A stretch of DNA of 64,000 bases. It comes from Tetradesmus obliquus. Taxonomy: Eukaryota; Chlorophyta; Chlorophyceae; Sphaeropleales; Scenedesmaceae. This document shows positions 1 through 64,000 of this stretch, piece by piece. The notes below the pieces were generated by a model that made no database searches, was not told the DNA's origin, and saw only the letters and a list, made by a program, of their open reading frames with translations. The stretch spans positions 496,001 to 560,000 of the forward strand of contig CP126206.1 of NCBI GenBank assembly GCA_030272155.1, read 5' to 3'. Every line of letters begins with the position of its first letter. The stretch's first letter is position 1. The position numbers were made by a program, and so were the translations under genes.

Positions 1-15
1 TTGCCCAGCGCAAGA
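1..15 (+). repeat. 3' end of the 5' LTR
   Basis: The first 15 bases of the window are identical to 6428-6442, the end of the 3' LTR. Identity stops at base 16, where the primer-binding region begins. The rest of this LTR lies outside the window. Confidence 0.8.
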
Positions 16-33
16 CTGGTAGCTGAGAGTTCT
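16..33 (+). other. Putative primer-binding site
   Basis: Directly after the LTR end comes a TGGTA-containing stretch (from 17) where a minus-strand primer-binding site is expected. It starts like the common initiator-Met tRNA type (TGGTA) but diverges after that, so the tRNA used is uncertain. Confidence 0.4.
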
Positions 34-165
34 TTCCTGGACTAAAAGTCCGCACGTACTACTACGTACTCAACAACCGCACTCAGCGAGGTGCATACAG
101 TACACACAAAGCCCCTAAGGGAACGTGTGTTGAGATTTTAAAGTTTTCAGTCAGGCCAGCGCGCC

Positions 166-1716
166 ATGGCTGAGCACGAGGTTGAGGAACGGGAGGAACG
201 GCTCCTGTCCTCCGAGGAAGGAGACGATGAGGGTGAGCTCTGAGAGCTTGAGAAAGGCAAAGGCTTTTATGCTCGCTTAAAGCAGAGGCTGTGTGACCTC
301 TATGGCGCAACCAGCTTCGAAGAGCTGTTACGGCAGAAACGCAAAGCAGTTGCCTCGCTCAAGCGCTCCTATGCCATTTCTCAAGACGCTGAAGCTAACT
401 TATCCCTCAAATCTCTGAAATACCTGCGTGCAGAGGCTGTGCCCTCAACAGTTCGCATTGCCAAGCTCCTCGAGCAGGGCAGGTCCAAAGAGCTCCGCAC
501 TGCCTTCTCAGCGCTGCAAAGCGAAGTCAAAGCAGTTAAAGCTGAGCTGAAGCTCGCAGAGCAGACTGCGGGTATCGCCACGCGCGATTATAATGAGCTC
601 TGGGAACGCCACCAGCAGCAGCTGCAGGAGCTCAGCGAGGCTCAAGCTCGGCTGGTGGAGGGCGCCGAGGAGCTAGAGCAGGCCAAGGAGCTGCTGCAGC
701 AGCAGAAGGATGAGACAGCAGCTGCAGGCACGCGTGTCGACAACCTGCGTGTCGAGTTAGCTGGCTCAGTGGAAGAGCTGCAGGAGAAGGTGCAGGTGCT
801 GTCAGGTAAGGCACTGGCATCAGCGCTTGCCAGGCCAGAGACTTTTGATGGCAAAGACCTGCTCACTGGCAAAGCAATGCAGGGCCAGAAAGTGGTGCAG
901 TGGACCACAGCAGTCAAGCGTTACTGCCAGGCACTGAAGCTCAGCCCGTCCCAGCATGTGAGCGTAGCAGTGTCTCTGCTGAGAGGTGCAGCAGCACAGG
1001 CTTGGACTAGTGCTGAAGCAGTGCTGCTGGGCAATAACACAGAGATCACGCTAGAGCATGTACGCGAGTGCCTGCTCAAGCGCTTTACACCTGCAGCCAC
1101 TGCACACACTGTGCGCACAGCACTAGATCAGCTCAAGCAGCAGGGCCAGTATGCCTCTATTGCTGCTTATGTGACACAGTTTGATGCACTGTGCAGCCAG
1201 CTGCCCAAGATTGCAGAGGAGGAGCGGTGCCACCGCTTCATCACAGGGCTGCAGCAGAGTGTAGTCAAAGCAGTTTGTGTGGACCCAGCCACGAACGAGC
1301 TGTTCACTGACTATGAGCGCATGCGCCACTCTGCTCTGACCTATGCTGCCACCTCGGCAGGCTTTCTCGACATTGTCGGCCAGGCAGCAGGCGAGACAGG
1401 CAGCCGCATGGACAAGTTCAAGCGGCAGAAGACTGGCAACCGCCAGCCCCAGCAGGGCGGTGGCGGTGCTGGCAGCAGCGGCGCCGGCAGTAGCGGCGCA
1501 GGCGGCAGCAGCTTAGGTGGCTCAGGTGCTGCCGGGCAGCGCGGCAACGCCAGCCAGCCAGGCTGGGCGCCACGCCGCTCCAAGGAGCACTTTGCCTACC
1601 TGCAGACCAAGAAGAAGTGTGCTCGCTGCTTCGGTGACAAGCACGACTACAAGGCCTGCAAGGCCCCAGTTCAGCCTGCAAATGCAGTGCCCCCAGGCTT
1701 CGGCGAAAGTGGCTAG
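166..1716 (+). CDS. gag: Retrotransposon Gag with CCHC zinc knuckle; in-frame TGA near its start
   Basis: Structural capsid-type protein of the element. The first ATG in frame is at 166 in good context (GCCATGG). The frame is broken by TGA at 241-243 and is then open to TAG at 1714-1716. The region after the TGA is charged and coiled-coil-like (Glu/Leu/Gln-rich, about 250-830). It is followed by a capsid-like part (about 840-1350), a Gly/Ser-rich linker (1450-1540) and a knuckle of the form CX2CX4HX4C (about 1618-1662). The TGA sits in CTCTGAG, where one C-to-T change from CGA would create it, so it is probably a copy-specific nonsense mutation. Translation from a later start cannot be excluded. 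Gag and pol share one frame, so no frameshift is needed. Confidence 0.85.
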
Positions 1717-4700
1717 AGTGGCCAGGGGCCAGTCAGCAGCAGCGGTGATGCTGCAAGTGGCGATTTCTGTTTACCAGTTACGTGTGTAGCAGTTGGTGCA
1801 GCAATTGCTAAGCCAACTGGGCCTGCTGTTGTTCTTCAGCGTGGGAGCAGCAGCGGTGTAACAGATAATGTCATTTTGACTGAGCAGAAGGGTCCCACTG
1901 TTCAGGAGGTGTTACCGACTGATTCGCAGCAAGATACTGTGAGCAGTGCACGTTGGACAGTGCCTGTTGCTGCATTTGACAGGTCAGCCTGTAGGTTTGA
2001 TGCAACAGCGTTTGCCAAGCTATCAGGTTTGACCGGCAAAACAGTTACGTTAGATGCATGTGCCGGCAGCGTCCAGCATGCTCTAGCAGCAGACTGGTGC
2101 TCAGCAAGCACTAAGTCATTCCTGCAGTACAACTGTGCTGGCCATCATGTGTGGTTGGATCCCCCACAGGAACAGTTCACTACTTACTTGCAGCATTACC
2201 TGCAGTGTAAGAGCAGTCAGCCAGCAACTACTAGTGCAGTTCTGGTTGTACCAAAATACCGGCAGCTACTGGAACAGATAACACCAGCGCTGCAAGGTAT
2301 GAAGTTACTCAAAACGTACAGGATGGGTACACGCCTGTACACAGCAGTGACTGGCTGCAAGCCACAGCCAGGAGTTCCCACTGCGGTGCAAGTGTGGTAT
2401 GATCCACCTGCTACGCTAGCAGCTGGTCGTTTAGTTACAAACGATTCAGACAAAGAGCCATCGGTTACGATAGACAGTGAAGGAGTGTCATCACTGCGCT
2501 TCACGGGTGAGCTAGCTGGTGAGAAAGCGCGATTCACTGTGGACTCAGGAGCTACGCACAGCTGCGTTGCTGCGCACTTTGTGCAAAAAGCGGGGCTTGC
2601 TGTGACTCCTGCAGCCCGCACAGTTGCGCTTGCCGATGGTCAAGCAGTTCGAGTGCTCGGAACGTGTCAAGCACGCCTTGAGCTAGAGGGTGCTAAGGAT
2701 GTATGCACTTTTCTGGTGCTTAATCTCGATAGCGCATATGATGTGCTGTTGGGACAGGACTGGCTTCAGCGTAGGTCAGCTGTCCTGGATTTTGGCCGTA
2801 AGTCCATGACTATCACGATCAAAAGTGCTCCAGTAGAGGTGCTGCAATCCAATGCGCGCGTCGAGTTCATTCCAGGTGGGGAGGAGGTCGTCAGTGGACG
2901 TATCTCCGCTCTACAGCTCAAAAGACTTGCTCGCAAGAAGGGCACAGAGATGTTCATGGTGTTCGTGAAGCAGGTCGATGAGCCAGATGCTCAAGTTGCT
3001 GCAGTCACTTTGTCATCAGCAGCTGGTGATGACAGCTTGATCCCAAAGAAGCGACTTGAACAGATTCTCTTCAAATACAAACGGGTGTTTGATGAGCTGC
3101 CTGATGGTGTAATTAATCGCCCAGGTTTGCCTGTCATGACCATAGAGTTTGAACAAGGTAAACAGCCACCAGTTGGTTTCCAGTACAGGCTGTCACAGCC
3201 TGAAAAGGAAGAGCTGGTTAAGCAGTTGACCCTTGCTCTGGAGAAAGGATGGGTAGTACCCTCTTCCTCTCCTTTTGGAGCACCTGTTTTGTTTGCAAGG
3301 AAGAAAGGCGGTGGTTTGCGATGGTGCATCGATTACAGAGCCCTCAATACCATCTCCATCAAGAATCGCTATCCCTTGCCAAGGATAGACGATTTGCTAG
3401 ACTCCCTCAATGGAGCTTGTGTCTTTTCAGGCCTTGACCTAGCAGCAGGTTATTGGCAAATCCCCATCAAAGAGGAGGATAGGCACAAGACAGCATTCAG
3501 GACCCCAATGGGCCTGTATGAGTGGAATGTCATGCCCTTTGGTCTGACAAACGCACCAGCAGTGTTTGCCAGGACAATGCAGACAGTTTTCCAAGATATG
3601 ATTGGCAAGTTTGTGCTTGTTTACCTGGACGACATACTGATTTTCAGTAAAACTCCAGAAGAGCACGAGAAGCACCTAGAACTGGTGTTACAGCGGCTAG
3701 AGCAACACAAGTTTTATGCTCAGCTGAAGAAGTGTCACTTTGCACTTCCAGAGGTAGAGTTCTTGGGACACATGGTAAGCAAAGAAGGCATCCGTGTGGA
3801 TCCAAGAAAAGTCAAGATTGTGCAGGAGTGGCCCAAACCTGCCAACTTGTCAGACTTAAGATCTTTCTTAGGCCTGTCAAATTATTTCAGACGCTTTGTG
3901 CATGCATACAGCACAATAGCAAGGCCACTGCATGCTCTCACACGGAAGGATGTTCCGTGGCAGTGGACAGCTACGTGTGACAAGGCCTTTCAGCTGTTGA
4001 AAGACAAGCTTTCATCAGCGCCAGTTCTGAAAATGCCAGATTTCACACAGCCATTTGAGTTGATAGCCGATGCCTCAGATTACACATTGGGTGCAATTCT
4101 GATGCAAGAAGGAAGGCCTATTGCCTTCGAGAGTCGGAAGTTGACCCCAGCTGAGGTCAATTACCACACACCAGAGAAGGAGTTGCTAGCAGTGATGCAT
4201 GCGCTCACTGTTTGGCGCTGTTATGTAGATGGCTCTCATGTAAAGATCCTCAGTGATCATGAGCCATTGAAGTATCTAAGATCCAAAGCACAGTTGCTTC
4301 CACGGCAAGTGCGATGGTCACAGTTCTTGGAGCGCTTTGACTACTCTTGGGAGTACAGAGCAGGACGGCTGAATGCCGCCGACCCCTTAAGCCGTGTAGC
4401 GCACGCTGAGGTGGGAGGTTCCGGAACTGGCAGTTGGGCGGGTAGCGTCCCGGCCTCAGAAACTGTACTCGAGTACCTAGCAGCTATTGCTGAGGAGGGT
4501 GCCCTTAGGCGCAGTAAGAGAAAGCGGTCCTTGGCCAGGTCCTTTTCCCCTCCTGAATCCCCCAGGCTTAGCAGGAAGAAGAAACAAGGTCAGTCACGGA
4601 CTGCCCCTGCTAAGACAGCTCAGAGCACTGTACCTGCAAGCAATTCTGACGCAGTAGACACGCGCGCAACTCGTCCCGCCGTCGAGCAGATCGCAACGGA

Positions 4701-6195
4701 CATACGCGAGGCTTTGCAAGCAGTTTACAGTAGTGAACAACAAGGGCTTGAACAAGCGGTTGTTCGCTTTGGTTTGCGGCATACAGAAGATGGTCTGTGG
4801 TGCCGTCAACAACAGGTGTATGTGCCTACTGCAGAGCTGCAGCGGCGCTGCATCTCAGAGTTACATGACACACCCTACAACGGTCACAAAGGAGTGACAA
4901 AGACGCTGGCGGCTGTGCAAAGATTGTATTGGTGGCCAGGTATGCGTGGCTCAGTGACATCGTATGTCACCACGTGTGCTTCCTGCCAACGCAATAAAGT
5001 TCAAGGCAAGAAACCCATTGGTAAGTTGCAGCCATTAGCGGTGCCTGCAGCCCCATGGAGTGAGGTGTCCATGGATTTCATTACGGGTCTGCCGACTACT
5101 CCAGCCGGTAATGATTCGATAATGGTGATGTGTGACAGACTCACAAAGATGGTGCACTTCGCGGCGTGCACAAAAACAGTTGATGCTGTTGGAGCAGCAA
5201 AACTGTTCAGAGACCATGTCTTCCGGTATCATGGTTGGCCAGCTAGCATTGTGAGTGATCGAGACACTCGCTTCCGTAGTGAGTTCTGGTCGTCTCTCAT
5301 GCAGCTGACTGGTGTCAGGCACAAGATGAGCACTGCCTTCCACCCGCAGACAGATGGTCAAACAGAGAGAGTCAATCGAGTGCTTGAGGAGTACCTGCGG
5401 CACTACGTCAATCCAGTTCAAGATGATTGGGACGATTGGCTCCCTCTGGCTGAGTTTGCTTACAACAACTCAGTTCACGAGGCGGTAGGTGAGACCCCGT
5501 TCTTACTGAACTACGGTCTGCACCCACGCCTGCCAGGAGCAGTCCGCACGCAAGCACGGACGGTCACTCCCGCGAGTGAGTTTGCGTCGAGAATGCAAGA
5601 AATTGTCGCTAAGGCAAAGGAACGGCTTGAGGCAGCACGCAAGCGTGCTGAGCGGATTTACAACTCCTCTCGCCGTGAGGCTATCTTCTCAGTAGGTGAT
5701 CAAGTGTTGCTTAGTGCAAGAAATATTGTTCTTAAAACGCCTGGCGTTAACAAACTCTTGCCTAAGTACATTGGTCCCTTCAGAGTGGCGGAAGTTCTCA
5801 GTCCGGTTACATATCGCCTGGACCTTCCTGCCAGCATGCGGTGCCACAATGTGTTTCATGTTGGGCTACTGCTTGAGTATCAATCGGACGGCCGAGAGCA
5901 GCCGCCCCCGCCTCCACTGGAGTTTGATGATGGCGAAGGTGGAGAGTGGTTTGAGATTGACCAGGTGCTCAAGCACCGGCAGGTCAAAGTTGGTAGGCGT
6001 GCAGTTATGCAGTACCTTGTTCGTTGGAAGGGCTATGGTCCTGAAAACGATGAGTGGCGTGATGAGGTTGGTGTCACTGCCACAGCTGCTGACGCCTACT
6101 GGGCTGGGCTTGGAGGTCGCACAGCAGCCGCGTCTGCTGGTGCCGCCCCTCGCCGACGTGTTCGTGGGCCACGTTCACGGAGATTGCGTAGCTAG
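1717..6195 (+). CDS. pol: Pol polyprotein: MTase-like segment, protease, RT, RNase H, integrase, chromodomain
   Basis: Enzymatic polyprotein that copies the element RNA and integrates the cDNA. It continues in the gag frame directly after the TAG at 1714 and stays open to TAG at 6193; no ATG start is needed if that stop is read through. Landmarks: a segment with TLDACAG (about 2044) and WLDPP (2152) resembling an adenine-methyltransferase fold; protease DSGA (2542); RT YLDD (3622-3633); RNase H DAS (about 4070); integrase HX..HX..CX2C (about 4862-4990); DDE core with MDF (about 5070), SDRDTRF (about 5250) and the GQTERVN block (about 5360); and a chromodomain (about 5944-6095) with the aromatic YLVRWKGY core. 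The tail is Arg-rich. All catalytic motifs look intact. Confidence 0.93.
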   Translation, partial: SGQGPVSSSGDAASGDFCLPVTCVAVGAAIAKPTGPAVVLQRGSSSGVTDNVILTEQKGPTVQEVLPTDSQQDTVSSARWTVPVAAFDRSACRFDATAFAKLSGLTGKTVTLDACAGSVQHALAADWCSASTKSFLQYNCAGHHVWLDPPQEQFTTYLQHYLQCKSSQPATTSAVLVVPKYRQLLEQITPALQGMKLLKTYRMGTRLYTAVTGCKPQPGVPTAVQVWYDPPATLAAGRLVTNDSDKEPSVTIDSEGVSSLRFTGELAGEKARFTVDSGATHSCVAAHFVQKAGLAVTPAARTVALADGQAVRVLGTCQARLELEGAKDVCTFLVLNLDSAYDVLLGQDWLQRRSAVLDFGRKSMTITIKSAPVEVLQSNARVEFIPGGEEVVSGRISALQLKRLARKKGTEMFMVFVKQVDEPDAQVAAVTLSSAAGDDSLIPKKRLEQILFKYKRVFDELPDGVINRPGLPVMTIEFEQGKQPPVGFQYRLSQPEKEELVKQLTLALEKGWVVPSSSPFGAPVLFARKKGGGLRWCIDYRALNTISIKNRYPLPRIDDLLDSLNGACVFSGLDLAAGYWQIPIKEEDRHKTAFRTPMGLYEWNVMPFGLTNAPAVFARTMQTVFQDMIGKFVLVYLDDILIFSKTPEEHEKHLELVLQRLEQHKFYAQLKKCHFALPEVEFLGHMVSKEGIRVDPRKVKIVQEWPKPANLSDLRSFLGLSNYFRRFVHAYSTIARPLHALTRKDVPWQWTATCDKAFQLLKDKLSSAPVLKMPDFTQPFELIADASDYTLGAILMQEGRPIAFESRKLTPAEVNYHTPEKELLAVMHALTVWRCYVDGSHVKILSDHEPLKYLRSKAQLLPRQVRWSQFLERFDYSWEYRAGRLNAADPLSRVAHAEVGGSGTGSWAGSVPASETVLEYLAAIAEEGALRRSKRKRSLARSFSPPESPRLSRKKKQGQSRTAPAKTAQSTVPASNSDAVDTRATRPAVEQIATDIREALQAVYSSEQQGLEQAVVRFGLRHTEDGLWCRQQQVYVPTAELQRRCISELHDTPYNGHKGVTKTLAAVQRLYWWPGMRGSVTSYVTTCASCQRNKVQGKKPIGKLQPLAVPAAPWSEVSMDFITGLPTTPAGNDSIMVMCDRLTKMVHFAACTKTVDAVGAAKLFRDHVFRYHGWPASIVSDRDTRFRSEFWSSLMQLTGVRHKMSTAFHPQTDGQTERVNRVLEEYLRHYVNPVQDDWDDWLPLAEFAYNNSVHEAVGETPFLLNYGLHPRLPGAVRTQARTVTPASEFASRMQEIVAKAKERLEAARKRAERIYNSSRREAIFSVGDQVLLSARNIVLKTPGVNKLLPKYIGPFRVAEVLSPVTYRLDLPASMRCHNVFHVGLLLEYQSDGREQPPPPPLEFDDGEGGEWFEIDQVLKHRQVKVGRRAVMQYLVRWKGYGPENDEWRDEVGVTATAADAYWAGLGGRTAAASAGAAPRRRVRGPRSRRLRS

Positions 6196-6220
6196 TAGCA
6201 TCTAGCTGCCAGGAGTCAGC

Positions 6221-6237
6221 CGCTAGGTGGGGAGGAG
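6221..6237 (+). other. Polypurine tract
   Basis: A purine-rich stretch ending GGTGGGGAGGAG lies immediately before the 3' LTR, the usual place for the plus-strand primer. Confidence 0.7.
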
Positions 6238-6442
6238 TGTTGCGTGCAACACTTCTCTAGAAGCCCCATGAACTAGTGTGCTGTCTAAGTAGAACTACGT
6301 AGATGGACTTTGATCCTTCGGGCATGTTACTCTGAGTCTTAGGGTACATGTTCGTTGGTACGTAGGCAGGGCAGGCCATGTTAACGGGCCTTCGTCCCCA
6401 AGTCCAGTATTCTTACACCAGCTCAGCTTGCCCAGCGCAAGA
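6238..6442 (+). repeat. 3' LTR, about 205 bp
   Basis: Starts TGTTGCG directly after the polypurine tract and ends CGCAAGA, a nearly perfect 7-bp terminal inverted repeat (6 of 7). The last 15 bases match window bases 1-15. The end is therefore not a standard ...CA; a shorter end at 6439 (CA) is possible if the following AGA match is chance. The first 14 bases are themselves nearly palindromic. Confidence 0.8.
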
Positions 6443-8389
6443 GCAAGACTCTGCGGCAACAGATGCTGCGTGCCAAGGGCAACACAAATATGATATCCTA
6501 GGATGATGCAACCACTTTTAGATGCACAGATAACAGGCTGTCATCAGCAGCACCAATTGCTGTTGTGTACATGCTGCTGGAAACAATCAAGTACGCCAAG
6601 GCACATCTATGCATTGCACACCAACCAACACCATCGCCTGCAGTTGTTGTAGAGTTCTGGCTCAGCTTTGCCTGAATGCGCAGTTTCGCATCCATGCGGT
6701 CCGTGAGGAATCGGAGCATGTGTGCTGATGAGTTTTTTTCTGCGTTTTCGTCTGACGGTTTGGACGTTGATGAGTTGTTCTTCGATGTTTCCTCCCCCTA
6801 TGAGCCTCTCGTTGGCTCCTGACTGGGGTTCCCACTCCTCGTAGAGTGGAGCATGTAATGTAATGTAATGTAAATGCGTTCTTGTATAAGATTATCATTA
6901 GGCAAAAATCAGCGCCTGCACCACTGAATTCTGCTGACTGCGATGCATTTTTCAGCTGGCCTCTGAAGTTGAGTGATAACAAGTTGATTTTTAGGTGCAC
7001 ACTTTCAGCATTTCCGCACTGCTGAGTATTCCTGAATTTGTCATCCCCCGCCTGATTATTCAGCGTTTCTAGTCCTGACTCGCTTTCACACTCGCTCTCA
7101 AGCTGTACGTGTCAACACTATGATGCACTCTAAGTTATTTTAAGCCGAATAGCCGCGAACATGAAGAGTCTTTCAGTCATAGACCGAGACAGGTAGGGTT
7201 GTAGGGTAGGGCATGCACCTTTATAGGTGACTCATATATGAGTCATAGTGATCACTCATGAGTCCTGGCACACAATGTTGAAGATATAGCTATATACTAT
7301 AGTATTTGCCTCTTTCCAAAAGAGTCTGCATTATGCAAGGTATAAGCAGTTGCAACCTTTTGTGACCTGGCAGCAGTACTACAAAGGTGCCACCACTGAC
7401 TAAGTTAGTCAGTCGGACCGTCCCGGTCAAAGTTTGTAGATCTGGCAGCAGAACAGTACAGTAAGTGCACTGCAGTGCGCAGTTGTGCATTCACCGCAAG
7501 CGTAAAACTGCCTTTTCACGGTGCACAAACACGTGTTTACAGAGCTGTAGCCTACGGTAGTACCTTCTCTCTCACTAGTAACCAGTGTCACCTGCAACGC
7601 AGTCTGCGAGTGCCACTCGAACGGTTTGACACGGTAAGAACATGTGATTTAATCTTCGAATGCATCAAGAATGCAACCGGGTTGGATCCATATAGAGCAA
7701 CAAACGCGACTGTAAAGGTGTCATAATTCAGCTTAAAATCGACGCGCAGCTCTTGATGTCGGCAACCGTGAGATGGCACCACCTTGCTACCGTAGAACTA
7801 GTTAGTACGTAGATGCAGCAGCCAGCGTTGCACGCAACGTTCAGCTCGCGAGCGATCGCGGTTCATGTCGTGCCGCCGCGGGAACGGCGTTCCGAACGCA
7901 TCCTGAACGTCACGTTCAGGCCAGAAGTTCTGGTTTTCAGGCGCAGAATGTCAGAAGCTAAGTACGCGCACGACACGTTACGTGTGCCGACATTGGCGCA
8001 AAAACAGAGACGAGGCGCTGAAATGTGTTTACGGTCAATTACACTTTTGCCGTGCCGTTCATCAAATATTTTGGCGCAAGCCTTACTCGAGTCGCCAATG
8101 TGTGTACTTCTTGCTGTGCATTCATTTGTTATACTACTGTAGTACTACAGCAGGTCTTTGCACTGACCACCGTGATTCTACAACCGTATTTCCAAGCCTG
8201 AAGCGTCAAGCTGCTGCCCTTTGTTTTTCAAACATGTGGCACGGAGCTTGTGTGCCAAAGCTGCTTGCCGGTGGTTTGCTAGTCTATGCATTTTGTGCTC
8301 AGTGGCGTGTTTGCTATTGTGTCAGATGTCTTATCAAGATGAAGACGTGGCGGGAAACAGAATCTAATCCCTTGCATTCCTGTGCTGGC
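6443..8389. other. Intergenic, no gene recognised
   Basis: No supported gene. The stretch holds an array of TGTAA pentamers at about 6855-6875, which could be the tail of a truncated non-LTR element or clustered polyadenylation-type signals, and a perfect 18-bp palindrome at 7228-7245 (TGACTCATA and its complement). Open frames here are short and have no recognisable domain. Confidence 0.5.
6854..6876 (+). repeat. TGTAA pentamer microsatellite
   Basis: Four consecutive ATGTA/TGTAA units. TGTAA is the green-algal polyadenylation motif, and such tails also end some non-LTR elements. No reverse-transcriptase remnant is visible upstream. Confidence 0.6.
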
Positions 8390-9661
8390 GGGCAAGGCGC
8401 AGCTTGGAGAGTGGCTGGAGTTCTGGCGCCCAAGAGTCCAACATGGATGCTCCTGCAAGCGGGTAAAAGACAGCAGCCACAACGCCCATCAGCTGATGTG
8501 CACGACCACTACTGCGGCCAATATTTTGAGGGTTCCTGCAAGCTGTTGCGAAGTTGCACCCCCTGCAGGTGCTGGCTAGTGAGGTTTGTACAGCGCAGGC
8601 AATGCTGCTTGTGATTCTGGCAAAGCACGAGCTGGGAGCAAAAGCAGATACGAGTGACACACGCATACATAGCAGCATCACTCACAGCGCAGATGTGATG
8701 GGCTGCATGGCTGCACTGTAGGGCCATATGTGGCGATTGCAAGGCACCCCTGCCCAGCTGGTGAGGTTGATGTGCAGTTGTTTAGGGCGCGTCCACCAAG
8801 TAGAGCTGCGTCCACTACGTCAGCTGTGCAGCCAGCGACTCCAGGAGGCCGGTGCTTTGAGGATGACAAGTCAACGTGGTGCTCAGCATGTGCCTACACG
8901 TGCGGGCGGGCAAGGCGCAGCTTGGAGAGTGGCTGGAGTTCTGGCGCCCAAGAGTCCAACATGGATGCTCCTGCAAGCGGGTAAAAGACAGCAACCACAA
9001 CGCCCATCAGCTGATGTGCATGACCACTACTGCGACCAATATATTGAGGGTTCCTGCAAGCTGTTGCGAAGTTGCACCCCCTGCAGGTGCTGGCCAGTGA
9101 GGTTTGTACAGCGCAGGCAATGCTGCTTGTGATTCTGGCAAAGCACGAGCTGGGAGCAAAAGCAGATACGAGTGACACACGCATACATAATAGCATCACT
9201 CACAGCGCGGATGTGATGGGCTGCACTGTAGGGCCACATGTGGCGATTGCAAGGCACCCCTGCCCAGCTGGTGAGGTTGATGTGCAGTTGTTTGGGGCGC
9301 GTCCACCAAGTAGAGCTGCGTCCACTACGTCAGCTGTGCAGCCAGCGACTCCAGGAGGTCGGTGCTTTGAGGATGACAGGTCAATGTGGTGCTCAGCATG
9401 TGCCTACATGTGCGGGCGGGCAAGGCGCAGCTTGGAGAGTGGCTGGAGTTCTGGCGCCCAAGAGTCCAACATGGATGCTCCTGCAAGTGGGTAAAAGACA
9501 GCAGCCACAACGCCCATCAGCTGATGTGCACGACCACTACTGCGGCCAATATTTTGAGGGTTCCTGCAAGCTGTTGCGAAGTTGCACCCCCTGCAGGTGC
9601 TGGCCAGTGAGGTTTGTACAGCGCAGGCAATGCTGCTTGTGATTCTGGCAAAGCACGAGCT
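8390..9661 (+). repeat. Tandem repeat, about 514-bp unit, 2.5 copies
   Basis: Unit 1 runs about 8390-8907, unit 2 about 8908-9417 and partial unit 3 about 9418-9661. The shared block beginning CAAGGCGCAG recurs at 8393, 8911 and 9421 (spacing 518 and 510). Only scattered substitutions separate the copies. The 8-base length difference is a small internal duplication (GCTGCATG) near 8705 in unit 1. Unit 3 stops abruptly after GCACGAGCTG and unique sequence follows. Open frames inside repeat with the unit and resemble no known protein. Confidence 0.92.
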
Positions 9662-11586
9662 GTGGGGCTAAAGGAGAGAAGGCTGAAGCAGTTTCATATG
9701 CGGTCTGCACTCACCCAAGGCACTAGGCCCTTTGAGTTCCCCAGGCAGGTGCTGCAATCAGTTCAACAGCACAGTCCCTGTATAGCCATGCCAACGACCC
9801 CAGGAAGTTGGTACCGCACCAAAGGCGTTGACGATGAAGGTGATGGTGGTGCGCCTACGGGTGCCAGGCAGTGGGTTTGCTGTGACCTTGCCTTGCTACT
9901 CAAGCTCACCTGCATTCAGTACAAAAGTTGTGACCAATCTGCACACACAAGCCCCCCAGCATGACGATGCTGTCTTGCTTGTGCAACAGGACGGTTGCCG
10001 TGAATGCTTACTGTTGCCGTTCTTGCTCCTAGTAGCACAGCAGCACATCTGCTGCACCACCATACGGCTTGATGACCAAATAGCAGCTATGAAAGCTCGT
10101 AGTTCGACATCATCGGCTGCATTTGAGTGTAGGCTTGTGCTGTACACCGTGGCCTGCAGTGCAGGGCCTGTCGAAAAATCGACTGCCGAGAAGAAGGGGG
10201 CAGCCGGTAAGTTACAATATGGCACATTTATGTTATTAAATGCTATGTCTGCAGTAAACAGGGAAAATGATGTATCGTAAGTCGTTGTACAGGCGTAGCA
10301 GGTACTCACCATCAACGGTCAACACGTCCAGCACGGTCCGCTGGGTTCTGACTGGAGTCCTTGACAGCTACTGCAGGTCCAACCGTGTTTTGCTTCTGCA
10401 TGTTCCTTGAGATGAGGTCTGTTACAGGGGGGGGGGCAAGCTATCGTCCTTGAGCGGTGTGCCTGTGGATGCAGTGCAGGCTGTATATGTTTTCATTACG
10501 TGCTGTCGTCTACAAGCATAATCAAAGTCGGCGTCAACGGAGGTATACAAAAACAATCTTTTTCACCTGAAAGCTTGCATCAACGGACGGTGCTTGCAGT
10601 TTATTTTACCGTCCTGTCGTGCAAATGTTCTAGTCTTGTTCTAGTTTTACCTGCATTACCTGCATTCAAAAAGAAAACCTGGTCAGTGCCCGTCCCCGTT
10701 GTGGTTTGATTGATGGTCAACTTGACATTACATTTGAATTGGTGATACACAGCGGCGAGCACACGCTAAATGTTAGCGGCTCCAGCACATATGTGTTGAC
10801 ACACCACCTCCTTCGCACGTAGCATCAGATGATCCCAAACAACAATCAGCAATGCTCTTTAAGCACCGCGCACACCACACTCACAGATAGCAAACACACT
10901 CAAAATGAACGCTGCAAAATCTGGCACCGCAGAAACCCGTGTACTGCTGTGAAGACCAAAATAGGTGACACCTTCAAGAGGCATGTAGCCAAAGAAGCAT
11001 GGGCCACATTGTCGCATCAAGTAACTCTGTTGCAGGAAGCAGAAAAAGATGTGCTCGGCAGGACATACAGCAAGTGAACCAGCTGCAAGCACGGAGGTGC
11101 TGGCCACAATAGCGGTAGCACCAGTGCTGCAGACAGCACGACAATCAGAGACCACTCTATGCGAGTGCTTAGTTAGTTGCCATGCCACCACGCCACCACC
11201 AAGGATTTCAGTAACTTGCTGCACCCTGACACTGCATGCTAATGTAGCAGCAGCACACATTCTCTCCCAAACAACAGCCCTGCATGGCTGCAGCAGCACG
11301 CAATGACGAATGCAGTGCACACACTCATGGCTGTCTGCACACACCACACACACATCCAGGGTGGCGATGCGCCAAGCAACTTGACACAGCAAAATGCAGT
11401 GGCTCGCCACAAGGAGGCTGCATGATGCATGCAGGGCATCTGCACGACGCCACGTGGCCGCTGCCGGCGGCAACAGCAAAGAAACACAGCAGCAGAGAAC
11501 AGCAGCAGCTGCGCACAGCAACACAGCCGCGCACATTCAATGCAGCAGAGCGCGACTAACGCCGCTCACAGCGCACGGCGCGCCGC
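9662..11586. other. Intergenic, downstream of the eEF3 gene
   Basis: No supported gene. It contains a G10 run (about 10428-10437) and CA-rich sequence. It presumably includes the 3' UTR of the minus-strand eEF3 gene; complement TGTAA motifs occur (for example near 10206 and 10392) but none lies close to the stop, so the transcript end is not located. Confidence 0.5.
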
Positions 11587-12958
11587 TCACAGCTCATCCT
11601 CGCTCTCAGACACCTCCTCGCCGCGTGCCTTACGTGCTGCCCTCTCCTTGGCCTTTGCCTTCTTCTCCTTGCGGCTGAGCTCCTTCTTGGGGCCCTTCAC
11701 CTTGATGGTGTTGCCAAAGGCGTCAGTCATCTCCTCCTGCACCTTGAACTCAACCTTCTCACGGGTCAGCACCTGGGGCGCGCCAGTCACGGTGACCAGG
11801 CCGTTGGCCACAGACCACTTCTCAGGGCACAGCGCAGATGTGAACTCGTTGTGGTGCGAGATGATGACCACACCTGCAGAGCGCAACGGCAGCGGACATA
11901 TCAGTACATGCACAGATGTCTCCCAATAAGCGGGAGGGAAGAACGAACTATCAGATACAGCATGTCGATCAGCAGCCCCACAACTCAAACTGGTTGTTGT
12001 TGTATTGCACCCTGCACAATATGGTGACGGGACGCCATCCAGATGTGCTTTCGCAAGTGTTGCAGAATACAAAGCAGCGTTCTCCGGAACTACTGCACCA
12101 CCCAGAACAACCATGCGTCGCCATGCCCCAGCCAGCCACTCACCGCCACCAAACTCCTTGATGGCGCCAGCCAGCGCGCCAAGCGAGTCCCTGTCCAGGT
12201 AGTTGGTGGGCTCGTCCATGACCAGGATGTGTGGCTGGTTCCAGGTGCAGGCAGCAAGCACCACCTTCACCTTCTGGCCGCCGGACAGGCCGCGCATATG
12301 TGCGTGTGTGGCAAACTCGGCCTCCAGGCCCAGCACGCCCAGGTGCTTCTCCACGTTGGCCTTGGTCAGCGGGCGCAGCATCAGGCCCTGCAGGCACATC
12401 AGAAAACAACGCTCAAGATCAGTGACAGGCCCCACACCCCACGCTCCAGTCCTACTCAACGTTGGCCTTGGTCTGGATCAGCTGTCACAAGGCGGGGCAC
12501 GCAAGCTCCTGTCAAATCGCAATGTACAGTGTTAGTACCCACGCCTTCGTCTTCAGCAATAGGCTACGCCGCTGGACCAATGGCACGCACATGCCCTCCC
12601 ACATCAGACCACTGTCCTGACCAGCAGACACCACCACCACCACGCCACTCAGCTTCAAAGCCTCCCCGCGCAGCTTCCTCGCACAACATCCCACCAGTGA
12701 GCACACCCCAATGTCCCGTAGTCGTACCAACATATGCCACCCAGCTTCAAAGCCTCACCGCGCGCGCCGCCTCCTTCATGTCCAGGTCGGTGACCATCTT
12801 CTCCAGGCCCATCTCCACCAGGTCGTCGCGCGTCAGCCAGGTGGCCGCCTCGGGGCCCTTGCCCTGCCACTGCACCTCGTACTCATAGTCCTTCTTTAGC
12901 TTGCGGCGGCCCAGCAGCTTGTCCACCTTGAGCTTCTGCAGCGTACCGTCCTCAGCCT

Positions 12959-12993
<35 letters not shown>

Positions 12994-15900
12994 GTGAAGA
13001 GGGTCAGCATATGGCGTGGCGCGTGCGGCCATCCAGGGCAGAAGTAATGACTGCACAGCCATTTCGCTGCACACCACGCATGCTGCAATCGATTCAGACG
13101 AACAGCAAACCCCCAACATATCAGCATGCAGTACCCTAGACCCGTAGCAACCTGTACACTACTGCAAGCCGCTAGCCACAGCAGCAGCAGCCAAGCGCAG
13201 CGCACCTTGATCTGGTGCACCTTCTCCTTGGCTGCCTTGTCGTCAGCAGTGTCCTGGCGGGTGGCCTTCACCAGCGCCTCCCTGTCCTCACCCACAGCGT
13301 AGCGCCACTGCAGGACAGCAGCAGCAGAGATGCAGCACCAGTCAGCACATAAAACCAGAAAGCCCACAAGCGGCATGCGTTGCTGCTGGTGCAGTATGCT
13401 GATGCAACAAAACAATACACAACTATGTTGTAATGGCATGCTGTCAGCTTCAAGAGGCTGCTGCGACTGCTGCTGGCACACCTGGATGTACTCGTTGGGG
13501 GTCTTGTCCAGGTGCTGCTCGATGTGGTGGAAAGCGTGCTGTGCCACATAGGCGATGCGCAGGTTGGGGTGCTTCCACACGGTGCCCTCAGTGGCCTCAG
13601 TCTCGCCGGTCAGCACCTGCAGCACATGTCAGGCAACATGCGCCAAGTCAGCAGAAGCACGTAGCGTGTGGGGTGGAAGACAGCGCTGCAATGCATTACA
13701 AACACAGCAGGCGAGCGTTCTGTCACCATCTCCAAAAACAACCAAACAGCAGGCAGGCAAGCAACAAAAGCCTACTTCTATAGACGCAGCGCCGCACCTT
13801 GATGAGGGTGGACTTGCCAGCACCGTTGGGGCCCACACAGGCCACGCGGGAGCTGAGCGACACCTGCAGGCTGACGCCGCTGATCTGGGGTTTGGCTGAG
13901 CCGGGGTAGGTGAAGCTCATGTTGTGCACCTTGAGGATGGCCTTGTCCTTGGACTTGACGCCCTCCAGGAAGCCGGGCTCAGGCAGGCGCCACACCTGAG
14001 AGCAGCAGCAGCAGCAGCGTATGAGCACATAAGTGCGCGTGCGACGAGCGACCCAGATGAGAAAAGCTGCGGGCCGAGGCCTTGCTGCTGACTCCCAAGC
14101 TAGCACACTAGCTACGCAGACCTCAACACGAAAGCAGGTGAATGATGCAGCGCATGCGATATACTGATCAAACCACACAGCACAGCCCCACATACGCCCA
14201 GCCCTCAGCGCACCTGCTCAGTGGCGTCCAGAGCGTAGTAGCTCTGCGCCTCGGGCACGGCAGCCACAAAGGCAGACAGGTTGCCCTTGTACACCTTCAG
14301 CTTGCGGTTGGCGTAGTGGATGATGTCAGAGCACACGCGGTCCAGGAAGCCAGAGTCGTGGCTGACGATGATGGAGGTGACGGTCTTGAGGCCGATGAGG
14401 TACGCCTCCAGCCAGGCCACGTTGAGCACGTCCAGATGGTTGGTGGGCTCGTCCAGCAGCAGGATGTCGGCCTGGGAGCAACACAGCAGCAGCAGCGGCC
14501 GCAGCAGCACATACATTTCGACAATGTGCGTGTGTTCAACAGCATCAGGTGTGACAACAGGTTGAGAAGCGGCAAGACTCGGGCAGGCAGAGCACAGCAG
14601 CCGCAGGTAGCACTGCCTGCCTGCAAGCCTGCTAGCATGGCTATGTTATGGTCAGACGCGCAGCACCAGCATGATCTTGTGCTGCTGCTGCTGCTGATGG
14701 CCAGGCTGATACAGCACCAATGCTCTGCGGAACAAGAACTACCCTGAAGCACACAGGCTGCCCTGCAGCAGCACTGCAGCGCACCTTCATGAGCATGGCG
14801 CGTGCCAGCGCCAGCTTCATCTTCCAGCCGCCGGAGAGGGCGGTGATGACCATGCCCAGCATCTCCTGGGTGAAGCCCACGCTGGTCAGCTGCGTGACAA
14901 TCTCCTCGCGGCTCACGTCCAGGCCGCTGCTGTGCAGCAGCGGGTCAGCAAACACAAAGTCCACCACGTTGAGGTCAGCCATGGAGGCCTGCGGCAGCAG
15001 CAGGCAGAGCGCAGAGCAAGTCGGCAGGGCAGGACGGGGCAGAGGATTGTGAGCAGATTGAACTCGCAAGCAATGCAAGAGCACACACACCACAGGAGCG
15101 GCAGCATACACCGCGACATAAGTTGCAGAACACCTTCATGTCAAGTGACGATTTGATGCACTTGAAAGCCGCCAGCAAACAGGCATGTCTGACGCCATAA
15201 AAAGGTGCATGCACAAGGATGTCGTGCCTCACGCACCTGGATGTCGTGCTCCACATACACGGTGCGCAGCTCGTCAGCCGGGGGGAAGCCGTCCACCTGG
15301 CCATTGGCGATGGCCCTCATCAGCGTGGACTTGCCCACGCCGTTGGGGCCGCACAGGCCGTAGCGGTTGCCGCGGATGAGGCGCATGGTGGCGTTGTTCA
15401 GCAGGATCTTGGCACCATAGGCGAGCGAGAACTCGCAGTTGCACAGCTCCTCGCCCTCCTCCTGCAAGGCGGACCAGAGCACAACAAACAGAGCATGAGA
15501 CATGCAACGTCAAGCGATCATATGCGACAAGCAAGAAGTGCTGAGCAGATGTTGAGTCAATCCGCCTACCAGTACGACGAGAAGCTCAAGCCTGCAAACA
15601 TGACTGCTGGCATTGCAACACCTCAGCTGGCAGCAGGCACAACAAGCAACAGCCCACACCTACCAAGGCTAGAACAGACCAAACAGCAGCCTAAGAGCAG
15701 CCGCTGGCCGCACCACTCACCAGCACTGGTGCGTTGGCAGCTGCCTCACGCTCCGCCTCCTCCACGGCGCGTGCCAGGTAGGCGCGGGTGACCGCCTCGC
15801 TGTCCTCCTCGCCCAGGAAGCGGGCCAGGTAGGGTGTGACAGCCACGCCGTTCCACTCATCAAACTCAAAGTTCTTGGTGTCCTGCAAGCAAACAAGCAA

Positions 15901-18152
15901 GCACGCAATGTACCGGCACATAAGGCACATTACAAAGTTGCCTACACATAGAATTTGATGACAGTGAATGCACTGCTGCTGTTTTACATGCACTGCTGCT
16001 GTTTTACCAGAGATGTTGGCCGCTGTCCAAAGCTGCTGCTGAGGATCACGCCTGCTGTGTGCTTTGCAAGGACCATCACTCCAGGCTGCAGCAGCACCAC
16101 CCATATGCTCACCTGCAGGGACGCCACCAGGCCAGCGACGTACGCCATGGTGGGGCCAAACACAGCATCACCAGCCACGCTGGGGTTGCGCGCAGCGATG
16201 AGCTCCTTCAGCGCAGCGGCCACTGTGGCTGGGTCGGCCTTCTTGGGGGGCACAGACTTGCCCTCGTTGGCCACGCGCAGCAGCTCCTTGGCTGCGCGGG
16301 CAGCCACGGCGCGGCACTCGGGGTCGGCGACCTGCACCACACAGGAAGCACAGCAGCAGCAGCAGCAGCAGCAGCGGCACGCAGGTGTCAGACAACAATT
16401 CAGCACACCATACGCAATCGCATGCCCCAGGGTGGTGAGCATCAAGAATAGCCAAGCGACAAAGCAACAGTCAATGCTTGACAAACCGACACAAGCAGCC
16501 CGTGAGCTGTCGGTTGCACCAGCCAAGAGCGCAGCAGCCACCAGCAGCCCTCACCTCGTTAGCCACCTTCTCCAGGCCTGGCAGCAGGTTGGGCAGGAAG
16601 GGCACGGCGTCCAGGGGGTTGTCCACCAGCTTGGCCATGTTCTCAATGATGACGCTGGCCTTGCGCTTGATGGCGGTGGTGTTGTCGTGGCGCAGGCCAC
16701 GCACCAGCAGCGGCACCATGATGGACAGGGTCGGGGCCTCCACAGCCTGCAGGGCAGGAGAGAAGGGACAAGCGCACGGGACACAGTCAAGCAGGCGCAG
16801 TGTGCATGGTTCCGAACTATAAGGGCGAGTATGTGTAGAGTATGTGTAAAACGCCGCCACGCGCTAGCAGCGCTTGCTGTATCTTCAGACAGCAGACCAG
16901 CGCTGACAGAAAACCAGCGCCGACACAGCACCACACTACTTTCAAGTGACAACCATGCACCATACACTGCACGCCAGCATCACAGCCCTGCACGCAGTGT
17001 GCACAGACCAGCCCCAGCCCCAGCGCTCACCTGCACGAAGGTGGTGGCTGCCAGCTTGTGCACGCAGTCAGGCACCTTCACAGGGTTCTGCATGGTGTCG
17101 ATGAGCATGGGGATGAACTGCTCCAGATCCTTGTTGTTCACGCACTGCATGCAGGCAGTCATGGCGGCGGCTGCGGCGTCCTTCACGCCCTGGCGGGCGT
17201 TGCCGAGCGCCTCAGTCACCTTGGGCACAATCTCGGGCATGCACACAGCCACCTGCAGGAGGGCAGCAAGAAGCAGCAGCATGAGTGGGATGCACAGCCT
17301 GCAGGTGAGTGTTGCAGGCGCAGCTGCTCCCAGCCGACTCACAATGTGCAGCACACGTGCGAGCAGGGGTGTGGCTGACGCTGACACAAGCCGCTTAAGC
17401 ACAAGCACGTGCCAAATTCGGCACCCACCTGACTGGGGCAGCGCTCAGCCAGCGCCTGCAGCATCCTGCAGGCGCCCTCGTTGGTCTGCCACTTCTGGGC
17501 CAGCATGCCCTCAAACAGAGTGGGCAGCACCGCAGCCACGCCGTGAGGGCACATCAGGCCCTCCAGAGAAGACTGGGCGGTGGCAGCAGCAGCACGCACG
17601 GGTCCCTGCTTGTCAGCCAGCAGAGACAGCACCTGGCCCAGCAGGGGCATCAGGTAGGGCTCTGCAGACCTGCCCATGTCTGCGCACAGCGCAGCCAGGG
17701 CCAGCAGGCCACCCTCACGGGCGTTGGCGTTCTTGCCATCAGCAAGCGCAGCAGAGATGGCCTCGACGGCACCAGCAGCCACAAGCTCCTGCACGCCACC
17801 AGTCTTTGCCAGGCCAGCAAGCTCCTGGGCCACTGCAGCACGGTCACCTGCAGATAAGGCAGTGTAGGGCGGGACACAACCGTCAGGGTTGCTGGAGCAC
17901 CCCCGTTGCAGAACATTGCCCGCATCCCGCAGCAGCACAATTGCTTGCGATACCTGCGCCCTAAAATCCATCTACACAAGGAAATCCCAGCAAAGCTGAC
18001 TGCGTGGTGCACTCTTAGGGTAAATGCAGAGCAATATACTGTGAGTGCCTCCTACACAGTGCCAGCTCACCCTCGGCGCTCAGCTGCTTGGACAGCTCGG
18101 CCAGCTTAGCGCTGTTGCCGGTTGCGGGGATAGACGTTGCAACTGCAGCCAT
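11587..18152 (-). CDS. eEF3: Translation elongation factor 3 (ABC-F type, HEAT and chromodomain), 15 exons
   Basis: Ribosome-bound ATPase that in fungi helps release deacylated tRNA from the E site. Exons: 18152-18071, 17847-17429, 17252-17031, 16746-16555, 16331-16113, 15882-15721, 15461-15237, 14988-14785, 14471-14214, 13995-13798, 13616-13482, 13307-13206, 12956-12759, 12387-12144, 11873-11587. All phases join to 1048 residues, against 1044 in yeast eEF3. HEAT repeats fill about 1-380. ABC1 has GPNGVGKST (about 470), LSGGW (558) and [11 protein letters not shown] (578). ABC2 has GPNGAGKST (716), LSGGQ (906) and [10 protein letters not shown] (about 928). The chromodomain (about 807-872) lies between Walker A and signature of ABC2, the hallmark of eEF3. 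The tail is Lys/Arg-rich then acidic. The start is the first ATG before an Ala-rich N-terminus. Confidence 0.95.
12960..12992 (-). repeat. CTG run next to the exon 13 acceptor of eEF3
   Basis: About eleven CAG units on the plus strand, reading CTG in the gene, end directly at the CTGCAG acceptor. It sits where a polypyrimidine tract is expected. Confidence 0.85.
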
Positions 18153-21100
18153 TGTAAAATCTGCAGTCCATCGTAGACAGACATCAGCGAGGGCGCAACC
18201 GTCAGTCGTGCAGCAAGAAACTCGGGCTACCAGACGAATGAGGAACATCTGCTAGCACTAATACTAAACATATCCAAACATGAGCAGTAGGTTCAGATGC
18301 ATAGGGTCCACCAGCGAACATGCCTGCTAGTGCAACACTGCTGTGCTCGCAGCGCAACTTGTGCACATGCAGGGGTCCAGGGACCCGGCTGCCGGCAGTT
18401 CAGGGCTCATTACCTGAAGGTTGAAGCTTCTACGACGAGGGAAATTGGACCGGAGGGCCAGAACAGCAAACTGCACAGGCAGACAAGAGACCGTGTGAGG
18501 TTCCTGGGGCTGCGATGCCAGTGCCGCGCATGTAAAACGGCAGTTGCTGACCCGAATTGTGCTAAGCTGCTCAGAACTATGCCAGGGTGCCACCCTGCCC
18601 TGCCCAGCTGCGGCGACTGTTCAGGGGCCTGCTACAGAGTGCTCCGTGCTCCACCCTAGCTGACAGTGCTACATAAGACTGCCTGAGAGGTGATACACAC
18701 CTTGTCTAGCACCAGCGATTCCTGACACAAGCAGACAGGGGCACGGGATAGTAAGCAGAAAAAGCAGCTCTTTGTTCGCGTGTCCGCTATCGCAACAACG
18801 AGGTTGCAGCGGGGGCGAGTGTTCAGGAACACAGCGCCAAGGTAGCGAGGGGGGGTTGGGGGCTGGCCTATATGCTCCCTGCAACCCTGTCATGGCGGGC
18901 CGGGTTTTAGGAGCCAACTCAAGTCCAGGCGCCATGCAATGGATCACCTTGGAAACGAAAAGAACAACTGATCTCAACAAGCGTATGCCATATTAGCTGG
19001 CAAGTCTTGCGGCTGCTGTGCGACGACTACGGTATGCAGGTCCCTGTGTGCCTTCACCACTCCCTACAAGTGCACAACAGTCGGATGTCCAGTAGGTACA
19101 GAATGCTGCTCAGCCTACAACTATACAAGGTGCTTCATGCACAGTTGCTCAACGACCCTCTCTCAGTCAGGGTATCCTCCTGGGTGGAAGCTTTGTCAGC
19201 AATGATGTCTGCAGATGTACAGGCCTTGACGTCAGCCTGTACGCGCAGTGATGGACTTCTGTGATTCATGTGTTTGGTTTTGTTCTTCATGACATGCCAA
19301 ATCTGTTAGATTGGCTTCATGAGCCCAACACTGGCCCCGCAACAGAAAGGGCAAGCCCCATTGGGGGGTGCCATCATGATGGCGCCAATTATGGCGTTAG
19401 AAGCACACGTGACAGTGCAACATAGCAGCTGGTCAAACTAAGCAGGTTGAGAGGGGCTGCTGTATGTCTCAGGTTCCAAACACATGCATGGCACATTGCA
19501 CTGACACACCCTGCCAGGCTGGCAGGTAAGCAGCCGTGCAGGCCGCCTGCCCTGGCTGGGGCTGCGTATTGCCGCTCGCCACGCCTTGTGCCGCACCATC
19601 ATGGTGCCGCACCTTGTTCATCCCTGGCTCTCCACCCCCTACCGCATTGCACACATAGAAGCCCCACAGGACTTTACCCAGATAGCACGGCAGTGTGGTC
19701 AACAGGAGTGACCAAGCCGCCCCACCAGCAAGAAAAGTACAACATGGTACGTGGTTCATTTCTTGCTGGTGGTCCACTGCCCGGGTGCTGGGCTCTGCCT
19801 GAAAGGGGAGTTAGGGTGTTTGACAGCAATGAGGCAGTGACTTCTGCCTCAGCAATTGGGTGTGCTATGGCTTGATGGGTGACATGATGATGAGCGATTG
19901 GGTCCGCTTGATCGCGATGTTGACAGAGGATGTCAACTTGAAGGCATCTGCATTGTGCATTGTGTATGGCCAGCTCAGCTCCAGTGGTAAAAACTTGCTC
20001 ACCCCGTCAATGGGGAGAGTTTCCCTTGCATCCCCAGACAAAGCAGGCCATGTGAGGCTCACAGAAAGGTTGCATGCTCACACAAGTTCAGGCCACAGGA
20101 TGCTCATCATCATCATCATGTTACCCATCAAGCCATAGCATCAACGCCATCGGCCCCAAGGATGCTCACTGAGTCAGGCACCCAAGAAGCGTCTGCTGGC
20201 ACTACCACCAGGCGCGAGCAACAAGCCACAGGAGCTGGAGAGGCCCTTTCTACCATAACATAATGATGGTGCATATCACTCATGCCAGCTGTGCTGGAGC
20301 TGTATCATACCATGATGGCTACTAGCCGTAATGACTCGTTACTCATTACAACTAGCTCATTGGATGGCTACTAGCCTTCTAGCAGTAGTACAGCGAAGCC
20401 GCATCTGCTTGTCTCAGTGCACCAGCACGCGGCGGCATTATTTACAAACCCTCAAATGCACACATGTTCGACATTTGTCACTGTTGATTATGCGTACCGT
20501 TCGTTCCCCATGGCTTGTGGTTTGCCATTACAGGCCTGTACAGATAGTCACACTGCCTGTAGCAGCCACTGATCCACCCTACATCATGATGGCAGTGATT
20601 GCTGCCAGAACCGTACTAGTGTAGTAATCCTGCCATTCCCAAAGAAACGGGCAAGAATAAAGATTGCAGTCCGTTAACTACTGAATGCAGCCAAGCTGAT
20701 GGTTGCTAGTGGTCATGGCAGGTACACATTGTGTTACACAAAACTCAAACAACCTTTGGTCATCGCACAAACCAACGTTAGTCATCGCATGGTTATCGGA
20801 ATGTGCTGTCAGCAAGCAGCGTGTCACGCAATCTTTGTCAAGCGCTCAGAGTGCTGTCCTGGCTGGCCGGGTTTTGCAGCTGACCCTTGACATCACTTAG
20901 CCTGTGCCCCGAGACAGCGCAACAACACAATACACCACGATCTGTTTCTGAGACTGTTTACTGCGCTTTCTTGTTGCTATCATGCGACTTCGACAGATGA
21001 CCGTTTAGCTCCTTGTTAGCGTTCAAACTTTTCTGCCAGGCAGCTACTGTTCTGCAGCACCATTTGAAGTCAATCAACACAGCTTTATTTATCAGGGGCA

Positions 21101-21528
21101 ACTGGCTCATGTGTTACGATAGCTAGGGAGACGTTGTGGAGCCAGGCTGTCAAAACGGCCCAGAGAAGGCACGACGCCCTGCTGATGGCTGAATGCAGGT
21201 GAACAGCAGCGGATCCACGAAACAGTTCTATGTTTCAAGGCTGCTGCAGCGGTCAGCTGAACTGGCGTGCTTCAAGGCCTGTACAGTCAACCTGTTGGAA
21301 ACTACACTTACCAGTCGACCAGCAGCAAAGCAGAGGCACAGATTTCACATTTAAACGGCAAAGAGCTTTTATAAGGAGCGAGCAACCAGGCTCAGGATTC
21401 TGCATCATAGAAATGTTCATCAGAGCCCACCGTGCTGCACAGATGACTTGCACCTCGGCCGACCTGTTCCACCAAATACGTTCTCTGCTTTTTGTTGTGC
21501 AGGGACAATCCTGTCGTAGATTGAGTGT
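18153..21528. other. Intergenic between divergent eEF3 and SAND-protein genes
   Basis: About 3.4 kb with no gene I can support. It must hold the promoters of both flanking genes, which face away from each other. Two LINE-like tail sequences in inverted orientation lie at 19862-19897 and 20100-20145. A GCCATCATGATGGC palindrome occurs near 19371. Confidence 0.5.
19862..20145. mobile_element. Inverted pair of LINE-like 3' tails, or a MITE-like unit of about 280 bp
   Basis: The sequence GCTATGGCTTGATGGG(T) followed by an ATG-triplet run begins at about 19866. Its reverse complement closes the interval at about 20104-20143. The same terminal motif recurs at 27806, 33895 and 34428. Either two element ends face each other, or this is a short non-autonomous unit with roughly 35-bp terminal inverted repeats. 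Confidence 0.45.
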
Positions 21529-24500
21529 ATGGACCAGCAGCAGGTGAGGTGCTTGTTATTGCTGATCTGCAAGTTATAGAGTCACTCTACAAGTTGCAAG
21601 TTGCCACGGCTGCAGATTGCGCTCCTGGCAAGGCCAAGCTGACCAGTGCATGATGGACAAATGCATCTGGTGATATGGCATTTTGTGTTCAACCTTCAGC
21701 AGGATGCTGGAATTTGTGGCAGGGGCTCTGGCGCTGCTGCACCATCAGCTGCTGCAGGGTCTTTGGAGCAGCCAAGGGACCCTGATGACACTGTGCTGTC
21801 AGCAGCACGCACTGCTGCAGCAGCCGTTGCTGCAGGCAGAGACTCACAGCAGCACCAGCAAGAAGGGCAACCTGCTGCTGCAGTAGAGCAGCAGCAGCAG
21901 CAGCAGGCGTCATGGCTTGCTGAATGGCAGGAGCAGGCGCCAGGCAGCAGCGGCAGCGGCAGCAGCTTAGGCCAGTTGCTGGGGCAGGCTGGCGCCGGCT
22001 ACCCAGTGTCAGACACTGCCACTATGGACATCACTGGCACAGAGCAGATGCTGGCAAGCGGCAGCTGGCACACAGAGCCGCGCCTGACTGGCAGCAGGGC
22101 ACACAGCCCTCTAGATAAGCTGGGCAGGGCTGGCCTAGCTGCCGCACCTCAGCAGCCGGCCCCACGACAGCTCTCGATGCCAACTCCAGGGGTAAGTGAC
22201 AGCCGTGCACGAGCATGTATGCGAGCAAGACAGTGTCAATGGTGTTTGTAATGTCTGCAACTGCCTGTGCACCTTGGCCATCTTGGTATACTACACCCTA
22301 ACTGCCAAACCTTTGCCCTGCAGGCGCGCCTGGCAGCAGCAGCTGACCCTGCTGGTTACCGCCAAGCAGCTGGCCTGCAGCCGGGCGCCATGAGCTTGCC
22401 TGCTTCGCCCACTATGCTGCAGTACCAGCTGCAGCTCAGCAGCCACAGGTCAGCCAGTGCCAGCCACAGCATCAGCCCTAGTAGCGGCAGCTGGCCTGAC
22501 ATAGACATGGAGCAGCCGCTTGCTCCGCAGCTGACAGGTACAGTGCCAGCAGCAGCTACGCCTGGTGACAATGGAGACAACGGGGATGCGTTGCTGTGGC
22601 CAAGCTTGCAGATGCTGGCTCCACCCAGCAGCTCTCCCCAGCTGCTGCATCAGCCAGGCGTCCCACTTGGGTTGCAGCTGCGGCTGTCTGGCGCGGTACA
22701 GCAGCAGCTTGCAGCAGCTGCGGCGGCAGCAGCAGCAGGGGCATATGGCCAGCAGCAGCAGGTCAACATCTCCATACTACAACAGCCAAAGCAGGAGCCG
22801 GGAGTATCGATTATGGTGCCTCAACTTCAACAGCAGCAGCAGCAGCAGCGATTGCAGGACCAGGTGCTGATGCCACCACCACTTCCGCTACAGCCTGGCA
22901 ATGCAACTCCACGCAGCAGCATGCTGAGCTGTGTGCCACGGCCACCACCCCTGATCATCCCGAGCTCTCAGCCGCAAGCGGTGCAGCCCCTGCAGCAGCC
23001 TATGTCAGCTCCCACGCCTAGCTCAGCGCAGCCAAGGTCAGGCACATCAGTAACACCTGCCATGCTTGGCATGGAATTAGCAGACTCTTATGTAGCTGCT
23101 CCGGACACGGCAGCAGCGGCACTGCCAGCTGCAGCTGCAGCTGCTGCAGCAGAGGAGGGCGCTGCTGGCAGCCGGCCACGCAGGCAGCGCCGCCGCGCGT
23201 CAGTGCCTTCGTCGCCTGCTGGCGCTGCTGCAGCTGCCTCACCGCCGGCACCTAGTGGTGCAGCAGCGCTGCTGGCAGCTGGCCGGCAGCACATCAAGGT
23301 GGTGTGTGGCAGCCTGAATGGCTGGTTGGACCTTCAGGACGGGCTCGTGCTGATTGCAGCAGGCCAGGTGCGCACGGCAGGCCTTACTCAAGCAGTTTGC
23401 ATAGCACCATTGCAGCCACAGTTCACGCTCGCCCTGAACGCTGTTGCAACTGCGGGCTTGGTCTTGCCAACCAACCCTTACTATGCAGTAATGATGCCCT
23501 GTTATGAGCATGCTGCAACAATGAACCTTGCTTAAACTTAGGAGGTGTATCTGTGGTTCAACCGGCTGTGTTGTTGCGCTGCCGCCCTGCTGCGCAGGGC
23601 CTTGAGGATGGAATGAAGGTGAACCCATCAGCCTTTGAGGCCCTAGCGGGCAAGGGCGCCACACGCAAGTGGCGCCAGTCCCTCAGCGTGCTGCCGGACG
23701 GCCCCAAAGATGTGTGGGTGCCGCAGCCCATGCCACTCGGAGAGTTCATGAAGCAGCACCAGCTGGAGAAGAGCAGCGTGCCCCTGCAAGCGCAGGGCAG
23801 GAGCAGCAGCGTTGGAGCAGCAGCAGCAGAAGAAGGGCCGCTGCTGAGCCCAGGGGCTGCGCGGTGCCAGCAGCAGCGCTCACTGGTGTCGCCAGGTGTG
23901 CGTCGGCGGCGCTCTTTGCATGGCAGCCAGGGGTCATCATCCCAGGAGCAGGAGTGGGATGCTGAGGAGGCAGGCGGCCACGACCAGCCACTCACGCACG
24001 CCAAGCGCTCCAAAGGCAGCAAGGCGCAGCAGCAGTACTGGCAGGACCCCAGCGACCCTGCCTACCAAGCTGCCATGGCAGCAATGCTCCCAAACCAGGC
24101 ACAGCAGCATGCACGGCTGCGGCAGCAGCAGCAGCTTCCAGCCATGAAAAGAGCTTACTCAGCAGACCAAGCACTTGTGGCACAGCCAGAACTGCAGGCT
24201 GTGATAGCTGGCGTGCAGTCTGCAGCTGCTGCCAGCTCACTGGCAGCAGGTGCCAGGTTGGAGCATCAGCAGGCAACACAGCAGAAGCGGCAGCAGCAGC
24301 AGCAGCAGCAGCAAACACAACAGCGGCAGGAAACACAGCAGCAGCAGCAGCAGCAGGCGCTGTGGGTAATGCCTGACGTTGCAGTGCTGCGTCTTCCTGG
24401 CGTGCACTGGCGTGCGCAGAGCCCGCAGCTTGACAGCACCAGCATTGGCAGACCAGAGCAAGCTGCCCTCAGCCAATCCAGCGGGGGCACGCCAGCAGGG

Positions 24501-26407
24501 CCTCAGCTGCAGCAGCCTGTGGTGCTTGGCTTAGCACCGGACTCGCAACAGCAGCTGCGGCAGCAGCAGCAGCAACTTCCTCACATGGAGTTGCAGGAGC
24601 AGGACGCCATCCTGGGTACACGCCCTCCTGTTGAGCCTGCTGCTGCTGCTGCTGCTGCTGCGGTGGCTGACGCACCAGGCAAGCCGCTGCTTTCGCCGGC
24701 TGGGCGGCCGATCAGGCAGCTTGCGATGAGCAGGCAGCGTGCGGCGGCTGCTGCAGCAGCTGCAGCTGCAGCACGGTATGAGCGTGGCAGCTATGCAGCT
24801 GGGTACATGGGCGGCATTCGGCATCTGCAAGTGTGGTGCGACCAGCTGCCGGGGATGCTGGACCTGCAAAGGATGCAGGTGGTGCCACAGCAGGGAGAGG
24901 TGCGTGCACAATCACTGCCACCCATGCAGTGTCTCCCTGCTGTCAGCAGCAGGAGGTGCAGATGTGGGCATGCGCGTTTTGCTGGCTCAGCTGATGCTGT
25001 CATGCTGTGTGCAATGTGCATCACTGTCACTGCATGACGGATCCTAGCCACGTCAAGTGATTGAAGTTGCAGCAACCAAGCAGTGTAGGTATGCTGTCAG
25101 GACATATGCAGAAAAACATGCGGCTGTGTCTCTGCTTTGGTATGCCCGACGCACAAGCAACATCCAGCTGCCTGCAGCGCCTGTCAACTGCTGCCATGCT
25201 GTTCTACTGCCCACTTGCCGCACCGCTGCAGTCTGAGGGCCACCCCATGTCCCTGTCAGCATTTGAGCAGCTTGGAGGCCGCGGCACTGCTCGCAAATGG
25301 CGCAGGTCCCTGACCACGCTCGATGGCAGTGAGGTGATCACACTAGGCGAGTGGATGGAGCGCTACCAGGTCGTGCCAGGCACAGAGGGCAAGCACGTGA
25401 GCCCTAAACCCAGCCCCAAGCCGCGCGCATCAACCCCTCCAGCGAGCATCTCGCCAGCAGCAGCAGCGGCAGCGGCTGCAGCAGTTGTCGGCATGTCCTC
25501 ATCGGCGCATCAAGCAGACAGCAAGGACCAGCACGGCAGGCGCAAGCAGCATGCCCAGGCAGGCATGCTGCACCCAGCTGTGGCAGGCCAGCTGCCAGCA
25601 GCTTCTCTGCAGCTGCAGCCACGGTCTACACAGAAGCAGCGGCAGCCCAGCTCAGAACACTCGAGGCATGTGCACCAAGCCGGCGCAACAGCAGCAGCAG
25701 GGCTGCCGCCCATGCCAGCTTTTGCAGCGCCGCAGGCCCCTCCTGCGATCAAGCAGGAGGTAGACAGCTCACCCAGCAGCCACCGTGCACTGATGGCAGC
25801 GGCAGGTACAGCAGATGTGAGGCGCAGGTCCAGGGACACGAGCAGCGGGCAGCAGCTGCAAGGCTCGGACCCGCAGCAACTCCCAGTGCCTGGCTTCGGT
25901 GCCCTGCAACCTGCGTCAGCCGCAGCTGGCGCTGCAACTGCCGCCCACATGAGCCCATCTGTTGCTGCTGGCGCTGCAGCAGGCGAGCCGCTGAACGCAG
26001 AGCTGCTGCTGATGCTGAATGAGTATGCCACTGAATACAGCCACCCAGAGCTGCACCTGCACCCGGCACAGGTAGAGCAGGACCTAGAAGATCTTACAGC
26101 GGGCACAGCAGGAGCGCTGTCTCCGCGCCTTGCTAGCATGGACTGGCAACAGCAGCAGCAACAGCAGCAACAGCGGGGCCAGCAGCAACTCAGTGCAGCA
26201 GTGCCTGCTGCTGTGCACGCAGCAGCGCTTCCTGGCTCTCTTTTTGGCAGAGCTGCCGAGCCGGCAGCTGAGGCTCCATCGTACAGCGCTGCACTGCCAT
26301 ATGCGGCGGCTCCTGCAGAGCTGGCTGAACCTGCTGCAGGAGCCCGCCGAGCAGCGCTACATCCTGCTTCCATGGTTGCCAGGAATCAACCATCATCACA
26401 GGGGTGA
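21529..26407 (+). CDS. Gln/Ala-rich nuclear protein with two SAND (VARL-like) domains, 5 exons
   Basis: Probable DNA-binding transcription regulator. Exons 21529-21543, 21700-22191, 22324-23367, 23598-24878 and 25232-26407 join in phase 0 throughout to about 1335 residues. Domain 1 (about 490-570) starts IKVVCGSLNGWLDL and, after an intron, continues NPSAFEALAGKGATRKW. Domain 2 (about 925-990) starts LQVWCDQLPGMLDL and continues SLSAFEQLGGRGTARKW. These match the SAND pattern of CG..G.L, then (T/S)PSEFE..AG....KW+.S; volvocine RegA/RLS proteins carry such a domain (VARL). An intron splits both domains at the same place, showing internal duplication. The rest is poly-Gln and poly-Ala with a basic RRQRRR patch. 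The 5-codon first exon is the least certain part. Confidence 0.75.
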
Positions 26408-26483
26408 AGCCTCTACGCAGGTGAGGCCAGCAGCTTTGAGTGCATGACAGTCAGCGCTAGATGGTGGTGCTGCCCACACACCT

Positions 26484-26533
26484 CAGCACTTGCAAGTCTG
26501 GTGTGCTGCTTGATGGCCAGCGCTTGTGACTGC
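26484..26533 (+). pseudogene. Remnant of a third SAND N-terminal half-domain
   Basis: Just after the SAND gene stop, the bases encode HLQVWC (26487-26504) in one frame and SGVLLDGQRL (26496-26525) in another. Together they resemble the domain 2 start (HLQVWC...PGMLDLQRM) with bases lost between. If a donor at 26404 (GGGGTGAAG) is spliced to the CTCAG at 26486, the protein would end in ...KSGVLLDGQRL, making this an alternative last exon. Confidence 0.4.
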
Positions 26534-28463
26534 TGAGGGAGCAGGTTTCCGTGCTGAACTTGCTTGCGGCAACTCTCTGATGCGTGTGCCGTTTGCTGCC
26601 GTGTGTACTGTCCTGCTGCTGCGCCCCAGCTGTTGCGAGTCCACTGTGCACAGCACGTGGAGGTGCTGATGAAGCCGCAGCTGCGTCACAAACTCATCAG
26701 ATTTTATTGTTGCTGGGTAGGCCTCAGGTCAACACGGAGCTGTGGAGAACCAGGCAGCTGGTAGTCAGGTAGTGCAGACGTGTAGCAAGGAAGTGATGTA
26801 TGACACTCCTGTGACGCGCATGCAGCTGGGATTGCACCAGCTCAGGTGCTGTGATAGCAGCTGTGGCATAGGTTAGTACAGGATGATATAGCTGCAGTAC
26901 AGGATGTTGATTCATGTGTAAGCGCTAGGACAGCCAGCTTCAAGTTGTGGTGCAGCTGCTGTATCATACAACATTATGTTGTTTTGTTGATTGCAAATTG
27001 CAAGATCGCAGGCCTCCCACAGGGGCTGCTATCTTGCAACTCGCAGATCCTGTGTGGGCTGCTGGTACATCTCTGCATCCCAATGCCAGCATGCGTGCAT
27101 GACAATGCCAGTGGAGCTTACTCTGGCACATGCATATGCAGGCGGCTGATATATGTGGCCATGCATGGCCTATGCAGGCGGCTGATGTAAATTGACGAAT
27201 GTTAGACACCTTGTTGCTTTGAAAGCCAGGATCCCGAAGGACGCTGGTGATGTATGTGATCACTTTGTGAAAGACGGCATGTTCTATAACTTGCTGATTA
27301 ATCATCTCGCGCCTGAGGCACGAGAGGCAATGTGTACACCTACAACGTGAGCTGAGTAGGTTCCCTATTGGCTGCCTTAGAAGATGTGGCATTCCATGCC
27401 GCACAATAATTATTAGCCTTATAATTATAAGGGCCCTTACAAGGGCAGGACCGCTTGGCTGGTTGCGGCAACCATATCCCAGTGCGAGGGCGGCAAGGGA
27501 GCTAACAATGTCCATTGTCATGGCCGCCACAATGTGCAACTCCTGTTCAACTGTAGAGGCTGATGGCTAGTAGACGTGTAGCCTACTAGGCACACAGCAT
27601 AGTATTGCGTTTTGTTTCTGACGATGTTTGGGGTGGATCTGGTGTTTGCAGGTTGGCTGCTCGGCTGATTGCTGACTACCTTGTTCTTGCCTGGAATCAC
27701 AGGAATGTCTGCAAGCGGGATAATGAAATAGTGCTCCCTCCCCTTCCCCCTTCGCCTGTTCATTCAGCCGCTCCTGTGGGGCGCGGGGCCGATGGCGACG
27801 TTGCTATGGCTTAAATGGTAACATGATGATGATGATGACAGCATAGTATATGCTCCAGGACTCCCGGGCCCAGCAGTGATCCTTGCAAGGTACTAGTCTG
27901 GGCTGCAGAGCAGCTGCGGTTGTAGCCACGGCAATCCTTAGCAGGGTGTAGACATCTGTTCTGGCCGGCACAGCATGTGCCCTGTTCACATCCTCTTTCA
28001 CAACAACCAGATCTGATCTGCTGGATTCAGCAGACACTGGAACGGTCATCAGTGTCACCCGCACTGATGACTTTAACCCACAATGCTCAAACAACCAGAA
28101 AAAAGGTCAAGGTAAGTTGAGGCTGGCTGCTCGCACAAAAGCAGCGGGCAAGCAGGGCGCAGCACAGCCCTAACACCTCTCTCCTTAGCATGCGCAGGGC
28201 GAGCCATCCCGACATAAACAATGTTTGGTAATCTCCAACTATGCTCTTACAGACAGTCATAAAATCTTTGCCCGTCTTCCAGCCTTTAGTTATCGTCTCG
28301 GTTGTTCTCTGTGGTAGTGCCCAACCACTCTCATTGGCGTAAACAAAAACTTTTGACTACTAGATAGCTTTGATCGGCAGGCGTGCCTGGTCAGAGATCT
28401 GGCGGAACGAGCTTTCACCCCTGCCCTGCTCACTCCAGCTCACGACCTCGAAGGATCAGCTGT
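26534..28463. other. Intergenic with a LINE-like 3' fragment
   Basis: No host gene recognised. A TGTAA at about 27185 could end the SAND-gene transcript. A TTATAATTATAA palindrome lies at about 27418-27430. The LINE-like fragment near 27605-27840 is listed separately. Confidence 0.45.
27605..27838 (+). mobile_element. LINE-like 3' end fragment with (ATG)n tail
   Basis: A 69-codon open frame ends GDVAMA then TAA (27812), followed immediately by ATGGTAACATGATGATGATG. Other copies in the window end GVDAMA-stop and the same tail. A C-terminal coding end joined to a simple-repeat tail is typical of 5'-truncated non-LTR retrotransposons. No reverse-transcriptase motif is present in this short piece, so the class is inferred. 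Confidence 0.45.
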
Positions 28464-31400
28464 ATGCATAGTGTCCTGACTGTATTAGGCGCAGAGGTGA
28501 GGTTGGTGTGCTGCTACAGCACGGGCACTGGCGGGGCAAGGCAGCAGCAGCGTGCTGGTGTTGAGGTGTCTGCCGCGTGCTGTCTGGCTCGCTTGTCGAG
28601 CTCCGTCACTGCTATCATGACTACTGCAGCTCTCTTCTCACGATGTGGGCTCGTGTTTGCTTACGCTCGTGTGCCAGGTTGGAAAACACCTCGGCGATGT
28701 CCAGAACGCTCTTCCATTGCGCTCTGTCTGCAAGGAGTGGCGCGATACGGCCACATTAAGTTCCACGGAGGCAGACATTGACCTATCTCCTGGCATTTTT
28801 GAAGATGTGGCGTCTGGTCACGCGAAGAAGCAGCTGTTCTACAGGCGCTGTCCTCGCCTGCGTAAGCTCACCTACCACGTGTCACCAGCTGTCTCCTTGG
28901 CCAAGGTAGGCCTGAGTTGAGCCAAGGGATGCGTCTGCGATGGCTGGGTGAACATGCAAAGGCAAGGCTGAGCAGGCACTGCTGACTGATGTGGCACAGC
29001 TGGTGACAGCAATGCAGCAGAAGCAGGTACATGCATTCCAGATCAGCATGTCTGACTTTCTGCACACAGGTCCCGGCAGCTATCGTAGTATGCTACAGGG
29101 AGATGGCTCTTAGTTAAGTAAATTCAGTGGCGTGATGCAGCTGCTTTGGTGTGGTCCGATCCTGCAAGTTCACAAGCAGCAGCAGAGGCAGCAGCTGCCA
29201 GTACAAGGGTGAAGCCCAGCCAGCAGGCGACGACAATTGAGCGTGTGTGGTGGACTGCAGATCATACTTGATCAGTATGTGACTCTTGGTGTCTTGCCAA
29301 CCATGCCTATCGCCCGCTGCTGCTGGTGCTGCTCCTTGCTGCTGCTGACTGCACTCGCAGTTTGAGGCTGCGCTGCGTGAAGCCTCGCGGCGCCTGACGA
29401 GCCTCGAGGAGCTGGTGCTATGCTTCAACAACCCGGCTCAGCAGTTCGAAACCAGGCAGCTGGCAGTGCTGGCCAACTTGCCCACGCTCAAGGCACTCAC
29501 ATTACAGGTTTGTGGCTGTGGCCAATGTGTTACTGACGGCAGTTTTTTTGTTTGGCAGTGTTGACAGGTGCATGACACAATGGTTACATTGGCAAGCCGC
29601 TCTGGTGCGCACACATGTGTGCCTTGTTGCATGCTCTGTTCATGGTCATGTTCATGGTGATGTTCATGGAGAGCTGTGCTTCTTGGTGCCCTTTTGTTCT
29701 CCTGCAACTTGAGTGTACCGGCAATCCTTTTGCTTGCACGTGCCACCCTTAGCATGTAATACCGCAAACCGCCTTCATGGTCGCTTGTCCCTCCTTTGTT
29801 TGTCCTGCCACACTGCACAATGCAATGTCTTACTGCAAGTCAAAATACTGCTCATCTGCAACTGCTAACCTTCTCAAGCCTCCTGCAACTCTTCATTCTG
29901 TTGTCCTGCAAGCCCTCGTCGCGTAGTCCTGCAACCCTGCTCGTGGGCACCTGCAGCCCTCATCTATCCCTGTAAGCGCTCACTCATCCTGCAAACCTTT
30001 CCTGCAAACATCATCGTGTCCTTTTGCAGGCCAACTTTCACCCCGAGACCTGCAACTTTGGCGTGCTGGGCAGCCTCAGCAGCCTCAGCTCTCTTACCGT
30101 GCTGCCCAGCGAGGCCTCCACAGGGCTCACTGACAGCCACGTGGCATCGCTGGGCCTGCTGCATGGCCTGGCCAGCCTGGAGTTCCCGGGGCATGCACGC
30201 GCGTTTACAGGTGGGAGTGAAGCCTCTGCCTTGATGTGTCCTTGCATGCCACGTCGCAGGCTTGTGTATTTGCCAGCAGTCGTCAACATGCTTGCAAGCT
30301 CTGAGAGTGTGAGTGTTTGTGGATGGGACGTGCTGCGCTTCTTTACACAGCAGTTGCCCCTTGGGTCTCTAGAGATGACTTGCAGTGTCTTGCAGCGTCC
30401 TTGCACCACCAGCGTCCTTGTAAAACTGGTTGCTGCGGGCTTCTCGTCGCTTACACAGTGCAACCGCGGCTGTTGTGCGCTGCAGGCAGCACGCTGGGCG
30501 CGCTGGCTGCCCTGCCTAGGCTCTCCAAGCTGCTCATCACCTCTAACAAGCCCCACAGCGTCGACTACACGCTGGAGCTGCCCGCGCTGGCAGGGCTGCG
30601 GGCCCTCACCCGCCGCAGCAGCAGCGCAGCCACGCCGCTGCGCCTGGAGCTTGGGGTGCCCGACGCAGCGTTTGGTGCGGCGCTGCTGCGCGCCGTCGCA
30701 GGCCCCGGGCTCGGCAGCGTGTGCATTGCTGTGCGCGAGGCGGCAGACAGCGCGGCTATAGCTGGGCTGGCGCTGGCACCAGGCGGCAAAGAGAAGCTGG
30801 CTGGGCTCGACCTGGAGTTCAGGGCAGCACCCACGCCAGAGGATGTGGCAGTGCTGGCCGGCTGTGGTCGTCTGACGCGCCTGCACCTGTCCTGCAAGTG
30901 CCCGCGCGCCCCAGCAGCCAGGGTTGAGCTGGCGCCCTGGCTCGCACTGCGCCAGCTGCAGCACCTGCACCTGCACATAAACCCTGCCTGGCGTGCGCCG
31001 CTGCAGCCGGCAACTGTGGCTGCCATGGCGGAGGCGTGGCCCACGCTGTCGCACCTGCACCTGCGCCTGTCCCCCGGCGACAACGCCACGCACGCGCTCA
31101 ACCAGCTTGGGTCGCTCACGTGCCTGAAGAGCCTCAGCCTGACCTGGCTGGGGCAGGCTGCGCCGGCAGCAGCAGCAGGCGCAGGCGGGCTGACGCGGCG
31201 CCGCAGCGGCAGCCTGGAGGTGCCAGTGCTGGCGGTGCAGCACCTGCCACGCAGCCTGGAGGAGCTCAGCCTCACCAGCATCAGCACGGTGCGCCTGGCA
31301 GTGCCCTCCGCAGCGCAGCGCAGCACGCCAGCGCTGCCGCAGCTGCGCAGCCTCGTGCTGGACGGCTGCTTTGGGCTGACGGACTCGCTGCTGCAGGCGC

Positions 31401-31810
31401 TCGTGGCAGCAGCGCCGCGCCTGGCTGCGCTGACGCTGGTGCTGACCGGCCGCCAGGGCCTGAGCAGCGCCGGGCTGGCTGCAGTGGCCGCAGCGCTGCC
31501 GGGCTTGGCATCGCTGCTGCTGTCGGATTACCGCGAGGCGCCGCTGTGCCTGTCGCAGGCGAGCCTGGCAGGCCTGTCGGGCGTGGTGGGCCTGGCACAG
31601 CTGCGGCACCTTAAGCTCAGCACGCCAGATGTGGTGCATGCAGAGCTGCTGCCCAGCGTGTTTGCGGGCTTCAGCAAGCTGCGGCGGCTGGACCTGGTGG
31701 GCTGCCAGGACCAGGCTGCAGCTGCGCTGGGGTTGGTGCTGCCGCTGTGCTGCATCAAGCACAGCCCGGAGTGGGCAGCCGACTTGGTGGCAGCTGAGGC
31801 GGCAGCATAA
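28464..31810 (+). CDS. F-box / leucine-rich-repeat protein, 5 exons
   Basis: Likely substrate receptor of an SCF-type ubiquitin ligase. Exons 28464-28496, 28630-28905, 29361-29507, 30030-30210 and 30486-31810 join to about 653 residues; exon 4 to 5 joins in phase 1 and the others in phase 0. The N-terminus contains an F-box-like helix set ending PLRSVCKEWRDTA (about residues 40-52). The remainder is a series of Leu-rich repeats of about 25 residues (for example LRSLVLDGCFGLTDSLLQAL) up to the C-terminus. A TGTAA lies about 57 bases after the stop (31867-31871). The last exon is GC-rich and strongly third-position biased, unlike flanking DNA. The target protein is unknown, and the short first exon rests on splice consensus and frame only. 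Confidence 0.8.
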
Positions 31811-31866
31811 GCAGCTACTGCGGTGTGCCTGAATGCCAGCATGTGCACGGCCGGCAGCGAGCAGGC

Positions 31867-31871
31867 TGTAA
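31867..31871 (+). terminator. TGTAA polyadenylation-type signal of the F-box/LRR gene
   Basis: TGTAA, the usual chlorophyte polyadenylation motif, occurs 57 bases after the TAA stop at 31808. Confidence 0.5.
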
Positions 31872-33884
31872 TTGCTGGCCGCTGCCTGGCAACAAGAAGC
31901 TCTTTGTGTTAGTATACGTTTGCTTTCCTGGGGTTGTGTGCCTGTGTCTGTGAAATAGCTGGTGGGCTTGTTTGCAATGAATCCATGGCTTGTGCTGCGC
32001 ACCTTGGTAGCAGGTTGCAGCTACGGGAGCTTGCCATGAGTGTGTTATGTGCTGAAGCACATGATGCGGTGTTGAGAATCGCCGGCTTTTGCATGCTGGT
32101 CGATGAGTGGGTGCGGATCAGACTATTTTGTGTGTGCTGCTTGTGTGTTTGCGTTGGTTGAGCCTGTTAACAGCCGCGCCGGTTGACCATGTCCCGCCAC
32201 GCTGGTGCGGGGCTGTTTTGGCCAATGTGGTTGTGCACGGTTTTCTTCTGTGTTGTGTGTATGGCGCATGCTTTGTCACATCATGCGTGCAGCTGCTCCA
32301 CTGTTATGCTGCCACTGATGCGGGCATGTGCAGCTCGCTGTGTGCAAGGTTACGGTGTGACGACGCCAGTTTTGGTCATGCCCATGCTGGGGCGGTCCAC
32401 AAGTCTCCCACTGCCGGTGTGTATGACTGCCGGGCTGACTGACCAACCCGCCAGCTTAGCAGCTGGTGCCGCTGCGTTGCTCAGCACCCGGCAGGACCTG
32501 CCACACCATATTATGCGCACTGACATTGCCTGTGTCGGGTTGTATCATGTTCCGCTACGCGTGTCGGTTTTTGAACCTTTTCACCTGCGCCTGCAGCAGG
32601 TCTTTTCCAATGTGCGCGCTGTTTGTACCAACATTGCCTGTTGTTTTTATGTTCATGTTGCTTCGCACAGTGCTTGGCAGCAATTTTGACCACCACATGT
32701 ACCGCCCTGTACACTTGTATGGTTGGTGTATGCTGCAAGCGCGCTGCTGCCTCTGCGGGTCATGCAGCCACCCTCGTTTTTGCTGCGCTTGTACTGCTAG
32801 GTGCTTGTACTGGGTGCGGCTGGTGCAATGCTTGCGGAAGGTTGTGGTGGGTGGGTGTGGTGGGCGCAGAAAGGGTGTGCGCCGCGCTGTGACGCCGCGC
32901 ATGTGTTCATGTTGGCCTGCAGGACTGTAGTCAGGCTGGTGTGGGTGTTGTAGCATAAAGTTTCGGTCACACATGTATAACATGCACACATTGCCTGCAT
33001 GCAGTAGTCTGCAAGAGCTGCTCGAGATGGCGCAACCAGCAGCGACCAGCACTGGCTGCGGTTGTTGGGTTTCTTCTGGGCGCTGCTGTCTCAACAAGGA
33101 GTGGGTCATCGCTCTGCTATTGTACGCTGTGTACTTCAGGCCTCCGGCCACAAAATTTTGCGTTGGGTCATGGATGCACAGTTGCATGCATGGGTGCTGG
33201 TTACGAAAGGGTCAGGATGGCTGGCAAAGGGAGGGTCAGGATCAAATCTTATCCTGTGTGAGCCTTGCGGCAAACAGTGTTTCAGGTGCCGGGAAGTGTT
33301 CATTATCATGTTATGCAGCAGCACTGGTTGGTTTGTGCGCTGTGATGGGCGCTGCGGCAAAGTATCCTGTGTTGGTGTGGCGGTGGCACCGCCTGTCCTG
33401 GCCATTATGATGGTGGGTACGGGGCGAGTGTTGCTCCGCTGGCTGCGATAGGGCGCGCACTGCGCTGGCAGCACTGCATGCATCTGCAGAGGAGTCGCCA
33501 CCGCCCACCACCCTGTTGTGCTCGGCTGGCGGGCGGGGTTTTGATGCGGTGGGCATCTCTTATGGGCGCGAGTGCCTTGACGGGTGAGCGCGGGGCCGAC
33601 GGGGAGTGATGGCCTGCACAGCTGGGTTTGATCATCCAGCATCGCGTACTCTTGACGCTGATGATGGCATGCAGACTCTGCACATGTAGGCTACGCAGCA
33701 CGGCCCAGGCTGGGCTGTGGCCATTCATGGCAAGATGTCGCCATGCACGGCAGCAGACGGGCACGTGTTACGCTGAGACAGCCGAGGCTGCCTGCCACTG
33801 CTGTGGCCAGCTTGCAGTGCTGGCAACCGTGGTGCACGGCGCTTGTGTGACATGGTGTTGCTCAGAGTACTCTAGTGAATTCAC

Positions 33885-34159
33885 TGGTAGCGTCATCATG
33901 TTACTCATCAAGCCATAGCATCAACGCCATCTGGTAGCGTGACTGTGTATGTCTTACTGAAATGGCGAGAGGCGCAGAATTCTCTGAAATGGTGTAACAC
34001 GTAAAACCACGTGACAAAACGGCAGCTTGACTTCAAGGTTGATGCTGCTGCTTGTTTTTTTGGTCTGGGTGCTGGGCTCCTCCTGTATAGGGGTGCACCT
34101 GAATTCTGCGTGTCTTGCTGGTGACGATAGTGCCGTAGGCCTCCGGCATTTAGGTTCAT
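33885..34159 (-). mobile_element. LINE-like 3' end fragment, minus strand
   Basis: On the minus strand an 83-codon frame ends DGVDAMA-stop at 33908, followed by TGAGTAACATGATGA. This is the same C-terminus and tail as at 27812. The upstream coding part is not obviously similar to that copy, so only the end of the family is shared or the copies are diverged. Confidence 0.4.
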
Positions 34160-34417
34160 TTTATTTGCTGTGTATGGCCAGACAGTAGGGTTTTGCTACC
34201 CCTGGTAACAACAACAAAAAAAGGCCTTGATGATGATGCCCAGCCTTTTAGATCTGTCAAACTTGGAGCCTTAAGGCGGCTTGAAGTTTTGACAGAGAGT
34301 TTGGTGTCACACACAGTGTGCCAAATCCAGTGGATGGCTGATGTAGTGGTTGCCCAATGAGCCTGTCATTGGCTCGCAACTTGTTTGAAACGGGCTGTGT
34401 TCTGTGGCGTTGATGCT

Positions 34418-34462
34418 GTGGCGTTGATGCTATGGCTTGATGAGTAACATGATGATGATGAC
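34418..34462 (+). mobile_element. LINE-like 3' tail
   Basis: GGCGTTGATGCTATGGCTTGATGAG then TAACATGATGATGATGA; encodes the GVDAMA end and tail in the opposite direction to the copy at 33885-33930. A partial extra copy (GTGGCGTTGATGCT) directly precedes it. Confidence 0.4.
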
Positions 34463-35480
34463 GGGCTGTGTTCCCGTCGTGTAACACACATATCGTGTGT
34501 AAATGATTGTTGAAAAGGATGCCAGGTCGTTGCAGTTGGTGTTAACAGTCTATGGCTGTACCCAGGGTGCTGCCAATTCTTTTCCTTCATCCATCTGCAC
34601 CTGCCACTCACTACGACTGCTGAACAGCCCCTTCCTAGCGCTGGAGGCAGCACTGTCAATGCCGGCACTGGCAGCCTGCAAGCCATGCAACTCGTGTACA
34701 TTGAGAATGCAGGCTCCGAGCCACAACGCAACCGCCTGCGCTCACTGCATGATAGATTACAGCTGGACCTTGTCACAGGCACCAGCTCATATGCCACCAC
34801 ATGTCGACACAAGCACATACAATTACAGCAGCACGTGGCTATGCAGAGACAAACCTGCTAGTACACGACCCTCAGCTCACTACATTCTGATGACATTTGC
34901 AGGATAGCTGTACAAGGCCAAGGCGCCAACAATTGCAGACTGGTTGGGCGACACCCACGCCATCCTGTGGCGAACGTTGCGTGCTGCCAACACCCACCAT
35001 GATCCCATCATCTGCCAAAGATACATGTCGGTTGCATCAGCATTCAGAATCATGGGTCATGGGTGAGAAAAACACATACACTGCAGCCAAATGGCGCTAT
35101 AAGCGTCATATTGTACACACTCGAAACAGCCCCACAGGCTTTGAGCACTAGAGCGCAGAGATCGCCAGCATCAAAAATACAAAAGCTTGCATGACATATT
35201 TTAGCAGGGACGCATCTGCAAACAAAAGCGCCTGACTCGCAGAGGCTGCACAAAACCTGCTGGCTGCACCCACGTCCCAGCTCTGCAACTGCCACGTCAA
35301 ACATCAGTGCACCAGGCTTTCCCCTTCAACATGGGCAAAGCACCACAGCATCCTCACACCAGCCAGGCAGCCCACACTCAGCTGGCAGCCCACCAGGATA
35401 CAGACCCCACAGCAAAGTCACTGGAAGGACAGCAGCAGCAACAGCAGCCGCCCTGTCAGCTCCTCTGGCAGCTGCTTGCA

Positions 35481-36769
35481 TCAGTTGCTCTTGGCTGTGG
35501 TGTCCACAAAGTACACCGGATCCCGGATGGAGTAATGCGGGTCGCTGATGCTGCAGCCTGGTGGCAGCATCGCGCCCGACTGTGACTGCGGCTCCAGAGG
35601 TGTGTGGATCTTGCGCGTGGTGACCTTCAGCCACTGCATGCAGGCAGCGCAGCCACGCAGCGCAGCGATCCAATGCAGCAAAGCAGTGCAGCACGGTTGC
35701 AGTAAGCCGACAGCGAAAAGCTTCCACCAGCAGTGCAATGGAAGTAACCGTACAGGGTGGCACCCTTGCAGCCCGGCTGCCTGCTCAAGTACCCCATGCA
35801 GAGACGTCAATCTGTGTAGGCACTGCCTCTGTCGTATATCATGTAGCAGCAGTGCTGCCAGTGCAAGCAGTGCTGCCAGTGCAAGCATGCAGCGTCAGCT
35901 GCTGCAGGCCAGCTCACCTGTGCCTTCTTGCTGGGCCGCATGACCTTGCTGTCTGGCATGCTGTTGTTGCCAGCCTCGCTGCCATGCCCGCTGTGGGCGT
36001 ACGTTGGGTCCTGGATGCTGGAGCCTGCAGCAGCAGATGGCGGTGGTTTGCAGCAAGGCTGTCAGCCCGCCAGTGTACGGCGTGTGCATTGCTGCTGCGC
36101 TATGACGCCGCTGTGCAGCAGAAGTTACATGCAAGAACACATGCGTGACATGTGGGTTGCATTGATGCATGATGGCTGGCAGGTGAGGTCTCACTGCTGC
36201 TTGCAGGCGCAAGACTGCACACAGTCAGCACTTGGGGTCTTTCACTGTCTGCTGTGGCAGGCCTTGCGGAAGCTGCTGGAAGAGCTCCATCGCATGCGAG
36301 ACAACGTTTGAAAGCAACCACACGTAGCAGCTTGTAATGCCGGGGCCCTCTGCCAGGCATTATGCAACCTTAGCTACGTCTTTCTCCCAGCTGCAGTTCT
36401 GCCTTCGCGAGCAACCCCTGCATCTAGGCAAGTGCTTACCAGGAGGTGTGTAAGTGTAAGATGGTGCACCTGCAAGGGCAGGGAAGCGAATTAGGCACGT
36501 GCGAGATCCGAGAGCACCACCTTCAACACCAGTTGGATGCCAAACACAACCGAGCACAATGGCATCCATCTGCACGAATTAGACAGCAAATCAACCGAGT
36601 TCATCATTACGAGACCCAGATCACACTGTAATCCACAAGCAGGTCCAACATGCTGCCAGTGCTGTTTGGTGACCCCACCTTCCAATGCCACAACTGAGGT
36701 GCTGACTGCTCTAGAAAGCGAAGAAATGGCTGAGCCAGCTGCTGGGAGGGCTCTGGTGATGGAAAGCAT
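35481..36769 (-). CDS. Small protein with presequence-like N-terminus, function unknown, 4 exons
   Basis: Exons 36769-36679, 36469-36440, 36024-35918 and 35633-35481 join (phase 1, 1, 0) to 126 residues with every junction at GT-AG. The N-terminus MLSITRALPAAGSAISSLSR is Ser/Ala/Arg-rich without acids, as in mitochondrial presequences. Two similar motifs follow, PPGSSIQDPTYAHSG (about 39-53) and PPGCSISDPHYSIRDP (about 101-116), so the protein has an internal repeat of the form PPG(S/C)SI.DP.Y. The middle is Lys-rich. I do not recognise the family. A small organelle complex subunit would fit the size and presequence but is only a guess. The consistent exon phases and repeated motif make it likely to be real. 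Confidence 0.6.
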
Positions 36770-37047
36770 GTTTACACACTCTCTCGCCTGCAACCGGTGT
36801 CTTATTACAGCTCAAAGGCGACTGGTCACCACCACAAAGCAGACCGAGAGGCAATACTTCTGTGCCGTGAACTCTGCAGGCCCAGTGAAGAAGAGGTTGA
36901 GGGGCCTCCCCATGACAGGTCAGCATGGTCCCCACACTGTCACTAACCGACTAACTTGCTTCCACTGCTCCCCTTACAACAGCCGCATGCTGGCACTCTG
37001 ATGTAGTTTTTTGTTCAGCTGTTTCATTTAACTTTGGTGGTGTAGTG
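36770..37047. promoter_or_regulatory. Divergent intergenic spacer, candidate bidirectional promoter
   Basis: The minus-strand small-protein start (36769) and the plus-strand Gln-rich start (37048) are separated by only 278 bases. Both promoters must lie here or overlap the neighbouring 5' ends. No clear TATA box is seen. Confidence 0.4.
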
Positions 37048-37765
37048 ATGGCTAACGACGCGCGAGACCTCACCACGCTGTGGCGAGACATTGAGGAGGT
37101 CACTGATGCCTTAGAGGCAGCTATAGCCCAACTCGTGCGCAGTGCACAACCACATCCGAAGCTGGTTGAAGCTCTGATCATAGGTGAGGTTTAGCTGACC
37201 CGCCACATGCACCCAATGCCTACCGGTACTTTGCCAGCAGCTGGGCCAGCAGGAGTGCTGCTCCATCAACAGCCTCAACTGCGCTAAGTTCCAGCCAATC
37301 ATGACGCCATCTTATGCCATACGATCCTTCGTCAATGCAGATCTGCGTCGGCTGCAGAATGACTGCGTGGCTGTGCGGCACTTGTCTGCACTGCAGCAGA
37401 AGCAGTACATGGCAAATGCTGTGCAGCAGCAGCAGCGGCGTATGGCACAGCAGCTTTCACAACAGCAGCAACAGCAGCGTGCACACCAAGGGGTTCCAAC
37501 ACAGACAGGCACACAACCTGCTATGCAGCCAGTACGACAGCAGATGCAGCAGGTGCCACACATGCAGGCACACGTGCAGCAACTGCAACCTGGTCACACG
37601 CAACAGATGCCGCCCCCGTCGCTGCAGCGGCAACATCAGCGGCAGCAGCTTGTGTCTACACAGCCTCAAGCCGGAGCAGCTGTCCCAGCTCAGCATGTTC
37701 CCGCAGCGCAGCAGCAGCTGGCGGCACACCAGCAGCAGCAGCAGCAGCAGCGACCACCAGAGTGA
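37048..37765 (+). CDS. Gln-rich helical protein, 2 exons, function unknown
   Basis: Exons 37048-37183 and 37341-37765 join in phase 1 to 186 residues. The N-terminal about 80 residues look helical (MANDARDLTTLWRDIEEVTD, then DLRRLQNDCVAVRHLSALQQ), and the rest is poly-Gln with Pro and His. The intron is GTGAGG...GCAG. Nearer acceptors around 37240 would give a frame with an early stop, which is why the later one was chosen. A small helical domain plus Gln-rich tail is reminiscent of Mediator or other transcription subunits, but I cannot assign it. Confidence 0.55.
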
Positions 37766-39720
37766 GCATGCCCGCTGCCAGCTGCCTCATGCAGAACTGC
37801 TGCGAGCAAGTCAGCACAGATGACCTGGACCACGGATACTGTGGTGCTTGAAACGTTTTCTTGGCAGCCACCGTGATGGGCTCACATGGACTGCCAGTTG
37901 CAGCAGTAGGCCAAACAGTGCGTTGTGTACTGAAGCCCAGTGGTTTTCCGACATCAAGGCATTGGCACGTGTGCTCGGCAGCATGCAGTCGTGGCAGCTT
38001 CATGCATTGGCCACATAGTATTTGCAGCCAGTATAAGCCGAAGGTGATGTTGGCTGCCACGACCAGCAGGTTCCAACTTCCAACGCAAATGGCAGGCACA
38101 TCAGAGAGTCCTGCAAGTTTGACAGCTGCTGCGCACAGCGGCTGTTGGCCAACCACTGTAGGTTGTTGATCCTTCGAACTTGCTAATGACTGTTCATAGA
38201 GTTGTTGTTGCTGATTGCACAGTGGATAGCAGCCGCTGCAGCTTTGTTAGCAGCAGCACAGGCATCACGCCATGTTCTCAAACAGCTTATTATCGGCAGC
38301 AGTGCATGTTTATAAGGACACAAGGTTGCCTGACAGAGGATGTTTGACTGCAGCTGCCAACAGTCTCAGCAGGCCTATACTGTGAAGCAGCCTCATCGTC
38401 ATGCTCCTGACAGTGCAGCTGCCAGCTGCTGTCATGTGGATGGCAATAGCCGGTTGCTTGATCATGGTGCTGTAGTGTAGGCTCTGCCGCCAGGACATTT
38501 ACACTCGTTGTTTTTGTGGTAAATGGATGCAGCATGGCATGGATTGTGTATGAACCTTTTGATGCAGCAAGTCCATGTCTGTCTGTTGTTTACACAAGCA
38601 GGTATGATGTGGTGGCTGCATCAACCTCTAGCGGCCAGCAGCCCCAGCAGGCGTAGGGTTCTCATGCTATTGAACAGTTCACACTCCTGTGCTGGCATTC
38701 CTGTCGGCTGCTTGGCAGCATGCAAGCCTGACGTCACGTGGGGACCATTGCCTTCTTGTGGTTGTTCTTTTTGGAAGCCTCGTGCGTGCTGAGCATCTCA
38801 ACTCTGATGCATCGTAGTAGCCGCCAGCTCCCGGTGTGAAGCAGAGCATGAGCTGCATATGGCTGTGAGACCACCCGGTCCCTGCTCTTGAGGCTTGTCA
38901 CAGTCGGTTTAGCTTGACTCAAGCAGTGTTGGAAACAATCAAGCTTTGCAGTGGCAACACCTTGTTCTTGAGTGCCCTGCATGTTGTGCTTTTGCTCCAG
39001 ACAAACATGTAATGATATAGTTGTTTGCCCAACGAGCCCAACAATGAACAATCATTGGGTGCAGTGCCCGTTGTGTAGCATAACACTCAAAAGTAACAGC
39101 AGCTGTCATACCACCCACACTACACTGCGAAGAGACCTTTTATGGCACAACACTGGAAAGAGACATCATCTTTTGAGTGTCACTTGCTTGTCTTGGTATA
39201 GAACAGCATTTTTCAGACATTCAACTCGGATACTCAACTGAATATAAGCTTCTAAGGAATGGTACCTGCGTGCTTGTCACTGACAGGCTGCATCACAAAC
39301 CATGGACAGGGGAGAGGCACAGGTCTGTCCGGCCAACCTGTGTCAACACCAAAGACACGTACTGGTTGCGGCTGTGCAGCCACCGACTTGGTGAAGCGTA
39401 AAATGCACCCGTGACTTCAGATCCCCAGCAGAGTGGGTGGCATCGCATCACCCCCAATGGTGTGTGGCGCGCCTTCCAGGCAAGTGAATATGTGTAGAAC
39501 CCTGCAGCGTGGGGACTAGGGCACAGCTTCAGCCACAGTTCCAGCCCTCTCCTGGGACCAAGCCGTGCTTGTGAACGTATCCAAATACTTGATAGCTTCT
39601 TTCCGTGTCGTTGTCTGCACTGCATGAAGCCAACTGCCAGACAGTGCAAGTTGCACAACACTGGCATGTCAGGGCACCTGCTCTCTTGGTCCAAGCAGAA
39701 GGTGTGCCTCGCAATGAACC
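37766..39720. other. Intergenic, nothing recognised
   Basis: No domain, RNA gene or mobile element is recognisable. A 198-codon minus-strand frame at 39293-39889 has no start context, splice support or known motif. Confidence 0.4.
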
Positions 39721-39723
39721 GTG

Positions 39724-39960
39724 ATGAACACAACGAATAGCGGACGCATTGACGGGTTGATGCGCTTGCAGGTCGCGCTGCTTGTCTTGGGCTCTTCTTC
39801 CTTGGCATTTGGCATCTGGCACCTGTCCGGAGCTTCTTCCCACAATAGCTCAGAGCTGCACCACATTGAAGCAGATATCGTAGCTGCACTAGACCAGGAA
39901 GCAGCGTTGACCACTGGCAAGATCTGGGCTGAGGGCTCGGACGAACAACTGCAGCAGTAG
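39724..39960 (+). CDS. Short ORF upstream of Sac1, possibly a uORF
   Basis: An ATG at 39724 opens 78 codons ending in TAG at 39958, 39 bases before the Sac1 start and in the same frame. It encodes one hydrophobic segment (VALLVLGSSSLAFGIW). It could be a small membrane protein, a regulatory upstream ORF or chance. There is no family match. Confidence 0.2.
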   Translation: MNTTNSGRIDGLMRLQVALLVLGSSSLAFGIWHLSGASSHNSSELHHIEADIVAALDQEAALTTGKIWAEGSDEQLQQ

Positions 39961-39999
39961 CTGTTAGTCAGGCACGCAGGTCAGGACCAGTACAGCACC

Positions 40000-42900
40000 A
40001 TGAGCAGCCAGAAGACGCATGAAACTCTCAAACTGCTAGTCAGGGGCGACCTAGTCGCTGTGCAGCCTGCAGCAGCAGATGGCAGACAGGCAGAAACACT
40101 GTCGGTTGACCTGTCCAGTGGTCACGTGCAGCGCAGTGAGGCAGCACTGTTGGGTGCTTCTGCCGACAATGTGCTGGCTTTGATTGGCATCTTCAACTTC
40201 AAGGCGGGCTCAGTGCTGGCGGCTGTTACGCAGGCTGAAAAGGTGGGTGTCTCTATACTGTGTGTTCAGCCTGCAGCCTACGGACGTGCTGTGTTGAATG
40301 AGACAGGGCGCCCTTTAGACATGATGGCTGGAAGTCAGCAACTTCACAGCAAGGTACTTGCGCCAGCTGTATGGCCTGACGGCACATGATCAAGTGATGT
40401 TGCAGCAGCAGCGGCAACTCTCCTCTGCCGTGCTGTGGGCTGTCTGCAGGTTGCTGTGCTGTATGGGCAGCCAGTGTTCAAGGTGACAGCCACCAAGCTC
40501 ATCAAGCCCAGCGCCACATTTGATGCAGGGGAGCGCAGGTGTGTGGGCTGTAGTCTGTTCGGTACTTTCCACGCATGTGCATTGCATCAACTGCATACAG
40601 CATGTGACAGTCGCCTACTGCCCTGTGTGCAACCTGTGTAGTGTGATGCAAAACTCACAGTGCACCTGTGCCATGCTGGGGCTATTACAGAGCGGTATCT
40701 TGTGCGGTTCTGATCTCCTCACGGCTACTGTGCCTCTGCAGGCTGTTGGCGTACCTCACTGACGCGCTCAACCCCACAGGCACAGGCCGCAATGTGTTCT
40801 TTGCATACCACCTGGACCTCACGCTGCACGCACAGGTGAGTGTGCTTGCAAGGACCCGTGTGCGCTTGCAGGACCCGCGTGCGCTTGCAGGAATCACGCG
40901 CGCTTGCAGGAAACGCGTGCGCGCTTGCAGGAGCCGTGTGGGCTTGCACAAAATGCCTGAATGCATGTGGCTGGTTCTGTGCCTCCACTGTGCACAGTTC
41001 AACGTCATGTCTGCAAGCGGGGGCCGTGGCCACTGCGCATGCGTTTGCACTGAGAGTTGGAAATGAGACTGAGGCGCTCTGCAACCTGCATTGCAGGCAC
41101 TTGCAGATGTGCTGGCCAACCCTGCAGCAGCCTCCAAGAGCATCGCTGCACGCGCAGACAGGCGCTTCTTCTGGAACAGGGTCATGGCAGCGCCAATCAT
41201 GGGTGCGTGGCAGCCTGGTAGCGCCACGCCACCGACATGTGACTTGATTGGAGACGTCTTTGTGGGAGGGTAAATAATAATGACGAACAGATGGCTCGCC
41301 TGTGCACTCCCCTTTCCGTGGTCGTCCCTTGCTAGTGCGGCATAGCCTTCTCACGGCCTTCGCATGCCTGCAAGCAACCATGACGCTCTTTCAAGGTCCA
41401 TTTTGCTCCGCTGCTGTGCTCAATCTGCTGTGTCCTCGTTGCCGGGTGCATGCTTGCCTGCTCGCCACGCAGAGGCTGGCGGTGACACGTTCGCTCTGCC
41501 GATGATTGTGGGCAGCGTCGGCCAGCTTGCAGACGTGCCAGCAGCTGCGCACGGCAAGGCTGTCTCCTTGACGCTGACGCTGATCGCCCGGAGGTCAGCA
41601 GACAGGGCTGGCACGCGCCACTGGCGGCGCGGCGCTGACACCTCAGTGAGTGAAGCGAGGCCTTGCCAGGTGCACTGCTGTCATGTAATAAGGCGTGTAT
41701 GCAGCTCTGCATGTCCTGCGTGGCCTAGCTGCACCACTTGAGGCCAAGCATTGGCAGCTGCTGCAACTGCTGCTGCTGCTTGAGCATAGATCTGAAAGCA
41801 TTGATACCTGGTGTGCCTCTGCTTGCTGCCGCGGTTTGCCAGGGTGCAGTGGCCAACTTTGTGGAGACTGAGCAGCTGGTGACGCTGGATGGCGGCAGGG
41901 TGGTGGCCAGCTACGTGCAGGTGGGTGGCTGGGTGCCAGCAGCAGCAGCAGCATAGAGGCGGCCAAGCAGTCCTGCCGGCTGTCTGCGCATTCATGTGAT
42001 CAGCCCTAGGGTGTGGTCGCTTTGCATACCCGGCTCTGGATCTAGGCATATGTAAGTGTCGGGAAAGCAACGCCTTGGTGTTGCCGTGCTGCTGTACACG
42101 GGTGCCAGGTGCGCGGCAGCATCCCGCTGCTGTGGAGCCAGATCCCCAACATCAAGTACAAGCCCACCACGCGGCTGCTGGCGGCTGGCAGCCCCACCTC
42201 GGCGGCCTTTGACACACACTTTGACGCGCTGCTGGCCAAGTACAAGGTGAGGCGCGGCGGGACACCCAGGCTGTAGTGCAGTTCAAAACTCGGATGTGAT
42301 TAAATCCTTTGATCAGAGACGCCCTGTCGTGCGATCACGATCAACATATGCACAGAGCCTGGTGATGTGCGCAGGGCGTGTCCTGCGTGGACCTGGTCAA
42401 CCAGACAGGTAGCTCGGTATGATACCTGCTTCATGTCTGGCTGGTGGCTATGTGTTCTTTTCTGTGCCCTCGCAGGGCGTGTCCTGCGTGGACCTGGTCA
42501 ACCAGACAGGCAGCGAGGGCCTGCTGGAGGCAGCGTTCGCGGGCCAGGCCAAGCGCTACGCCAGCAGCCGCAGCGCCGCGCTGACCTACACCGCCTTCGA
42601 CTTCCACAAGGAGCTGGGGGCAGCCAACTACGCGCGGTGAGCCGCAGCTGCCAGCCTCCTCCGGATGTTCTGGCCTACGTAGTGTGCGTGGGCGTGCATG
42701 TAGGCGCATGCAGTCGTATGTTGGAGTGCGTGTGCATGCTTCTGCATGCTGCAGGCTGCTCTTTGTGTGTCTCGTGGGCGCCTGCTTGCAGCTTGGTTGC
42801 TTAGCTGGATGCCCGCATAGGGTGTACATGTTGTGGCCGTTGGCCTGCACACTTGGTTGCTGCTGCCCCTGCTTGTAAGACTTCTGCCTTCTTGTTGTGT

Positions 42901-44609
42901 TTGCCTACTTCCTGCCTGCTTGCTTTGCTGCTGCCTGGTGCAACAGCCTGAGCGTGCTGTGGGGCCGCCTGCAGCCGGAGTTTGCTCGCTACGGGCAGTT
43001 CATGACCGGCACGCAGCACAACAGCAGACAGGTGCGCAGCCAGCAGCATTCCTGCATCAGCCAGAGTCAACCTCCTCATCGTGTCTGGGAGGCGTGGCCG
43101 AGTAAAGTAGTGGAGACGCAGCCCTTGGTTTTGAACATGGTTGTCAGTGCTGTGTTGCTGCGCCGTGGGCATCACAGAGTGCTTTGGGTGAACTGCATGG
43201 ACTGCCTGCCCTGCTGCTGACGCACCAGCACTGCTGACGAGATGTCTGCACCATGTGTCACCGGATCAATTGCCTGGACTGCCTGGACCGCCCCTGGCCT
43301 GGTGCCAGCTCACCTGCCCTGTGTGTCTGCACCGCGCATCCCTGCAGGAGGGCGTGTTCCGCACCAACTGCGTGGACTGCCTGGACCGCACCAACGTGGT
43401 GCAGGGGCTGCTGGCCCGCCACGCGCTGGAGGCGCTGCTGGCGCAGCTGGGCGTGCTGGGGGCCGGCGAGGAGCTGGCCGCGGTGCTGCCACGGGTGAGG
43501 AGATGCTGGTGTGGACGGGGATAGAATAACATGTGGTATTTGGGCTGCTGGGCTGCACTTAGGTGCCAGGCCGTGCATGTATACTTGCGATGACTGCTGT
43601 TCTGGATGCAAATTGTGCAGGCCGTCCTTTTCATCAAAAAGCAGGTTGGTGGACGGAGCATTGCTGTGTTACAGCTCGCAATCATTGGCATGTGCTCACG
43701 CCACTCGCCCGCAATAAAGCTCCATCGGTGCTGCTGCCGTCCTCATGTGCTGCCAGGTGGAGCAGCAGTTCAAGGTGCTGTGGGCGGACCACGGCGACGA
43801 CCTCGCGCGCCAGTACGCGGGCACAGGGGCGCTGAAAAGTGGCTTCACACGAACAGGTGGGTGGCAGGGCTGAGCAGGGCAATGCAGGGCTGCGGGACCG
43901 GCGTGCAAGCATGCTCGACTGCTGGACACAGTAAAGACTCGCCTGCCATAACACAATGAGCAACATGGCCCACCTGCCATCAACCAGCTGTAGGCGGTCT
44001 TGCCAGCTGTTCAGGAAAGGCATGCAAATGTATCCAGGTGTTGATGCGTCGAGCTCAGGCAGTGTGCGGCACTGGGATATGCAGCAGCTTCAATTGCAAG
44101 CCAGCCTCCTGCTGTGTGCGTTGCATGATTTGCCATGCAGCTCACAGCATCATTGCTGCTGCTTGCTCTGCTCCTCTTTTCATGGCGGATGGTGCGCATC
44201 CGCTGGCAGATGGTTGGCGGGCTGCTTCATGAGATGTCACTGCTCATGTTGCTTGCGCTGTTTTTTCTGCTTTTTCCGCAGGCAAGCGCACCATCGGTGG
44301 GCTGCTCGATGACGGCGTGAAGAGCATGGTGCGCTACTACCTGAACAACTTCCAGGTGCGGGAAGGTGCAGCTCCATGATATGGTCTGATCAAGTGTCTG
44401 ATTGTGATATGTAGGTGGTGAACTCGCTCCCAGGTGCAGCGCTACCAGCTAGTAGCTTTGGGTGCAAAAGAGGACTGTGCGCACCTGACAGACTGGTGTG
44501 GCCAGCAGGTGAACGAGCGTGATGTCTCTGTTCCTTCGTGCCACATCACAGCAGACAAGCCAGCTTCCACGCTCAGGGCAGGCTGTCATGCAGGTTATAC
44601 GACTTGTTC

Positions 44610-44668
<59 letters not shown>

Positions 44669-45061
44669 CTGCTGCTGCGCTTGCAGGACGGCCACAAGCA
44701 GGATGCGCTGGACCTGCTGTCGGGCGCCTACAAGGTCAAGAAGGACGTGAAGCTGACCTTCCAGCGCCAGCACAGCCCGCTGCTACCCATCGTGGTGGCC
44801 CTGGCAGCACTCGGCTACGCGCTGACCTCAGCCGCTGCGCTGGCTGAGCACCACAGCGACAGCAACAGCAACAGCACAAGCAGTAACGACAGTGCCAGCA
44901 AATCCGTGGGGCAGCATGTGATTGCGCCACTGCTGCTTGCGGCTGGGCTGCTGGCACTGGTGGGCAAGCACGGCAGGATGCTTGTGGACCGGCCGCAGCT
45001 GTGCCCGCAGCTGGCACACACAGTGGCTGCGGCCGAGAGCGGCGCGGCTGCCAAGCAGTAG
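40000..45061 (+). CDS. SAC1: Sac1-type phosphoinositide phosphatase, 13 exons
   Basis: Removes phosphates from phosphatidylinositol phosphates (mainly PI4P in the yeast and animal enzymes) at ER/Golgi membranes. Exons: 40000-40242, 40450-40538, 40742-40835, 41097-41202, 41473-41645, 41843-41920, 42109-42246, 42476-42636, 42947-43031, 43348-43494, 43757-43856, 44282-44355, 44687-45061. All phases join to 620 residues (yeast Sac1 is 623). The SAC domain contains DLTL (about 139), [15 protein letters not shown] and NFVETEQ. The catalytic CX5R motif is in [12 protein letters not shown] (394-405; Cys397, Arg403). Two hydrophobic segments at the C-terminus (about 528-548 and 575-592) match the Sac1 membrane anchor. 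Three introns hold partial copies of exon or splice-site sequence. Confidence 0.95.
40848..40945 (+). repeat. Acceptor-like minisatellite in Sac1 intron 3
   Basis: About five diverged copies of a 15-17 base unit with core GTGCGCTTGCAGGA. Each copy contains TTGCAG|G, the same form as genuine 3' splice sites of this gene, so the intron carries a row of decoy acceptors. Confidence 0.75.
42370..42410 (+). repeat. Perfect 40-bp copy of the exon 8 start in Sac1 intron 7
   Basis: Bases 42370-42409 equal 42471-42510, which contain the exon 8 acceptor and first 35 coding bases. The copy ends in ACAG|GTAGCT, a usable donor, so it forms a complete 34-base mini-exon with both splice sites. Confidence 0.9.
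44611..44680 (+). repeat. CTG microsatellite at the exon 13 acceptor of Sac1
   Basis: About 20 near-continuous CTG/GCT units lie immediately upstream of the TTGCAG acceptor at 44681-44686, occupying the polypyrimidine-tract position. Confidence 0.9.
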
Positions 45062-45654
45062 CATGTACGGCATCAGCGCAGAACTTTCTCTGTGACCTCC
45101 GGGTGGTGTGCCCTGTTGTGCAGGTCCAAAGCAGCTGGCAACCTGCAGGCTGCAAGTTGCTGAGCTGAGTGCGTGCCCCGGCAGTATCCTGCCAGGCTGG
45201 TGTCTGCGGTGTTGCACATCAACGGCACGGAGGCGGATGTTGATGGTTGGTTTGTTCTGGTGTGGTATAGAAGGTGTGTTCGGTGCATCAATCAACCTGC
45301 CTCAGCAGGCAGTGTTGTCTGCGCTCTGAATGGTGCTGGTCCAGGCAGGATCCATGGCCAAGTGCCCTGATGAAGACTAGGCTTCCCATTCAGCAGAGAT
45401 AAGCTGCTGCAGATCTTGACGGATATAACGATGCGCCTACGAGTGCTACGGGATCGCCTTTCTTGCGAGATGGCGGGTCGGGAGGGTTGTAGTGACTGAC
45501 TGGTTACTGCCATAGCATGAACGTCTTCTTTGCTGCCTCTCCCGCCACTCAAATAGCAATCAACTACTGAATGTTTGTCGAATAGATTGATCGCTTATGT
45601 CCGTTGATCGCAGTTTTTGAAAGGCTGGCACACGCTTTGCAGAGCTCACCTATA
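45062..45654. other. Spacer between Sac1 and the plastid-type gene
   Basis: 593 bases with no gene seen. It contains the Sac1 3' UTR and the promoter of the next same-strand gene. Confidence 0.5.
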
Positions 45655-48492
45655 ATGGTCACCACACGTAGCATGGGGCTGCATGGCCGACAGTATTTGC
45701 AATCATTGGCAAGTAAACCCACAGCAAATGTGTTTTATCCGGGATATGTCAGGACACTGCGCCTCAGCACCAGCAGCAGCAGCAGAACACGAAGCAGCAG
45801 TCCAGAGCAGCAGCAAAGCACTGATGCTCCTGGGGGCGTGGCGCTCAACGAAGACATGCTAGCGCAGCTGAGAGCAGCGCAGGAAGAGGCTGCACGCCTC
45901 AAGAAGGAGCTTGCTCAGCTGCAGCAAAAGGCAAGTGCCAAGGGCAGGACTAATGACCACAGCATACCATGGTGTGACATGCACCTTCGCGAGTGCTGAA
46001 CAGCGCACACCCATTACACGTAATTAATGTTGTTGTTCTCTCAACAGACCAATAATTGCACAGGCTGAATGTATGTGGTTGGTGAGCAGGCTTCTAAATC
46101 ACTAGCAAAGCAGGATGTGCGTGGCAGACGTTGGTGCTATAGCAAGCACGCTGCTGCTGGTGCAGCTGCTGCCTCCATGAGAGCCTTCAGTTGCTGCCTT
46201 CATTGCCAATCTTCTGCCTTTGCCTCTGCTTTTGTGACTGCAGGGCAGCAGCGACGTGGTAGACTCCAAGCCGCAGCGCATTGACAGCACAGACAACAGG
46301 GAGCTGCCCTGGGGTGCGTGTTGCTTGCGCAGCCAACATCAGTAGCCGCAGCAATCGTCCTGCGCCGCCATCTTTAAGCTGTGCTACTCGCTGTCATGCT
46401 CCCTGCCAGAGAGCAGCACGCATGGAAGGCACTGGCCATGTGACCTCAATCAGCAGTTGTTCGTGCATGCGGCCGCAGCTGAACACGTGTGCATGGCCAC
46501 CACACAGAGCACGCTGCTGCTGGGCCTTACACACTGCACCATACTACAAAGTGTGCTCAGCTTACGCTCCCTGTGTTCTGGCTTTTGGCTGTTTGTGTGT
46601 GCAGCGCCGGGCAAGCGCACCGCCTGGCTGAGCGAGGCTGACGTGGACTTCTTCACAGGTGGGCTGGCAGCAGAAGGAAGCAGCGGCAGCAGGGCTGGCA
46701 GCAGCAAAGCTGGCAGCAGCAACCCGGCAGAGCTGCTGCAGCAACGGACTGGGTGCTGTTTCATGTAGGTCATGCGCACATAGGCGGCTTCACAGCTAGC
46801 ACATAGGCGGCTTCACAGCTAGCTCTTTTTGAACACAACATGAAGCACCTTGCGGCGGCGTGCGCCGCCGCTGGCTGATCTGCGCACATGCAAGGCTGCC
46901 CTGTGTCACCACAACGGTCTGTGCTGGTGTTGATTGTGTTGTTTGCAGGCGGCGGTGCCACCGAGGCTGCTGACGCAGCTGGCCCCAGCCCTGAGGCGCA
47001 GGCGGCCGTCAGCAAGCGGCTGCTGCTGGGCGGCGCTGCCACGCTGGCCCTGGCTGCATTCGCCATGGTGCCCACCAGCGCGCTGCGGCTCAAGCCTCAG
47101 AAGCCGCTCTACTTCTACCTGGTGCAACTGCTCAGCGCGCAGGTGAGCCTTAGCTGTGCTGTTGTTGACAGTGAGATGGCAATTTGCATGCAAGCGTTCA
47201 TCATTGCGTTGTGTTCCGGATGGCTGCAAGCGTGTGCAGCTGCAAGGCACCGCAGGTTGCTGGTCTTTATTTGAGCCACTGTAGTTTTACGTGGTGCAGC
47301 TGCTCAGCGCGCAGGTGGGTGGCCGAGTAAGCGCATGAGCTGAGCAGTCGGGTTGCAGCTGCCCTGTTAGTATGTGGTGGGCTGCTCAGCGCGCAGGTGT
47401 GCTGCTGCAAGGTCATGCTACACCTCGCGGCTGCAGAACAAGCACCGCAGTAGTCGTGGCCTGCTGTGCTGTCTGCCTTTTCAACTCCTACTGCTGCTGC
47501 TGCTGCTGCCCTCTTTGCTGTGCTGCTGCAGGCGCAGCTGCTGCAGTGCGGCTCGCTGATTGAGGACGCGCAGTGGGACAGCCTGCGGCTCATCCTGCCA
47601 CGCATCCGCGGCAGCCCAACCAACGCAGGTGCGTGATGCAGCTGTTGCTACAGGCTGAGACTCTCAGCCAGTCTGGTGTCATCTGCATGCCTGCGCACCT
47701 GCACGCAGTACCATGAACTTGCATCATGCAATCCGCTTGCGCCAGTGTCCTGCCATGTGGTGTTGCCTGACATACCTGCTGCATCCCTGGTGCCTGCCCT
47801 GCCCTGTGTTACCTGCCTGCCCTGCCTGCCCACCCCTGCCCAACCTGCTCCGGCGATGTGTGTGCTGTGCATGCTGCTGCCTGCAAAGGTCGTGCTGGTT
47901 GGCGTGGTGGCGTTGCCTGGCTGCCTGCAACTTTCTCACACCACGCGTGCTGCCCTGCCCGGCCCTGCCCCTGCCTCACATGTTGACGTGTTGCTGCTCC
48001 TGCAGAGGCCGCGCTGTTTGATGTCATAGCGCTGCTGGATGCGCCCACTGCCGCCAAGGCTGAGCCGCTGGCTGCTGAGTTTCTGGAGTACCTGGACGCC
48101 ATGGACTACAACAAGTACTTCGACGCCATGCCCACGCGCACGGTGAGCGCATTATTGTAGCCGTTATCATGATCAAACCCGTCAGAGGTGGCTGCATGTG
48201 GGGAGGACTCAGAGGCCCTGACCAAGCGCATGTACACTCGGCTGCAAGAAATGCTATGATGCCATGCATACGCACTGCAAGAGACATGTGCGTTCACATC
48301 TCTTGCTACATGTGTTACTGTGCTGCGCTGTGCATGCAGATATCTGGCGCGCAAAACGCCGAGTTTGTCAAGTTCAGCGGTGCAGCGCTCAAGGCGGCGC
48401 AGGGCAGGCTGGCGGCGTTCCTGTCGCTGGTGCCTCCAGAGGCCTTGCAAGCAGCGCGGCAGCAGGTGGACGCGCAGGAGGTGGCAGAGTAG
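45655..48492 (+). CDS. Probable plastid-targeted one-TM protein, conserved helical C-terminal domain, 7 exons
   Basis: Exons 45655-45930, 46244-46313, 46605-46658, 46949-47142, 47532-47628, 48006-48142 and 48340-48492 join to 326 residues. The N-terminus is Ser/Thr/Arg-rich without acids (transit-peptide-like), followed by a coiled coil (EEAARLKKELAQLQQ). A hydrophobic segment (about 155-178, LLLGGAATLALAAFAMVP) follows, then a helical region with KPLYFYLVQLL, LRLILPRIRGSP, EYLDAMDYNKYFDA and FVKFSGAALKAAQ. That order resembles PsbQ-like or other thylakoid lumen helical proteins of plants, but I cannot name it. Intron 1 uses a GC donor (AAG|GCAAGT), the only choice that keeps frame. Intron 4 holds two decayed copies of the exon 4 end. 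Confidence 0.75.
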
Positions 48493-49377
48493 AGCAGACG
48501 CTACTGCTAGCGAGCGATACGGTAGGCTGCTTGAAAGATATCAATGGGGATCATATCAAGGGGCAATATGAGTGCAGGTGGCAGCGGAACTAGTGGTGCT
48601 ATCCAGGGCCTGTTGCGGTCGATGCCTCTGGATGTGCAATCAGCATGTAGTGTGAGTTAGGACGGATCTATATGTGTGTTGTGTGGTAGCTGGCTGTCGC
48701 ACTCCAGTATGAGCGACTGGTGTATGACAGCCTGAAGGACACGTGTCAGCGCGCTTCTGTCATTGCTTGTCATTGCTTGTCATGGTCTGGCAGCGCCTGC
48801 ACCTTGTTGCGCAGTGTTATGTCCTGGCGCAGATGCCTGCTGGGGCTTCTGCAAGCCTTGGAGGCCTGCATAAGGTGGCCGCACATAAGCCTGGTGTAGA
48901 GCACTGCCATGTGTGTCGCATTTACACACAGAATTGCCGCAGGACCTATGCATGCACTGATTTTGTGACAGAGACAGCACACACATTGCATGATTTTGTA
49001 ATGCAGGGATGTCAGGAGGTCACCTCCAGCAGTGCTGGTTTTGAGGTGTATCATGTGGCTCGTTCAAGCGCACACTTCACTGCAACCGCTGCAATGATAT
49101 TTAGGATGTTTGTAAGTCTGTGACCACGAATGGGGTGTTTGCAGCTGTCGCTGACGCGTCCGGCTGCACGTCAACTCCAAACCTGTCACATGACAAGTCA
49201 AATGTCAGTTACTGCTGTAGCTCAACACATACATATGCGCCAGCCTTTGTAAACGGCTGAGCAATTGAAAACTATGTGAGGCGTGATCAATGTTTCATAC
49301 GCACCGCGCGATCCAGTCCTTGTTGTTTCCTGGCACTTCTCTAGCCGGCAAGGCAGGTGCAGCGCAGTGGCCACACG
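48493..49377. other. Spacer between plastid-type gene and La gene
   Basis: 885 bases without a recognised gene. A TGTAA at about 48997 may end the upstream transcript. The remainder should include the La promoter. Confidence 0.45.
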
Positions 49378-52300
49378 ATGGTGGAGCTAGACGAAACCAC
49401 AAAGGCCAAAGTACTGAAACAGGTGTGGCGCGCTGCTCTGCGTAGCCCCGTTGAGTGTACAGCTGCAGCCGGAGTCCAAGCAGCAGTGTGTGCACTCGCA
49501 CAGCAAGTGTGCCGGTGGCTGCCGGTCCATCAGGTCTCGCAGCTGCTGGCTACACGTTTGACAATTGTATATTTGTATCACTTTGGGCGCAGATTGAGTT
49601 CTACTTCAGCGACAGCAACCTGCCCAAGGACAAGTTCCTGAGGCAGCAGGTGGAGGCCCACCCAGAAGGATGTGAGTGCCACAGCTGTGCATAGCACATG
49701 CTCATGTCTGACGAGGCAGAACCTGGATCCAGCTGGAGTTCTCCAGGACGAGCCGGTCTGTGCTGCTTGGCATGCCTGCATTGATTCTGGTGCCACTTGC
49801 GATCTAAGCTGTTGCTTCTGCTGCTTCCTGCAGATGTGGATCTGTCGCTGATCATCTCCTTTCAGCGCATGCGTGATGTGCTCAAGGTGAGGTGGGGCCA
49901 GCAGCAGACACGCGCTGCTGCTGCAAAGGTTCCGGCGATGGTCTTCAGCGCGAACAGGCAGCCGTCAGCAGGCAGCATTCCTGTCTGCCAGTGGCAGAGC
50001 AGCATGCCCTGCCAGCATGTAAGGGCCCCTAAGGACTGCAGTACAGCAGCTGAAATTGCTGACCAGGTCAATGGTTACCTAGTAGTGGGAACTCAGCTGC
50101 TCTGCTTGCAATGCGAAGATAATTACCTGGCTGCGCCACGCCGGCCATGCGTCTGCATGGCCAGTGTGCTACTCCGTGCGCAGCTAGGCAGTCTCTTTGC
50201 CACATCACTCTCAGGGCTAGTCAGGTGGCCTGTGGCCCTGCTGGAGGCCTGGACACTGTTACTGCCCTGGCACATGACACACACTGTCACATAACATACA
50301 ACATTCTGGCGCGGGTTAACACGCTGAACATCTGCAGGTGCTTGCTTCACCCTCGCACTCAACCACTGTCATCTTAGACCTGATTTCAAGTATGCCGTGC
50401 CATGCCCTGCTGTCACTGCCACCTCGTGTACATGTGCTTACAACAGCTGGGCACTGTGCGGCCTGAGGACGTGCCTGATGAGCTGGTCACGGCAGTGGCG
50501 GGCGCACTGGCGGGCTCCCAGCTGATGGAGGTGCACAGTACAGGCTTCCAGGTGCGCCAGGGCGGTCAGCCAGTCGTCTTCTTGCTGCACGTCGCAAGCG
50601 CTGCTATGAGACTCATGCAGCGTGGCTTGTGCACCATCCGTGCTGCTCCCCTGCCTGCGGTCCGCAGCTGCACCGGAGACTGCGCTGCCGTCCGCCAAGG
50701 AGGCCGTTCGCACTGTTCGCATTGAAACGTCTGGCTTGCAGTAGTATCAATCACTTCTTCTGCTGCTGCTGCTTTTGCTGCTTCCCCTGGCTGCTGTCCG
50801 CAGGTGCGCCGCAAGACCGCGCTGCCGTCCGCAAAGCAGGCTGCGCGCGCAGTCGACTCTCGCTCGCTGTACGTGCGGCCCTTCCCCATGGACGCCTCGC
50901 TGGACCAGGTGGTGGCCTGCTTCCAGAAGGCTGGCGTGGCGCTCAACGCGGTGCGGCTGCGGCGCCACGCGCGCAGCAAGGGCTTCAAGGGCAGCGTGTT
51001 CGTGGAGGCGGCCAGCGCAGAGGAGGCGCAGCGGGTGAGTGAGGCGTTTTCAGGGTCGTTTGTTGTTGGATCGCATGGTTGGGGGTGAGGCAAACTGGCA
51101 TTGAGGTCTGAATGACGTGGTGATCGAGATCATCAATGCTTGATGTGTTGGTGCGCGGCACGAGAGAAACCGCCTGCTGCAGGTGTTACAGCCAGCTAGG
51201 TGCTAGTTTACAGGTGTTGGACGCGGCGCTGCAGCTTCAGGGCGCGCCAAGCTGCTGTGTCTGCAGCGCAAGCAGGCACTGTGTCTCACGCCATGCCCTG
51301 TGCTTCTGCGCTGCCACGCAGGTGCTGGGCCTGGAGCTGCAGTTTGAGGGTGCGCCGCTGCGCCTGGAGCGCAAGCAGGCCTACCTGGCGCGCAAGATTG
51401 CGGAGCGCAAGGCCAAGAAGCTGGGCACCAGCGCTGAGGTGGGCGGGGCAGCACAGGAGCACAGCCTTCAAAGCAGAGCAGCAGCGCAGCAGCAAAGCAG
51501 CGCAGCAGCAAAGCAGCAAAGCAGCGCAGCAGCAAAGCAACATCGGACACGCATATACACCAGCTGCTGGACTGTCAGCTGCTGTGGGCATGCAGATGTT
51601 GAGGGCTTGCACCGATGCTGCTAGGCGAAGCCTGCCGTGCTCGCCCAGCAGCAACTTGCCGCGGCTGCTTACACAGAACATTCTGACGCATGCATCATGC
51701 CTGCATTGTGTCTGCTCCTTGTGCTGCTGCAGGAGCTGACGCTGGCCATGCTTGAGGAGATGGACAGTGACGTGGAGATCCCCGCCCTGACAGAGATCAA
51801 CAAGGACGTGCAGCTGCCGGCTGCAGGCACAGCAGCAGCAGCAGCAGCTCCAGGCGATGAGCAGCCGCCGGCAAAGAAGCGGAAGCAGTCTGAGGGAGCG
51901 GCTGCTGCTGATGGTGCTGATGCAGACATGGCAGATGCAGCAGAGGGCCAGGCGGCTGCAGCAGACGCAGAGCCAGAGGTAGAGCAGTACGAGACAGGTG
52001 AGGGGAATGAGGCAGCGTCAGGGCTTATTAGGTTTACCACTCCGCATTGTCACTTCAGCAGTCGTGCAGTGCATTTCCCGCCTGCCTGCCTGCCTGCCTG
52101 CCTGCGGATGGTGCTTGTTGATGCCAGCTTGCGTCAAGCAGCAAGCTGAGGTATGCCCCATGGCTGTTGCACGCGTGTCTCGTTGTCTCAAGTTGGCGGT
52201 GCACCTCATGGCTGACCCCGTCTGCTGCGTGCTGTGCCGTGTGTCTTCATCCCTGCAGGCTGCATCCTGATGCTGACGCTGACCGGGCAGCCTGCAGAGT

Positions 52301-53385
52301 CGGACCCCTACAGGCTGACCAAGATGATCAAGGAGGCGCTGGGGCCTGACAAGATTCGATTCGTGGAGCAGCAGCGGCAGCAGCAGCAGCAGGCAGCACA
52401 GGACGACGCGACGGGCGCTGACGCAGCAGCACCAGCTGCTGAGCAAGATGCAGAAGGCGAGCAAGCACAACAAGCGGATGCACAGCAGGAAGGAGGGGAG
52501 CAGCAGCAGGAAGGAGAGCAGCAGCAGGAGCAGCAGCCAGCTGCTGGTAGCAGACATGTGCGTGGGGAGGGCTGCCAGGGCTTGTATTCCGCCAGATGTT
52601 GAGTGCACTTCGGTGTTGTCGGCAGGGCATGTGTGATGCAGCTCCAGTGCAGTTGGTGTGTACTTAGCACACACTGTGCTTGCAACTGCTACATCGTGTT
52701 GCTGGCGAGTCTGCTGGTGGTCACAACATTGCTGCCAGCTGTGACTGCTTTGCCTGTGCCGTCATGTTGCTGTTCTCTAATGTCCAGTGCTGCTGCTGCT
52801 GCCGCCGCAGTTCATGGTGCGGTTCCGCCAGCCCGACCAGGCTCAGGAGCTGCTGCAGGCCTTTGCTGCCTCTGCGGAGGCGGGGGAGCCCAAGCAGGTG
52901 GCTGGCTGCGCTGCTGTGCTGCGGCTGGTGGAGGGCAAGGAGGAGGCGCAGTACTACAAGCGGGTGAGCGGCTGCGGCAGCTAGGCAGCTGGTGCGGAGG
53001 TTTGCTTGTGAGGCATGCAATGCATGGTTATTGTGGAGTGGTCAGTGTTTGCTTGGAAGGGATGCAATGACAGGCTGAGAGTGCTAACTGATGAAAAAAG
53101 AGAGTGCTAGATGATGATGCCACCATGTAGCAATAGCAGCATTGCCTTGCATGCATCTTCTTGTGCTCAACATCAAACCACTAACTGTCTGTGTTGCTGC
53201 TGCTGTTGCTGCAGGCTGCTGTGCAGCGCGCTGCTGCAGCCAAGCGTGGCGAGTCTGGCGGGGGCAGGGGCGGCAGGGGAGGCGGCCGCGGCGGCTTCCG
53301 TGGTGGAGGCAGGGGCGGCGGCAGGGGCAGGGGAGGGTTCAGGGGCGGCAGAGGCGGCAGGGGCCGCGGCCGCGGCAGGCACTGA
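49378..53385 (+). CDS. LA: La RNA-binding protein (La motif, RRMs, RGG tail), 10 exons
   Basis: Binds 3' oligo-U of new RNA polymerase III transcripts and aids tRNA maturation in the nucleus. Exons 49378-49422, 49593-49671, 49834-49886, 50447-50551, 50804-51034, 51322-51438, 51733-51997, 52259-52557, 52811-52963 and 53215-53385 join to about 505 residues. The La motif (about 5-94) has IEFYFSDSNLPKDKF and LIISFQRM. RRM1 (about 112-185) has SLYVRPFP and GFKGSVFVE. An acidic and Ala-rich linker contains a KKRK nuclear-signal-like patch (about 254). A second RRM-like part spans CILMLTLTG to FMVRFRQP, interrupted by a long Gln/Ala/Glu insert (about 335-398) before the exon 8 end. The C-terminus is an RGG/Gly-Arg tail. 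It is longer than human La (408) because of the insert and tail. Confidence 0.92.
51469..51542 (+). repeat. AGCAGCGCAGCAGCAAAGC minisatellite in La intron 6
   Basis: Three to four imperfect copies of a unit of about 19-27 bases in the intron after exon 6. Confidence 0.7.
52080..52105 (+). repeat. CCTG tetranucleotide repeat in La intron 7
   Basis: About six consecutive CCTG units. Confidence 0.85.
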
Positions 53386-54402
53386 TCGTGTGGTCTGGTT
53401 TGAGACACTGGCAGTGCGTGTGGTGTCGACATGGCGCCAGCAGTGCTGGCAGCCCTCATGGCAGTACTGCTGCGTGTTGCGTAGTACTAGTAGTGCTGTC
53501 AACAGCCTGATGATGTGCCCTGTGTGGCCGAGCATGGCTATGTCCTGTAGGAGCCCAAGCGCTGCTTGCCGCAGGGATCACCAGCTGAGATGCTCAGCAG
53601 GCATTCTCATGGAATGCTCTGAACTGCAGATGTTTGCCGAGCATTAGCACAAGCGCTTGCAATTGCTGCTGCTGTTGCCTTGGCCAATTTGTGTGTGCCA
53701 ACATTTGGACTACAGCATCCAGTGTACAGAGTTGCAGCATCCATGCAGGGTTGTGCAACGCATGGCTTGCGGGGCTTGGTCTGCCTGGCGCACCTGCAGC
53801 TGTGAGTGTCTGCCATAGGTGGTTGCGCCAAGCTGGCGGCTTCCGTACATTACGTTGCGCCTGATGTGAGGTCTTGCTACTTCGTGCTTGAGACCAGGAT
53901 GTCAGCTGCAAGAGAAGAGTTGCAGGTAATATACCTTCCATCTTCAAGACAAGTTGTTGCTTGGTGATTACCGTAATCGCGGGCAGACGGGTAGTACCCG
54001 TGAGATGTTGATCATTATGCTTTGTTGCTGTTCATAGCGCAGCCAGCCAACAGATCATCATACACACCGTTACATAATAAACTAGCTGAAGCAGCCACCT
54101 CGCTTAAGCTGCTTAACCCCATCTGCCCACAAGATCCCGACGCAAAGACATCTACACAACCCAAATGTTGAGCCTTGCACTGTGGTACCTGCACGCGGAA
54201 CAAAAGCGTGCATCGCCAGCACAAACCAACAACCAGCTACCGTAGCAGTGACCGCGCCACCTGCATTCGGCGTAACGCTGGGCGCTGCGATGTAACCGCA
54301 CACCACCATCCTTATGATGCGATCCCAACAAGCCACTCCAGCGCTCCTACTGCAGCACCTGCATTCAAGCAACGTGAGCGTATACTATCGCAGTGCTGGC
54401 TC
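53386..54402. other. Convergent spacer between La and NDUFA9-like genes
   Basis: 1.0 kb between two stop codons facing each other. On the minus strand a TGTAA (complement at about 54068-54073, GTTACA) may end the NDUFA9 transcript. No gene is seen. Confidence 0.5.
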
Positions 54403-57400
54403 CTACTGCGGCACCTGCATGCCGAAGTAGCGCTTCACGCTGGCAGGCAGGCTCTTGGCCAGCGCCTTGGAGTCGCCGAAGCTGTAGCCGCCGGTGCGCT
54501 GGTAGCGGATGGCCTCGATGGGGAAGCCCTCCGTGACCTTCATGGGCAGGATGCCCAGGTCGCCGTAGCCCAGCGAGCCTGGCGGTGAGGAGATACAGCA
54601 GCAGATGGCAGCGCGCAAGGATAGCGCAACAGGGTGGATTAAGACAGCAGGCATTGCACATGGGCATGATGTTGTTGGCGTAGCCCAGCGAGCCTGGTGA
54701 CAACAGATGAAGATGCAACAGATGGCAGTGCAGTCGGACAGCATGCAACAGGGCAGGGTGAAGACAGCGTGCATTGCACAAATTGACATGCAAGGAGCTG
54801 ACGAGCACGTCACGGGCACGCACAGCAGCTTGTGCACAAGTAGACCAAGAAACACTGGCAAAGAGATATAACAATGAATAAACTTGCACACCTAGCACAT
54901 TTCCATAATGGGCCACGAGGCGGGCCGGAGTGAAAATTCAACCGGCGCGGCGCATCGAAGGCCGCTGCGCTTATTTTCGTATGTCAGTCCTAGGCATGTG
55001 AGGGCCGAACATGCTTGGTCATGGAAACGTTTGGGATAAAATCGTCCAGTAGGAATTTTAGCCGGCCAGTGAGTTTCCAGTGGCGGTTCACAGACAACCT
55101 TGCCAACCCGCATCCTGCCCCCAGGACATTCGTACGGCGTCAAATTTGATAAACCAAAATTTTTAAAAGTGATATAACAATGAATAAAATTTCACGAAGC
55201 ACACCTAGCACATTTCCATAATGGGCCACGAGGCCGGCCGGAGTGAAAATTCAACCGGCGCGGCGCATCAAAGGCAGCTGCGCTTGTTTTCGTATGTCAG
55301 TCCTAGGCATGTGAGGGCCTAGCATGCTTGGTCATGGAACGTCCGGGATAATATCGTCCAGTAGGAATTTTAGCCGGCCAGTGTACAAGAGACCTGTGGG
55401 GTGAGTGCGGAACAGGTTGCCTCACTCTCTCAATGGATCTTTTTGTGGAGCAAGTGCACAGTTATGTAGGTCAGCCCTTGTAACTTTCTTGCTTCAAAAA
55501 AAAAAAAACAGAACACGTTCACAGCCTGCACCTCACCCTCTGGCACCACCTTGTCCCAGCTGATCCCTGCCTTTGCTCATCCCTGCCTTTGCTCATCCCT
55601 TCCCCCATCCCTGTCCCTGCTGTTCCATGGCCCCGTCCCTGCCCTTGCTGCACCTTGTCCCACCGCTGCCTTTCATTCCGTCCCAAGCGCCTGCCCCTGC
55701 CGCTCACCCTCAGGCACCACCTTGTCCCGGCTGATCTCGTCAATGTAGTCGCCGCTGTACATGTAGTTGCGCCCAGGCATGGGCGGCAGCTGCAGCAGCA
55801 GCAGCAGCACCGGCCAGACAGTGAGGCATGAGGCGACGTGCTTGTTGCTGCCCCTGATGTGCACAGCATGTGTCAGCTTCGCTGGCGCAGAGTTGATGGC
55901 GAAAGCAGACCAGCGAACACGGGGCAAACTTCACAGGTGGCAGCCATGCTGATGCCGGCACATGCCAGCCACACTGCTCCTACGACCGCCAGCACATATG
56001 CGCACCACCACAAGGAACCAAGTGCACTGTCGCTGCAGCGCATGACGCCAATGGTATGCACAGTGACTGGCTCCAGCTGGCGCTGCTCACCTTCCTGCGC
56101 AGCATGTCTCCTGGCGCGTAGGCAGCCTTGGCCAGCGCCGCGGGCATGTACATGGTGGTGTCCTCAAGGATGTGCAGGCACTCCTGGATCAGGCTCACGT
56201 AGTCGCGCATGCTGCGAGGCGCACGGACATAGTTCAGCACAGTCACGCGTCACTTGCTCATCCTGAAAGACCAAAGCACGTGTCATATGCACTGTCACAC
56301 ACTGTTGTGCAATGCTGCCAGGGGAAGCAGGCACTCTTGGATGAGGGCCCGCAGTTGCGCGTGACGCATTCAAGACAGCACCGTGTATCACCATGATGTG
56401 GCGCGCAGCCCTCAAGAACAGAGCCTACGAAGCCGCACAAGCTGCACGGGTCATGACACTACGCAGAGCAGCATGATGGCCATTCGCCAACAAACATATG
56501 AGCTGATTGAGCAGTCAACCTGAAGCATGCTCCACACGCACGCAACAGCTGCAGGCGCTCACACCATTGTCTCCAGTCCTCCAAAGCCCCAAACTCCGCT
56601 CCTCTACACCACAAACTGCTACATACTCACGTGATGGTCTCCGGCCCTCCCAGGCAGTAGTCCTTGCCCTTGGCCTCATGGCTCTCCAGGCTGGCGGCAG
56701 CGGCGCGCGCCACGTCCGTGACGTGGTGCGGCTGGAAGCGCTGCACGCCGTCGTCCACCATCCACACAGACGCGTTGAACTTGACCTGCCATCGAGGAAG
56801 AGCAGAAGCACAGCAGCACATGCAATCAGGGCATCAAACCAGCAGGCATGCAGCAGGCATACAGCAGGCGTGAGCATGATCATCTGACCACGCACCAGAC
56901 CTGGTCATGGCCAGGATGCATCAATATCACATGCTAGGCATTCAGCAGCATCTGCCACCATACGAGTCTGCCATGCTGTGCCTCGCACCTGGAAGAGCAG
57001 GTTGTTCAGCAGGTCATCCTCGTCTCCGATGATGGGTGCAGGCCTGTGCAGCAGCAGCAGCAGCAGCGCATGGTTGATGGCAAAAAGCAACACAAGGCCA
57101 ACTACAGTACACTGCCCGGCAGCACAGCCATCCACTACCAAACAGCAGCGATGCATTCACATCTCTTGTAATGGCTGCACTAGTGCTTGCATGCTGTGCT
57201 CAGTTGCAGCATACAAACAGAGTTCATCACGGCCCTGAGCCAGCTGATGAGATATGCTGTGCACGCTAACAGCGTGCAGCCGCTACAGTGCATTCAAGCT
57301 GCAGCAGCAGCAGCGCTCACTTGAAGATGGTGGCGTCCGGGAAGGTCTCGCGCACCGCTGCGTCCCCCGCAGCCTTGCTGCGCATGCGGGCGCTGGCGTG

Positions 57401-59800
57401 GTCAGCAGCAGCACCCACGTCGCTGAAGTGCAGCAGGCGCTCCACCTGCAGCAGGAGGGGCACAGTTGCAGCAGCGGCGGCAGCCAAGTGAACACACAGC
57501 GAGTCCTGCCGTGCTGCACCTGCACCCACGTGGTAAGGGTACCAGCACTGCAGCTGCAGCTGTGGGCGGCTTCAGTAGAAAGATGTGCTAGGCGGAAACA
57601 ACCAAATCAAAAGAGATAGCGTGAACATCAGCAGAATGCGCCCCGAGATGCACACTCGCACATGACGTGAAGCAGGGATGTGATCGAAGTTCCACGCACA
57701 GGTGGCACCACATTGACGCAGCCAACCCAACACGCTGAGTGCTGCTGGATCTGGCTGCTCTGTCGTCTGGTGCCAGTCTAAACAGCGGCAAGCACACACT
57801 TGGGGTGTGCAGGCACTGCTGCAGCAGCATGTGCATGAGCAGCACTCTGCTCCAATTCCTGCCTAGTCCCCTGCCATTGCGGCTAGGCATGCGAGCTAGA
57901 CCGCATGCAAGATGTCGCTGGCCCATCTCTTGGGTTAAAAAGCATGCAATAAAACCAGAGATCCATGCATGAGCCACCATCACGCCGCGACATAGACACG
58001 GATACAAAGGCGGACCTTGATGTGCCACTGAAGCCATTGCCATCCATCTAACACCGACCCAGACAACGGCACACACAGGCGCATGCACAGGCACACAGCC
58101 GCACCTTGGGCGTGTCCTTGGCCATGGCTGCCAGGCGTGCCGGCCAGGCCGCGTGCACGTCGTCGAAGCTGAAGTTGCGCGTCTCCAGCGTTGACCCGAC
58201 GAGGTTGACCACGATGTTGCTGCGGCTGATGGCCTGGCGCGTCATGTCGTCGTCGTTCAGGTGCCAGCCCTTGAGCAGCACGATCTGCGGCGGCACGCAG
58301 CAGCAGCAGCAGCAGCAGCGGCAGCAAAAAGGCTGACACGAGGGCCAGCAGGACCTTGCAGCCCATAACCAAACATGAGTGCAGCACCCAGCTTGGGCTG
58401 CCCTCATTGTGGTCTTTGTCCCTGCTGGAGTGCTGGCAAGAGCCATGTGCGCTGTTGTCGCTGCTGTGCCCACATCAGTGTTGCCTGGATTTCACACATT
58501 GTACGTGGCTGCAGCAAGCATCCTGCTCAGTGCTGCCTGCGCTGTTGCACGTGCAGCTTCCAGAAGCTCATGCTGCTGCTTCCCAGTGCAGGCACCACTA
58601 CCACTTCACCCATTTGATGCAGTGCTGCTGTGCTGCTGCCTGCTGCCTGCATGCTGCTTTTGATCGCTGCGCAGCACTCATCGCAAGGCCGTGCACCTAC
58701 GCCTAGTTCTCCGCCCGCTTCAACCTGAAGGGCGCTTGCTACATAGCCACATCTGCACTGGCTGCTGTGCTGCGCAGCACGCACTGCTGCACACTCCGCA
58801 GCAAGTCCTACTGCCGTTGCTCTCGCACCTGGCCCAGGTCACCCTTCTTCTGCAGCAACAAGGCAACTACCCTACAGCGCCACAGCTGCACCGGCTGCTG
58901 TGCTGCGCAGCAACCCTGGCTGCTATTTTGTGCACCTGGCCCAAGTGCCCCATCTGCTTCTGCGTCATGGCTGCTCAGCCAATGGGACGCTGGCAGTCCC
59001 AGAACCACGACCGCAATCCTCGTGCCTGCCCCTGGCATCCCATTGATTGGAACACCAGGCAAGTGCGTCACAAGCCCACAGCTGCACTGACTGATTTGCT
59101 GCGCAGCAGATCCCACTGCTGCTGCTTTCGCACCTGGCCCAGGTCTCCCATCTGCTTCAGCGTCATGGCCTTCTCCTCCAGGCTGCGGTACGGCACCACC
59201 ACCTGCGTGCCGCGCCTGGCCAGCTCATTCACCACGTACTTGCCCACAAAGCCCGTGGCGCCAAACACGGTGGCCACGCCGCCACTGACGGAGGAGCGGT
59301 TGCCCGGGCCGCCCACCACGCCCGGGCGCACATTGTTGAGGGCCAGGTGGGAATACTGGCGCAGGCCTGACGCCACGGAGCCCGCCACTGCTGCTGCCGC
59401 ATGGCCTGCGGGTAAGGTTTAGGAAGATTGAAGGTGTGAGATGCGACTGCAAATGCTGCCACAGGAATGGCTGTACAATAATAACAAGAAGTGGAGCGTA
59501 CCGTGTACGCCGTGCACGGTCTGAGCTGGCTGGACATGCGTGCAACTGCAGGTGCATCACAGCACGCAAATGCCGCATGCATTGGCTGCAACAGCTGCAC
59601 ACAAAATCTGCTGGAACACTACATGCAAGCTACCAGCAACATAATCACGGACAAGCTGCTTCACATTGAGGGCACAGTGGAACTGCTGCTGCTGCTGTTG
59701 CTGCTGCTTGTTGTGTTGCTGCCTTGACTGATGCCTGGACGTGCTCACTTGCGGTTAGCTGCTGCAGAAACGGAGCTGCTAAGCTAGCAAATAGAGCCAT
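54403..59800 (-). CDS. NDUFA9: Complex I 39-kDa subunit (NDUFA9-like), 9 exons
   Basis: Accessory subunit of mitochondrial NADH:ubiquinone oxidoreductase, related to short-chain dehydrogenases and binding NADPH in known structures. Exons: 59800-59749, 59405-59134, 58284-58105, 57445-57321, 57043-56989, 56785-56631, 56211-56091, 55789-55708, 54578-54403. All phases join to 405 residues. The N-terminus [18 protein letters not shown] is a plausible presequence. The Rossmann motif is GATGFVGKY (66-74), followed by [14 protein letters not shown]-type [18 protein letters not shown], the LLHFSDVGA strand and [18 protein letters not shown] segment. The C-terminus ends RYFGMQVPQ. Introns 2, 6 and 8 contain local copies of exon edges, and intron 8 also carries a 313-bp tandem insertion. 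Confidence 0.92.
54865..55385. repeat. Tandem pair of a foreign-looking element in NDUFA9 intron 8
   Basis: Two copies, about 54865-55075 and 55171-55383, offset by 313 bases (CACCTAGCACAT at 54889 and 55202). Copies differ by scattered substitutions and by the sequence after GCCGGCCAGTG. Base composition (few CAG/CTG, runs of A/T) differs from the surrounding intron. The unit contains short inverted pieces such as CCGGCCGG. An 83-codon minus-strand frame in the first copy is not kept in the second. It is probably a duplicated mobile or satellite unit of unknown class. Confidence 0.8.
58762..59180 (-). repeat. Degenerate triplication of the exon 2 donor region of NDUFA9
   Basis: The exon 2 end (59134-59180) with its donor is echoed at about 58826-58860 and 58931-58975; CACCTGGCCCA(A/G)GT recurs in each. 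Upstream in each unit GCTGCGCAGCA also recurs (about 58767, 58900, 59098), so the repeating block is about 130-200 bases. Confidence 0.75.
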
Positions 59801-61972
59801 GGCGTATAGCTGCTGCTTCCACGACAGGGCCTGCAACAGATCTGCCTACCACCAGCCAGAACAAGCTTGTCAGCCGATGGCAGGGGTCGCGCTAGCAGAC
59901 CCCTGCACGACGGCGTAACGTGATCAAGAGTTATGAACAGTTAAAGCGTTGGGCAAACCAGCCACAGGTGGCTACACACTGCGCAGAGCAAGTAAGATCA
60001 CCCTAGCTCTGCTGTCCACCCTTGAGCAGCAGACACTCCTTAAATCAGCCACGCGTTGAGCAAATTGAAATCAAGCTGCGCCTTTCGCAAGGGCACCCAC
60101 CCCACAACGCTGACAGGAACTAGTAACACAAGAACTGCCAGTCCTTTGCCAATCACGAAAGTTAACACAACGAAGTATGTACACTACATATAGGTGTATG
60201 TTAAGCTTTGGGGTGCGCAGGTATGTCGGCAGCGCATGCATGTTGCTGTCGAGTGCCTCACTGTGTGCTGCCCAGTGAGCTCAAACTCTCTGCTGTTGCC
60301 ACTTGATCACAAATGATGCTGCTGCGAGGCAGAATGAAAGGCATAAGGAAAAAATTCTGTTGCAAGCAGCACGCAGGCAGCCAGCTCTTCCTGCAGGCAG
60401 TATACTTGGTGCCTGGCTGTTGCTGGTCAAGGGGAAACAGGGCCGCAGGTCGGTAACATAACATCAACAATCAAGTTACTCTCGACTTGCAGTAGCCCGG
60501 GATGGGGGCGACAAGCGCGTTGAACAAGTGCACTCCCAGGCCAGACTCTGGTCTCTGAGACATATATATCTCTATGATATATCATGATCAGTGCATCGTA
60601 AGCACATTGCTTACATAGCACGAGAGCCAGCAGCTGCAAGGGAGGACATGCATGCTGCAACCTTGGTCTTATGAAAACACAGCCCGGCTGGGCCAGGTAC
60701 CTGAACTCAGAGCTTCCGGTCAGAGGTGAGCACACGAGCTCGTTGCTCGAGCAACACTGCCTTTCACCAACATTCCACTGCTGACTGCCTTGGAAGCGCT
60801 GGTGTCCAAACACTACAACCTCTGTCTTGCTGATGTCTTTTTGGTTTTCCCCTCTTTTAAACCAGAGAGGGGGGAGGGGGGTTGGTCAATTGGTGAAGTT
60901 GGAGATCGTGACCAGCGGCCAGTGGTCAAGGCGTGTCATTGGTCAGCTGATGTCTTCCAAAGACTGAGTTGCTGATGTTGCTTGCTGATGCTGTGTCTTG
61001 ATGATGTTCACTGCCTGTTACGTCTTTCTGCTGTTCACTTCCATTTTGGCGTATAGCTATCTCGAGACGCGCGGCTTAACGGGTTGGCTAGACGCACGTC
61101 ACACAGTGATATGGAAGCCTTCCATACCTTCGGAAGGTATTCAAGAGCTAGGGAGGCATTCTGGTGCTGGAGCAGAGTGTTTCTTCAACAAGGGCTCCTT
61201 TTATGGGGCGCTGGCACTCAGTGCTCAGTATTGGTTGAGTGTGTGCGACATGCAGTTGAGCTGTACCGCACAAATCAATAGTGTGTGTGGAGGTTCAACC
61301 CGGCTGTTTGTCGTCCTGGTGCTGGGCACCTCCTGGATCAGAGGTGCTTGGCGTTTTCTGCTGGGGGCGGCACTGCAGTAGGCCTCGAGGCTGGAGCTCC
61401 GGTCTGTCAGCTTCGCTCTATTGCCGCAATCATACAGTGTATGACTAGCCAGGGACACTTGTCGGACAAAGTTTGTCCCCTGGCCCCCCCGAAAGCAGCA
61501 CAACCGCGGTGACGTTGACATTTGGTGCCCGGCTTGAGGCTGATCATGTTGACACCAAGGATTACATGCAGGCACAGACGCACTGCGTTGGCAACTGATT
61601 GTGATGCACCATCTCACGGGGTCAACACCTCTGCTTTGTTAGTCCGTGTCAGCAGTCCGGGTACCACCCAGCGGCTAGGCACCTCCGGTATAGGGTGTTG
61701 TGGCGTGTCTTGCTGGTGAGGCTGTGCCTCCAGCTCCCGGCAATTGGGGTTGCTCAATTGTGCTGTGTGTGGCGAGCCAGAAGGATTCCGTCCCCCCTGA
61801 TAACATGGAAAACTTTCACCACGCTCTCACGCTGGACCCGTGGTGCTTGCAAACATGATGATGATGATGACCACGCTCTCACACTCTGAAATCCACTCCA
61901 GTGGAGTGGCTTAGAAAACCATTGCAAAACATGTGAGAGTTCAGCAGTGCTGCAGGGACGGGGGTGCACTCC
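59801..61972. other. Intergenic, nothing recognised
   Basis: Contains the NDUFA9 promoter side. It includes AT-rich palindromic sequence near 60563-60590 (ATGATATATCAT) and a GATGATGATGATGA run at about 61856-61871 that resembles the LINE-like tails. No gene is supported. Confidence 0.45.
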
Positions 61973-61973
61973 C

Positions 61974-62046
61974 ACATGGCCTGCCAGTCGCTGCAGCAGC
62001 CACCAGCCTCATCAGAAGAAACAGCCCTGCATATGGCAGCTGCTGC

Positions 62047-62079
<33 letters not shown>

Positions 62080-62730
62080 GCTGCAGCTTCGCGGTGCTGG
62101 CCTTGCAGCTCACCAGCTGTCCCCAAGCCCAAGTGAATCCCGCAGCTACTACCGCACTACTGGCAGTGGCCAGGTCGACGGCAGCAATTGCCACTGACAG
62201 CCGAGGCGCAGCTCGTGGCAGCAGGGTCAAGCGTGGGCGTCAGCGCCACAGCACCCAACTCTGCAGTCGGCACAGAGCATGCTGCTGCTGCTGCTGCTGC
62301 TGCAGCTGCTGCTGCTGCTGCTGCTGCTGCTGCCCATGTAAGGCTCCCAATAGGCGCTGTGCCCAGGGCTCAAAGCCATGAACAGGTCCCTCTTGCCAAG
62401 AGCACAGCGTGTTGTTGTCAGCTGCCACCACGCAGCAGCTGGCCCCACACCCTCTGAGACTCAAACAGTCCAGCAGCTTAACAGATGTGGAGCAGCAGCG
62501 CAGCGTGTATCTTCTGCCGCCACCGCCGCTGCCGCCGCTGCTGCTGCTGCTGTTGTTCCTTTTCGTCAAGTTGACCTGTGTGCAGGTAGTGTTGCAGCAT
62601 GTCTATGTGTTGGGCCCAGTAGCAGTAGTACTGTTACGGCCATAGGCACTGAAACAGCTGGCACTGCCAGGGTGGTGGCGCCACCGTGGTGCAATGTGAA
62701 TTACAATCTGTTAGCACTTGCTCAAGCAGC

Positions 62731-62821
<91 letters not shown>

Positions 62822-62940
62822 GAGCGTCCAACTGCTGGATGTAGCTGCGCCGCAGCGCAGGCGGCCTGGGAGGCAGCTGCAGCCCCGCCGCAATGCGTCG
62901 AGCATGCACGTTCAACTGCAGTGCACCTGCTGCTGCTTGT
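61974..62940 (+). CDS. Possible Ala/Gln-rich coding region, uncertain
   Basis: An ATG near 61975 opens a frame with SSEETALHMAAAAA, a poly-Ala run and PSPSESRSYYRTTGSGQ, ending in a stop after about 72 codons. A further frame at 62378-63010 contains AAAGPTPSETQTVQQLNRCG and TGTARVVAPPWCNVNYN before running into the CTG tract. The amino-acid texture resembles the SAND protein in this window. I could not build a convincing spliced model, so the region may be part of a gene, a decayed gene or simple repeats that happen to be open. Confidence 0.2.
62731..62821 (+). repeat. (CTG)30 microsatellite, uninterrupted
   Basis: About 30 perfect CTG/TGC units, the longest pure trinucleotide tract in the window. 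Shorter CTG runs lie at 62048-62080 and 62280-62333. Confidence 0.97.
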
Positions 62941-63485
62941 GATACCCAGTGTCAACTGCCGCTGCCGGCCAATGGCTACTTGCCCCTATCGGCAGCACTC
63001 AAAGTCTTGACAGCAGCAAGCGGCAGTGGCTGATTCATTCTTGCCTGTTGCCTCCCTCCTCACATGGCGTTACATCTCTTTCTGTGCCTCTGGCGGCCAA
63101 CGGCTTCATGATTCAGGCTGGCTTTTGCTGGAATGTTTGCAGGACAACCAGGCTGTGCACACAGTGTCTGGTCCAGTAATTGCCTTCAGTGTGATTGCGG
63201 GGGCGCTGCGCACCCCCGTCAAAGAAATTGATAGCTTTTCCCTGGTCAGTACCCGCAAAAAAATCAGCCTTCACTAATAAACCCGCAAGTTTGAAGGAAA
63301 AGTATTATCCCTGTCGATCAAGAACCGCGGCATCCCGCCGCCATAGCCCCCACATGATGTCTCAAGCAGGAGATGGCCAAACACTCTTTCCAAGTCTTAG
63401 GCACATGGCAACTGTGCAACCCTGCACATACTGTCACAGTGATTCCAAATCCGCTTGGACAGGCCAGTGGGATGCTGCCGCTGCC

Positions 63486-63598
63486 GCTGATGCTGATGCT
63501 GATGCTGATGCTGATGCTGATGCTGATGCTGATGCTGATGCTGATGCTGATGCTGATGCTGATGCTGATGCTGATGCTGATGCTGATGCTGATGCTGA
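63486..63598 (+). repeat. CTGATG hexamer array, about 19 copies
   Basis: A perfect 6-base tandem repeat of about 113 bases, open in all six frames. On the plus strand it can encode Asp-Ala or Leu-Met dipeptides and on the minus strand Ile-Ser, Ala-Ser or His-Gln. No host gene is established. Confidence 0.97.
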
Positions 63599-64000
63599 CA
63601 CTGCAATCGCCAGCTCCGAGCCGCAGAGCAGCTGTTGGAGACTGCTGCACACCGTATGCAAAGGGCCTATGATCTAAGTGTGTCCTGCGGCCATCTTTTT
63701 CTGCTGGTAGGACTTGCTGGCACCAGCTTGCTTTCTACTGGTGGGACTTGCGTGCACCTGCACTACGTCGTGCTGCTGCTACTGCTGCTGATGTCATTCC
63801 TGCCGCTGCTGCTGCTGCTACCCTGTCCGCACATCCGATGTGCACTTGAGTCAAGTGCAACTCAAAGCTGCCACCGTGCACACAACATTTGCCAAAGCTG
63901 GCCGTGCACGAAACGTTCATGCTGTTGTTGACCAGCTGCTTCCAAACCCTGCACTTGTTTAGAATCAAGAAGATGCCACCTTGGCAGTTGGCGTGCAGCT
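63599..64000. other. Window end, nothing recognised
   Basis: Short CTG runs and no supported gene. Confidence 0.4.

Follow-up and report, generated by a model that had tools for sequence, protein, structure and literature searches.

Exon-edge copies in the introns of five genes

The window, a stretch of 64,000 nucleotides of the Tetradesmus obliquus genome, contains genes for eEF3, Sac1, La and NDUFA9 and a putative plastid-type gene; the EF3, Sac1 and La domains were identified by Pfam and NDUFA9 by its homologues. Introns of all five genes contain partial direct copies of sequence from a neighbouring exon edge (Table 1). Such copies had been claimed in a preliminary description of this DNA, and all 11 of the source and intron pairs tested here outscored 500 out of 500 dinucleotide shuffles of the respective intron, with scores of 34-100 for the pairs, maxima of 24-39 for the shuffled introns and 16-26 for inverted controls. 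Two further copies, in the plastid-type gene and in NDUFA9, lie outside this shuffle-tested set and were recognised by their matches to other copies. The copies were also said to carry the splice site of the exon edge. This does not hold throughout: the first eEF3 and the second Sac1 source stop or start inside the exon, and in the weakest pair, in NDUFA9, the source ends at the exon edge itself.

Table 1. Intronic copies of exon edges in the window and their sources
Gene	Copy (strand)	Source	Exon edge	Identity	Score (shuffled maximum)	Remarks
eEF3	12428..12473 (-)	12319-12367	within exon 12144-12387, near acceptor edge	40/45	43 (27)	source ends about 20 bp inside exon
eEF3	12644..12671 (-)	12736-12763	donor-side intron edge	26/28	46 (26)	largely intronic, with about 5 bases of exon in the predicted gene model; GG where donor has GT
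Sac1	42370..42413 (+)	42471-42514	acceptor edge of exon starting 42476	43/44	83 (24)	flanking intron without homology (flank p=0.95)
Sac1	43261..43294 (+)	43359-43392	exon region	29/34	43 (27)	source starts 11 bp inside exon
Plastid-type	47274..47317 (+)	47102-47145	donor edge	38/44	58 (31)	first copy
Plastid-type	47371..47399 (+)	47102-47145	donor edge		43	second copy; score is for alignment with first copy at 47288-47317
La	50661..50704 (+)	50797-50841	acceptor edge of exon starting 50804	38/44	53 (30)	
La	51211..51277 (+)	51319-51380	acceptor edge of exon starting 51322	52/62	58 (35)	
NDUFA9	54659..54780 (-)	54541-54660	spans acceptor junction of exon 54403-54578	73% over 120 bp	44 (30)	tandem duplicate, offset 118, well into intron; score is for core 54659-54697 vs 54541-54582
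NDUFA9	55525..55565 (-)	55696-55736	donor edge of exon 55708-55789	37/41	62 (27)	flank p=0.83
NDUFA9	56327..56363 (-)	56174-56211	first bases of exon 56091-56211	30/37	34 (26)	weakest claim
NDUFA9	58739..58790 (-)			58739-58779, 90% to 58872-58912; 58747-58790, 83% to 59076-59122		same array as 58858-58971
NDUFA9	58858..58971 (-)	59054-59169	donor edge of exon 59134-59405	94/111	100 (39)	junction-spanning duplicate, well into intron; flank p=0.005

Frequency, locality and spacing of the copies

The frequency of such copies was determined in 314 kb from three contigs (the window, C1 and C6), about 0.3% of the genome, with 308 introns predicted by our own gene-finder models; a match was a score of at least 34 between a flanking exon edge and the intron in direct orientation. 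By this measure 70 of the 308 introns carry a copy, compared to a mean of 0.40 (maximum 2) in 40 shuffles, and the excess persists after additional masking of CAG/CTG repeats (68 introns vs 0.20 in 20 shuffles). Decaying local copies of neighbouring exon edges are thus present in about one fifth of the sampled introns. No inverted exon-edge copy was found in any of the 308 introns, and none of 295 non-adjacent exon-intron pairs from the same gene matched. Comparison of the 3' edge of an exon with the intron on its far side gave a single match in 143, while comparison of an exon edge with the next-but-one intron gave five in 264, so that the locality is not absolute. The general tendency that had been proposed therefore holds in this sample, although it is uneven: 8 of 60 introns in the window, 57 of 179 in C1 and 5 of 69 in C6 carry a copy.

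In a stricter set of 75 copies, of which three were flagged by DNA comparison as exon-exon repeats, the smallest offset between copy and source is 96 bp, and the 51 copies with offsets of 80-160 bp include an intronic part of at least 43 bp. Two self-comparisons likewise gave a peak of direct repeats at offsets of 100-150. Many introns show a single copy, and others have more than one unit, as in a head-to-tail minisatellite array, with a maximum of five units in a Clp-protease gene; arrays with 98-100% identity are present. That the Clp-protease copies came from a paralogue was rejected, as a DNA search with part of the gene matched its own locus only and a protein search gave, outside that locus, only distant relatives with 31-44% identity.

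The existence of tandem arrays could point to a neutral process of tandem duplication acting uniformly along the gene, with exon-edge copies simply staying recognisable for longer, since one parent is conserved and divergence should be slower in an exon-anchored than in an intron-intron pair. Uniform placement would, however, predict 2.5 times more intron-only than junction events, whereas at offsets of 90-170 we found 52 junction copies (by Smith-Waterman) and only four independent intron-only repeats (by blastn). At identities of 95% or more, where decay should matter little, the ratio is 11 to 0, and when blastn pairs alone are counted there are 53 exon-intron against 11 intron-intron pairs, with seven of the latter resembling their own exon edges. 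Intron-only duplications are thus too rare for a uniform process, which is disfavoured and in our view decidedly unlikely; a bias towards junctions or exons has to be added to the duplication account favoured below.

The layout of exon edge, spacer and exon edge, with spacers mostly of about 45-110 bp, could also be produced by an introner or other mobile element with the exon edge as a long target-site duplication. This is extremely improbable, as the 52 spacers compared have no common sequence (best pairwise score 31), and two spacers, as well as the near-identical Sac1 copy together with its spacer, had no match elsewhere in the genome in a search that leaves out simple repeats and very frequent words.

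Splice-site boundary and divergence of the copies

Whether a copy extends past the junction was examined without masking in the 67 copies that allow it; in masked data copies pile up at the splice site, partly from masked CTG-rich acceptor tracts. The intronic flank is clearly homologous to that of the source in 18 of these copies (29 at p<=0.05), as expected from the tandem duplication across junctions that had been suggested, but in 34 (p>0.1) no flank homology is detectable. This latter group (16 donor-side, 18 acceptor-side) loses identity abruptly at the splice site: values are 0.86-0.94 for the 30 terminal exon bases and 0.74-0.91 at intron bases 1-5, then 0.35 at base 6 and 0.28-0.29 past base 12. 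Six of the 12 testable copies with at least 95% identity lack flank homology, which is not predicted by plain decay of a tandem duplication. The copies without flank homology are on average more diverged (0.066 vs 0.047 at codon positions 1 and 2), and part of the step at the splice site may therefore reflect age.

Both this step and the junction bias, together with spacers that share no sequence, would be accounted for by copying directed by the splice site and ending there, be it through an exon-length R-loop, splicing-coupled breaks or RNA-templated repair. We consider it rather unlikely, given the copies that clearly include intron flank, the possible contribution of age to the step, and the failure to find a convincingly copied exon-exon joint, as in spliced RNA, in the 308 introns. 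Six formal matches to such joints, which would have indicated an RNA origin, were dismissed: five look like chance resemblance and the sixth depends on a false mini-exon at 47300-47314. A related scheme is possible, if doubtful: exon edges would attract breaks or copying, with RNA-DNA hybrids of exon length or splicing itself as possible guides, copying would proceed up to the splice site and land about 100-150 bp away in the intron, and the copies would later be refreshed from the exon.

The copies are 79 to 100% identical to the exon edge, which agrees with the graded divergence described earlier, and differences at codon positions 1, 2 and 3 amount to 0.066, 0.061 and 0.166. Among the youngest copies (at least 95% identity, one exon-repeat case removed, n=13) there are 16 synonymous and three nonsynonymous changes, more synonymous ones than neutral decay predicts. 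This bias, the boundary at the splice consensus and the preference for exons could be explained if broken exons were repaired from the other haplotype, in which exons match and introns do not, and the end then joined without homology. Exon divergence should then be higher in copies with an unrelated flank, but at identities of 93% or more it is not: nine copies with a homologous flank, covering 454 exon bp, differ by 13 synonymous and two other changes, and ten copies lacking one, covering 440 bp, by 13 and four. A diverged allele as template is accordingly unlikely.

A further reading takes the copies for genuine alternative exons that are subject to coding constraint. Some pairs differ by synonymous changes alone (9:0 at J68945 in C1, 6:0 at J193201), the splice dinucleotide is retained in 57 of the 64 copies in which it could be mapped, and an in-frame stop occurs in only two of 75. 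Gaps in the exon part are, however, frameshifting in 15 of the 75 copies (multiples of three in four), AG or GT is not in excess at the exon-side end (19 of 72 vs 20.6 expected), and the T. obliquus NDUFA9 protein contains none of the copies. As a class the copies thus fail to combine an open frame with splice sites at both ends, and this reading is very unlikely, although single copies may be exons. A gain of exonic splicing enhancers in the exon, an idea prompted by the Clp gene with GGAGGA vs GGCGGC, was rejected as the changes have no clear overall direction (83 vs 75 in the purine direction; 120 vs 151 in the AT direction, p=0.07).

Proposed duplication across junctions and intron growth

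The explanation we favour, with a probability of roughly 0.56, is a recurrent short direct duplication across exon-intron junctions in which the outer copy stays in use while the inner one decays, so that introns lengthen. A unit with an offset from 96 bp upward, mostly 100-150 bp, would arise at a junction where the exon edge would contribute about 25-100 bp to it and the intron, in the main size class, at least some 43 bp. Splicing would go on using the site beside the intact exon, and the second copy of the exon edge, often with its splice site, would therefore be absorbed into the intron. There, freed from coding, it would decay, the intron having gained about one unit; in some introns there is an array of two to five units. 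Duplications lying wholly within exons would mostly be removed by selection, and hence those spanning junctions would be the ones observed. The copies themselves, with their direct orientation, locality, preferred offset, junction bias, divergence and link to intron length, are observed, whereas we infer this order of events, the use of the outer site and an origin at the DNA level in or near exons; candidate routes are staggered-break fill-in and one-ended repair synthesis with subsequent end joining. Duplication across junctions does not by itself explain the near-identical copies with an unrelated intronic flank; tentatively, these may be old copies converted by the exon or copies taken from another allele.

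Introns with copies are longer, as had been anticipated, with a median of 482 bp (63 introns), or 302 bp once the offsets are subtracted, compared to 253 bp for those without (236 introns). Copies are carried by 54 of 127 introns of at least 300 bp and by 16 of 181 shorter ones. The summed offsets of the copies found come to 11.8 kb, compared to 113.8 kb of intron in the sample. Among five algae tabulated in PMC5966456, the mean intron is longest in T. obliquus, at 462 bp, and junction copies may bear on this length.

Several known systems resemble the present case. In a potato RdRp gene a tandem duplication across an intron-exon boundary led to the gain of a new intron, supported by RNA-seq (PMC4974935). 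The direct duplicate over a boundary, with polypyrimidine tract, acceptor and exon start, is the same; that case, though, is one locus with a new intron, while here many existing introns are extended. In the AGGT model an exonic AGGT-containing segment is duplicated to give a new intron (PMC4974935, PMC3443670), and it shares with our copies the short direct duplication with splice signals and exon-derived sequence left in the intron. It differs in that the duplications reported here adjoin an existing junction and lengthen an existing intron; AGGT-type gain was rejected on this ground and because most of the introns far exceed the offset in length. Seven novel intron positions across 12 Drosophila genomes have been attributed to tandem duplication or sliding (PMC2891723), and there too a stretch of exon is duplicated and one of the copies intronised, whereas we find 70 of 308 introns affected in 314 kb of one genome. 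Fill-in by CST and Pol alpha-primase at breaks that have 3' protrusions gives small tandem duplications (PMC8355091) and could be a DNA-level origin for short direct duplications here, though its published abstract makes no connection with exon junctions or with a unit of 100-150 bp. Introners (PMC9860276) also change intron content in a lineage-specific manner, but they are elements copied into many genes, while the spacers here look mutually unrelated. In the literature consulted, mostly outside subscription papers, we recognised no report of a genome-wide tendency of this kind.

The growth of introns and the origin of decoy splice sites have so far mostly been inferred from single cases, and here one genome appears to lengthen about a fifth of its sampled introns by junction copies. 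As the copies range in identity between 79 and 100%, a comparison of strains could give a direct measure of the process. A process directed to junctions, if real, would be a genome-wide source of both intron lengthening and decoy splice sites. Gene finders may take the copies for exons: ours called mini-exons at 58829-58849 and, as mentioned, at 47300-47314 in the window, so that to software the copies can resemble exons.

Frequency of exon-edge copies in introns

Seventy of the 308 introns of 60-1500 bp in three sampled regions hold a direct, decaying copy of the edge of an adjoining exon at a score of at least 34, against a mean of 0.40 and a maximum of 2 in 40 shuffles of pairs over the same introns; inverted exon-edge queries gave no match among the 308. 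The sample comprised the window (C16:496001-560000), C1:1.0-1.2 Mb and C6:1.50-1.55 Mb, which is 314 kb or 0.3% of a 104.7 Mb genome in 17 contigs, with a GC content of 57%, the value also tabulated for T. obliquus in PMC5966456. The preliminary description would have counted as refutation a rate no higher than that of shuffled pairs once CAG/CTG repeats were masked; extra masking of these left 68/308 introns against 0.20 in shuffled pairs. Upstream and downstream edges contributed almost equally (40 and 42), and when both exons were at least 60 bp a copy was found in 57 of 240 introns. Matching was mostly local: no exon edge matched introns of the same gene at least two away (0/295), and a match was obtained in 1/143 tests of a 3' exon edge against the intron preceding its exon and in 5/264 tests against the next intron but one. 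At least one copy was present in 21 of 36 genes and the gene-bootstrap interval of the rate was 0.16-0.30; it should be noted that, with regional rates of 8/60 (window), 57/179 (C1) and 5/69 (C6), one 200 kb stretch of C1 dominates the overall rate.

The preliminary description had reported at least eleven copies across five window genes, and all 11 pairs tested scored above each of their 500 shuffles; that the copies carry the splice site held for most window pairs and failed for some. Pfam confirmed the EF3, Sac1 and La domains, and the NDUFA9 model is 98% identical over aligned columns to a T. obliquus protein, from which 28 residues present near the model's N-terminus are missing. Predicted gene models (37 genes, 321 introns) came from a self-trained gene finder, which learned the consensus AG|GTGAG for donors and CTGCAG|G for acceptors. 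Two window copies were mistaken for mini-exons and two in a Clp-protease gene were apparently predicted as exons, so that copies are hidden from the count. The opposite error, a true exon missed in a repeated-exon gene, could yield spurious copies; exon repeats were flagged in the predicted models for only 3 of the 75 copies of a stricter set, which required at least 12 bp of exon and a score of 44 or more in introns no longer than 3000 bp and fell in 65 introns.

Offsets and junction bias

The distance from source to copy was never below 96 bp in the stricter set, a limit which may be mechanistic or may stem from selection to keep the end of the intron functional. Offsets of 80-160 bp accounted for 51 of the 75 copies, with exon parts of 24-97 bp and intronic parts of at least 43 bp. 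Self-comparison (score >=40, offsets 50-800) gave 251 direct against 11 inverted repeats, the direct ones peaking at 100-150, and in a second scan this peak was present in exon-intron pairs and absent from predicted intergenic DNA.

Seven of 24 intron-intron pairs were independent of their own exon edges. At offsets of 90-170 there were four such pairs, two of them part of claimed arrays or a donor edge, against 52 junction copies, and at >=95% identity none against 11, the two classes coming from different searches; if duplications were placed uniformly, 2.5 intron-only events would be expected for each one at a junction, and uniform neutral duplication is thus a poor fit. Of the blastn pairs alone, at the same offsets, 53 were of the exon-intron and 11 of the intron-intron class, and 6 were intergenic.

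Decay, origin and intronic flanks

Differences between source and copy amounted to 0.066, 0.061 and 0.166 at codon positions 1, 2 and 3, close to the pattern of a free copy set against a constrained exon. Gaps in the exon part were frameshifting in 15 of 75 copies and a multiple of three in four, and in-frame stops occurred in two. Third-position changes were not significantly biased either way (71 with AT in the exon and GC in the copy, 85 the reverse; p=0.30). A strong synonymous bias was limited to the youngest class (16:3 in a small sample, n=13), which hints either that differences were introduced by copying from an allelic template, although exon divergence is no higher for copies with unrelated flanks, or that some copies are coding; that the copies as a class are coding exons we consider very unlikely. 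We favor, with a probability of a little over one half, recurrent short duplication across exon-intron junctions, the inner copy decaying as intron.

Tandem duplication with intronisation is an established route of intron gain (PMC3443670, PMC2891723, PMC4974935), and the potato duplication described in the last of these crosses an intron-exon boundary, as do those copies here whose intronic flank is homologous. Within the literature searched, the elements that seem new are how often this occurs in a single genome, the offset of 100-150 bp, the preference for junctions and the fact that introns already present are lengthened. Median length was 482 bp for 63 introns with a stricter copy and 253 bp for 236 without (9 of 308 being in neither group); with offsets subtracted the former fell to 302 bp and the difference was no longer clear (p=0.15). 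Copies were present in 54/127 introns of at least 300 bp and in 16/181 shorter ones; longer introns offer more room for chance matches, yet shuffles of the same introns give almost none.

Source and copy flanks, compared unmasked, were testable for 67 of 75 copies (excluded were three exon-repeat cases and otherwise short spacers or unmapped junctions). Flank homology was clear in 18 (p<=0.01; 29 at p<=0.05), as in the five 118-bp units, exon included, of the Clp-protease first intron, and in 34 p exceeded 0.1. In these 34, identity across the final 30 bases of the exon was 0.86-0.94, falling to 0.74-0.91 at intron bases 1-5, 0.32-0.44 at bases 6-12 and 0.28-0.29 beyond. Age may account for part of this loss (codon positions 1+2 differ by 0.066 in this kind and 0.047 in the homologous-flank kind). 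Six of 12 testable copies of >=95% identity also lacked flank homology, and these are the chief result that junction-crossing duplication leaves unexplained; exon-to-copy conversion after flank divergence would yield them, as would copying terminated at the splice site. Where the masked alignment of a copy ended within 20 bp of the junction, copied donors (n=22) equalled real donors in strength; copied acceptors (n=20) resembled acceptors at bases -15 to -5 more closely than random CAG sites did (p=6e-5) and were weaker than real acceptors (p=0.01).

Individual copies and other repeats

Positions of single copies and of further repeats and features
Position	Feature	Details
window 47371-47399, 58739-58779	further copies	outside the 11 shuffle-tested pairs
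window 47300-47314, 58829-58849	copies predicted as mini-exons	
window 12644/12736, 58739/58872	intron-intron pairs	in claimed arrays or donor edge
C1:1,019,250	Clp-protease first intron	
window 54860-55383	direct repeat, NDUFA9 intron	offset 306 bp, 91% over 212 bp; unrelated to the intron's exon edges
window 8382-9677	direct repeat	offset 518 bp, 96% over 785 bp; no predicted gene there
window 166-6195	predicted 450 aa protein adjoining 1492 aa open frame	cysteine-containing motif near protein end; resembles a retrotransposon
window 40840-40948	19 bp tandem repeat x5.6	adjoins Sac1 exon 40742-40835
window 62039-63598	cluster of several TGC/GCT and GATGCT arrays	
C6:1,516,500-1,521,650	array of ~800 bp units	~99% identity over most of length; satellite-like
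C1:1,068,001-1,068,349	tandem repeat in predicted coding sequence	98% identity; offset of 108 bp, divisible by three
C1:1,022,690-1,022,803	Clp-protease coding-sequence end copied past predicted stop codon	protein 95% identical
C13:4,602,618-4,609,449	equal-score mitochondrial-carrier matches	opposite strands; perhaps a recent inverted gene pair
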